A stretch of 64,000 nucleotides of DNA from Crambe crambe (Eukaryota > Porifera > Demospongiae > Poecilosclerida > Crambeidae). Positions 1 to 64,000 of this stretch are shown here, piece after piece. The stretch covers positions 5,828,001 to 5,892,000 of the forward strand of contig OZ004592.1 of assembly GCA_963924555.1 (NCBI GenBank), read 5' to 3'. A model generated the notes under the pieces. That model had not been told where the DNA came from. It saw only the letters and a list, made by a program, of their open reading frames with translations, and made no database searches. The stretch's first letter is position 1; each line of letters starts with the position of its first letter. Both the position numbers and the translations under genes were made by a program.

Positions 1-487
1 TATACATTATTACTATTAGGCTCTATGAAAACACACCAAATATTCCTAAAAGAGAAAATTAGCTGTTGAAATAGCAAGAAAGACCCAAATTTTTCACTTA
101 TCAATCATCTTTACAGAGCGATTTTGATGAAAGAGATCATCATTTCAATAGGAGGAGGTTTAAAAAGGTGAAGAAATTCTTATCCGGTTCTTCTCTATGG
201 AGCAAAACCTCCTTATCACAGCCTGAATGTCCTGTGGATAAAGGTGCCTTGGAATTGCCACCTGGTAAGAACAATACAGACAGCAGTGGAACCTCTGGAT
301 AATGGACACCATGCAGCCTTTTGTCCTTTGCCCTCTTTTGGAGATTATTTTGTGTAGAGCATACGTACATGCAAAGGTATGTCCTTTGTTTAGAGGTTTG
401 ACCTCTTTTTAGGAGTGTCCTTTATCAGAGGTGGTTCTAATACAATGACATATGACTCATATATATACATTGGCTTTAGTGGACCAC
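1..487. other. Upstream flank of the HECTD2-like gene
   Basis: No convincing coding exon is seen here. The stretch holds a small inverted-repeat element at about 284-441 (listed separately) and AT-rich DNA. The open frame on the minus strand at 140-370 crosses that element and has no family resemblance, so it is not called. The promoter and any 5' untranslated exon of the ligase should lie here, but I cannot place them. Confidence 0.5.
284..441. mobile_element. MITE with CAGTGGAACC ends
   Basis: The left end reads CAGTGGAACCTCTGGATAAT. The right end, read on the other strand, gives AGAACCACCTCTGATAAAGG, an imperfect terminal inverted repeat. The interior has the theme TTTGTCCTTTG...CCTCTTTT. 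Related copies occur at 42367-42505 inside a CCT7 intron, and as fragments near 32520-32640 and 34574-34675 in EBF introns. The end sequence resembles pogo/Tigger-type DNA transposons, which is inference. No transposase is present. Confidence 0.6.
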
Positions 488-3913
<3,426 letters not shown>

Positions 3914-4117
3914 CTATCAGCTCAGCCACTACTTAAGTACACTTACTTTGGCTAAACCACAGGCCATAGCAGCTGCTAATAATAAATATGAAACCACCTT
4001 AAGATAGTTTGTCTAGATACCACTATGAGATTATGCAATAGATCATGGAATATGCTGCTTAAAAATCTGTCCTGGTTAAGCTGCTTTGTCAAGTCAGAAA
4101 TAGCTATTAATCCGGAT

Positions 4118-4250
4118 TTTGTGGTGAACACATTTTGGGGTGGAAGGAGACCAGCATCCTGTAGACAAACACTTATGAATGTCTGCATCTCCATCATTTT
4201 GCGCATTAGCTATAATAAGTTCAAAGGTTGCTGAAATATATAATATGTAG
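4118..4250 (-). pseudogene. Relic of a terminal CCP exon
   Basis: Read on the minus strand, about 4121-4175 gives GCWSPSTPKCVHHK, close to the ending GYWSGSTPKCVYH of the last module in genes C, F and G. The rest of the module is not recognisable. The next segment, 4180-4240, resembles 7806-7870 beyond the 3' end of gene B. This looks like the 3' remnant of another family member, or of a duplicated last exon, left behind in the HECTD2 to gene A spacer. It could also be a poorly conserved extra exon of gene A, although gene A already ends with a stop at 4368. Confidence 0.5.
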
Positions 4251-4367
4251 CCACAGGAAGCTAGCTATTAGCTAGCTACTCTACATAATATTCTGTAATC
4301 TGTTCCTGATAATTATAAGATTGCTTACAGTTGAAGTATATTCTTTTATGATAACATTCAAACATTA

Positions 4368-5544
4368 TCAATTTGAGATTGATTTTGATTCCTCTCTCAG
4401 TGGTCTACGGGATCGAACACAATATGGTGTGGAGCGGGACCAGTGTCCAGTAGACAGACACAGACGAACAGAAGTTCCTCTCAGAACATAACCACTTCGG
4501 CATCTGTGCAAAGCTTTTGCTCCTGGTCCTGTTCCAGTGTATCGAACATGTCCATTTCTTATTGCTGGTGGTTTGCCACAGCTAATTTGACCTGCATGGT
4601 GGTTATTTCTGTATGTCATACAATTATAGATTAAGCTATGGTTTCCATGGCACCAGGAAAAAATGTCTTAGAGAGATGTCCTTATTTCAGGGGTGAACTG
4701 ATAGCAATCCTCTTATTGTAATTGGATGAGCAAACAGTATAGGCTAGGCTTAGGTATATTTCACATTCAGGGTTTCAATAGTATTTATTTTTACGTCTGC
4801 AAGTTGGAGGACTTCTACTCCATTTGCCATTGCTGAAGCATCTTCTCACTGATCTTCCATAGAGTCTAAATCCAGGGTCACAGCTGTAGAATGCTCTGGA
4901 TCCAAGAGAAGTCCCACTTACACGAACTGAGCCATATGCAGGGCTACGCAGTCGTGGACACCTGATGCCAATTAATTGGATCTCATGTATGCAAGTTGGT
5001 GCTTTCCCACTCCACTGGCCATCGCTCTGACAGGACCTTATTGGATTTCCCGAGAGTTTGAACTTGGAGTTACACTTGTAACGAGCTACAGATCCTGGTT
5101 GAAGACCATTAACACGTACAGAGCCATATCTTGGATCACTGAGGCGAGGGCACTCTATTGTAGCTGCAGGTATCATAATTTTGTAGAAGCTAACTTAACA
5201 GATTGAGTTATTAAGCTAACAGGACGATTTGAGATTATTATTTACTTACAATTGCATGTAGGTTCAGGTCCAAGGAATAGGAAATTAGCTCTCATTTTTT
5301 CAAAGTTGTACACACAAGTTGCCCAACTCTTTCCTACTAAGCTGAAACCATCATTGCACATGAAATTCACAATGTCTCCAATTTGGTACGAGCTCTTTTT
5401 GGGAGAGAACTGTCCATTCTTGAGTGGAGCTGGTGATCTGCAACTAGGAACTGCCAATGAGGAATCACACTTGTGGTGATGAAAAGACTCTGACTGATGA
5501 ATGATGCTCTGAACTAAGAAGAATAAAAGTAAGGTGATTGCCAT
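4368..5544 (-). CDS. Secreted four-module CCP protein (gene A)
   Basis: The first exon (5544 down to about 5242) has a hydrophobic signal peptide starting MAITLLLFFLVQSIIHQ, then a divergent CCP with cysteines at PSCRSPAP, FMCNDGF, ATCVYN and PTCN. One continuous exon (about 5170-4785) carries two CCPs, CPRLSDPRYGSVRV and [16 protein letters not shown], each with the C...YKC/YSC...C...WS..PTC pattern. The last exon (about 4605-4368) starts CGKPPAIRNGHV and ends CVRSRRPLREESKSISN-stop. CCP modules are extracellular binding modules of about 60 residues with two disulfides. The third and fourth modules, their intron and part of the 3' flank closely match the 3' end of gene B, so A probably arose by partial tandem duplication of B. 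No TATA box is evident upstream. Ligand unknown. Confidence 0.8.
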
Positions 5545-6060
5545 CTTCAGTCAGTAGTAACTTAGCAGCTATTATGACAATCAATCTTGTAACAACTAGC
5601 TAGTTCTAACAAAGATACCCCTTTTGGGCGGTTTTGTCTAGTGGCAAAGACAATATAGGAAAAGAATGTATTGTGAGCTGGGCTATCTTAATCCTGTTTA
5701 CAAATTAAAGCCACAAATTTCTCATAACACCTTGCTGCTATTTGGTGTTGTCGTTGACACACTATTAATAAATATTAATGTGTACAATTGATTGAGAAAG
5801 AGTAAAATGTGAACTAGCTAACTAATCAGAGAGTATGTCAGCTCTTTCCATGAGGGATGACACACAGCAGTCTCCATTATCATAGAGATACATGTTATAC
5901 GTGATTTTAAAAATGATCACGTAGCTATAACTGATGCAAGCTAGTTCACCACCAATCACACATGATGCATCCAACACCCCACTTTCTTCCTCGTCGCACA
6001 GTACTTAGCTAATTGAACTCACATGTTGCCAATAACTACAGAAAACTATAATCTGATGCT

Positions 6061-6612
6061 GTTCTCTTGTGGTGCAACTCACACAATCAGTGCCAGTTGC
6101 CAACCTTATAGCTAGCTACACACATCTGCATGATGGTCTTCACACAAATTTTGCAGTGCAACTGGCACAATCAGTACCAGTTGCCAACCTAACTAACCAC
6201 ACTAAACTATAACTGATGCTGTTCTATGCAACTCTGTGGTGCAACTCACACAATCAGTGACAGTTGCTAACAATCTATAATCAATGCTGTTCTATGCTCA
6301 CACACTCATTACAGAGTTCTTCACTTACACGTTCATCGCAGAAGTCTTCACTCACACACTTGTCATAAAGTTTTTTACTAATGGCACACTCACACACTAG
6401 CCTCGTCCCCAGGCTCTCGCGTTGCGCAGTTCTTTACTCACACACGTGGCGCAGTTTTTTATTCACACACACTTATCGCGAAGTTCTTTCTCACACACAC
6501 ACTTGCCACAAAGTTCTTTACTCACACACACTTCTTGCAGTTCTTATACACTTGTGGTGTTCATCACACAGTTCTTCACTCACACACTCACTGCATAGTT
6601 CTTCCTTGCACA
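6061..6612. repeat. Degenerate tandem repeats
   Basis: In 6061-6275 a block built on CAACTCACACAATCAGTGCC and CAGTTGCCAACC recurs at least three times, with CTGATGCTGTTCT between copies. From about 6290 to 6612 a unit of roughly 30 bp (CACACTCAT...AGTTCTTCACT variants) recurs about ten times. Copies are diverged, so the array is not young. Confidence 0.7.
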
Positions 6613-6963
6613 CTCCACTTACATAATCATCATGAAGAAGCATACTCTCAGTCCATTGTGCAGATCCCACTTGTGCTCGCTCTAGTCTGGCATCGTAGTG
6701 ACCCTGTATATACCAACCCAAGGGTTGCCACAATGCTAGACTAGTTCCACTCAAACACACACTCATCATCCACCATTCAATTCCACTACATATGTATTGT
6801 AGCTCATTAGTAGGGCACAACTCAATCAGTTCCACCCTATAACTGATGCTCTCTAATATTAGCTACCAAATAGCTATTGGAACTAGCTAGTGGCAGTTCC
6901 CAACATAGCTAATCCACTCTATGACTGATGCTCAGCTAGCTACAGCTATATTTGCACTGACAA

Positions 6964-7178
6964 TAAGGTAAAGCGGGGCTATTTCGAACGGCAGGTAATT
7001 CCGTATTGTTCAAATATTTCTGAAGCTACTCAGGCTTCTGAGCTCAATGTTGGAGGATATAATCTACCATAATAGTAGAATATACCTTTCAAAATAGAGC
7101 TCATAAGCTCGAGGAGTTTTGAAAATATTCGACCCTACGGAATAGCCCCACCGTTCGAAATAGCCCCGCTTTACCTTA
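6964..7178. mobile_element. MITE with perfect 28-bp inverted ends
   Basis: Positions 6964-6991 begin TAAGGTAAAGCGGGGCTATT, and 7151-7178 are the exact reverse complement over 28 bp. The outer TA on both sides could be a TA target duplication, as in Tc1/mariner elements. The interior repeats the theme GAATAGCCCCACCGTTCG next to the right end. No coding capacity. Perfect ends suggest fairly recent insertion. Confidence 0.8.
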
Positions 7179-7988
7179 CACATTTCATGAGTCTTGTATG
7201 AAGAAGTAGCTAACTAACTTAATATGCTTGATTCTAGCTACCTAATGCTCAATGCTACCATAGGCTCATAATAGCTATCTAGCTAGCTAAAACGTAGCTA
7301 AAGTGCTAACCATGCTCAGTCTAACTATCAAATGTTAAATCTAAATGCTCCATGGCTAGCTCAATATTACCAACTAGCTATAATATCATGGCTATAGTTA
7401 TGCTCAATCTAGCTATCATAAATTGCTAGCTATCTAGCTATGCAAATCCAATACTTAATCACTCGCTTACTCACTTACTCGCTTAGTAGCTACTTAGCTT
7501 ATAGCTTAGCTACTTACCTTATGAGAAGAAGAAGAGCTACTTACTTTACTTACTTTCTTTACTTACTTTACTTACTTACTTAGCTAGCTACTTACATCAT
7601 GAGAAGAAGAGAAGAGATGGAGAAGCTACTCTTACTCACTTAGCTACCTAGCTTAGTTTAGCTTAACTTATCTATTATCGTTCGTTATAGCGAGGAGCAG
7701 TTCTGATTGTCTTCACCAGTGCAGTTGCTCTACTCAGTTTTGAATTTCCCGCTCTTTTTGCGCGCGCTTGTGGGAACTGCGCGTGCGTAGGAATGAGTAG
7801 CGTCTGTCATTTCTGTATCTCCATCATTATTTTTTAGCGTAGTAATAATAAGTTCAAAGGTTGCTGAAATATAATAACTACATAACTACTTCCTGACAAT
7901 TGCTAATTATTTTTATTTGAAAATAGCTGTTTATAGTTCAAGTATATTCTTTTATGATAACATCGTCGATTTGTGATTGACTCCTCCC

Positions 7989-10900
7989 TCAGTAGTGGGA
8001 TCGAACACAATATGGTGTGGAGTGGGACCAGTGTCCAGTAGACAGACACCGACGAACAAAAGTTCCCCTCAGAACATAACCACTTCGGCAACTGTGGAAA
8101 GCTCTTGCTCCTGGTCCTGTTCCACTGTATTGAACATGTCCATATTTCATTGCTGGTGGTTTTCCACAGCTAGTTAGACCTGCATGGTGGTTATTTCCGT
8201 CAAATGATTATATGTCATAAGCTAAGATTTCCATGACACCAGGACTTATTTTAGAGAGCCGTCCCAATTTCAGGGACTGATATACAATCCTCTTATTGTA
8301 ATTGGATGACGAAACAGTCTATATAGGTTTAGTATTGTATTTTATATTAGGGACTCCAGAATTCAGGGGTTCAATAGTACTTATTTTTACGTCTGCAAGT
8401 TGGAGCACTTCCACTCCATTTTCGATTGCTGAGGCATCTTCTCACTGAGCTACCATAGAGTCCAAATCCAGGGTTACAGCTGTAGAATGCTCTGGATCCA
8501 AGAGAAGTCCCACTTACATGAACTGAGCCATATGCAGGGCTACGCAGTCGTGGACACCCGATGCCTATTAAAATTAAACCATACTTAGCTAATCTGTATG
8601 TGGGATCTTATGTATACATGCATACGTATGCAAGATGGTGCTTTTCCACTCCATTGCCCATTGCTCTGGCATGATCTTCTTGAACTCCCTGAGAGCACGA
8701 ACCCAAAGTCACAACTGTAACGTGCTGATCCCCCTGGTCGGAGACTGCTTATGTGCACAGAGCCATATCTCGGAGCATTTAGACGAGGACAGAGAGAGAC
8801 TATAAAAGATACAAAGATTTTAAATTCCTAGGAAAAAATTTCATTATCTGCTATTACCTCTGCAAGTTGGAGCTTTTCCACTCCATTGTCCATTGCTAAG
8901 ACATCTCCTTGTCGACCTTCCCACTAGTTGGAATCCCTTATTGCACTGGTAAACAGCTAATGTTCCTGGCCTTCTAGTGGTCACTGTAACTGAGCCATAC
9001 TCAGGGTCACTTAGTTTAGGACAGAACACAGCTGAAAAATAAAATCACTGCATGTCAGGAAATTCATGGGAAAAATTTTTTTTTGGAAACACATGCTCAA
9101 ATTGCCCCAAGCAAATTCAAATTAAATCTTGTCTATTACTTACGCATGCATATTGGAGCCTCTCCATCCCACTTCCCACTGCCCTGGCATCCTCTCATGG
9201 ATTTTCCAACCAGTTTGAATCCGGAGTTGCATCTATATGTGGCTGTGTCCCCTGGATTCTTTCCAGTAGTACTCACAGATCCATATTTGGGGTTACTGAG
9301 ATCAGGACAGGTGATTTCTGGAAATTAGCATTGAATCATAGTTACACTTCTCCCCAGGTCCCTCTCCAGGCTTACCCTCGCAAGTCGGAGCCTCTCCACT
9401 CCACTCTCCATTACCCTGACACTTTCTCATGTCTTGCCCAGCCAGCTCAAAATTTTGATTACACCTGTACATGGCTTCAGATCCAGGAGAATTTCCAGTA
9501 GTATTAACTGATCCATCATCAGGATCTTCAAGCTCAGGACAAGTGATGCCTGGGGATAATTAGATTATAGCTAGCTAACTTCTTTAGAGCTTCCGGCTTC
9601 CGGCTTACCCATGCAAGTGGGGGCGTCACCAGTCCATTCTCCATTCTCCTGACACTCCCGCGATTCTTCTCCAACGCGTTTAAAGTAACGGTTGCAGGAG
9701 TACAGAGCTACAGATCCCGGGACCTGAGAGCTAACAAATACTTGTCCATTCTCCGGATTTTCCAGAGGAGGGCAAGTGACAGCTAAAAGATAATAACAAT
9801 TTAAGATCTCTTATTACGCATGCGCACACAAATCACTTTACCCATGCAGGTAGGAGCCTGGCCACTCCATTCTCCATTGTCCTGGCAAGTTCTGGTTCTC
9901 TCCCCAACCACTTTGGATGGGAAGTTGCAGCTATATGTAGCTGTCGACCCAGGGGTATTCCCATCAACACTGACTGAACCACCCTCAGGGTCCTCCAAGT
10001 CGGGACAGGTGATAACTACAAGAGTACTAGGTACTACATTTATATATCATATACACAGTTTCTTACGCATGCAAGTTGGTGCTTCTCCACTCCACTCTCC
10101 ATTGGTCTCACATGTCCTCTTGGTTGCTCCTACTACCTTGAAACCAGAGTCACATGAGTATGTTGCCATGGATCCAGGAGTATTTTCTTCACGGTCAATC
10201 TTCACTGATCCATCGTCAGGGTCAGCCAGGTCAGGACAGGTAATCTCTTCATGGATTAATTAATTAATAATTAGCTCTGTGTATTATTGTGGCTCCAAGC
10301 TATCATAGCCTGTTGATTACAAGTGCTTACTCATGCAAACTGGTGGCACTCCATCCCATTCGCCAGAACTTTGACAGCTCCTAGTTCCCTTTCCCATCAG
10401 TTCAAATCCAGAGTTACAAGTGTATGTAGCAGTGGATCCAGGAGTGTTTCCATCCGTATCAACATCTCCATTATCCGGATCATCCAGGTCAGGACAAACA
10501 ATTTCTAGAGTCATTCATTAAATGATCGCAACCATTAGCTAAGACCAACTTACGCATGCAAGTTGGAGCCTTTTCATTCCACTGTCCGTTACTCTGACAC
10601 ACCCTTGTTTCCCTTCCCACTAGTTTGAAGTTATCATTACATCTGTATGTGGCTGTGGATCCAGGCACAGTACCATCAGTATCGACCGATCCGTTTTCAG
10701 GATCAGCCAGATCGGGACAATTGATACCTTTAGGAATTTGTAAGAGTAGCTCATTATAAATCTGTATGGATATACTCTGTAGTGTATGGATGGTTGGCTT
10801 CTCTGCTGCATGCTTTGGATAAGAGATCTACCTATCAGCTACTTATGCATAGAAATTGAGTGTATTGAATCATGGTTGGCTTCTCTGTTGCATGCCTGAT

Positions 10901-12189
10901 CTTAGCATAGGTAAGAGATCCACGTACCTATCAGCTAGCTACTTACGCATACAAATTGGAGCTTGACCGCTCCAATCTCCATTATTTTGACAGTTCCTGG
11001 TATCTTCTCCCACCACTTTATAACCACTGTTGCAGGTGTACAAAGCAGTGGAACCTGGAACCCTGGTACCAATAAGTACTTTGCCATTGGCTGGGTTTTC
11101 CAGAACAGGACAAAGGATACCTGAAAAATTTAAAGTCATTCTAACTAGCTAGCTAGCTAATTATCTTTTGTATAAAAAAGTCACTCTGTGACGTACGCAT
11201 GCAAGTCGGAGCTTCTCCATCCCACTCTCCATTGGTCTGGCAGTTTCTCACTTCTTCTCCCACAAGTTTGAATCCGAAATTGCACCGATGAGTAGCTTTT
11301 GAACCTGGGGTGTTGCCACTGAGGCTCACTGTACCATACTCAGGGTTCTCAAGATTAGGACAAACGATACCTGAATATTGTAAGTTAGTTTGTGATTGCT
11401 TGCAGATGATTGTTTGCAGATTACATAATATTGTTATACTTACGGTCACAAGTAGGGGCTTTCCCACTCCACTCTCCATTGCTTTGGCATCTTCTCATGG
11501 ATGCACCTTCTAGTTCAAATCCAGAATCGCACTGGTAAGTTGCTTTTGCTCCTGGTCTGTTGCCAGTGGTTTTCACCGAACCATATTCTGGATCAGCCAG
11601 TCTAGGGCAAACAATGGCTGCATGTATTATACATAAAGAAGAATCGATAAGATGTTTCTTGATTTGATTCTTGGTCTAGCCAATAAGATTTCTTACGCAT
11701 GCAAGTAGGAGCATTTCCACTCCATTTTCCATTCCTCTGACATCTCCTAGTGGAACTTCCAACCAGCTTGAAGGTTGGGTTGCACCTATATGTGGCAGTG
11801 GCCCCTGGCCTGTTGCCACTAGTACTAACAGAACCATACAAAGGTGAACTCAGACGGGGGCAGGTGATTGCTGTGTTTTTTAGATTATAGAAATCTTAAA
11901 TCATGTAGCTAGTTAAGATTATACCTGGTCTGCAGATAGGGGTTGGATGTGACCAGAAAGTCCTCCTCCTGTGAGAATCAAACCTACAGACTGCTGATTG
12001 AGATCCTACCAGAGAAAATCCCTTATTACATCGGAAGTGCACACTACTTCCAACTGAATATGACTTCTGCCTGGGACTGAAATCTCCATATCGAGGGGAA
12101 GAAGGAGGTCTGCAGTAGTACGTGGCGGAACTGAACTGAAAGCACTGCACCAACACAGTGGCGAGTACTAAGGCTGTTGCTAGCGACAT
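7989..12189 (-). CDS. Secreted sixteen-module CCP protein, acidic core (gene B)
   Basis: Exon 1 (12189 to about 11935) encodes a signal peptide, [16 protein letters not shown], and a first CCP of the family type ([14 protein letters not shown]...[11 protein letters not shown]). Fourteen one-exon CCPs follow, near 11.8, 11.6, 11.3, 11.1, 10.7, 10.5, 10.2, 10.0, 9.7, 9.5, 9.3, 9.0, 8.8 and 8.5 kb. The last exon (about 8180-7989) starts [12 protein letters not shown] and ends CVRSHY-stop. The central modules, such as [18 protein letters not shown], are rich in Asp/Glu, in contrast to the basic arrays of genes C to G. They have diverged from one another, so this array is older than those of C to E. 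Exons are phase 1 and symmetrical, which favours gain and loss of whole modules. Expected to be secreted; the ligand is unknown. Confidence 0.85.
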
Positions 12190-13532
12190 AACCTAGATTT
12201 CAAAAAAATCTTCCTTGCCAATGACTTGGTTTCCTTCTTCCAAGTAGCTGACTTACTAGCTAATATTGCCGGCTGAGAGTGTAGGCAAGTCTTGGTTTCT
12301 TTTTATAGAAGGAAAAAAAGAACTTGTTGCCATAAACAACACGTAAAAATCTTTTTATAGCTAATGGGTTTTGTCTGTAACTCGATCACAAAAACATGTG
12401 AAGTCATCAGTGAGTGGAAGCTGGACAAAGGACTACTGTTGTCTTTATTACAGGTGGCTGACTAGAGTGACCTTGTGGTGGGTACAGCTGTAGCTTATAT
12501 TCTTGGCTATTTATTTGATGTCCTGTAGTTTATTTAGAACAGCAGTTAGTTTTAATAATGTCAGACAAGCTTCATGCATGGTGTGACTAGCCACAAAAGA
12601 ATTCCAGCCATTTTCTAAGTTTTCCTCCAAAGCTAACTATATGTCCCTAATGGTTACAATCACTAATACATTTTATAAGCTGTTGGTTCAGATCTTTGTA
12701 GTGATTAATTACAAGTTGTTTTAAAATTATTTAGACTGAGGCAGATTCCTCTATGGTGCCTGTGATATGATTTCAAGCCATCCTCAGAATTTTCCTTCCA
12801 TGAGGGGGCATATGACACAAGGATTGTGTCTCACAGTGATGGTGCACCCACTTGAAGTTAATTGAGGATCCACATTGAGTCCGTGGGCACACACCCTAGT
12901 TACTCAATTCAAAAAAAAAATGTTTTTTTAAAGCTTGAATGATCGGGGTGTGTGTGAATCACTTAATGGCAGACACATTCATCAGTGGTTTGAGTTATTT
13001 AGTCCATATCAGTTCAGATTTTTTCCTCACCATTAAAGTCTTTTCTTCTTCTTCTTCTTCTTCTTCTTCTTTTTTTTTTTGGGGGGGGGGAATATATATT
13101 GGCTAGTCATTTCTTAACTTGAGGATTGTGTTCTTATATAGCTATCTTGGACACTCAATTGTATAGGAAAAGTGTGTTCTGTACAGTATCTTGCTCACTT
13201 ACATTTCCTTACATTTTGGTACAGGATTTGAACTTCTTATCTTGTGGACAGAAGTAGCTAGCCATATTTTTGTCAATGAGGAGGTTTGTTTTAGTGGTTC
13301 TGCTAACTCCCCCACCATATAATCATGACATGTACTGCTGCCTTACATTTTGAGCGACAACATGTTGCTATCTAGCTAACTATATTGTCTAATTGTCACT
13401 GACTCTGGAGGCCCCCAAATAGCATATGGTATGTCTCAATTAAAAATGGATTAATCAATTTCTGGTTGAATATAAAATAATGAGCATTTAAAAAGTCCAT
13501 TTATCATTTTCAGGTATCCTGTATCCTATCCT
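12190..13532. other. Spacer between genes B and C
   Basis: Apart from the gene B TATA-like box near 12299 and a second copy of the same word near 12351, nothing coding is seen. A TTC/T/G low-complexity run lies at about 13040-13090. The remainder is AT-rich and has no family resemblance I can recognise. Confidence 0.5.
12299..12308 (-). promoter_or_regulatory. TATA-like box of gene B
   Basis: The minus strand reads CTATAAAAAG, about 110 bp before the gene B start codon. The same word occurs again at 12351-12360. Comparable boxes precede genes C, D, E, F and G. Confidence 0.5.
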
Positions 13533-16408
13533 TCAGTGGTACACACATTTTGGTGTAGAGCCTGACCAGTGACCAGTAGGGAGACAGTGACGCACTCTAT
13601 TCCCCTTCAAGGTGTATCCTTTACTGCAGGAGTACTTAGCCACACCTCCTTGTTTTGTAGAAGTGTAGCTGACATATCCATTCTTCACTGGTGGTGGTTT
13701 ACCACAGTCCACTACTCCTATACATATTATACTAGCTAAGTGTGATCACAGATAATCATTAATCTCTTACGTTGGCAAGTTGGTGCCTTTCCACTCCAGT
13801 ATCCATTGCTCAGACACTTCCTAGTGGAAGCTCCCACCAGCCTGAAGCCAGGTTTGCAGCTGTACTTCGCTACTGATCCAGGTCTGAAATAGCCAGTGAC
13901 CTTAACTGAGCCATACTTTGGTGCACTGAGACGTGGGCAAGTGATGGCTGCATAGAAATCACTAAGGATCAATTTCATTTCTTATTCTGCAATTTTGTTC
14001 TTACGTCGGCAAGTTGGTGCCTTTCCACTCCAGTATCCATTGCTCAGACACTTCCTAGTGGAAGCTCCCACCAGCCTGAAGCCAGGTTTGCAGCTGTACT
14101 TCGCTACTGATCCAGGTCTGAAATAGCCAGTGACCTTAACTGAGCCATACTTTGGTGCACTGAGACGTGGGCAAGTGATGGCTGCATAGAAATCACTAAG
14201 GATCAATTTCATTTCTTATTCTGCAATTTTGTTCTTACGTCGGCAAGTTGGTGCCTTTCCACTCCAGTATCCATTGCTCAGACACTTCCTAGTGGAAGCT
14301 CCCACCAGCCTGAAGCCAGGTTTGCAGCTGTACTTCGCTACTGATCCAGGTCTGAAATAGCCAGTGACCTTAACTGAGCCATACTTTGGTGCACTGAGAC
14401 GTGGGCAAGTGATGGCTGCATAGAAATCACTAAGGATCAATTTCATTTCTTATTCTGCAATTTTGTTCTTACGTCGGCAAGTTGGTGCCTTTCCACTCCA
14501 GTATCCATTGCTCAGACACTTCCTAGTGGAAGCTCCCACCAGCCTGAAGCCAGGTTTGCAGCTGTACTTCGCTACTGATCCAGGTCTGAAATAGCCAGTG
14601 ACCTTAACTGAGCCATACTTTGGTGCACTGAGACGTGGGCAAGTGATGGCTGCATAGAAATCACTAAGGATCAATTTCATTTCTTATTCTGCAATTTTGT
14701 TCTTACGTCGGCAAGTTGGTGCCTTTCCACTCCAGTATCCATTGCTCAGACACTTCCTAGTGGAAGTTCCCACCAGCTTGAAGCCAGGTTTACAGCTGTA
14801 CTTCGCTACTGATCCAGGTCTGAAATAGCCAGTGACCTTAACTGAGCCATACTTTGGTGCACTGAGACGTGGGCAAGTGATGGCTGCATTTAAAAGACAG
14901 TAAATTATTCTGCAACTCTGATAAATATCCTTACGTCGGCAAGTTGGTGCCTTTCCACTCCAGTATCCATTGCTCAGACACTTCCTAGTGGAAGCTCCCA
15001 CCAGCCTGAAGCCAGGTTTGCAGCTGTACTTCGCTACTGATCCAGGTCTGAAATAGCCAGTGACCTTAACTGAGCCATACTTTGGTGCACTGAGACGAGG
15101 GCAAGTGATGGCTGCATTTAAAAGACAGTAAATTATTCTGCAACTCTGACAAATATCCTTACGTCGGCAAGTTGGTGCCTTTCCACTCCAGTATCCATTG
15201 CTCAGACACTTCCTAGTGGAAGCTCCCACCAGCCTGAAGCCAGGTTTGCAGCTGTACTTCGCTACTGATCCAGGTCTGAAGTAACCAGTGACCTTAACTG
15301 AGCCATACTTTGGTGCACTGAGACGAGGGCAAGTGATGGCTGCATAGAAATCACTAAGGATCAATTTCATTTCTTATTCTGCAATTTGTTCTTACGTTGG
15401 CAAGTTGGTGCCTTTCCACTCCAGTATCCATTGCTCAGACACTTCCTAGTGGAAGTTCCCACCAGCTTGAAGCCAGGTTTACAGCTGTACTTCGCTACTG
15501 ATCCAGGTCTGAAATAGCCAGTGACCTTAACTGAGCCATACTTTGGTGCACTGAGACGTGGGCAAGTGATGGCTGCATTTAAAAGACAGTAAATTATTCT
15601 GCAACTCTGATAAATATCCTTACGTCGGCAAGTTGGTGCCTTTCCACTCCAGTATCCATTGCTCAGACACTTCCTAGTGGAAGCTCCCACCAGCCTGAAG
15701 CCAGGTTTGCAGCTGTACTTCGCTACTGATCCAGGTCTGAAGTAACCAGTGACCTTAACTGAGCCATACTTTGGTGCACTGAGACGAGGGCAAGTGATGG
15801 CTGCATAGAAATCACTAAGGATCAATTTCATTTCTTATTCTGCAATTTTTTCTTACGTCGGCAAGTTGGTGCCTTTCCACTCCAGTATCCATTGCTCAGA
15901 CACTTCCTAGTGGAAGTTCCCACCAGCTTGAAGCCAGGTTTACAGCTGTACTTTGCTACTGATCCAGGTCTGAAATAGCCAGTGACCTTAACTGACCCAT
16001 ACTTTGGTGCACTGAGACGTGGGCAAGTGATGACTAGAAGACCCAATATAAATTGTAATCTTGGAATTTGATATTAGCTAGCTAGTTATGTCACTTACGC
16101 TTGCAAGTTGGTGAAGGATTTGACCAATAGGGACTCTTATGAGGACGAATGATACAGACTGAGGAACTCTTTCCCACCAATTTATAGCCCTTGTTGCATC
16201 TGAACGTCACTCTTTGTCCAATCCTGTAGAACTTCTGCACCGGATGGAAAGAGCCATAACTTGGCTGGGTTGGAGGCTTGCATCCATAGTGATATCCTGC
16301 TATGGCAGGTGTTGCTGCAGCAGAGCTGAACTGAACACACTGAACCAACACTGTGGCCAGGGCTAAGCCTAGCGTGATGTAGCCCGTTATAGCTCTTGTG
16401 ATAGCCAT
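13533..16408 (-). CDS. Secreted twelve-module basic CCP protein (gene C)
   Basis: Exon 1 (16408-16097 or so) has a signal peptide containing [17 protein letters not shown] and the family first CCP (GCKPPTQPSYGSFHP...FRCNKGYKLVG...SPTCKRK). Ten internal CCP exons of about 177 bp follow, nearly identical in protein: ITCPRLSAPKYGSVKV, then KYSCKPGFRLVG, then [11 protein letters not shown]. The last exon (about 13720-13533) starts CGKPPPVKNGYV and ends PKCVYH-stop. Each internal module has no Asp or Glu and about 12 Lys/Arg. The introns are tiny, 57 or 51 bp. The near-identity of exons and introns indicates very recent amplification, so the true copy number may differ from this assembly and between individuals. 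Expected to be a secreted polycation; function unknown. Confidence 0.87.
13770..16036 (-). repeat. Tandem exon-intron array of gene C (about 234 bp units)
   Basis: Ten units, each one CCP exon of about 177 bp plus an intron. Two intron types alternate irregularly: a 57-bp type with an in-frame stop (13955-14003, 14188-14237, 14421-14470, 14656-14704, 15347-15391 and about 15804-15855) and a 51-bp type open in frame (about 14887-14932, 15114-15160 and 15577-15621). Units at 13982-14215, 14216-14449 and 14450-14683 appear identical over 234 bp. Unequal crossover or conversion is the simplest cause. Confidence 0.92.
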
Positions 16409-17395
16409 ACTGTAACAGTGATGGTAATCAACTCAATGAAGAACTGACTGTCAGTGGAGGGGTTAGCTCTAGCGAATTTATACTCCTTGTTGGTCCACAG
16501 AATATGGTGTGATAACAGAAGTTGAGTCTTCTGTATTAGTTAATAACTAATAACATAATTTTCCCCCCTCTCTCTCAACCTGTAAACTAACACACTCAGC
16601 ATTAATATTGAAACAGCTGAAGCTAGCTAATGTTTGTTAGTTAGCTAATAATGTTTGTAATCATAGAAGTATATTTAGACTATAATAAAAAGCAATATTT
16701 CAATCAATGATCTGATTATTGACTTAGTATAAGATTAAAAGGCTTGTGCTGAGTTCATTTGTAGCTAGTACAAAGTCAAGAATAATTAGTGTGGTAATCA
16801 TGGAACAAGGTTCTCATAATTAGCTACAGCTTTCATATGCATTAGCTTTTAAAGAGAGAGAGGTATATTTTAAATTCCCAATTCCCATGCTCACAGAGTC
16901 TTTTGATAACTTTTAAACAACATTCTTTTTGGGGGGTAGCTAGCAGCTAGAGCCATTGTTTTGTGTGTGGGGGTGATGGATATGACTAAGACAAGCTCCA
17001 ATGTGGTGGCTATTGGGGGTGTGATTTACTTTGCACGTAGCTACGCCCTCTTAAAAGATCTCTCACCTCATCTCACTCTATATGGACTTAAGGGTGGATG
17101 GTGGAAAAAATGTGTCTATAGAGTTTGTATTACATGTACGACATGATATCTAATGATTGTGCAACAGGCTCTTGATGTGATCCTGCATGCATGACTTTGG
17201 CATCCAATGATTGTGTGACGTTCTCAGTCTTACTCTCTTCCTAATTCAAATTCACAATTCTACGACTGATATAAGGATCTTTATAATAAGAATGAGTTTA
17301 AAAATTTATGACAAGAATGAATTAAAAAATAGAAATGAGTGGTAAATAAATACAAATTCAGTTTTATTTTAAAGGTGTCCAATTATTCTTGCTGT
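16409..17395. other. Spacer between genes C and D
   Basis: Contains the gene C promoter region next to 16408 and AT-rich DNA up to the gene D stop. The open frame at 16961-17146 has no family resemblance and is not called. Confidence 0.5.
16475..16484 (-). promoter_or_regulatory. TATA-like box of gene C
   Basis: The minus strand reads AGTATAAATT about 67-76 bp before the gene C start. About 25-30 bp further downstream on the minus strand lies CTCCACTGACAG (about 16448-16459), a plausible initiator. A similar word follows the box of gene F. Confidence 0.5.
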
Positions 17396-20300
17396 TCAGT
17401 GGTAGACACAAGTTGGTGTAGAGCCAGTCCAGTAGCCATGGTAGGTGCAGGAACGCACTCTACTTCCCTTCAAAGTGTATCCTTTCCTGCAGGAGTAGTG
17501 GGCCACAGAACCACTTGTAGTAGAAGTGTAGCTAACATATCCGTATTGCACTGATGGGAGTTTGCCGCAGTCCACGATTTCTGTTTATTGAGAGAGTATT
17601 TTAGAATTAGATGAAGAGTGTCAGTTGATGTGCATGTACTGTAGAGACATTACTTTTGCAAATTGGTGTTTTTCCAGTCCAGTATCCAGTGCTTAGACAC
17701 TTCCTGACGATGCTCCCCACTAAGTGGTATCCATGGTTGCAGCTATATTTAGTAATGGATCCAGGTACATACAACCCACTGGCCTTGAATGGACCGTGTA
17801 CACTGGTATTAATCGTGCCATACTTTGGTGCACTGAGACGAGGGCAATGGACGATTGCTGAAGGGATCAATAATGATTGTGATCATATTTCTACATTTGA
17901 AAATCAGACTAGCAAGCTTTTCTTACGTTTGCAAGTTGGTGCCTTTCCACTCCAGGAACCAGTGAGAAGACATTTTCTAAAAATACTTCCAACCAATTTA
18001 TATCCAAATTTGCAGCTGTGCTTAGCAACAGATCCAGTTCCATATCTTATGGAGCCATATGTAGGTGAGTGTTTATAATTGATCAAGCCATACTTTGGTG
18101 GAGTTAAACGACTACAAGTGAGAGCTGAAAAGCCAAGTTAGAGAAGTTCCAGTAAGTGCTATATTTTTGTCTAGTAATAATTACAGTTCTTACGTTTGCA
18201 AATTGGAGCCTTTCCACCCCAGCGTCCACTGATGAGACATTTTCTAGTGGAAATTCCCACCAGTTTGTATCCATATTTGCAGCTGTACTTGGACACAGAT
18301 CCCAGTCCGTAATATCCTTTGATTGAGCCATACTTGGAAGGTGTGTAGTTGACTAATCCGTACTTTGGTACAGTGAGACGAGGGCAGTAGATGGCTAGAG
18401 GATGAAGAATAAAGCTAGTCATATTTTATCATAAAATTGGGCTAAGCAAATAAAGTTACGTTTGCAAATTGGAGCCTTTCCACCCCAACGTCCACTGATG
18501 AGACATCTTCTAGTGGAAATTCCCACCAGTTTGTATCCATATTTGCAGCTGTACTTGGACACAGATCCCAGTCCGTAATATCCTTTGATTGAGCCATATG
18601 TAGAAATTGTGTAGTTGACTGAACTGTACTTCGGTACAGTGAGACGAGGGCAGTAGATTGCTGAAGAATGAAATGTTATTAAAATAGTGACTATTGGAAA
18701 GAAATTTGAGTTTACGTTTGCAAATTGGAGCCTTTCCACCCCAGCGTCCAGTTATCAGACATTTTCTAGTGGAAATTCCCACCAGTTTGTACCCATATTT
18801 GCAGTTGTACTTGGACACAGATCCCAGTCCATAATATCCTTTGATTGAGCCGTACTTTGAAGGTGTATAGTTGACCCAGCTGTATTTTGGTACAGCGAGA
18901 CGAGGGCAGTAGATGGCTAGAGGACCAAGAATCAGTTATCTTATCATAAAATTAGAAAATAAAGTTACGTTTGCAAATTGGAGTCTTTCCACCCCAGCGT
19001 CCACTGATGAGACATCTTCTAGTGGAAATTCCCACCAGTTTGTACCCATATTTGCAGCTGTACTTGGACACTGATCCCAGTCCGTAATATCCTTTGATTG
19101 AGCCATACTTAGAAATTGTGTAGTTGACTGAGCCATACTTTGGTACAGTGAGACGAGGGCAGTATATCGCTAAAGAATGGAATATTATTGAGATAGTGAG
19201 TATTGGAAAGAAATTCGAGTTTACGTTTGCAAATTGGAGCCTTTCCACCCCAACGTCCACTGATAAGACATCTTCTAGTGGAAATTCCCACCAGTTTGTA
19301 CCCATATTTGCAGTTGTACTTGGACACAGATCCCAATCCATAATATCCTTTGATTGAGCCATACTTGGAAGGTGTATAGTTGACCCAGCTGTATTTCGGT
19401 ACAGCGAGACGAGGGCAGTAGATGGCTAGAGGACCAAGAATCAGTTATCTTATCATAAAATTAGAAAATAAAGTTACGTTTGCAAATTGGAGTCTTTCCA
19501 CCCCAACGTCCACTAATGAGACATCTTCTAGTGGAAATTCCCACCAGTTTGTATCCATATTTGCAGCTGTACTTGGACACAGATCCCAGTCCGTAATATC
19601 CTTTGATTGAACCATATGTAGAAATTGTGTAGTTGACTGAGCCGTAATTTGGTACAGTGAGACGAGGGCAGTAGATGGCTAGAGGACCAAGAATAATGCT
19701 AGTCATATCAATAATTCAAGAGAATAAAAAATTAAGTACGTTTGCAAATTGGAGCCTTTCCACCCCAACGCCCACTGATGAGACATCTTCTAGTGGAAAT
19801 TCCCACCAGTTTGTATCCATATTTGCAGCTGTACTTGGACACAGATCCCAGTCCGTAATATCCTTTGATCGAGCCATACTTGGAAGGTGTGTAGTTGACT
19901 AATCCGTACTTTGGTACAGTGAGATGAGGGCAATAGATGGCTAGAGGATGAAGAATAAAGCTAGTCATATTTTATCATAAAATTGGGCTAAGCAAATAAA
20001 GTTACGTTTGCAAATTGGAGCCTTTCCACCCCAACGTCCACTGATGAGACATCTTCTAGTGGAAATTCCCACCAGTTTGTATCCATATTTGCAGCTGTAC
20101 TTGGACACAGATCCCAGTCCATAATATCCTTTGATTGAACCATATGTAGAAATTGTGTAGTTGACTGAGCCATACTTTGGTACAGTGAGACGAGGGCAGT
20201 AGATGGCTAGAGGACCAAGAATAAAGCTAGTCATATTTTATCATCTAATTTAAAGAAATAAAAGTTACGTTTGCAAATTGGAACCTTTCCACCCCAGCGT

Positions 20301-23218
20301 CCACTGATAAGACATCTTCTAGTGGAAATTCCCACCAGTTTGTATCCATATTTGCAGCTGTACTTGGACACAGATCCCAGTCCATAATATCCTTTGATCG
20401 AGCCATACTTGGAAGGTGTGTAGTTGACTAATCCGTACTTTGGTACAGTGAGACGAGGGCAGTAGATGGCTAGAGGATGAAGAATAAAGCTAGTCATATT
20501 TTATCATAAAATTGGGCTAAGCAAATAAAGTTACGTTTGCAAATTGGAGCCTTTCCACCCCAACGTCCACTGATGAGACATCTTCTAGTGGAAATTCCCA
20601 CCAATTTGTATCCATATTTGCAGCTGTACTTGGACACAGATCCCAGTCCGTAATATCCTTTGATTGAACCATATGTAGAAATTGTGTAGTTGACTGAGCC
20701 ATACTTTGGTACAGTGAGATGAGGGCAGTAGATGGCTAGAGGACCAAGAATAAAGCTAGTCATATTTTATCATCTAATTTAAAGAAATAAAAGTTACGTT
20801 TGCAAATTGGAACTTTTCCACCCCAGCGTCCACTAATGAGACATTTCCTAGTGGAAATTCCCACCAGTTTGTACCCATATTTGCAGCTGTACTTGGACAC
20901 AGATCCCAGTCCGTAATATCCTTTGATTGAACCATACTTAGAAATTGTGTAGTTGACTGAGCCATACTTTGGTACAGTGAGATGAGGGCAGTAGATGGCT
21001 AGAGGACCAAGAATAAAGCCAGTCATATTTTATCATCTAATTTAAAGAAATAAAAGTTACGTTTGCAAATTGGAGCCTTTCCACCCCAACGTCCACTGAT
21101 GAGACATCTTCTGGTGGAAATTCCCACCAATTTGTATCCATATTTGCAGCTGTACTTGGACACAGATCCCAGTCCGTAATATCCTTTGATTGAACCATAT
21201 GTAGAAATTGTGTAGTTGACTGAGCCATACTTTGGTACAGTGAGATGAGGGCAGTAGATGGCTAGAGGACCAAGAATAAAGCTAGTCATATTTTATCATC
21301 TAATTTAAAGAAATAAAAGTTACGTTTGCAAATTGGAACCTTTCCACCCCAGCGTCCACTGATGAGACATTTCCTAGTGGAAATTCCCACCAGTTTGTAT
21401 CCATATTTGCAGCTGTACTTGGACACAGATCCCAGTCCGTAATATCCTTTGATTGAACCATACTTAGAAATTGTGTAGTTGACTGAGCCATACTTTGGTA
21501 CAGTGAGATGAGGGCAATAGATGGCTAGAGGACCAAGAATAAAGCCAGTCATATTTTATCATCTAATTTAAAGAAATAAAAGTTACGTTTGCAAATTGGA
21601 ACCTTTCCACCCCAGCGTCCACTGATGAGACATTTCCTAGTGGAAATTCCCACCAGTTTGTATCCATATTTGCAGCTGTACTTGGACACAGATCCCAGTC
21701 CGTAATATCCTTTGATTGAACCATATGTAGAAATTGTGTAGTTGACTGAGCCATACTTTGGTACAGTGAGATGAGGGCAGTAGATGGCTAGAGGACCAAG
21801 AATAAAGCTAGTCATATTTTATCATCTAATTTAAAGAAATAAAAGTTACGTTTGCAAATTGGAACTTTTCCACCCCAGCGTCCACTAATGAGACATTTCC
21901 TAGTGGAAATTCCCACCAGTTTGTACCCATATTTGCAGCTGTACTTGGACACAGATCCCAGTCCGTAATATCCTTTGATTGAACCATACTTAGAAATTGT
22001 GTAGTTGACTGAGCCATACTTTGGTACAGTGAGATGAGGGCAATAGATGGCTAGAGGACCAAGAATAAAGCCAGTCATATTTTATCATCTAATTTAAAGA
22101 AATAAAAGTTACGTTTGCAAATTGGAACCTTTCCACCCCAGCGTCCACTGATGAGACATTTCCTAGTGGAAATTCCCACCAGTTTGTATCCATATTTGCA
22201 GCTGTACTTGGACACAGATCCCAATCCGTAATATCCTTTGATTGAACCATGCTTAGAAATTGTGTAGTTGACTGAGCCATACTTTGGTACAGTGAGATGA
22301 GGGCAGTAGATGGCTAGAGGACCGACAATGTATTCATGAATAGTTACAATAATATGTCAAACAAAATCAATATGTTACGTTTGCAAATTGGAGCCTTTCC
22401 ACCCCAGCGTCCACTGATAAGACATGTCCTACTGGAAATTCCCACCAATTTGTATCCGTATTTGCAGCTGTACTCGGACACAGACCCTGCTTTGTGATAT
22501 CCCTTGAAAGAGCCATATCTGGGCAAAGATGAATAATTTACTGATCCATACTTCGGCACAGTAAGACGTGGGCAATAGATGGCTGAAGAAACAGAGAACA
22601 ATATGCAATAAAAAATTTCATCACAAATGTATATAAATATTATTTTTACGTCGGCAAAATGGTGTCCTTCCAGTCCAATAGGGGTATCCATGGCCTACAC
22701 ACTTCCTGACAGGACTGCCCACCAGTTTGTGTCCAGGGAAACACTTATATGTGGCTATGGATCCTGTTCCAGAGTGTCCAGTGACGTTAACTGTGCCGTA
22801 CTTGGGTGTGCTTAGACGGGGACACTTGATGATGCCTGGAGAAGTTGGAACAAGATCACTCTGGTAATATAAATGTCCATCTTATACTCTCACTTACTTA
22901 CTTACTATAGCTACTATAACACTTACGTTTGCATTTCGGTAAAGGATTTGACCAATAGGGACTCCTATGAGGTTGAGCGATGCAGACTGCATAACTCTTT
23001 CCCACCAAGATATAACCTTTATTGCACTTGAATGTTATTCGTTGCCCGTTTTTGTAGTGGTCCTGCATTGGAGAGTAGGAACCACGGTATGTGCTGTAAT
23101 GGTACAGAGGTTTGCATCCATAATGTGCTGTTTTGATGGCAGGTGCTGTTGCAGAGCTGAACTGAAGGCAATGAGCCAACACTGTTGCCAGCGCTAAGCC
23201 TAGCGTGATGTAGCCCAT
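17396..23218 (-). CDS. Secreted giant CCP protein, about 22 modules (gene D)
   Basis: Exon 1 (23218 to about 22928) gives a signal peptide, MGYITLGLALATVLAHC, and the family first CCP (YGCKPLYHYSTYRGSY...FKCNKGYILVG). Twenty internal CCP exons follow, about every 263 bp from 22.83 kb down to 17.65 kb. Most have the form IYCPRLTVPKYGSVNYTIS, an insert rich in Tyr/Gly/Ser, then VSKYSCKYGYKLVG and RWGGKAPICKR. The last exon (about 17575-17396) starts CGKLPSVQYGYV and ends PTCVYH-stop. Typical internal modules have no acidic residue and about 13 Lys/Arg. Predicted length is roughly 1,400-1,500 residues, long for a secreted protein made of only one module type. Modules nearest each end are the most divergent, as expected if unequal exchange acts mainly in the middle. 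Function unknown; an extracellular matrix or surface-binding role is inference. Confidence 0.86.
18187..22320 (-). repeat. Tandem exon-intron array of gene D (about 263 bp units)
   Basis: CCP exon ends recur near 18192, 18460, 18713, 18967, 19224, 19478, 19738, 20005, 20266, 20534, 20797, 21060, 21323, 21586, 21849 and 22112; the last six are spaced exactly 263 bp. Neighbouring introns are also nearly identical. A higher-order pattern is visible: two linker types, one with TISKYGS or TISTYGS and one with TPSKYGS, alternate in parts of the array. Confidence 0.9.
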
Positions 23219-23278
23219 CTACTCTAAGGTTCGTATAACTATCTATTCAATGAACTGACTCTCTGTAGAGAAATGCAT

Positions 23279-23290
23279 CTTTTTTATAGT
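23279..23290 (-). promoter_or_regulatory. TATA-like box of gene D
   Basis: The minus strand reads ACTATAAAAAAG about 60-70 bp before the gene D start codon, a typical core-promoter position if the 5' untranslated region is short. Confidence 0.55.
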
Positions 23291-23811
23291 CCAAGGTGTG
23301 TGTTAGTTCGCTGACTCTATGTGACAACATCTCATGCTAGAGAGGTTTCGTCTGCTGTGAGTTTGTTAACTGATTACTAACAACATCCCTTTTCTTTATC
23401 ACCAGCTCTCATAGTATATACATTTACTAAATAAAGCACGCTGTTGACTGTCAATAATAAAATGAGTTGTGTTCATAATAGTATCATTAGAAAGTTGCAA
23501 TGATTTAGACTAATATTAAAAGCAATTTCAGGTTAAAATCAAGTTACTGCTTTTTATGGAAGACCTAATAATAATATTGTGCTACCTGTAGATATTTTAG
23601 CTGTGTTGCTATGGAAGTAAACACACAAGAGGTGAATATGGCCACTGTAGTGTGTGGTGATAATACAACTATAGAGTACAGTAGCTATTAGTAAGCATAA
23701 TTTATAAATCTTGCTTATGATGACAGTATCCACATTCAGTCAATCAGCCTTGGTGTGTGACATTCATATCATAATTTCTATAGTTAAAAAGACTGCAGTT
23801 GGTACCTGCAC

Positions 23812-23875
23812 GTGTGCATGTGTGTACATGTGTGTGTACATGTGTGTACATGTGTGTGTGTGTGTGCACATGTCA
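23812..23875. repeat. TG-rich microsatellite
   Basis: A run of TGTGTG interrupted by TACATG words. Purely simple sequence in the gene D to gene E spacer. Confidence 0.8.
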
Positions 23876-24713
23876 CTGCGTATGTTTGTAATTAACGACA
23901 GACAAACCATCCGGTATCGAAAGTATGACATAACCAAGCCAGCTGTCTACCTTAGCACATTCTAAAACCACAACCCTTAGATACAATGCTTGGTGGGTGC
24001 TAGCATAGGTTTCATTGTGTGTCCCCACGAGCACTTAGTGTGGTCCAGTACACTAGCCATCACAATGGGAGTTGCCTCTGGTAACATCCTTTTTAACAGG
24101 AAGTAGTGTAAATAAACACCAAAGAGAATCTATCATAGACTATATAGAACTGTTATTGACCTTACCCAGTACAAATACAGTCTGTAACTTGTGCATTCAA
24201 GATTGATGGCTGGTCACATTCTCATCATGATGAGATTCAATTGTGCAATAGTAAAATAGTGAAGTTACTGGGTGTGGTTAGCTATTGCTGCAGACCCCAT
24301 CATGATCCTGTTTTTGAACAATGGCTGTCACATTGGAAATTTCTTTGACGAATACACTCATTGCATATTGGCAGCTCTCCATTTGAAAGTGAAAATAAAC
24401 AGGAAATTGCATTATTCAAATATTTCCCTTGTCCACAGACATAACATAGCTAGTGGCCATCTGTTAGTTTACAAATGGCATAGCAATGATGAGCCTAAAA
24501 TGTTGTGACTTACTTTCATTCCAAAGTGTATAGCATTAGGAATGGGCATGAAGTCAGTAGACGCTTGATATAATATTTATGACCATTTTATATGATGCAT
24601 AGAATATATGCATCTCATAATATAGCTAATCATAGCTACTACAAAATGAGCAATTTTTATGATAATTATTGTTCAATCAAAAATCGTTGTAGCATTTCAA
24701 AAAAGTTTATCAT

Positions 24714-26695
24714 TCAATGAGCCACACATTTTGGCGTAGAGCCTGACCAGTAACCAGTAGGAAGACAGTAGCGCACATTATTCCCCTTCAGGGTGTATCC
24801 TTTCCTGCAGGAGTAGTAGGCCCTAGAACCCACAGTAGTGGATCTGTACTTCACTGATCCATTCTTCACTGATGGTGGTTTGCCACAATCCACTACTCCT
24901 GTTAGATAGTGCATATAACTATCATCAGTAATGGTACATACATACGTTTACAAGTTGGTGCCTGTCCGCTCCATTTTCCATTACTCATGCACCTCCTAGT
25001 GGAACTTCCCTGCAACTTGAATCCAGGGTTGCACTTGTATTTAGCGATGGAGCCTGGCTTGTTTCCACTGACACTAACTGACCCATATCTTGGTGGACGA
25101 AGTTTAGGGCAAGTACGAGCAACTATTAAAAATAATAATAATTATCTAGCTGTGTTGACTAGGACAGAAATGATCGATATAGTACCACGTTTGCAAGTTG
25201 GTGCCTGTCCACTCCATTTTCCATTGCTCATGCATCTCCTAGTGGAACTTCCCTGCAACTTGAATCCAGGGTTGCACTTGTATTTAGCAATGGAGCCTGG
25301 CTTGTTTCCACTGACACTAACTGACCCATATCTTGGTGGACGAAGTTTAGGGCAAGTACGAGCAACTATTAAAAATAATAATAATTATCTAGCTGTGTTG
25401 ACTAGGACAGAAATGATCGATATAGTACCACGTTTGCAAGTTGGTGCCTGTCCGCTCCATTTTCCATTACTCATGCACCTCCTAGTGGAACTTCCCTGCA
25501 ACTTGAATCCAGGGTTGCACTTGTATTTAGCGATGGAGCCTGGCTTGTTTCCACTGACACTAACTGACCCATATCTTGGTGGACGAAGTTTAGGGCAAGT
25601 ACGAGCAACTATTAAAAATAATAATAATTATCTAGCTGTGTTGACTAGGACAGAAATGATCGATATAGTACCACGTTTGCAAGTTGGTGCCTGTCCACTC
25701 CATTTTCCATTGCTCATGCATCTCCTAGTGGAACTTCCCTGCAACTTGAATCCAGGGTTGCACTTGTATTTAGCGATGGAGCCTGGCTTGTTTCCACTGA
25801 CGCTAACTGACCCATATCTTGGTGGACGAAGTTTAGGGCAAGTACGAGCAACTATTAAGCAAAATAATTATCCATATGGCTATGTTGACTAGCACAGAAG
25901 TACATGAAATCAAAGTTACCACGTTTGCAAGTTGGTGCCTGTCCACTCCATTTTCCATTACTCATGCACCTCCTAGTGGAACTTCCCTGCAACTTGAATC
26001 CAGGGTTGCACTTGTATTTAGCGATGGAGCCTGGCTTGTTTCCACTGACACTAACTGACCCATATCTTGGTGGACGAAGTTTAGGGCAAGTACGAGCAAC
26101 TATTAAGAAAAATAATAGTTATCTAGCTGTGTTGACTAGGACAGAAATGATCGATATAGTACCACGTTTGCAAGTTGGTGCCTGTCCACTCCATTTTCCA
26201 TTGCTCATGCATCTCCTAGTGGAACTTCCCTGCAACTTGAATCCAGGGTTGCACTTGTATTTAGCGATGGAGCCTGGCTTGTTTCCACTGACACTAACTG
26301 AGCCATATCTTGGTGGACTCAGGCGAGGGCAAGTCTTGGGGGTAGCTATACATCCACAGCAACACTCATATTGGGGGGGGGGGGGGGGGAGGATAACCAT
26401 CTCACTTACGTTTGCAGGTTGGTGAAGGATTAGACCAATAAGGTCTCCTGTAAGGACTACTTCTACAAACGGCGTAACTCTTTCCTACCAAGGTGTAGCC
26501 CCTGTTGCATCTGAAAGATACCCTTTGCCCGACTCGGTAGTACCTCTGCACAGGGTAGTATGAACCATACTTTGGGCGTTTAGGGGGCGGACATGCATGT
26601 GATGCTTTGGCTGGTGCTGGTGTTTCTGCAGAACTGAATTGAGCACACTGCACCAACACGATGGCCAGCACCAAGCCTAGCGTGATGTAGCCCAT
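24714..26695 (-). CDS. Secreted eight-module basic CCP protein (gene E)
   Basis: Exon 1 (26695 to about 26408) carries a signal peptide, MGYITLGLVLAIVLVQC, and the family first CCP (HACPPPKRPKYGSYYP...FRCNRGYTLVG...SPTCKRK). Six internal modules follow, ending near 26164, 25921, 25673, 25430, 25187 and 24944: RTCPKLRPPRYGSVSVSG, then YKCNPGFKLQG and [11 protein letters not shown]. The last exon (about 24900-24714) starts CGKPPSVKNGSV and ends PKCVAH-stop. Internal modules have no acidic residues and about 13 basic ones. The period is 243 bp, a multiple of three, so the plus strand also stays open by chance through four units. The acceptor before the first internal module lies about 40 bp past a long homopolymer C tract on the sense strand. 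Confidence 0.87.
24944..26340 (-). repeat. Tandem exon-intron array of gene E (243 bp units)
   Basis: Six units with exon ends at 24944, 25187, 25430, 25673, 25921 and 26164. Spacing is 243 bp except for one of 248 bp. Units 25187-25673 match almost base for base, including the introns with the AATAATAATAATTATCTAGC theme. Only the first unit, next to exon 1, keeps a different 5' edge. Confidence 0.9.
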
Positions 26696-27523
26696 TCCTG
26701 TTGTGCTTAAAAAAACCTCCTTCTTACGTATTGTAGTGAGCTAATCAAAGATTCAGTGGCAATGCTGTCTGGTGTGCAGCCTGGATCCTCTCTTTTTTTA
26801 TAGCGCCTTTTATTACAAGGGGTTATACGAGTGTTTCAAGGCATGCCAAGGTTAGCTAGCTATGTCTGATAACTAACCTTAGTTCACAGCTTGTACTCTC
26901 ATAATAATATCGAAAGTTTTGGCTAATCTTGATAGTGATGCCTAATGCAGATAATAAAGATTGGTGTACTTCCATTCATTTAAACAGAGTAAATTAAATT
27001 TTTTGAGACGATATATAATGTAATATTATTGTCATGATGTGATAATCATGAATAGAAAAATAATGGGTGTGTAAAAGCTGGTAGTCAAAGTTGGTACTAT
27101 AACTGAAAATGTATAGATTCTTGTCAGCACTTTTAAAGCCTAAATTCTGAATTATGACCATGCAAATGCTTGAACTTAATAGTTATATCATAGCTCCATG
27201 TCTCTCCATGCACCTTGAGCCTTGAGGGGGTGGATCACATGATGTGTCTGAACATGCACAACTCAGGAATGTCATTAGATCCTAGGGTTAATTAGCTTCT
27301 ACTAAAGTGAGAGAATGAGGCCATGGGGTTTAACAAGATGCCGTAGTCATGTCATGCATACATGCAGCATCAGTTTTAGACACAATACTCTCTTGATCAA
27401 GCTACAATGAATATTATTATGATACATTATAGTTAAAATAATTAATTTTTGCTTTAAAAAATGTCCTTAAAAATATCAAAAGTTTAAAAATTGAATTCAA
27501 TAGTTTTTTTTATCCTTTCTTCA
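26696..27523. other. Spacer between genes E and F
   Basis: Contains the gene E promoter near 26792. The rest is AT-rich with no coding resemblance, tandem repeat or inverted element that I can see. Confidence 0.5.
26792..26803 (-). promoter_or_regulatory. TATA-like box of gene E
   Basis: The minus strand reads GCTATAAAAAAA about 100 bp before the start codon of gene E. Confidence 0.5.
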
Positions 27524-29469
27524 TCAGTATTTTTTGTGGTAGTAGTAAACACATTTTGGTGTGGAACCGGACCAGTAGCCATTGTGGCGACAGTAGCGCA
27601 CTCGACTCCCCTTCAAGGTGTATCCTTTCCTACAGGAGTAGCGAGCCACAGAACCTTTAGTGGTAGAAGTGTAGCTGACATATCCATACTGCACTGATGA
27701 TAGTTTCCCGCAGTCCACAACTCCTGTGGTTGATTGGTGTGTAAGCATTAATCCATATCATAATGATTATCAATTACGTTTGCAAGTTGGTGCCTTTCCA
27801 TTCCAGTAAGTGCCCAGACACTTCCTGGTGGAACTTCCATAAAGTTTGTATCCATAGTTGCAGCTGTACCTAACAACAGACCCCTGTCCATAATACCCAC
27901 TGGATCCTGAGCCATATGAGCCATATGAAGTGTAGTGGACTGAGCCATACTGGAGTTTGCTAACACGAGAACAGTGGACTCCTGAAGGAGAAAAGTATAT
28001 AACCATGAACCATGATTATCATAGCAAAGTTTACGTTTGCAAGTCGGTGCCTTTCCACTCCAGTAAGTGCCCAGACACTTCCTGGTGGAACTTCCATAAA
28101 GTTTGTATCCATATTTGCAGCTGTACTTAACGACAGATCCCTGTCCGTAATACCCACTGGATCCTGAGCCATATGAACCATATGAAGTGTAGTGGACTGA
28201 GCCATACTGGAGTTTGCTAACACGAGAACAGTGGACTCCTAAAGAGGAAAGTATATAACCATGAACCATGACTATCTTCTTTGTATCACAGCAAAGTTTA
28301 CGTTTGCAAGTTGGTGCCTTTCCATTCCAGTAAGTGCCCAGACACTTCCTGGTGGAACTTCCATAAAGTTTGTATCCATATTTGCAGCTGTACTTAACGA
28401 CAGATCCCTGTCCGTAATACCCACTGGATCCTGAGCCATATGAACCATATGAAGTGTAGTGGACTGAGCCATACTGGAGTTTGCTAACACGAGAACAGTG
28501 GACTCCTAAAGAAGAAAGTATATAACCATGAACCATGACTATCTTCTTTGTATCACAGCAAAGTTTACGTTTGCAAGTTGGTGCCTTTCCATTCCAGTAA
28601 GTGCCCAGACACTTCCTGGTGGAACTTCCATAAAGTTTGTATCCATAGTTGCAGCTGTACTTAACGACAGATCCCTGTCCATAATACCCACTGGATCCTG
28701 AGCCATATGAGCCATATGAAGTGTAGTGGACTGAGCCATACTGGAGTTTGCTAACACGAGAACAGTGGACTCCTAAAGAGGAAAGTATATAACCATGAAC
28801 CATGACTATCTTCTTTGTATCATAGCAAAGTTTACGTTTGCAAGTTGGTGCCTTTCCACTCCAGTAAGTGCCCAGACACTTCCTGGTGGAACTTCCATAA
28901 AGTTTGTATCCATAATTGCAGCTGTACCTAACAACAGACCCCCTTCCGTAATACCCACTGGGTACTGAGCCATATTTCGATGATGAACTGTAATAAGTTG
29001 AACCATACTGGAGTGCACTAACATGAGAACAATAGGTGATGCCTAAAGGAGAAAAGTATGTATTATGGCAAGTAACAAGTAATTTGAGCCTGAGGGGGAA
29101 TTATCACTCACGTTTGCAGATTGGCAAGCGGTGCAGCCAATAAGGTCCCCTATGGGGTTTGCTTGTGCAAACAGAATAATCCTGTCCCACCAAGTAGTAG
29201 CCCTTATTACACTTGAAGGTTATGCGCTGTCCAATTTGGTAGTACTTCTGCTTTGGATAGTAGGAGCCATAGTAGCCTGAACGATGAGGAGGTTGGCAGC
29301 CATAGTTTTTCAATCCAGAGTGTGGTGATACATATCGTTGCGATCCAGAGTGTTTCGATCCAGGTGGCAATCTATGTTGTTGCGATCCATATTGCAATGT
29401 TGCAGAGCCGAATTGAAGGCACTGAACCAAAGCAACGGCCAGCACTAAGCCTAGCGTGATATGACCCAT
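27524..29469 (-). CDS. Secreted seven-module Tyr-rich CCP protein (gene F)
   Basis: Exon 1 (29469 to about 29110) has a signal peptide, MGHITLGLVLAVALVQC, a spacer rich in His, Ser, Gly and Gln, and the family first CCP (YGCQPPHRSGYYGSYYP...FKCNKGYYLVG). Five internal modules follow about every 267 bp: VHCSRVSKLQYGSVHYTS, a repetitive Tyr/Gly/Ser linker, then YSCKYGYKLYGSS and YWNGKAPTCKRK. The last exon (about 27730-27524) starts CGKLSSVQYGYV and ends PKCVYYYHKKY-stop. Typical internal modules lack Asp and Glu. Several 63-bp introns are multiples of three without a stop, so transcripts retaining them would still be translated. Predicted to be a secreted cationic protein; Tyr-rich linkers could allow cross-linking, which is inference. 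Confidence 0.86.
27776..29040 (-). repeat. Tandem exon-intron array of gene F (267 bp units)
   Basis: Units have exon ends near 27776, 28031, 28299, 28566 and 28833. The middle three are nearly identical in exon and intron, while the unit closest to exon 1 is the most diverged. Confidence 0.88.
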
Positions 29470-30257
29470 CAGCTTAAACCTGTAGTCGTGATTATGAGTT
29501 GCAACTGAGTGTGAAGATCTGGCTGTCAGTAGAGAGTGTGTCTTAATTTATAGTCTCGCATGAGGGGCTAGGCTAATCAATTTACTACAATTGGGAAATA
29601 TCACATGCTTCTAGAAAGGTTTCCTCCTCACATCTGTGGTGTGGATTAGTTGACAGATAACAGTAGCCTTTTCTTTGTCATGATCTCCTTTCAATAGTGG
29701 TAAAAGCTATAGACAGAATGACAACTATAAGGACTAATTGCAAGTATTAAGTGTTGTATTCATAACAGAATTACGTAAAAGCCATAATAATAATAATATG
29801 ATTATTTTTCTTAAAATCAAATTAGCTATTACTGAATGGGAATGCTATAAGCATTTGTGATTGCTAGTTATAGTTATACATAATAAATATAGCTACTGGA
29901 ATATGAATTGCATACTGTTTTAATCAAATCAGTCAGTATATACAGCTATCAGTGTTAGTCAGGGCTGGCATCACTTCTCATTCTGTTGACCTTTCTTGAT
30001 AGGCTAGGGTGCATGATATGTCTAGGCCACTCCTCATTGCCATGCACATGCCATGCACATGCATACACTAGAGCACACAAATTTAATGCTGGCCCCACTA
30101 TTTATATTGGGCATCCAGCTGCCATGCTTCTGAGTATTAAAGATATTGACGCCATAGATTATTATAGCAAAAAAAAAATTTTTTTTTAACTAATGGTACA
30201 AGAAGTCCTTAATAAAGTTCCATTTTTAGTTGATAGTATTTCCAAATAGTTCATTTA
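29470..30257. other. Spacer between genes F and G
   Basis: Holds the gene F promoter near 29545 and AT-rich DNA. Nothing else is supported. Confidence 0.5.
29545..29554 (-). promoter_or_regulatory. TATA-like box of gene F
   Basis: The minus strand reads ACTATAAATT about 76-85 bp before the gene F start. CTCTACTGACAG follows at about 29523-29534, similar to the word following the gene C box. Confidence 0.5.
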
Positions 30258-31236
30258 TCAGTGATACACACATTTTGGTGTGGTGCCAGACCAGCGACGA
30301 TTGTAGAGGCAGCGGCGCACCTTATTCCCCTTCAAGGTGTATCCTTTCCTGCAGGAGTAGTAGGCCCTAGAACCCACACTGGTGGATCTGTACCTCACAG
30401 ATCCATTCTTCACTGATGGTGGTTTACCACAACCTATGTATTTGGTCACACAGTTAACTTGATTTTTGCTTTGCTGTTTATTGTTACAAGATTTTCAGAT
30501 AGTCATGAGGGAGGGAGATCAATATTCATTAGTTTTGCTTCAAGGAAAATTACCATTAAATGCCTCATCTAATTGCTGACAAAATTGGATAAGAGGAGGT
30601 GTAAAATATTAGTTAGCTTGGCCTTATGAAAAAGTTAATTATCATGTTAGCGATCTCCATACCCTTCTTGCATTTAGGTGCCTTTCCACTCCAGCGTAGA
30701 TTATACAGACAATATCTAGTAGGCTTTCCCTCCGGTTTGTATCCATGTCTGCACCTGTACGTAGCTACAGAGCCTGGTTTGTAATTCCCACGAACCTTGA
30801 CCCAACCATATCTTGGTGGCTTCAGACGGGGACATCTCTTGGGGACAGGAGGTTTACCTATACGATATTCATACCAATAAAAATATCATCAGTAGCACTG
30901 TCTCATGCATTTACGTTTGCAGATTGGTGAACGATTTGACCAATAAGGTTTCTGATAAGGACGGCCAATACAGCGAGCATATTTTTTCCCCACGAGTTTG
31001 TAGCCCTTCTTGCATCTGAAGAATACTCCTTGCCCAATATAGTAGTAATTCTTCACTGGAATGAAAGAACCGTATCTTGGGCGACGGGGAGGCTTACACA
31101 CTTTTCTAGATTTGAAAGCTGGTTTGGTAGATGGAGTTGGAGTAGGTGGACCTTTGGTAGGTCTTGCTGCAGAGCTGAACTGAACCAACACGATAACCAG
31201 CACTACGCCTAGTGTGATGTTACTGATGTAACCCAT
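30258..31236 (-). CDS. Secreted three-module CCP protein (gene G)
   Basis: The start at 31236 is chosen because MGYISNITLGVVLVIVLVQ is the family signal peptide; upstream in-frame residues lack that character. The first CCP (KVCKPPRRPRYGSFIP...FRCKKGYKLVG...SPICKRK) ends near 30912. One internal CCP at about 30860-30668 reads KRCPRLKPPRYGWVKVRG, then YRCRHGYKPEG and RWSGKAPKCKK. The last CCP (about 30437-30258) starts CGKPPSVKNGSV and ends PKCVYH-stop. All three modules are strongly basic. This is the minimal family member: the two conserved end modules with a single internal one, which may approximate the ancestral layout. Confidence 0.85.
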
Positions 31237-31942
31237 TCTGGTTGGCAGTGAGAAATTCGCTGAAATCACAAGTCCTTTGTAATTGTGAACACTCAGTGGA
31301 GACGATGTCCGCACTGGTTATCAGCAGACTCCTCTCTTATTCTCTTTTATAGAGTCCCTGTTCCCACAAGGGGGTTTATATTTCATACATGCTATGTCTG
31401 CATGTTGGATCAAGTACATGTAGCTATGAAGTTATGATCATAGGTCACTCCTAGGATCAAGTTCAGAAAGTTATGGTTTATCCAATAACCATAATTATCT
31501 CAGATAATGTTAATTTATATTGCGCTGTATTTCTATGGGTTTAATCTTTTAATTAGCAGTAGCCAATATCTGCAATATGCAAGTTTTTTTTATATTAGAC
31601 TAATTAATTTCAGTTGCAAGGGATGATGCAATAATTGTGAGCAGGATAAAAAATAAAAATACTTATGATGAGTGCAGTAGAGCTAGGTGCTAAAGATAAA
31701 AAATTAAAAAAATTAAAAAAATAAGTGACTGCAGTTATTTGTAAGCATGATCTATTTGTGGTGTTAATATAGTTACATTAGCAGCTGTAAAATTAATAAG
31801 TTCAGAGAAATATTGTGTGTGCAATTTAGATTGAAAATAAAAGTATACTAATTTAAAAAAAATTAATGATGGATGAAGGAGGAGCCTCTTATGATAATGA
31901 TGATCATCATTTACTCTATTAAAGTGTTTTTTGGTATACATC
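31237..31942. other. Spacer between gene G and EBF
   Basis: Contains the gene G promoter near 31343. The rest is AT-rich, with a short GATAAAAAATTAAAAAAATT run at about 31695-31725. No gene is seen; the open frame at 31735-31941 is not supported. Confidence 0.5.
31343..31352 (-). promoter_or_regulatory. TATA-like box of gene G
   Basis: The minus strand reads CTATAAAAGA about 107-116 bp before the chosen gene G start. Confidence 0.5.
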
Positions 31943-34900
31943 TAGTCAGTCACATCAGGGGGGCTTGAGTCGTCTCTGCGATTGCGTTTGGCTGCTGGTG
32001 GCTCCAGAGCAGCGGATTGTATTTCACTCACAGCCACTGCGGTGTTGCCAGCATTAGAAGTGGACAAATCTATTTTTTAAAAGATGATAACTAATAACAT
32101 AGTGTGGTTATTACATACGACTACCTAAAGCTGCTTATGTTGCAAGTTAGTGTAGGGTTTGAGACAACATGTATACTAGACCTTTTCATGATTGAAGTGC
32201 AATGGAATTTTAATGAGATTCATGATTCATGAGATCATGACATGCACTATAAAAGAGTTTGTGCTGGATACTCTAGTAACATAATTATATCACTCTCTAG
32301 TTGAACCTCAACTATCTAATTAGCCACAAGGCACCTAGTTTACAATTCATCTTGGTGTCTGTTGGGTTACCATGTTACCATTGAACAAAATTTGTTCACT
32401 TACTGGCTATAGTCACTGGAATTTGATTTGTTGGTGTCGTGGGAGGGAAAATGAAATTTGCCGGAATATTGGGCGATGGTAATGCTGCATAAAAATAAAC
32501 AACAAAAATTAAAATAAACATAATGGACACACCTGGGACCCAGCCTTTTGTCCTTTGTAGAGAGGTTGTCCTCTTTTGGAGGTGTATATACAAAGGTACT
32601 ATTAGGTTGAGAGGTTTGTCCTCATCCCTTATAGCAAGTTTCCTCTGTATCTAGCTAGCGTACCTGCAAACACTGCAGATGCTGAATAGTTGCCACCCTG
32701 CATTGCTGCAGCAGACTCCAGGGTTGCACCTAGGTGTTTGATTCCTTTTGTTGGCGTGTTCCCAGTCATGGGCTTGAAGGTTTTCCCTGGGGACAGCAAA
32801 GGGGGGCTGTTGAAATTGAAGACAGATGACCCCCCAGGTCCAGTGGGAGTGGCTGGCAGAGGACCGGGTGAAGCTGTGATCATGAAGTAAAAGAAAAAGG
32901 TTGGATAAAGATGAATTCATTTCTCCCCACATTAAAGACTCTGGGATGGAGGAGGAGGTGGAATTAAGGGAGAAAGGAATACCTGTAGGAGCCATAAAGA
33001 ATCCAGGTGATGGTGGTATGAAGACAGGATTAACAGCCATCATGTGATTTCCCAAGCCAGTGTAAGTGGCAAAGGTTGCATTGTTGTTGTTATTCCTGTT
33101 GGCTGTGTCCGTAGGTACGTGCAGATTCATGAAGGAGTTGGTTTCACTGCTGTGGTTATAAGGTGTGACAGAGTAAGAACTGTATGGAGGGCCTTGGCCA
33201 TGCATGGGAGCAACTTGAACAAATGGCATTGCAACGGGATAAATGTGAGGTCCAGGAGTGATCGGCTTGGGCTTGTGGATATCAGAGGGATTTTGGAGTT
33301 CGTGTTTGATCTCCGTGTGTGAGAGCGTTTCAGGGAATGTGAAGAAAGAGGCGGAGTTTGTGTTGTGATCGACTGTGGCAGCTTGGTGCTGCTGATCTTG
33401 TCCTTGTGAGTTTGGGGGAGGTGGAGGACCAGGCTGAATGTGCAAAGTTTCATCACTGCTGGAGCGACTTGCCCCACTCGTGCCACTTCCCCCCGCAGTT
33501 GCATCCATTCCCGGAAGTTTGCGAATGCCATCATTCGGGATGTGGTTGTAACCCCCAATCTTAGTTGGGGAAACAAGACCACTCGCTGCAAAGCCAGAGT
33601 TCCATTTGGTGAAGCCTTGGGGGGTGAGTATCGCCGGAGTGAAGAGAGTGGGTGAACGAGGGTAATTGGTGGCATATATCGCTGGCCCAATATGATTTAG
33701 AGGTCCAGCAGTACTTTGACCTCTTGGGAACAAATAGAAAGCTTCCAAAGAATCAGCAGCTCTTTGTAAGAGTACTTCCTGTAGAAAGAAAGAGAAGTAA
33801 TTATCAATTTTTTGTGTTAGGATTGAAAATTATTACTTTTGGAATGTTATCAGGGTCCTCATGGCTTCTTAGAAGGCGTTCTATTCTGGCAAAGTTGTGA
33901 TCAAAGGTGTTTTCATCTGGAGCTGATAGTTAATAAAAATTAATGATTATCATTACAATCAGGATCAATTGAAAGATTCCCTTACTGATGTAGAGGAATT
34001 TCCCTGGATTATTGATGCAAAACTGGCTGCCTTTGTAGACTAAAGTGATGTCCACTTCTCCTGGGCGGGGACTCATGGGAGTCCTTACCGCAATGGCATG
34101 CGGACTTAGGAACTGCAACCATATAAATAATTATGACATGTAAACACTCTCTGATTGTGGCACAACACCAAATGAAACCACAAGACACAGCCAATGCACT
34201 GAGTGGATTCACTGAGGCTCGCTTTAGGGTAAATAACTATAATGCTTGATTAGACTTTCTCCACTGCACGCATGACAGGATATTGTACCTCTGACGTTGC
34301 AGGTAGAGTGCCAAACACCACCTCCACCCCCTCATAGAAGTTCATTCCGACGATACAGAGTCTTGTGCCTCCTGTGGTCCAGCCTTCTGTTGGATACACT
34401 GCTATGATGTAAGGCTTTCCTGTGGGGATATTTCTCATTATCATCACTGTTATTATGACTCCACGTATAGGGGTTGCACTCTATGTGCTATCAAATATAT
34501 AGCCACTCCCTGAAATGCAAAAAAACCTCTATATTCCATGCAGTATTGGGGGGAGAACCCTTTTAATCATTACAGTGGAACCCCTAAATGTGGACTCCCT
34601 GAAATGTAAAAAAACAAAAAAATTAAAAATTAAAATTAAAAAACACCTCTACTCTATTCAGGACACCTTTTGGGATCCTTCTCTGCAATCTTAAGAACAT
34701 GTCCTTTATCAGGATAGCTACTATTTACTGATACATGTAGCCTTACCATCTCCAACGACAGTTGATTCACGGCCATAAGCTGGTGTCCTTCTGCCATGTT
34801 TGGAATTATTGTGGACAAAGATGGCCTCAGAAGAACAAATGGGTGAGCCATTAATAGAGTAAGAAGAATAAAGTGCAACCTTTAATAAGGAAGTGGATGT

Positions 34901-37383
34901 AAGATTAATAATGATGAAGAAATGAGTTGAATACCTGAAATCTTCTTCTAGAATCTTTTGGGTTTCCGGCATTCTTCAAGCAGTTTTGGTTGCATTTGAC
35001 AAAGAATTTGAGACGGTACCTGGGGTATTGAATGTTATGGATAACATTGACTACAGCAATTAAATGCACTGTTGTGTATTCCAAGAATGAGGTGAGAGTT
35101 ATAACAATAAAGGACAATAGAATAGATACTGAAAGAATTGGTATCTAATTGAGAATTACAAAGTGGAAAGCATTATTGCACCTCCAAAAGAAGTTATTCT
35201 TAATATTAAAGTCATGAAATAAATCAAACCACAGTTATTATTATATTATTATTACACAGGGAAATTGAATTTCAACTTGTGGAATAATTGTTTCGCACTT
35301 ATTCCCATACCTATCAATTATTATCGGGTCTGATGGAGTGTCGTTCTTATTCCCACAGGACCGATGCTCCAGACATCGGCTACAGATGAGCTCGTGAGTG
35401 AGGAGGACTCTTCTGAAGTCTGGGTTTTTGCACGTTCCTTCATAAGGCACAATCTACAGAGACATAAGTATTATTATGAATTATAAGTGACTCCATTAGA
35501 ACAGAATGGCTATTGTTACTTTATCCCCCCAGGCAAACTGAAAATAAAACAAGAGTGCTATTTTGTCTCCTACTGGTATATAACAGGATATTTGAACTTT
35601 AATTACTTCACTTGGCGCCATTTTAATGGTGGTACCTGTTTTGTCGAAGAATCGATTAGTCTAACATACAAGTCCTCTTCTTTTTGAGTGCCTGTGAGTA
35701 TGAGTATTTGAATTACAGCATGCATTCATCAATCGTTTGATGAAGCTAGATAGATAGACTTACCATCACCATACATGACACTCAGCTTGTATATCAGTCC
35801 ATTTCTATAATCATGTCCATTCTGGGGGGGGGGGGGGGGGGGGAGGAGGGGGAGGGGGAGGGGGAAGTTAGTACATTGTAATTCTGTAGTGCAGCCAGTC
35901 TAGTTATCTTACAGCTGTTGTGTCATAGAAATCCTTAAAAACTGCCCTGTGGACTTCCACTGGATGATTTGAGCTGTCGTACATGGAAATGATGAAGTTG
36001 AAGAAGTTGCTTTTTCTCATATTCTCTGGAGGTTGCTTCTCAAAGTGAGCTGAAATGAGCTGGTGGTGAGGCTCTTGCCTGTGGATGAGATGATATAGTA
36101 CAATGCTGACAATACTTAATGCATGGAAGTACATATCCCTAGTACATATGCATCCTCAACACAAAAGTAAATGCATCATTGCTGTGTTTTTGTTAACATT
36201 TTTAAGTACTGCATGCTATAGATAAAAGAGTCATGAATGTGGCTTTAGATTAGAGGATTTGGTTGGGGCTGAAAAGAACTTGTGGCCAGTTATTGAGTAA
36301 ACAGGTACTAAAGTATGTCAGCTTGGTGGTTAAACCAGTAAGTGCCATCATAATGTAGAGATATAACAAAAGACCAGTGATTTGTCTGGTATTATCAGTG
36401 CAGACATATTCAGTTTAGGTATGGATCGCACTGAAGAGTTTGTGGTGGCAATGTGTGGCTAATTGTGAATCTACAGTTTTGAAAGTTGGTTTCTTACATA
36501 GCCCCTAAAGCAAGAGTTCTCATTAATCAAGTATCTTGTAATGATTATTATGACATGTGTCACTACTTTTAAACCATGGCCATAGTTATAAGTACTGTAG
36601 CAAACACTCATACAGAGATTTTAGAGGCGAGACTTGTGCTCAGTTTTAATTACATGCACATTATTGAGACAGGAAATATCGAATGTACTTCAGTATGTGA
36701 ATTATTAGCTATGAATATCAGGACGTGGTCCCTTCCATCTCTGTCAGTGTAACATAACACCAGCTCCCCTGACACTGCACAATAACTCAAGAGTAGGGGA
36801 TCGTTATTACAACATGCTCGTCATCACAAGAACTTATCATCCTGGCTCACACAGAGAGCTATACAGCAGGCATGACTCCATTTAGGATAGTGCAGCAGAA
36901 TCACAACAACAACAACAACAACAATAACAACAACAACGGTTCCATAATGTGTCCTTTGTAATCTCTTGCTGAATATATTAATTGTAAAGATAAGACTTAC
37001 TCAGAGGTTGACACCGAGTGCTGTTGGCTGCTATCTGCAGTAGAAGATACATGGTGCACACTTTCGGCTCCATCAATGGGGCTTGGAAGTCCTGCCATCT
37101 CATCAATTGGACTCAGACCACTGTAAGGTGATGCCCCACTCTCGGGATAACTCTGAAGAGTGGGAGAGAAAAAAGTCAAAAGTAGGAAGTACATACTTTG
37201 GATAAGCCAGGCATCGAGGAAATTAAAAGGTGAAGTCTTATCACTCAATTTTTGCATTGATAAGATAGCTAGTGTCACCCAGATGGAAGGGCTATAAAAT
37301 TACACTCTTATGTTGTCTGGTTCTGAAACATCTGGCTGGGCATACCACCCCACCTGTATGGAATTCAGAGCAGCATTACTGAA
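31943..37383 (-). CDS. EBF: EBF/COE (Collier/Olf/EBF) transcription factor
   Basis: Exons read from 37 kb downwards. A 30-bp micro-exon (37383-37354) joins in phase to 37152-36993 ([19 protein letters not shown]). The DNA-binding region follows: [19 protein letters not shown] (about 36050), [15 protein letters not shown] (about 35690), and the zinc knuckle H-x3-C-x2-C-x5-C in [14 protein letters not shown], then [29 protein letters not shown] is near 34810. The IPT/TIG domain is [11 protein letters not shown]...VVFGTLP, then [10 protein letters not shown] (about 34400-33985). The helix-loop-helix follows ([19 protein letters not shown], then [17 protein letters not shown]), then a long Ser/Thr/Pro/Asn-rich tail, ending near [18 protein letters not shown]-stop at 31943. 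COE proteins are dimeric nuclear transcription factors found across animals. The first exon with the start codon was not identified; it lies upstream of 37383. Confidence 0.92.
36904..36942. repeat. CAA microsatellite
   Basis: About thirteen CAA/TAA triplets within a long EBF intron. Simple repeat only. Confidence 0.8.
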
Positions 37384-39143
37384 CTGTATAAAAGGTGAAT
37401 GCTACATTGGTGTGCTCCCGATATTCATTGAAATTTGTTTTAATTCTTCCTTACCACAAATCACCACTACAACTAGTCACCTTCCATGAAAAACACCACC
37501 ATCTTCTAGGCTGGTGGTCATACCACAAGTGCAAACCATTAAAGTGGTCACATTCTACACACTCTTCCAAATCTACTATGCTGGATAAAACCCTTATATG
37601 CACATAAGTACACACATTTCATACTCATTTTCTTTTGCGAAAATGGTATCTGTAATCGTGCTGGATTGGGTGGAACTATATAAATTACTGTATGCACTCT
37701 GATTGATGAGTGTGCATTTGACTGGCGGGTCTTGTTGCCATAAACACAAAGCCATATTTTTAAACTTCTAATGCACAGTGTAGATATAACAACCTTCAGA
37801 GTTGACAAAGTCATGGAAAAAAGTGTATCACCTCAAGAGGAAGATTTCCCACTAACTGCAGTTCAAGACTGGTTTATGGTATAGAAAACTAAGGCTGTGC
37901 ATGAGTCAGTTTGTGTGTATGATATTCTCAATTTTTGGAAATTTGATGCCCATTACATACAGTATAGGCCTAGTATACTAATTCTGTTGATCTGCTACTG
38001 GTTAGCTTCTAGTCGGTCACTAATTAGCCACTTATCAAAAATAAAAAATATGGCCATTAAGATGCTCTTTAAAAAGTGAATTATTTTGAAAGTAACGATG
38101 ATAAGGATATTGATAGTGTTTGGATAACATCAATCTTCAAGTGGAGCGGTTATTTATGTGCACCCGATGCTGTCAGAGATAGATTAGTAGTGTCAGTATG
38201 AAGTGTTAAACCTCTTTCTCTCTGTGTTATGTCCTTCATGAGCCTCTATTGCCAATGATGCAATACAGTTTCGGCTTGTGTGAGATAAATAATATTATTA
38301 AGTGGTTGATCAATTCATTGACAATTTAAAGAGTGACGCTTTGTATATATTGACTTTAACAACTGAATTGATTTTTAGTACACAGAATAAGATTGCAGGA
38401 ACAAGACCATAATAATAATAATAATAATAATACTATACAACATCCACAGTAGTATAGCTATCAGTGTAACTCAACCTTGCCTACAGCTGGCTGGATGTAA
38501 CTGAATGCATGCATTGTAGGATTGTTACACCACATGGAGCGGGACCCACAGAGTCACTACTAGAGATAAAAAGTGCATGCATACATGGGCTAGCCCCAAA
38601 GTTGTCGGACAACCCTCCCCCAATTTTGTATTGTGTCATTTGGGCGTAATCCTAAAAATCTCACTGATAATAAGTCCTTTTAGTATTTTAACACAGTCTT
38701 GCAGTTTTAAGGAATGTATTTATTTCTCACCATCCTTATTAGATTCCAATGCGCCCTCTTTTGAAGAACCCTCACAACTGCTGTTAGTTGCGGCTGAACG
38801 GCTTTAGCAAAGCTGTGTTTAGTCTAGCGGAACGAGAGGCTTCGGTGCTGCTGCAGACTCGGTAAAGGTAGGTTGTGATCAATCAAAGAGCTCTGCTCTG
38901 CAAGGCGATGTCCAGTAGAAATTGCACCTGAGGAGATGCAATGCAACAGTTTGTAGCTGTGAAGTGCTATAACCAACTCCACCCTCAAGCATTTAACAGA
39001 TGGGCCTGCCCTGCAAAGCGCCTAGGGGTGTGTACGTACATGTAAAAAAAAAAAAAAAAAAAAAAAAAGTGCGTCACGTGATCTTCCACGTGGCTATATA
39101 TTGGCACTCTAAAGTCTAACAACCCTATTTACAGGTCTTCAAG
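37384..39143. other. Divergent spacer between EBF and CCT7
   Basis: This must contain the CCT7 promoter and the first exon or promoter of EBF. An A-rich homopolymer lies at about 39043-39068, and an AATAAT run at about 38410-38430. A short CpG-containing stretch at 38785-38880 and GCGTCACGTGATCTTCCACG at 39071-39090, which includes the E-box-like CACGTG, precede CCT7. No coding exon is supported here. Confidence 0.5.
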
Positions 39144-41153
39144 ATGATGGTGAGTAAGATATACCGTGATAGTCATGGTGAATGTTTCTAATTCTAGCCC
39201 CTTCATGTACCAGAGAGCACCCATAATCCTCCTGAAAGAAGGCACCGATTCTTCACAGGGGAGACCACAGATCATCAGCAATATTAATGCATGTGAAGTG
39301 GTAGTGGATGCTATAGGGTCTACTCTTGGCCCTCGTGGAATGGACAAGTTAATTGTAGATGGCCATGGTATGCAGTCTGGTACAGTCAGCTACACTTTAA
39401 CCATTTCCCTAGAAGTTGGAAAGGTCACATAATATCAGACAACACTGTGTCTGTTGTGGTGCTGATTAAAGCATCACAGTTAATATCAGACAACACTGTG
39501 TCTGTGGTGCTGATTAAAGCATCAGTTGTGGTGTACAGTCGTGTAGAGTCATAATATAGTACTGATATTCCTGGAAGTGAAGAAGGGGTTATTAATGGAC
39601 AGTTCATAACTCTCGTTTTACCAGCTTATTCAACCCACAGGGAAAACTACAATTTCAAATGATGGTGCTACAATTATGAAGTTGCTGGATGTGGTTCACC
39701 CAGCAGCCAAGACGCTGGTGGACATCTCACTTTCTCAAGATGCAGAGGTAAGGAACCTTGATTCGGATCACCACCACTCCCCCTTCCCCTCTCCTCCTCT
39801 TCCCTCTCCCCACTCCTGCCCACCCCTTTACCTCCTAGGCTGGAGTTGGCACCACCTCTGTGGCCCTTTCCCTTTTACACCTATCTCTCTTTCAGGTTGG
39901 GGATGGCACCACCTCTGTGGTCCTTTTTGCTGGCGAGATTCTGAGGAACTGTAAGACGTTTGTAGAGGATAATGTCCATCCTCAAGTAATAGTGAGGGGG
40001 GTAAGGAAGGCCACCCATTTGGCCCTTCAGAAGATCGAAGATATTGCCATCCAGGTCAAGAAGGAAAATCCTGAGTGAGTAGTCCAGAAGTTAGGATAAG
40101 AGACAGCTCTGATCTTCTGTTCTAACCATTCAGAGTTGGTTTGTGGCTGACGTCACATTGCCCTAGTAGTGTTGGTATTCTGAGATAATTTCAAACTTGT
40201 ACAGCTCATGTGATGTTCTTCTGTTTAGGGAGCTGAGAAACTTGATGATAAACTGTGCAGCAACTGCCATGAGTTCAAAGATGATAGCTCACCAGAAAGA
40301 GTTCTTCTCCAAAATGGTGGTGGATGCTGTATTTTCATTGGACGAACTACTCGCCCTCAACATGATTGGAATAAAGAAGGTTCAAGGTGGCTCTCTGGAG
40401 GTAGGTTGGTATGGGAGTGGTAAACAAACAACAAAACAACATGGCTCTCCCGCGTTGTACTTCTTTGCTTCTGAAAAATTTCAATGGTTGTTTATGGTTG
40501 GTTAGCAATGAACCATGGTATGGGCTTTCTCTGAAATGCTTTTTAAAGTCTCACTTTCTGGAAGATTTTCTAAAATGGAAAATGAAAACATGATAGTTTA
40601 AAAGTTTATTCCAAGTAGACAGTGTCATATTTATAGGTGGAGTCAACTTTCTAAACTCCCTTCTCTTTTTTTTTTTTTCTAACCCCAAGGAATGGAAACA
40701 ATGATGCTGCCCCCTCCCCACTCTATGGCTTCTAGAATTTACTCTGAAATGATGATACATTTTCTTTATGCCACAATGCCTATGTATCTATTTCATTGCT
40801 ACATGTACAAATAAGGGTGGTCAGAAGTTCTCTAGTATATACAGCAATGTGCTTAATCTGAAAAGGCACAATCACTGATTTTCAGCTGGCCTGTTTACCT
40901 GGCCAGTTCTTAAATGAAAAACTGTGCAATATCTTTTTCTTTTTTTTTTCTTTTTAAAGACTTGTATTACGGCAATTGTAGGAGTCCAGGCTGGTTGCAG
41001 GTGTGGCTTTCAAGAAGACTTTCTCATATGCTGGATTCGAGATGCAAAGAAAGAGATTCGAGAAGCCCAAAATTGCCCTTCTCAATGTTGAACTCGAGCT
41101 CAAGTCAGAAAAAGAAAATGCTGAACTTAGAATTGATAATGTCGAGGTATTTT

Positions 41154-41220
<67 letters not shown>

Positions 41221-42819
41221 ATCTCACTCTCTCTCTCTCCCCAGGAATATCAGAAAGTGGTGGATGCTGAGTGGACCATCCTTTATAACAAGTTGGAAAA
41301 GATTGTGAACAGTGGTGCTAAGGTTGTGCTCTCCAAGCTCCCAATAGGAGATGTGGCCACACAGTACTTTGCCGATAGGTATGGAAGTGCATACTAAATC
41401 TCTTATTATTATAACTTGGGAAATAATATCTCTCTGATTATGGGATGTGTTTCATTGATCCACCACTGACATCAACACCTCTCTAACTGGGGGACATTCT
41501 TTCAGTGGTAGAATAAGCAAAATCTGGTAATAAGTAAAAATGAAATTGGTCAGACATTCAGTGCACTATGAGTTTGTCACCATGATTTTATCAAGACTTT
41601 TCCTGTTCCCTGTATCTGTGCATATATCAATAGTGGAATTATCTATCCTATGTTGCTACGTATGACTCCTTTAGAGATGTGTTTTGTGCTGGCCGAGTGG
41701 TTGAAGAGGATCTTGTGAGGACCATGAAGGCATGTGGAGGAGCAATCCTTACCTCTGTCAATGGAATCACTGATGGTGTGCTGGGAACGTGTCAGTTATT
41801 CCAAGAAGAACAGATTGGTGGGGACAGGTAAAGGAAATATTCATTACAGAGCAGACCTCTAACTTGACCTTTTGACTATATAGGTACATAGCTGACCTCT
41901 AACTTGACCTTTTGACCTTTTCTGTAGGTACAATGTTTTCACTGGCTGCCCTGAAGCTAAGACATGTACTCTCATCTTACGCGGGGGTGCAGAGCAGTTC
42001 ATTGAGGAGACAGAGAGGTCACTTCATGACGCCATCATGATTGTTAGGAGGACCATTAAGCACGATTCTATTGTTGCTGGTGGGTGTGTCAACCCTTTAC
42101 CAATTCCAGTGCTGGTAGTTTAATGGATGGCTTATTCCTTATAGGTGGAGGTGCCATTGAGATGGAACTCAGCAAATACCTTCGTGATTATTCTCGGACG
42201 GTTGCTGGGAAGGAGCAGCTGGTGATTTCTGCCGTGGCCAAGTCACTTGAGATCATTCCGAGACAGCTGTGTGAAAATGCTGGCTTTGATGCTACCAACA
42301 TCCTCAATAAACTGAGAGAAAGACACTCCAAAGGTGAGGGTCATCTTACATTGTAATGTCACTGTTACAGTGGAACCTACGGATAATGGATACACTTGAG
42401 AGACCCAGCTTTTTTGTCCTTTGTAGAGAGTTTGCCCTTTTTGGAGGTTGGTTTATTCTCTTTCAAGGTGTCCTTTATTGGAGGTTGGTTCCACTCTTAT
42501 GTGTAGTTGAGTTGGTAAAGGGTCAATGGACCTTAGGAATGTGGAGGATCTTTGTTTTGCTGAGTGTTATTAGTGTTGTTGACTGTATGCAGGTCATAAA
42601 TGGTATGGTGTGGACATCACCAAGGAAGACATTGCCGATAACTTTGAGGCATTCGTGTGGGAGCCCTCCATGGTGAAACTCAATGCTCTCACAGCAGCGT
42701 CGGAAGCCGCTTGTCTCATTTTATCTGTTGATGAGACCATCAAGAACCCCAAGTCTGGTGGCAACGAGCCCCCCGCAGCACTCCCTGGAATGGGAAGAGG
42801 GAGAGGTCGTCCTCGTTGA
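39144..42819 (+). CDS. CCT7: Chaperonin TCP-1 subunit eta
   Basis: Exon 1 is only ATGATG (39144-39149), splicing at GTGAGT to [18 protein letters not shown]. The protein then follows animal CCT-eta exon by exon: [44 protein letters not shown] (the GDGTT ATP-site motif), [13 protein letters not shown]-type text near 41030, [44 protein letters not shown], and the Gly/Arg-rich end GRGRGRPR-stop. CCT7 is one of eight subunits of the cytosolic TRiC/CCT ring that folds actin, tubulin and other proteins. All exons are in frame, with no sign of decay. Introns contain a 51-bp tandem duplication, a MITE and a long CT tract. A partial copy of the GDGTT exon start occurs just upstream of the real one. 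Confidence 0.96.
39430..39526. repeat. Two-copy tandem repeat in a CCT7 intron
   Basis: A unit of about 51 bp (TAATATCAGACAACACTGTG, then GTGCTGATTAAAGCATCA) occurs twice in a row in the second CCT7 intron, with few differences. Confidence 0.8.
41158..41240 (+). repeat. CT microsatellite next to a CCT7 splice acceptor
   Basis: About 30 CT dinucleotides, then further CT/CCCC up to the acceptor ...CCCCAG before GAATATCAGAAAGTGG. The run forms the polypyrimidine tract of this intron. Confidence 0.85.
42367..42505. mobile_element. MITE of the CAGTGGAACC family in the last CCT7 intron
   Basis: The left end ACAGTGGAACCTACGGATAA and the right end, read in reverse as AGTGGAACCAACCTCCAATA, form imperfect inverted repeats. 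The interior shares CCCAGC...TTTGTCCTTTGTAGAGAG with the fragment near 32540. Confidence 0.65.
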
Positions 42820-43030
42820 GTAACTAGAATCAAATGATGCTTAGCTATTAGGTAGTTCCTTCTTCTTGCTTATGATTGGTCGTCTTATATGAACAGGTGA
42901 CATGATTATAATTATTATTATGAGCATTTTGCATTATTTAACACTTTGCTATTGAATGATACAGCAATTTGTATTGAAAAGAAATGCTTACTAAGTGAGC
43001 ATATAGGACTCAAATGCTTTCTTCCTCTGA

Positions 43031-45810
43031 TCAACTGTTCTCTGTGCACTTGTTATCCTCTGCACTGTTTTTGACAGATTTTATCCATTTCTTGAGTTGA
43101 GAGAGGAGTTTTTCAGTTAATGCACTGTTCTCATGTGATACATCTTGTGTTTCTGATGGATCCTTACTCAAGTCGTACAATTTGACTTTCCGGCTCTTCC
43201 CTTTCTTAAAATTGGCAATGAGTTTGAAGTTGTTGTCCATGATGACAGCTTTGTGAGGGTTCAGAAAGCTTCCTCTGAGATTGAAGGCCCATTTGATTGC
43301 ATTTTTCCTGGTCTCGTCTCCCTCAGAATTTCTTTCTGTTCTATTTTGTAAGAGTGGAAGTAGAGAAATTCCATCCATTTCACGACTTTTATTCAATGAA
43401 TCGTGCAATCCTAAACTGTCAATTACAGTCGGGAAGAAGTCACTAGTGACCACAGGATAGCTGGATCTTCTATTCCCCTTGATAATGTCTGGCCACTCTA
43501 CAATCCCAGGAACTCTAATCCCCCCTTCATACAAGGATTTCTTTCTTCCTCTCAATCCCTTAGTTGTCCCAGGGCTCCTTTCAGCGGGCCCGTTATCACT
43601 GGAAAACCATAGCATGGTGTTATCGCTAACATTATATTCCCTCAAGAGTGTTCGTATGCGACCCACTGCTGAATCCAGTGCTGAAATGGAGGCATAGTAG
43701 TCGACTTCTTTCTCCTGGAACTTTCCAGTCCTGTATGGAGTGTCATAGGGTGGGGTGGCTATGTAGTATGTATGCACTGAATGGAATGGAATGTAAGCAA
43801 AGAAAGGAACATCTCTATCATCACTCAATGTCGTGTTCAGAAATTCTGAAAACTCATCTGCTATGAACTCGGAGTCGTCCTTGAGGATAATCTCGGGATG
43901 TCCTTGGATTAGGCTGCTGTTTGAGGCAGGTTCATGGTAGTTGGTGCACGGAGGAGGCCCTCTTTTGCGGTAGTGTCCCAGTATGCACTGTGAGGTGTTG
44001 AAGCAGCCACAGTTTGGAGTGGAAGTGGGAACTGCTCTCTCTGTCACTTTCCATGCATCAAACCCATTGTCTCCTGGATTTGAAGTTACCACATCTCGCC
44101 CGTTTTTAGCTCCTAGTTCTCCCAAATGCCACTTGCCAACAGTAAAAGTCTTATAGCCTTGCTCCTTCAGTATCTCTGCTATAGTCAACTCAGATGCCAG
44201 AAGAGGGTGCTTAATAGGACAGAGAAAATCTTCACGTACTGGGCAATTTCTCCCTGCCGTGTTTGCCATCCACAGGCAGTATCTATTGTGGTTGCGTCCA
44301 GTGAGAAGAGAACCTCTGGTTGGAGAACACACGGGAGAACTGCTGTAAAACCGGTCGAATCTTATACTGTGTTCCCCCCTGGCCATTTCATCAAGGCTTG
44401 GCGTGAAAGCCACGCCCCCATTGTACTGAACATCCCCGTACCCCAGGTCATCTGCCAGTAGGAAAACAATGTTGGGACGACGTCTTGGTACTTCATCATC
44501 TTGAGCTAACTTGCGGCTGGACGGGTTGTGACTGGACCCTGCACTTTTTCCTCCAGCGGCATTTTGTGAAGTACCTGCAGTAGAATCAATCAGTTCATTT
44601 TATCCACTACTCTGGGTGATCAAATTTTCACCAGATCATGCTACTGTACTTCCTTTCATAATCTATAGAGCCAAAGCCACTAAGGAAGAAAGAAAATTCA
44701 TCCTAAGGAGTGAGGTTCACCCTTTCCTTCCCCTTGACTATTGATATCACCAGACCACAAAAACATTTTATCACTATGTACACCTCTGTGGTTTATAAGC
44801 CACCCAAAGAAACCGTTTCTGTTTCATACCACAGTGGATGACTCTTCTACTCCTGAGCTATCCCATTCAATTTGGCCGGTGTTTTTTTTTTGTTTATTTT
44901 ATGGTTTGTGCAGTAAGATTGGCTGGACTGTCTTGTTGAGTACTCTTCATAGCTAATTGCCAGCAATTTAGATCTGTGCTTTTACTGTAATCATTCATGG
45001 CAATTCACTGATAGTTAGAGTACTAAACCACTTCAAAGAATGGATCAATAATCATTTGCTCTCAAGTTAATAGTCGACAGCTGGGCTGGCATTAGTTCTG
45101 GCAGCTATTCCTAATAGGGTGCAGCTGCTACTAGTATTAGGGATAAAGCTGGCTGAAATTTCAGCAATAAAGTACAGTCAACTGATATCCTTTGATCAAT
45201 TTCTTAATAAGGTTTGTTATTATTATAGGTAGGTAGATATTTATTATCATATCAGAGGCGGAGGAACCACTGGGGCACAGGGGGCGTGTGCCCCCCCCAA
45301 ATTTTCACAATAGTAACGTGCCCCCCCAAATTTGCTACTAATAATAACTAGCTGCATGTATATGGTATATCTTGCATGCTAGCTTGTAATTGTTGTGATA
45401 AGAATGTTTTCTTCACACTCATACACATCGGTTAATTAAGTGCCCCCCCCCCCCCCCCCCCAATTGAAATGATCTTCCTCCACCTCTGCATATCATGGCC
45501 AAGGAATAGCTAGTTAGAACAGGCCTGACATGCATGGTGTCTATTCTTTCAGAAAGACAAAATGCAGTGTATATGGTGCTAATATGGAAAAGTCATAACA
45601 TCATTATAATAATTGCTTAACTTTCTCAGGAGCTAGGTGGCTGTCTAAGAAATTTATACCATTGATTAATATTGATTAGAACTAGCTAAAGAAGATTTTA
45701 TTTTAATATAACTGGATCAGACTAGCAAGCTCACCTGGTGCTGTAAAGGAGAGCAGAGTGGATATGACAATCAGAAGAGCTGCACACAAGATCTTCAAGT
45801 TCAGCAGCAT
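43031..45810 (-). CDS. Secreted arylsulfatase-type sulfatase
   Basis: Two exons. Exon 1 (45810 to about 45735) encodes a signal peptide, MLLNLKILCAALLIVISTLL. After an intron of about 1.16 kb, exon 2 (44574-43031) begins GTSQNAAGG and runs to the stop. The core starts with PNIVFLLADDLGYGDVQY (metal-binding DD). The signature C-S-P-T-R-G-S-L-L-T-G-R holds the Cys that becomes formylglycine. Later come VGKWHLGELG, FFAYIPFHSVHTYY, WFSSDNGPAERSPGTTKG and GGIRVPGIVEWP. About 535 residues, normal for the family. Such enzymes remove sulfate esters from sulfated glycans or small molecules in lysosomes or outside the cell. I cannot name the substrate. An hAT-like MITE sits in the intron. Confidence 0.93.
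45253..45488. mobile_element. hAT-like MITE in the sulfatase intron
   Basis: The left end CAGAGGCGGAGGAACCACTG and the right end, in reverse CAGAGGTGGAGGAAGATCAT, form imperfect inverted repeats. Flanks are TATCATAT and CATATCAT, similar but not a clean 8-bp duplication. CAGAGGCGGA ends are common in hAT/Tip100-type elements (established pattern; assignment is inference). The interior has three C-rich runs, the longest about 18 C. Confidence 0.6.
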
Positions 45811-46077
45811 TATTGATTCAGCTCACAATAATATCAAGACTTATTGCGCAGTGACCGCGGGACTGCTTTATTTATTGGCTGCACGAGTAAGGCTTCCCTT
45901 TAATCAGACAATCGGAATTTCGAGGTACATAAAACCTTGTAAGACTCGATACAATGAATGATTAAGTCAGTCCATTCCATGTCTGCTTGGCTGGTTACAT
46001 AAACTTCTTCCAGTCCACAATAATAAAATAAATCACATTGCCAATACAATGGAACAAAAGAAAACTAAAAAAAAAAG

Positions 46078-48848
46078 CTACTGCATGTCACCTAGAGTAT
46101 TCTTGACGAGGGAACAGGGATTCATAATGTTTGAGGTGGCTACAATATAGGTCGCACCAGTTTTCTTCCCGAGAGATTGTAGTGCATTGACTTCTGAAAA
46201 AGTCACACCCCCAATGAAATAGACCAAAATAACTCTGTTGTGTTTCTTTGATGTGAATGCCGTTTTTTCAACATGGGTGAAAGCCGGTCCATACCAAGTT
46301 TTCACGATATCGTCCAATCCTTTCCAACTTTTATTGCGCACAAGATACTCCACCACAGCACAGCTGAGTGGCTTGTAAGCTCCACCATAGACGTAGGACA
46401 TATCCTTAAGGGAGTGTACGTCATATGATCCAGGGTCTTTAGGGACCAACTTCAGCTGCTTTGATAACTGCTTCATACTCTTCGGGGCCTTGCCCTGCTC
46501 TTCTTCTTTAAGTTGTAAGAGGCCAACTTTGAACAGGTTGTGGAACGTCAGCATGTGCTTGTGGCCATAGCTGTGAAGGAAGGCACGTTTGAGTGGAAGG
46601 AAATATTTTGGTTTGATTCCATTATTTGTTGTCGACATAAGACACATTAACCTCAGTGGTATGTGGATGGGCATCTGCCGCTGAATGCACTCTTCGATGT
46701 AGTCAGTGATTTGAGTTTTTTCCACCACTTCTAAAATGGCTCTCTCAAAATACAGCTGCCTTTGAAACTCCTGCCGTTTCATCTTGTCAGTGATGTACTC
46801 CGATACTTTCACATGGGTAGACAAAGAATCGTGTTTTTTGGTCAATTCAGGGAGCTTTTGCACAAAGGTTTTCAACTCTGGAATAGAGGATAGACTTTTG
46901 CCGGTTGTGTAGGATGTCTTGAGACTTTTTGTGATCGCAGAGAGGGTGATAGGTACAGAAGAAAAATGGAGGGACCGTATGACACCAAAGACCGGGTCTG
47001 TTGAGTTGACCAGCACTTTTGAGTCCTGCTTCTTTCCTGTGATGGTCTTAGGGATATAAACATAACCGCTTTTGATGTTGAGCACATCATCAAGGATTCC
47101 TTCATACGTCAACTGGGAACAAAGAGGAGTGACAAGATCACACTGTCTGTCTAGGAGGATGACCTCAGATATATCGGATCCTTCTTCTTTGGTGTTTGAA
47201 GGCATTTTCATGATTTCTTTCAAGCGAACAAACAGATCCCAAACCATCTGAGCATTGTGCCCTTTTCCGTGGACAAGTGGAATGGTTCCAAATATATCCT
47301 CCAACTGTATCAGTGATTTAGCTATAGAATGGTGGATATTGAAATCCTGATCGATATAAAGATTCTTGAAAGTATCAAAGCGTTCAAGGGAGAGGAGGTG
47401 GGCATCTAATGGAATCAAATGCAGTCCCCACTCATGGATTTCTATATTGCCATGGACACCTTCGTTTTCAAGGATGAAGTCACAAGTTTCCAGCTTGCGA
47501 GGTACAAAGATGACGTGATAAGAACGAGGTGTCTGGCGACCCCTGTCATTCTGTATGTGTTGAGCAATCCATGTTGTGGAGAGTAAATCTGGCCGTGTGA
47601 TGTAGAAAAGAGTATCTCCTCCTCTCTTCATTATTCCCTCGAGGTGGAACAGCTGATCAACCCCTAACCTGCACAAACATGCCATAAAACTGAGCATAAG
47701 GGCTAGGCCACTTGTACAGTAGAACCTCAGAGTTACGAACACCAGAGTTAGTTAACCAAAATAGTGTATTGTACACACCCACACCCACAATTAAGTTCAT
47801 GCAGCTGCTAACCCCCATTCAAATACGAACATTTCACTGCTATGAACACCAAAAATCCCGAGGGGTTCGTAATTCTGAGGTCCCTTTTAGCTTACAGGCT
47901 GTGTCCTATTGGCCCGAAAGAAAACAAGAAAGGGCTATATAACAATTCATGCTCAAATAAAGAGCCAGACAATACATACACTATGCGACAAAGGAAATTC
48001 CCTGGCTGTTGAAGTCATAGTTCAGGGTTACGGCAGTTCATAGTTTGGCTCTATCTCTCACACAAGCACTTGAACAATGAACAGACTCTAACCATCCTTG
48101 CAATAGCAGTTTGCATGGAGATATGGCATTATGTAACTTATAATACACAGACATGCAAGGCAGCTAGCCAGGCATCCATAGAAAAACCATGTAGTGTAAC
48201 AACTGTGGCATGCCAGGTATGTAAAAGTACTGGGAAAATCAAGTGGAGATTTAGTAATATCGGGAGGGAGGGGGTATTGGCAGTACAGCATCCATCCATC
48301 AGTCCTTAGACACAGTATGAGGGACTGAGCACATAACAGTCTTATTTTTGAGGAAACTGGTGGTAGACATAGTCTGAAGGACTTAAGTATATGCTACAGT
48401 ATCTATTTCCTTCTTACTTTTTGAGGAAACTGATGGGAGTGACATGATCTAGAAGAGATAAGAGTTCTTGTTGGATGACAATGTCCTTCTTCCCCTCAAC
48501 ACGGTCTAGAATGTTGGCAAACTGTTGTCTGGCGTCATCAGAGATAAGCTGGACTTCCAGCTCATATGGGGTGGATGTGTCAGGCATTGCCATGCTGCCT
48601 TCAAACCTCTCAGCTTCTGACAACCTCTTCAAGTTGCTTGGACTTGCTTTGGCAGTGGCAGGACTTGGGCTTGCACCACTCGAGGGAATGTAGCCCCTCA
48701 GACTTTTTGTGGGACTGAAGTTTCTGGGACTTGCACTGGTCGAGGCACTATAGCTCCTGGGACTTCCACTGATTGAGGCATTGAAGTTTGATGGGCTAGC
48801 ACTCTTAGTAGAGCTCCTTGAGGCACTGTAGGTTAACTGCCTATCCAT
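46078..48848 (-). CDS. VPS33B: VPS33B-type Sec1/Munc18 protein
   Basis: Two exons. Exon 1 (48848 to about 48423) begins MDRQLTYSAS and has a repetitive Ser/Pro/Ala N-terminal stretch (SASPSNFNAS, SPRSYSASTS, ASPRNFSPTK) of about 75 residues before the conserved DRVEGKKDIVIQQELLSLLD. The second exon (about 47668-46078) resumes with LGVDQLFHLEG and covers the Sec1-like fold: RSYHVIFVPRKLETCDFIL, VILLDRQCDLVTPLCSQLTY, YIEECIQRQMPIHIPLRLMC, DMSYVYGGAYKPLSC, VILVYFIGGVTFSEVNALQ. VPS33B works with VIPAS39 in the CHEVI complex in endosome/lysosome trafficking; VPS33A is the HOPS paralogue. SQLTYEG is A-like, but LSKQLKLVPKDPGSYD followed by VYGGAYKPLSC favours B. The Ser-rich extension is unusual for the family. 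The intron holds a MITE. Confidence 0.9.
47717..47882. mobile_element. MITE with CAGTAGAACCTCAGAGTTAC end
   Basis: The left end is CAGTAGAACCTCAGAGTTAC. The right half reads GGGGTTCGTAATTCTGAGGT, the inverse of ACCTCAGAATTACGAACCCC. Inner words ATACGAAC and CTATGAACACC are further degenerate copies. TA precedes the left end. The sequence resembles Tigger/pogo ends (inference). It lies in the VPS33B intron. Confidence 0.65.
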
Positions 48849-49080
48849 GTTCAGAAAAAGAAAAAAGGTTAAAGCCCCACACAACAGTTACCACCCAAGT
48901 TTTTGCAAAGGCCACACCTATTATGATTATTGCAGCGAGCGAGCAGGCGTACGTACGTACGTACGTGTCGTGCAATAGTAGCGCCCTGCGCGTGCATTTA
49001 TGCGCATGCTCGCATGTTCCAGTTGTAATTGCTTGATTGATTTCTACATCGCTTTGTTTATAGCACGGTGGGTAGTAGGG

Positions 49081-49365
49081 CTAGGCTTATCTAAGTGGAT
49101 TGTAGACTTTGTGGTAAGTACTTAGCTTTCTATGCATGCAGCTGCCTGCCACTTACATAACTCAACAGCAAAGCACAAATGAACTATCAGCTCAACATTT
49201 CTACAGCCTTTTGGGCAATAGGCTCAAGGCTTATCTAAGCACTAGGTGCTTTGAGGTAAGCCATACAGTTTTCTATGTATGCAGCTGCCTGCCACTTGCA
49301 TATAAAACTCACATCAAAATCTTCTAAGGAATTGAAAGCACAAATGAGTAGCTATCAGCAAGCCT
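49081..49365. repeat. Diverged two-copy tandem duplication
   Basis: The block GGCTTATCTAAG...TTTCTATGCATGCAGCTGCC, TGCCACTTACATA and AAAGCACAAATGA...TATCAGC occurs at about 49085-49195, and again at about 49228-49360 with substitutions and small gaps. Confidence 0.7.
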
Positions 49366-49569
49366 ATAGGCCTATAGGAATACTTGCTCGCTCGCTCGCT
49401 GCGACTCAAATGTTGTACATTGCCCTAGTAGCTAGAGAGGCGAGTATTCATGGTTAGCTATTCATAACCTGATGGTGAGGAGGTCTGGAGATAACTTCAC
49501 ATCAAGACCGCACCCTGACACGAATCGTTTTAAAGTGGGGATCTAAGTCACCACAAAAATGTATCTACA

Positions 49570-50264
49570 TAGTCTCTGTCCCAGCCCCCTAGCTCACAGC
49601 ACTGGATGGGCTGCAGCGGTCACGGAACTGAGGAATGTTTGGAATTTAATAATTATGCGCATGCGTGTTCATTTTGCCGCGGGGAAAAAGTTATTGCATG
49701 CAGGCAGCTAGCTTTCTTGCAGGGTCTGTGGGAAAGAGCTCACTGATCACAGAGAGCGCAGGGTTCTCCACAGTAGTGCTAACAAGGAAGTGCTACCTGT
49801 TCTAGAGAAGTATATCTCCCAGGGAAGGATAAACCCTGCAATGATCTCTCCAATAGCTAATGGTGGACCCTGAATCTGCAAACATCCATGCTATAAAGCG
49901 AGTTCAAGAGATTCAAAATGAACTGCAGACACTGGACATCAAATTGAGGGGCAAGATTGGTTCAACATATGGTGTTGAGAGTATTCCCATTACATTCAGA
50001 GTTGAACAGATTGCTTCATCCACAGCAGCTTGCTTATCATCTGGCCTCTTCTCCATTATTATCAAGTTTCGCCTACCACACCCCTTTTCGCGCGAAAGTT
50101 AATGTGTGGTAAAATGGAAATCTAATTAGCTAATCATTGGGTGCGCCTGAATTCCGGCGCAGTTCCGTGACCGCTCGCTGCAGCCCGACCACCAGACCCC
50201 TTCCTCGTGTGCTGGTGATGCAATACATCCAGTGCTGTGAGCTAGGGGGCTGGGACAGAGACTA
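49570..50264. mobile_element. Mutator-like (MULE) non-autonomous element, 695 bp
   Basis: Left end TAGTCTCTGTCCCAGCCCCC; the right end is its exact reverse complement. Identity continues for about 39 bp, through GCTCACAGCACTGGATG. After a short interruption it resumes (GGTCACGGAACTG against CAGTTCCGTGACC). The flanks are a perfect 9-bp direct repeat GTATCTACA (49561-49569 and 50265-50273). Inverted ends with a 9-bp target duplication are the hallmark of Mutator-like elements. The interior lacks a transposase. It has exon-like stretches: one frame from about 49723 reads VCGKELTDHRERRVLHSS, and a second begins MVDPESANIHAIKRVQEI at 49860. A captured host-gene fragment is possible. Confidence 0.85.
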
Positions 50265-50312
50265 GTATCTACACGTAAATTAAGTTGTTTATCAGTTTAG
50301 TGATACTTTACC

Positions 50313-51577
50313 ATGTATGTTTTGCGACGCTTTACCAATTCCACGTGGGCAAGAACAATGGCATCATATGTAGGAGAACAGAGTGTGCCCTTTCACGAGA
50401 TGGGTCTAGATGACCGTATCCTGAAGGTGAAATGGTATTATTTATTCTCAGTTTGGTGATGTCTTCCCCCCCCCCCCCCCCCCCCCCCCCCCTCATAGGC
50501 AATAGCTCATTTAGGATGGCCAATACCCACTTTGATTCAGGTATGCTCTCCATACTGACTGTATGTCATGATTCCAAATGATTTTTGTGCCTGTAAAGCC
50601 TATTGTCTTCACTAATTGTTTGACATTAAAAAGAGAATAGGCTTTGTATTATATCTTGGGGGTCTGTTTTCAGGAGAAAGCCATTCCTTTGGCCTTGGAA
50701 GGGAAAGACATCTTAGCAAGAGCCAAGACAGGTTCAGGAAAGACTGGCGCGTAAGATATCAGTCTACTTAAGGAAGGGGCCTTCCATGTAATTCGGTGGG
50801 CCCCTTCCTCCTCATCATCCTCCATTTTGCTATGGAAGTGAACTTTAACCTTGTTGCCAGGTATGCTATTCCACTAGTGCAGAAGATACTTGAAGGGAAA
50901 TCACTGTCCACTGGATCCAAGAAGTCTGGCTACGTCAAGGCACTGATTCTTGTCCCTTCAAAAGAGCTGAGTCAGCAGGCTGCAGCCAATATTAAGGTGG
51001 GTGGAGCTAGATGAGGTTTTCACGTGTGTAAGTTGAGTTGCATCATAGGAGATAGCTTCGTCTTGTTACCAGGATGTGAAGGTTGTGGAGATTTCCAATT
51101 CGACCAACATGGCAAGTCAGAGGTATGTATGCATGTCAGTAATGAATACTAGTCCCATCTGAACTAATACTTATAATTATGATCACTATCTCCCCCTCCC
51201 CCCCCCCCCCCCCCCCCCCCCCCCAAGGATGGTGACGCTGGAGAAACCAGATGTGATTGTGGGTACTCCTAGTAGAGTTTTGGCTCATGTGAAGGACAGG
51301 GTGAGTGCAATAATACTATCCCTTGCATGCTGTGAGGTGTTCAAGGGTATCTCAATCTTGACTCTACTCCAGTAGACTCTTCACTTAAAGAACTCCCTTG
51401 AGATTCTAGTGGTGGACGAAGCCGATCTTCTCTTCTCCTTTGGATATGAAGAAGACTTGAAGAACTTGTTGAGGTTTGTGCTTTTATAATGGACTGGAGT
51501 TGATTATTACTTCTGCACCACCAGCTATCTACCTTCCATCTACCAAGCATTCCTCATGTCTGCAACTCTTTCTGAGG

Positions 51578-51610
<33 letters not shown>

Positions 51611-54600
51611 CAATGAACTACTGTTCTTTGCCTCGTAGGAAGTTAAGTCTCTCAAAAAGCTTCTTCTTCATAACCCAGTGAGTCACTACATAACACACAG
51701 TGAATAGTCCAGTCACTACAGAAGGTTTGTTATGATTAATTGTAGGTCATCTTGAAATTAGAGGAAGCTGATTTGCCCGAAGAGAATAGACTTACTCAAT
51801 ATCATATAAAGTAAGTAACCATCATCATTCCTTTCTCTTCTCCTGTGTCCTTCATAGAGTGCCCCCCCCCCCCCCCCCCCCAATCAGATGTGGTTTAGAG
51901 GACAAATATCTTCTCATCTATGCTCTACTGAAACTGAAGTAAGCAGTTTCATGTTTATAATCGTGTTATTATAATAAAACCACTTCATATCACAGTCTTG
52001 TGAGGGGTCAAACCCTGTTATTTGTCAACAATATTGATCGCTGCTACAAGTAAGAGACCCACCCGATCTTAGAGAAGTGGTATTTTCAGATTTTTTGATA
52101 GGCTGAAATTATTTCTGGAACAATTTTCAATCAAGTCTTGTGTGCTGAATTCTGAACTCCCTCATAATTCAAGGTATGAAGGGTTAAAGGTTAGACCATG
52201 GTGACAGAACTCTTGATTCATGTGACAGGTGTCATGTGGTCAATGAGTTCAATCGAGGCATTTATGATTACATCATTGCTACGGATGAGAAGGATGTATC
52301 CCGAGGATCCCATAGTGCAGCCAGGGGTGGAGCCGGGAGTACTAAAGCAGGTTCCAGGAAAAGGAAGAGGGATAAGGAGTATGGAGTGGCTAGAGGCATT
52401 GATTTTCAAGGTATATGCTACAAATAAGTATGATGACCCTTTACCATAATTGTTCTCATCGTGATGATCCGTTATTATTATTTAATAGCAACATTACTGG
52501 TGTTTTTAATATGATGACCCTTTACCAATTATTCTTCCTTTCAGGTGTTGAAAATGTCATCAATTTTGACTGCCCTCCAAACTCTAATACCTACATACAC
52601 AGAGTTGGCAGGTATGTGTGGACATTTTGTGTGTGGGAAGGAAAGTGTTATTATTATCATAATACAGAACGGCTCGTGGTTATGAATATGGGACTGCCTT
52701 GACCTTTGTGACCCCAGATGAGGAAGAACTACTGGATGAATTGGAAAAGAGGCTAGTAGGAGTGGGCCCTGACACACCTACTTCCTCTCCCATAAAACCT
52801 TACAGATTCCGAATGTCAGAGGTGGAGGGATTTCGTTATAGAGTCAAGGTAAGACAGTTTTCGATACCTCTCGCCTTGTCCTGATCAGCTAATATTCCCA
52901 CTCCTATGTTGACTAATACAGGATGCACTGAGAGCAGTAACTAAAGCTTCAAGTAAGAGAGATTGTTCAATTTTGAACTCTTCCCAATTGTGTTATCATG
53001 TTTATTTCAGTCCGAGAGGCACGGTTGAAGGAGATAAGAATTGAGATGCTGAATTCCAAAAAACTCCAGGTTCAATGATATATAAACTACATAATTATAT
53101 AAGAGTTAGAGATCCTCATTTTCCCAACTCAGACTCACTTTGAAGAGAACCCTCGAGATCTTCAAGTGCTTCGGCATGACCGTGTCCTCCAGCCCACACG
53201 TGTCCAGCCTCATCTCAAGTACATCCCGTCATATTTAGGTAGGTCCCCTCTCACTGTATTTCTATAGCAACATGCTGCATGAGTTGCCAAAATATTGTTG
53301 TTGTTTTTCCCCCAGGGTAATTTAATAAAATGTTTGGAACCCATTACTGAAAAGTGTGTGAGCAGCACTTATGCCTCAAAAAAAGCACCTGATGACATCG
53401 TGCCTATAATTGTTGCTCCTGCTGAGACTGGAAGCCTGTATATCCAGTTATCCAATTAAAGGAGCTTGGTCAAAAATATTTACCTAGCAAAAGACCCCCC
53501 CCCCTCCCCCTCAATCAAATTAATTTCATAAAGCACACACATTTTTGGATTTCCCCTCCATTGAGGATTCAATATTTACAAGCAAAGTGGTAATGTGCTC
53601 AGTGCACATGCATGTACATGTTTACAACATGCATGTACATATATGTGGATGTCACATTTATATTGCATGCATTGTACATGTATGTGCACACAACATGTTT
53701 ACAACATTTATATTGCATGAATGTATTCATTTCATGAAAGGTCAAAAGAGGAGGAAGTCTAGAATTTTCTTACCAGTGTTTACATGAGTTCAAAATAATG
53801 ACCAATCATAGCTGACCTAACATGCACTGTGGAAACCTCTGGGGCTTGACAACTGTGTCTGTTATGGCAGTGATGACATAAGAGTGTGGGTTCTGACCAC
53901 CTTCCATTAGTTGCAAGGAAAGACTCTTTTGCTTCTCAGAGGTTGTAGGACTTAATGTAATAGATACGTTAAGTTCGATCCTTTTAGGTAAAAAAATTTA
54001 AGTCCTAATGCAATCAATACATGAAGTTTGATCCTTGATGTTCTCTGAAGAAGTATAATTCCATACCTTTGTTGGAGAGAGCTCCTTAATGACCAATTAA
54101 CATTCAAAAATAGCAGAGCATTGTAGCATTACCTTTTTAAACCTGGATTCTCAGTAATGTTTACCTCTGGGAGCAAATTGATACACCCACATTAGGTCTT
54201 CCAGAGAAATGTGCTGTATTAGGTAAGCATATCCTCTGTAATTGCTGACACTGGGCGTTGGAATGTCTGTTAGTAGCGTGTGCCTATTTGAGTCCAGTCA
54301 CAACACTCTTTACTAAAGTGATGCTGTTATGTGCTGAATGAAGTGCCTGCCATTAGACTGCATGAATGCTCTTTGTATAGTGTGCTGCAAGACAAACTGA
54401 AGGTAGCCTGATATAATGTCTCCTCTGACCTATTTTCTCTCAAGCACTCAAATCTAACTTGTCTCTCTGGCAATCTTGGTTGAGTTTATGTGCATGCGCA
54501 TGTTGTAAACAGGTTGTACATACATGTACATGCATGTTGTAATTCAGTCTGGTAATAAGCTGCATGAGGTCCACTATGTAGGGCATCAGTGTGTGACTGG

Positions 54601-56471
54601 CACATTCTACCAGCATAGTTTTGGGAATAATAAAGCAGGAAGCATAATGCTGGCTTAATAGGCTATGGAAAGCGAACTCCTTGGTTGATCTTGAATGTAT
54701 TTATCATGTGTGCCTATACTAGCTAGCCTAGCTTGACCAAACTTGTCTGCTAATGAGATAGCTATTTATGTCGTCTTTGACATCAGCTATGAGCATAATT
54801 AAAGAATAATAGGTCAATAAAAAAAAGAATTGCGCCAGCTGTGTTCACTGGCAGTAAACACATGTGCATGTATTGACATATATATCAACAGAGTGACTCT
54901 ATTTCCTCTACATAATTTTTGTTCCGGTGCTTGATCATGAGACTAGTTGTTGTTTTGGCCAATTGGAAGGGAAATTCAATATTGTTATGAGTTTGAAAAT
55001 CAATCTTTATTTTGGGTGCTTGATCATGTGACTAGTTCCCAAGGCACTGCAAGTCCCTGAAGCAGGCACATCGGGCGTTTTCAACAATCTAAAGAGGAGG
55101 AAAACAGACAGTAAGAAATTTGCATCTGCTAAGCGAAAGAAGAACACCACACAGCAGGTAAGAATGGAGAGTGAAAGTGTATGCTAATTAAATGCCACAG
55201 CCATGGGGTAATTAAGTTGAAAGTTAAAGGGTACTTCCAAATTCCAGACAAAATGGCTCAGGGGTCACAGAGATGTTACCATAATGGCAGGGAAATATTG
55301 ATAGGGATATCTCTTAGGCATCATTAAAATGAAAACTATATTTAAGCAGGCCAACAAGAGTATTAATTTCCAGCCATACAGTATCTAGCCTCAGTATTTA
55401 AAGGCTGACAAGAGTATTAATTTCCAGCCATACAGTATCTAACCTCAGTATTTAAAGGCTGACAAGAGTATTAATTTCCAGCCATACAGTATCTAGCCTC
55501 AGTATTTAAAGGCTGACAAGAGTATTAATTTCCAGCAGCAGCTAGCAAGGCTTGCTTTTGTCTCATCTATAGTAGCCCAAAGGCTAGAGTATGCATACAG
55601 CATTGTGCAAAAAAAAAAAGAAAAAAAAAGAGAGAGAGAACATTACGTGGCTTCTTCTTCTTTGACACCTGCAGTAGCACTTGATGTGTCTACTAACTTG
55701 ACAATTGATCATGAGTTCACCAGGCACCAATTACATAACGCCTCATGTTCCTTTGCAGCTGGCCTGGGTGTGGTTAGGGTGCTTTCAGAATCTAAGGGGT
55801 GTGTTAATCCATTAACACTATGTGGTGTGTAATTATAAAAACATCACCTCTGCAACTGTGAGCAGAGCTATGATTCTGCTAGCCTTACGCCAGGCTCTTA
55901 GGAAGGGGGAGGGGGAGAGCCTGGTGCGAGGCTATGATTCTGCACCTGATATTTGCCTTGTTACTAAGAAGCTTAGGCTATGGATTCTGTAGCAACTAAT
56001 ATAGGCTAATCCAATTACCTTTTAGTTCAAATTCTTAACTTTATGGTCATAATAATAATATTTCCTCTCTCTACAGTTAGTTTCGTCAAAACTTTTCCTC
56101 ATTTTTTGCCTTGATATTGCATCATACATATGACTCTTTTATAGTGGGAAATTTATGCACTTGCATGATGATAATAGCTTGATAGTTTGATAATGTAAAT
56201 ACATCTGTACGATGCACAAAATAAGTATTCTGAATCGAATTACACAGTTAAGCTGCACCATTATTACATTCCCTCTTGAGGATAATATTTTGGCTGTTCG
56301 TAAACAGACATTTTCGTGACGAGAGTATTAGAGTTTGTTTTAATAATACAGTATTTTGTATTTTGGGGAAATAAGCTCCACTCTGTATGCAATAAGCTTT
56401 AGCTTATTAACTGCTTCTTCTTTCCTCTTTAGAGACGCAAAGATCCGTTACGAACATTTGGACGAAAATGA
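50313..56471 (+). CDS. DDX56: DEAD-box RNA helicase DDX56
   Basis: About 19 exons. The frame is open from ATG 50313; an alternative ATG at 50358 ([19 protein letters not shown]) gives a length closer to vertebrate DDX56 and may be the true start. Helicase motifs are in order: Q-motif region [18 protein letters not shown], motif [29 protein letters not shown], motif [14 protein letters not shown], motif [39 protein letters not shown] and HRVGRTARG. An insert rich in Gly/Ser/Lys/Arg lies between YIIATDEKD and GVARGIDFQ, as in human DDX56. The tail ([17 protein letters not shown]...DPLRTFGRK-stop) is basic. DDX56 acts in nucleolar large-subunit ribosome assembly. Several introns end in long C tracts. 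An intron of about 1.8 kb separates the core from the last two exons. Confidence 0.94.
53580..53720. repeat. CATGTACATG-rich tract in a DDX56 intron
   Basis: Repeated GCATGTACAT and ACAACATG words, with two diverged copies of TTTACAAC...TTTATATTGCATG. Similar TACATGTACATG words recur near 54518-54537. Confidence 0.5.
55349..55537. repeat. 54-bp tandem repeat, 3.5 copies
   Basis: The unit GGCTGACAAGAGTATTAATT, TCCAGCCATACAGTATCTA and CCTCAGTATTTAAA starts at 55349, 55403, 55457 and 55511; the last copy is partial. Copies are almost identical. It lies in the last DDX56 intron. Confidence 0.92.
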
Positions 56472-58760
56472 GAGAAGGAAATGCAAATAATGACGAAGTT
56501 TGTTTGATTTTATAACTATGATTACAATCATTAGCCATAGTAATGGCAGCAATGGTAATATTCATTATAGTTTAATGGTCATAGTAACGGCAGCAATGGC
56601 CTATGATGGTAATATTCATTAATAGTTTAATCTAGTAACAGCAGCAGTGGCCTATGATGGTAGTAATGGCCTATGATGATAGTAACGGCAGCAGTGGCCT
56701 ATGATGGTAATATTCATTAATAGTCATAGTAACGGCAGCAGTGGCCTGTGATGGTAATATTCATAATATCTCATTAATATCCACATTGTTTATATTTGGT
56801 CTCCTGATGACAACTGCCGGGGGTGTGTTGTGAGTTCTAATCAAGTCAAGGAAAGAGGAGTGTTTCCATCTTTTATAGCAAATGCACTCTTGTACTGTGC
56901 AAAGTATAATACACCCTTGGGAGAATAGTTACGTCTAGTGCAAGTCCTTTAAGAGTCAAAGCCTCATTTCATGCTTTGGGAAATGCCTCGGTTGCTATAC
57001 ACACACACAACACGCCACCCACTTGAGTCCTCTGTGTCATAAGACCATTGCTACAGCTACAGCCAGATGACTAAGTTAGAGTCCACTCTAGCTCAGGGGT
57101 CTTCAGAACATTTTTTTTCGAGAAAACATCTTCACGGTCGTTCCACATTCCTGAATCTTTGATGTTGTTTATTTCCTGAGTGGTGTATTCATGTGGGAGA
57201 GTTTTGGTGAAGGAGGTTGAGGCACATGATATCAAGTTGTGTATACAACTAGGTAAACACATGGTGTGATCCAGCAGGTGGTGGGGTACTTAGCTCCAGT
57301 TATATAATACAGCTGTATATATTGATGGGAGGAGCAGGGGGAGAGTAGTGAAAAAGAGCGTAGATATTATGTAACTGGGTGAATACAAGAATAATGGATG
57401 GGCTCTGACAGTGGGTGGTTACTAAGGAAATGTAAAGAAATACAAGTGGGTCAAAATGTGTAAAGGTGACTTTTAGCAGTGGTGGGGGGTAAATGAAGTG
57501 TGAAGGAGGGTTGGTTTATATACACAATTGGATAAACCCGACGTGGGTAGAGGTAGTGAAGGAGTAAAGTTACTATAATATGATGGCTATGATGGCTGAG
57601 GAAACCGGATTAGTAGCAAATTTGTGGAGGGGAGAAAGAATGGAAGCGCCAGTAACTACATCGAAGTGTTGATCATGGAATACCCAATGGAAAAAAGGGG
57701 TGCAAATTGCATTAATAAGCCAATTAAAAGATAAACTCAATTGGATCACTTGTTTGTGTAGTTAATATTGGTAATTTCTGCCTACCTCTGACGTGTCAGT
57801 TCTTTGGATTGCACAACAAGAACTGGTGATGCCAATCGCAATGTACACACCCCCACCAAATGCTTGTGTGGTGAAAATTAATTATTATTCGGAATAGTTG
57901 CGATTAAAAACCGATTATGATAATCTTATGTAATTCAGAGTGCAAATTGAAGTTTGATACATCAAAGGTCCCTGCCCACATCAAAGGATACTGCAGCTCT
58001 CATTTTGACCTCCTGGAATCACTCCTTTAAAGTCATCTGTAGGAAGACTAAAACAACTTCATGGTTATCAAATTCTGATTTGGTTCGAGCCTTGAGTTGG
58101 TTTCACTGGAATAAGAAAGGAGTGGTGGTAGAGAGGTCAAGTAATCACTGACCTGGCCTATTAGAAGTAGTATTGCATTCAACTGTGATCTTGGCCTCCG
58201 TGTATGGTGGTGAACTGGTGAGCAAGTAGGATGTGTGGTCTACAATGGTACTGGTGGTATAGCAACAGTGGACCTACCCCCACAGTTCCCTCCCCTTTTT
58301 TCTGTTCTTGTTCCTTCTTTAAAGACAGACTCTTTCCTGATCAAAGTGATGGTTAGTCGACAATTATTATCACAAGAAGTGGTTGCAATGATTGGGCTAA
58401 CAATAGTATAGTAGATTGATGATGGAGGTAGCCACAACTTGGTGATGCGACCACATGCATGAGTGTATGCCATCACAATCATCTGGTGAGTTTGTAGGAT
58501 AAGTGGAGTCTATGATTCCGTATATTTATAAAGCAATATCTCATTTATATATACACACAAAAGAGCTGAGCTCGCTGCAACACATTTCTCCTGGCTGATG
58601 TGTCGGGTTTTCTTCCTGGTTGTGGTGTAGAGAACTCCATGGCTTTTATTTATTATCTTCAGGTGTTATGGCTAAAGTACATTATAGTGTGTCTAATGAT
58701 GCAATAGTTTGATGGATATGCTTGTATATAGCAATTTATTTTATTTCATTTTTTTTGCAA

Positions 58761-58791
<31 letters not shown>

Positions 58792-59156
58792 GTTACGGTT
58801 TGAAATTAGCTTAGTGATATAATACTTCAATTTTTTGTATGCTAATTATTTTTATATAAAAACATAACAGCCAATATTTGACGTCTGGTGTACATGTCGA
58901 TAATCACAGCAAAACAAAGATTCATGTATATAATATAAAGATATGGGGATAAAAATTAAAAAGGCAGTTACATATTATACGTTGCCTCAACACAAACTCT
59001 TTAAAATGGAAAAGAAAAAAAAAAGGAGATGTTGATTTTATCATCTCCAGGATGAAATGGTTTGATAGAGCTAATAGTGGGAGAGTGTGTTTCACAACTA
59101 TGTCTTTGTCAAGTTGAGGATAATAATACCTATTGATGGAAAGTCTAAGATAGAAA
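56472..59156. other. Spacer between DDX56 and the Kunitz-CCP-Ig gene
   Basis: Both genes end here (convergent). It contains a tandem repeat at 56533-56770, and poly-T of about 26 at 58766-58791 next to AT-rich DNA. Several open frames (57071-57262, 57954-58151, 58240-58482) lack any family resemblance and are not called. Confidence 0.6.
56533..56770. repeat. Irregular GGCAGCAGTGGCCTATGATG tandem repeat
   Basis: Words AGTAACGGCAGCAGTGGCC, TATGATGGTAATATTCATTA and ATAGTTTAAT recur four to five times in varying order just after the DDX56 stop. Confidence 0.75.
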
Positions 59157-60350
59157 TCAACATGACTTGATGTGATTTTCTAGTTCTTGTGTATATCTAT
59201 GAATGCTTTGTCTGGAGACTAAAAATGTCCTTTTGTTGAGCAGTTTTCCCTTGAATATATAGTCTGTGTTCAGAGCTAATCTTTCTTTATCCGGTTCTGT
59301 ATTGACGACAATTATCCGAAGTTTAGATGCAGAGTCCCTCAGATCAGACCCACTTAGAAATTTATCCACCTGGACTTGATATTTGGTTGTCAAGGGGCTG
59401 TGTGTTTTTCTGATTTCTCTCTTGACTTGACCTCTTAGGGTCACTGGATAGAAGTAGAGGAAATGGAAGGTCACAGTTGGACTGTTGCTATGAGCAACTC
59501 TCTATCAACATTATCTTGTGGGACACCCCTAATAAGATAAGATCTAATACTAAATCTTACCTAATTCAGAGTTGGAGTCACACAGTGAGGGATCTGTTTC
59601 GCTGTCCTCTATTGAGCGCTTCCTTCTTGCTTGAGGTAATCTCAATTCGTATGGGATCGAAGGGCGTTCTCCAAGACTGTTATTGGCAACACACCAGTAG
59701 CTCCCCGAGTCATTTGCGCTCAGTGAATCGATAGTCAGCAACCCAACGACCAGATCGTTGTGCACAAAAGTATTGCTCATCCGTATTCTTTCATCGTCGG
59801 GAAAGATCTCTTCATCATTATGATACCACTTCAGGTTGGGGATCGGGCAGCCCATGACTACGCATTCAAGCACAGCACCCTCTGAAGGTGGTGGAATTCT
59901 TGGTCCTCCATAGAGTATGCTTGGTTCAGTATATACTTTGTCGCTATCAACTGGAGAAATAGATCATTTTTTCATAGCATAAAGATTTGTTACAAGGGAA
60001 AGTATTTTATGGAAGTTGAAGTTACATTATTCTTTACACACCTCTTGTATGTAGAGTGAAAGAAGCAGTGTAATTTCCAAAAGTTATCGTGTAAGTTCCT
60101 TCTTGTTCTCTTGATCTGAGAATGGAATCAAAGGTCAGCATGTAACTACTCTGCTGCACTGCATGGGGCAAAGTTCCTGTCTTGCTAAAAATCCATTCTG
60201 GTTCCATCTTATTCAGGAATGGGTTTGGGGTGCTACTCATTGCTCGGAACTTGATATTTGTAGATTGGATCGAAAGAATCACAGTTTTGTTGGTGACATC
60301 CATTCCAATATTATCGTTGCTTTCTTCCTTAAAAATGGTCAGTTCTAGAG

Positions 60351-60381
<31 letters not shown>

Positions 60382-62021
60382 GGAGTGAAGGAAATAAATA
60401 CAAGTCATAAAGAAGTGGATGTATGTTTGTATACAGAATTATCAGGTGAGAAAAGATTTTTATCTTCCACCTGTTAGAATAACCACCCATATAATACTCC
60501 ATTATGTCTTGTACTAACCACCCACACCTGTTGCGGTTATATTATTAGCTAAAGTGTTATATTATTATGTCTAAGACTTACTCCAACATACTGGCTCCTC
60601 GCCTGTCCATTGGCCACCGACTTCACATGTACGAGTGCCATTACCGATCAAGACGTACTCGTGATCACACCTGTACTCCACCACTGCATCTAGGAAACGA
60701 CTTGGAGCAATAACTTGTCCGTGCTCGATGGGGGAAGGTTCAGGACATGTGGGACAAGCACCTATGAGCCACAAAATAAGAAAAAAATCGGATCACAAGG
60801 ACGTGATTCACTAACACAATCGGTCCAAAGTTCCCTAATTGATCAGAAAAAATTCATATACTTGAATTTAGTCATGGGAGAGATGAATAGAGTTTTGGTT
60901 ATAATTAGATTATGGATAGGACACTGCCCACTGGTGTTCAAAGGGATGATATAAACACCATTAGTCCAACCAAAATATATTCATCATGAAAACTAAACAA
61001 AATTATTGAGAAAAAAAAATGCTCACCATTGGTGGAAGTTACAGGACATAAGCACTGTGGTTCCTGACCAGACCATCCATTTGGTCCACATGTTCTTTGG
61101 CGATTTCCTGTTAGATTGTATCCCATCCCACATGTGTAATGGATGGTACTTCCTTGATCATGGTACCTCTTTGCAGGAGCTATCAGAGCATGTTGGACTG
61201 GTGACGGCTCCTGACATTGCCCTAAAAATGATGGGAGGATTAAAAAAGGGAGGGCTCCAATTAAAACACTTCATTTTGATTAACACACTTTAATTATACA
61301 CCCACATAATACTACTAATCAACACAATGGGCCGACAAATAACTACTTACTGAGACAGACTGGAGCATCACCCGACCATGAGCCATTCTTTAAACATATT
61401 TTTTCTTTCCGTTCTGTGTTTTCGGGGAAGCTGTACCCTTCATTGCACTCGTACGTGACTTTCCTCCCCCATCCTTGCCAGCCATTATTTGAGACGATCT
61501 GAACATGATCGTTCTCTGATACTACCAATTCTGGACAAGTCACATCTAAAAAGCAAGTACAATATAATAAGTACTGAATCTGTAGCTTTTACATAAAGTA
61601 AAAGTATTGCACAGTCACTTACATTGCATGCACTCTTTCTGGCACTCATCTATAGATTCAAAGTAATTATCAATGTTGAGGCGAGTCCTGTTGTCATAAA
61701 AGTCAGAGTCTTCTTTGCAGATGCCGAATTTTTTGCAGCCTTTTGAGATTGTAGGATGCAGGAAAAAACGAATTTCTTTGGTAGCACATTCTGAAGTTGA
61801 AGAGGATCTTGGTCTCGTTAGTCTGCAACGCGCAGGCTGCTCAGAATCCGTACTTCGCCTGCTCAGTTGCAAAGGTTTGCAATAGGAACCTGTAGTTCAA
61901 AGTTAGGAATCATAAATTTTTTTGCTTCTTTTCAAGTCTTGAAATATTAAAGTTGGGACTCACCTATAAGTAGAGTAAGTGATATAGCCAGTACAAAACT
62001 CTTCACGAGTCTTCCTTCCAT
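59157..62021 (-). CDS. Secreted Kunitz-CCP-Ig-NTR mosaic protein
   Basis: Exon 1 (62021 to about 61965) encodes a signal peptide, MEGRLVKSFVLAISLTLLI. The next (about 61890-61620) has a Kunitz-like domain: EIRFFLHPTISKGCKKFGIC, then SIDECQKECMQC. Three CCPs follow: VTCPELVVSENDHVQIV (about 61546-61347), GQCQEPSPVQHALIAP (about 61222-61025) and CPTCPEPSPIEHGQVIAP (about 60763-60577). Then a Cys-poor Ig-like segment (about 60343-60040), and an I-set Ig domain (about 59950-59562) with ECVVMGCPIPNLKWYHNDEE and DSGSYWCVANNS, followed by a basic RRKR. The last exon, from VTLRGQVKREIRK after the acceptor CTTCTATCCAG, resembles an NTR/netrin-like module and ends NHIKSC-stop. Mixes of Kunitz, Ig and NTR occur in WFIKKN-type and papilin-type proteins; this order with CCPs is not one I recognise. 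Likely an extracellular protease or growth-factor regulator (inference). Confidence 0.82.
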
Positions 62022-62370
62022 TGTATATTTTGAAGGTGTTTTTTTCCTTGAAGCGAGCAACAAGTTAAATTGCAATAATCTTTTTTTTTGCTTTTTTTCC
62101 AAACACTCGCGCTTTTTAACTGCGTACGCACCGGAATTGTCATGCGCAATTCACTAATTGGATTAGGCAAGGCCAGGCTAATGAATACTCTTATACCGCA
62201 TGTATATTGGAACTTCGGCCCAAAGGAAACAGTTACTTATGTGGTTGCTACCAAAGCATTGTTCTCTACATTAGCCAAGTATTAGTAAGCCTCAAACTGT
62301 TCTGCATCATGCCAAAAAAAAAAAAAAAAAAATGTAGAGTTGCAGGAAAATCTGTCAAATTATATTCTAT

Positions 62371-63168
62371 TCAGTCTTCAGGCATGCTCTTTCTCTTCTT
62401 TTTCTTCTTCTTTAGTTTTGACATTGATACATCAAGAGACTCCTCCCCCACTGTTGTGTCTCCCTCAAGCTCCACTGATGGACTAGCCATTTCCTTCTGT
62501 TTCTTCTTCTTTTTCTTTTCTTTGGCTACAGGTGTTGAAGGAGCCTCCTCCACGGCTGCAGCTGCAGTGTCAGCTTCTTCATCCTCCTCTACAACCATCT
62601 GCTTCTTCTTCTTCTTCTTCTTTGGCTTGGAGGACAGAGAGATATCCATGGCAGATTCATCCATAGTTGTGTCTACTTCAGAAGCTCCCATTGCACTCGT
62701 GTCCATTTCATCATCGTCTTCAATTGGCCGTTTCCTCTTTTTCTTCTTCTTTGTGTCTGCTTCTGCAGTTCCACTCTCACTTGCATCCATTTCATCTTCT
62801 TCAACTTGTTGCTGCTGCTGCTTCTTCTTCTTCTTTTTCTTGGGAGTTTTCCCTTCTTCTACCCTATTAATAAAGTACACAATCTCATGTTGTTGTTGTT
62901 GTTGTTGTTGTTGTTACTAGGGTCAGGGGCTGGGAGAAACTTTGAAAGTGAAGAGAACCGAAACCCCACTCTGATAATACCCAAGGGCAACCCTGGGGGC
63001 ATAGTGTGTAGTAAACATACATAGCAGTAGTTTCAGCAGCTGCAGCCTGGAGCACAGCTTCCTTCATCACATCAATATTCTTCCTTGGGACAGCCCCTGT
63101 TTCAAAAAAGTTGAGGCGTTCTTCCACTTGCTCCTTCAGACTGTCACCAAAAGCAGTGGTAGGAGTGT
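62371..63168 (-). CDS. NOP56: NOP56, C-terminal two exons (rest outside window)
   Basis: The exon at 63168-63021 reads [40 protein letters not shown] and AAAAETTAM, the end of the Nop domain of NOP56. It splices in phase to 62863-62371: a Lys-rich, Glu/Asp-rich tail with runs such as [15 protein letters not shown] and [18 protein letters not shown], ending KRKSMPED-stop. NOP56 is a core protein of box C/D snoRNPs that guide 2'-O-methylation of rRNA in the nucleolus; the charged KKE/D tail is typical. The upstream exons were not found between 63171 and the window end, so they lie beyond 64000. Partial only because of the window edge. Confidence 0.9.
62881..62920. repeat. TTG microsatellite in a NOP56 intron
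   Basis: About ten TTG triplets within the short intron between the last two NOP56 exons. Confidence 0.8.
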
Positions 63169-64000
63169 CTGCATAAACCCAATACAACGGCATGTGAATG
63201 TGACCTTGACCTTATTAGAACAAAGTGCACAGCATCACCTTTAAATGCAGGAGTTCAAAATATAACAAATATGACCTTTACTACCCAATCTAAGAGATCA
63301 AGCTAAGGGAAGTTTTTAAATTCTTTTGCCTCAGCACCGGAGTGCTGAAGGTGACTATATATGATGGTACGTATTAGTAGCACGCACAATGCGGTGTGTG
63401 TATCGAGCACGTGCATTAGCATGTTTTCTCTAGCTAGCTAGCCAACACAAGTACTAAAGACAAACAAACAGGCTCAGGCTTGCAATCACTACACAGTAAC
63501 TCTACACCGTGAAGAGAGTGCTGATGCTTCTTGGCTGTCTTTGTCAACAAATCAAACCCATTATGACGTGCAGAGAACTGACTAAAAAGACAGCAATGAA
63601 CCAATGAACGAAAACAACACAGACACGAACTAATGATCGTTTGAAGTGCCAAAGAGAGACCCATGGTGAAGGAGAATAAGACTTTGAGGCTTCCAATCAA
63701 TGAGAGAATCCAGTACACATGCTTCAATCAAGCTATGCGTGAGAATAACCATTCAAAACAGCAGTTTGAAAGCATTGAACAGCAAGAATACTAACTGTGT
63801 AAATACCAACCTTACTACAATAAGCCATGTTGCTCAGTGCGTATTAATAATAATAAAGGTTGCATTGAAGTCGTGCCGAGGCATTCCTAGTCTAACTTGT
63901 TAAGTGCTGACTGACACCTTCAAAATATTAGGTGATCTCATTCGTTACATTGATTACTTAATTATGGGGGGGAAGTGTACTGATGTGATTAACCAATTAC
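63169..64000. other. Part of a NOP56 intron up to the window end
   Basis: No further NOP56 exon is recognisable. Because NOP56 introns host box C/D snoRNAs in other animals, I looked on the minus strand for a C box (RTGATGA) paired with a D box (CTGA) and saw no convincing pair. The open frames at 63434-63727 and 63700-63903 are not supported. Confidence 0.5.

Follow-up and report, generated by a model that had tools for sequence, protein, structure and literature searches.

The window, a stretch of 64,000 nucleotides from the sponge Crambe crambe, contains seven neighbouring CCP-array genes (G1 to G7) on the minus strand between positions 4368 and 31236. Each of them encodes a likely signal peptide and a distinct first CCP, followed by internal CCPs and a distinct last CCP, the number of internal modules being 2, 14, 10, 20, 6, 5 and 1 from G1 to G7. 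The genes and one example of each end-exon type are as follows:

G1, 4368..5544, minus strand: leader and first CCP, two internal CCPs in one exon, last CCP; 295 aa, D+E 4.4%
G2, 7989..12189, minus strand: first CCP, 14 internal CCPs, last CCP; 965 aa, ends basic, middle acidic
G3, 13533..16408, minus strand: first CCP, 10 near-identical internal CCPs, last CCP; 754 aa, one acidic residue
G4, 17396..23218, minus strand: first CCP, 20 internal CCPs, last CCP; 1494 aa, three acidic residues
G5, 24714..26695, minus strand: first CCP, six internal CCPs, last CCP; 516 aa, two acidic residues
G6, 27524..29469, minus strand: first CCP, five internal CCPs, last CCP; 526 aa, two acidic residues
G7, 30258..31236, minus strand: first CCP, one internal CCP, last CCP; 230 aa, one acidic residue
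First-exon type (G3 example), 16099..16408, minus strand: leader and long first CCP, ending in YWSNPSPTC
Last-exon type (G3 example), 13533..13717, minus strand: CGKPP start, CVYH stop, Asp immediately before the first Cys

The gene models are predictions obtained by splice-site inspection and assembly. With a script that covered phase-1 sites only, every intron is readable as a phase-1 intron bounded by GT and AG; the signal peptides were called solely from hydropathy. No second hydrophobic segment was detected in G1 to G7 (the highest KD19 value beyond residue 35 is 0.79). The sequence-only reading had described seven same-strand genes with fixed ends and a variable middle of 1 to 20 one-exon CCPs; the assembled models, none of which has an inner stop, bear out this arrangement and the range of module numbers, except that in G1 both internal CCPs share a single exon. 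A motif scan of the window returned 71 CCP-like stretches on the minus strand between 4419 and 31098 and a further three at 60586-61537, as well as two plus-strand matches, neither of which is CCP-like in appearance. The first module of G1, which was overlooked by the motif, was added, giving a total of 72 CCPs in G1 to G7. A similar scan found no CCPs in the 10 kb on each side of the window, and the window itself gave neither tRNA nor Rfam matches. Downstream of G1 (4121..4177, minus strand) lies a short relic that, judged by eye, resembles the end of a last-CCP exon. The promoters appeared by eye to form two look-alike groups, G3/G4/G6 and G5/G7; a shared promoter is unsupported, since pairwise identities of 0.40-0.60 fail to separate the two groups.

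The arrays repeat a four-cysteine CCP roughly 54-64 residues long, and 71 of the 72 modules fit the four-cysteine motif. All ten exons or modules tested, among them the seven first exons, scored above the cut-off for Pfam Sushi (PF00084). The sole non-Sushi family above the cut-off was a hormone-receptor-domain match overlapping a Sushi in the two-CCP exon of G1, so that the earlier statement that the modules are accompanied by no other domain holds. The predicted proteins end 3 to 16 residues past the last CCP cysteine. The PKCVYH-stop ending that had been proposed for the last CCP is exact in G3 and G7 and is not found elsewhere, the endings being PTCVYH in G4, PKCVAH in G5, PKCVYYYHKKY in G6 and PYCVRS... 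in G1 and G2. The end modules had likewise been claimed to be fixed, which is confirmed both by the tree of modules, where the seven first modules form their own clade and the seven last modules another, and by dN/dS values of 0.14-0.60 in 36 of 37 computable end-exon pairs (5 of the 42 pairs were not computable). The exception, 2.06 for the last exons of G1 and G2, rests on a dS of 0.07; the end exons are mostly under purifying selection. The same tree, which was built from short modules with the 97 modules of contigs C14 and C11 as the only outside set, recovered no clade uniting all modules of G1 to G7 and leaves their common descent unsupported. The internal modules of G3, G5 and G6 are homogenised, not diversified, which leaves diversifying selection in the arrays unsupported.

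What sets G3 to G7 apart is the near-total loss of Asp and Glu, together with a gain of Lys and Tyr. Modules without any D/E make up 48 of 52 in these five genes (33 of 37 distinct modules), as opposed to 4 of 20 in G1 and G2 and 4 of 162 CCPs from five other contigs, the latter being a sample because the genome search scored 150 of 413 Sushi candidates, and comprising those CCPs that passed motif and score in 20 stretches selected for containing Sushi matches or for flanking the window. A Fisher test on distinct modules gives 8e-29, a value inflated by the non-independence of paralogous modules. Every module of G3 to G7 carries a net charge between about +6 and +15. When modules are joined, the longest D/E-free run reaches 1217 aa in G4; it is at most 132 in four further sets of joined CCPs and at most 102 in 132 control ORFs (raw open frames, not known genes, taken from the window flanks and from three stretches of 10 kb). 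At codon positions 1-2, GA occurs in 9 of 3520 cases in G3 to G7, while the remaining two codon registers show it at 9.6% and 4.0% and the introns at 5.1%. Since GA is frequent there, the acid loss acts on the protein and not on the DNA, and a cause in DNA composition is rejected. Relative to 97 modules from contigs C14 and C11 only (C14 counts of D/E and composition take in a basic gene starting at 6875103), Lys is raised about sixfold (10.0 vs 1.7%) and Tyr nearly fourfold (11.9 vs 3.2%), whereas pooled Arg is not raised (6.1 vs 6.7%). G7 is rich in Arg as well as Lys (13.0 vs 12.4%), and Tyr/Gly/Ser-rich inserts are carried by the internal CCPs of G6 and by most of those of G4. G1 and G2 are less changed relatives. 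The acid-free genes form one lineage, and therefore the shift may have been a single event. The sequence-only reading mentions neither the loss of acidic residues nor the gain of Lys and Tyr.

The plan itself is not unique to the seven genes, since it recurs in a second CCP-array cluster of the same genome on contig C14 (chromosome 11, about 6.857-6.899 Mb). As in G1 to G7, a leader and a distinct first CCP, encoded in a single exon in three plus-strand cases, precede a long array of mostly one-exon CCPs, some of them near-identical. The best C14 first module scores E 6e-7; a joint clade with the first modules of G1 to G7 was not recovered in the short-module tree. The C14 modules contain on average 3.9 D/E, and the gene from 6875103 looks CCP-only, is Arg-rich (D+E 3.1%) and is a possible intermediate. 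Unlike G1 to G7, three C14 arrays apparently run into a C-terminal tyrosinase-like domain. Judged by eye against haemocyanin (one of the three domains aligned) and a ligand-keeping frame on contig C21, these three domains have apparently lost most of their histidine copper ligands and would therefore provide no cross-linking enzyme, so that the idea of tyrosinase-like neighbours as active cross-linkers is weakened. None of the 11 tyrosinase matches of the genome lies on contig C15. The genome encodes tyrosinases and lysyl oxidases; both are common in animals and therefore do not discriminate for a curing role. It also encodes exons of putative silicatein type, as judged from a motif. With the first exon of G3 as query, no relatives were found in viral contigs, the one set of sequences beyond this genome that was searched for relatives. 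Acid-free CCP arrays or the G1 to G7 family did not appear among the titles and abstract openings listed in the literature searches, the scope of which excluded subscription journals and preprints. CCP-only chains as such are already a known kind of protein; the special feature of G3 to G7 is the acid-free, Lys/Tyr-rich version.

Gene structure, CCP identity, acid loss at the protein level, Lys/Tyr gain, homogenised arrays and conserved ends were computed directly. From these we infer secretion, location, ligand and cross-linking, as well as a role for G2. G3 to G7 may well encode secreted, Lys/Tyr-rich structural polycations of a matrix or cement, built on a CCP scaffold, a reading to which we give an even chance; between the functions suggested earlier, "adhesion or matrix" would suit the acid loss better than "recognition." In each protein, 3 to 22 disulfide-locked, nearly acid-free CCPs would follow one another between conserved end modules, and the protein would act outside the cell. 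The Lys-rich surface could bind polyanions in sea water, such as spicule silica, sulfated matrix glycans or the substrate, with reach and valency set by array length, and the many Tyr and Lys residues would permit covalent curing by tyrosinase- or lysyl-oxidase-type chemistry. G2, whose ends are basic and whose middle is acidic, could associate with the cationic arrays. The high Arg content of G7 and the single lineage of the acid-free genes weigh against this reading. A more specific version, tentative at about half that confidence, is that a complement-type array was turned into a length-tunable, acid-purged Lys/Tyr polycation, the folded equivalent of a silaffin or mussel foot protein, which organises the silica of the spicules or serves as a glue for the skeleton, with G2 as coacervation partner.

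It is very improbable that the lack of D/E is a functionally meaningless by-product of DNA composition or of the copying of a few modules. Many of the 52 modules are indeed recent copies, but the codon-register and intron frequencies of GA speak against it, as does the breadth of the change, which affects 33 of 37 distinct modules, first and last ones included, in five genes separated by dS values of 0.33-1.55 at their end exons. Complement-type regulators or recognition receptors, possibly serving self/non-self recognition through array length, would share the CCP-only plan with factor H, C4BP and CR1 and have arrays of a kind expected to vary in length. CR1, CR2 and factor H are also the top sequence matches among solved structures. 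These matches are, however, explained by the module type and by multi-module targets summing scores, not by shared function, and we know of no parallel to nearly acid-free modules among complement regulators or receptors, so that this explanation appears improbable.

Two further alternatives accept the charge as functional. Many vertebrate CCPs bind heparin, and the aggregation factors of sponges carry sulfate and are acidic; the multivalent cationic modules could thus be soluble linkers that bridge acidic proteoglycans of the aggregation-factor type in adhesion, with no mineral or curing role. Sites that bind sulfated glycans, however, tend to rely on Arg, whereas here pooled Arg is not raised and Tyr is nearly four times background, and we regard such linkers as rather unlikely. 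Somewhat less unlikely, though still a minority view, are secreted cationic defence proteins that, in an animal living by filter feeding, bind the negative surfaces of bacteria and agglutinate, kill or tag them, with avidity set by array length. The strong positive charge of every G3 to G7 module would suit this, a high content of Lys and Tyr would also be compatible with a soluble polycation of antimicrobial or agglutinating action, and Sushi-domain genes are, according to a study on the sponge Halichondria panicea, among those changed after LPS (PMC8242945). By contrast, the homogenised internal modules and conserved ends lack the usual diversification of an arms race, the pooled gain is in Lys and Tyr and not in Arg, and the acid loss is, by argument, stricter than agglutination would need.

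If the matrix or cement reading is correct, G3 to G7 would be a candidate organic component of the demosponge skeleton or of adhesion. Spicule formation in Crambe crambe has itself been studied, as cited in PMC10772126, and array length can be compared between the chromosome-level genome of the species and the deposited alternate haplotype (GCA_963924525.1), as these are described in PMC12166358. One gene lineage would then have purged nearly all acidic side chains from an extracellular, folded module whose cysteines and core were retained, and G3 to G7 would represent natural supercharged proteins.

Factor H, C4BP, CR1 and beta-2-glycoprotein I are, like G1 to G7, Sushi chains without other domains, and CR1 also carries near-identical repeats. 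The acidic residue content of these proteins is ordinary, and their ligands are complement or phospholipid; G3 to G7 differ from the factor H/CR1 type in the near absence of acidic residues, the richness in Lys and Tyr and the conservation of the first and last modules. The high Lys and Tyr content and the near absence of Asp/Glu are shared with mussel foot proteins of the mfp-1 type, which are secreted and repetitive; their repeats are short, unfolded peptides with DOPA, whereas the repeat of G3 to G7 is a four-Cys, disulfide-locked CCP. Silaffins of diatoms are short peptides without a folded domain. In a review, the functional residues of silaffin-1A are given as S, K, G and Y, cationic charge is concluded to promote silica formation, and silaffin activity is said to require lysine modification and phosphate (PMC11733937). 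The likeness to G3 to G7 is one of composition only, both being cationic repeat proteins rich in Lys, Ser, Gly and Tyr, while silaffins are short, bear polyamines on their lysines as well as phosphate and lack the CCP fold, and G3 to G7 are Sushi-matching proteins of 230 to 1494 aa. The Sushi-thrombospondins of calcareous and homoscleromorph sponges, corals and anemones also have extracellular tandem Sushi modules, as predicted for G1 to G7, but combine them with an EGF-like domain and a TSP C-terminal region, neither of which was found in G1 to G7 (PMC6526912). Glassin and perisilin, secreted silica proteins of hexactinellids for which extracellular silica deposition was proposed, resemble the predicted G1 to G7 in being secreted, and perisilin also in forming a gene family; in the excerpt they are characterised by His-rich regions and, for perisilin, a CAP-like domain, with CCPs unmentioned, whereas G1 to G7 are built from CCPs (PMC10772126).

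When both strands of the window were scanned by motif, 71 stretches resembling CCP (Sushi, PF00084) modules turned up at 4419-31098 on the minus strand, and the same motif detected no CCPs in the 10 kb on either side of the window. Models built from splice signals (only phase-1 sites were searched), start codons and exon assembly yielded seven genes, with every intron readable as phase 1:

CCP-array genes and their internal modules
G1, 4368-5544, minus strand, 2 internal CCPs
G2, 7989-12189, minus strand, 14 internal CCPs
G3, 13533-16408, minus strand, 10 internal CCPs
G4, 17396-23218, minus strand, 20 internal CCPs
G5, 24714-26695, minus strand, 6 internal CCPs
G6, 27524-29469, minus strand, 5 internal CCPs
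G7, 30258-31236, minus strand, 1 internal CCP

The sequence-only reading had proposed that these genes share a leader with first CCP, a variable internal array and a last CCP, and this plan is borne out. None of the seven models has an inner stop, and all 10 exons or modules given to the Sushi profile scored above its cut-off. In every gene, the first CCP shares its exon with the start codon and a hydrophobic leader, the stop follows the last CCP cysteine by 3 to 16 residues in all models, and no second hydrophobic segment was found in the seven products. In alignment, the leaders of G2-G7 look related (near one 23-residue sequence), while that of G1 is different. Each of G3-G7 has a TATA-like box 70-115 bases ahead of its start codon, and judged by eye the upstream sequences resemble one another within G3/G4/G6 and within G5/G7, a grouping that pairwise identity does not bear out. 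A short relic 3' of G1 (4121-4177, minus strand), which by eye resembles the end of a last-CCP exon, is perhaps the trace of a lost family member.

The same reading had claimed distinct, fixed end modules, and this holds as well: in a tree built from 154 distinct modules of the G1-G7 cluster and two other contigs of the genome (C14, which is chromosome 11, and C11), the seven first and the seven last modules each fall into an exclusive clade (support 0.77 and 0.85, respectively), and of the 37 end-exon pairs for which dN/dS could be computed, 36 have values <=0.60. Only the last exon of G1/G2, a recent copy with dS 0.07, departs from this; the 3' end of G1 (4368-5163) appears to have been copied recently from its G2 counterpart (7989-8799). 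Modules of ~56 residues resolve little, and a single clade of all G1-G7 or all G3-G7 modules was not recovered in this tree, nor were the C14 first modules joined to those of G1-G7. Internal modules of G3, G5 and G6 cluster by gene, the G4 group also takes in G6, and those of G2 and G7 show no such grouping. Within-gene mean identity of internal exons is 98% in G3, 96% in G5, 92.5% in G6, 84% in G4 and 60% in G2. In G3 (13771-16033) and G4 (17654-22835) similarity is much higher between exons than between the adjacent introns, G3 having exons 95-100% identical, followed by introns that form two groups ~48% alike and one outlier; this contrast suggests exon-level gene conversion or exchange.

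In G3-G7, Asp and Glu together make up 0.1-0.4% of residues, with computed charges of +54 to +231. Modules without D/E number 48 of 52 in G3-G7 (33 of 37 distinct ones) versus 4 of 20 for G1-G2. Among 162 CCPs sampled on five other contigs, with averages of 4.0 D/E and 3.9 K/R, four are acid-free, all on C14. Fisher's test for acid-free modules (8e-29) overstates the certainty, the modules being related to each other; what can safely be said is that a single gene lineage differs sharply in D/E from all other CCP clusters sampled. The longest D/E-free run is 1217 residues in the joined G4 modules versus 102 in 132 control ORFs, and only 94 in the short G7; D+E was <=1% in two control ORFs (93 and 154 codons). 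The dinucleotide GA is scarce only at codon positions 1-2 (0.26%, 9/3520; 9.6% and 4.0% in the other registers, 5.1% in introns), which places the loss at the protein level. In the last CCP, G3-G6 each retain an Asp immediately ahead of the first cysteine. Along G2, net charge per module runs +8, +8, +1, -3, 0, -3, -8, -6, -5, -4, -7, +3, +6, +6, +7, +7.

Comparing the 37 distinct G3-G7 modules with 97 from C14 and C11, Lys is 10.0% versus 1.7%, Tyr 11.9% versus 3.2%, Arg 6.1% versus 6.7% (G7 is the exception, with 13.0%), Asn 2.5% versus 6.3% and Phe 0.9% versus 3.3%. Tyr is lower in G3 (7.2%) and G5 (6.2%) than in G4 (11.9%) and G6 (16.6%); the modules of G4 and G6 have inserts rich in Tyr, Gly and Ser in the Cys1-Cys2 interval, and basic columns in G3-G7 are distributed across the whole module.

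With the G3 first exon as query, the six other first exons were recovered and, weakly, modules of a second CCP-array cluster on C14 (E 6e-7 and 2e-4, the latter no better than unrelated internal modules score). Three plus-strand cases there likewise combine leader and CCP in one first exon; for the minus-strand array none could be located. Counted by exon, the genome has 11 tyrosinase matches, of which 3 lie directly downstream of C14 CCP arrays:

Tyrosinase-like domains after long CCP arrays (tyrosinase matches)
C14:6858096-6858647, minus strand
C14:6887789-6888268, plus strand
C14:6898523-6899014, plus strand

Phase-1 splice signals could join array and tyrosinase exon. The WHR signature reads WNR or FNR in two of the domains and is kept in one, and most copper-B histidines seem absent in all three, making these loci candidate CCP-array pseudo-tyrosinases, apparently spliced to the arrays. 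One C14 gene looks CCP-only and basic, but acidic residues persist in it: its 10 modules contain 3.1% D+E, 3.2% K and 11.0% R, and an 11th CCP probably precedes the stop. Judged from these C14 relatives, the plan probably predates the acid loss.

The motif CGASYAF marks silicateins. A degenerate pattern for it matched 8 places in the genome versus 1 for a reversed control, and four of five loci read have a silicatein-like frame containing it, which fits a siliceous demosponge. On the chromosome of the window, six silicatein-type exon pattern matches (C15:872855-884857; four read) are spaced ~5.05 kb, with one copy on either strand per repeat. This contig matches chromosome 12 (7.24 Mb) of odCraCram1.1, as listed in its genome report (PMC12166358). 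Neighbors within the window are:

Other features of the window
43031-44413, minus strand, 460-aa open frame, sulfatase/N-sulphoglucosamine sulphohydrolase match
46078-47742, minus strand, 554-aa open frame, Sec1 family match
59550-61537, minus strand, Ig I-set open frame with three CCP-like stretches upstream (60586-61537), perhaps a separate Ig/CCP gene

We favor an extracellular structural polycation for the G3-G7 products, based on composition, homogenized arrays, conserved ends and the siliceous host and, weakly, on the tyrosinases and lysyl oxidases encoded in the genome; Tyr and Lys would possibly serve in its curing. Defense, glycan bridging and a complement-type role are less probable alternatives. 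One review lists S, K, G and Y for silaffin-1A and states that cationic macromolecules promote silica formation, and that silaffin without phosphate or phosphate buffer is inactive (PMC11733937). Other papers describe the final steps of large demosponge spicules as suspected to be extracellular (PMC10772126) and encrusting C. crambe as a substantial silicon sink (PMC12166358).

Sponge Sushi domains are reported together with SRCR domains (PMC8242945) and in sushi-thrombospondins (PMC6526912). Among the literature matches listed, which cover sources other than subscription journals and preprints, none describes the G1-G7 family. To our knowledge, the composition of G3-G7 has no counterpart among other CCP proteins. 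The modules are ordinary CCPs in a known sort of plan, and it is the composition of G3-G7 that appears to be new.
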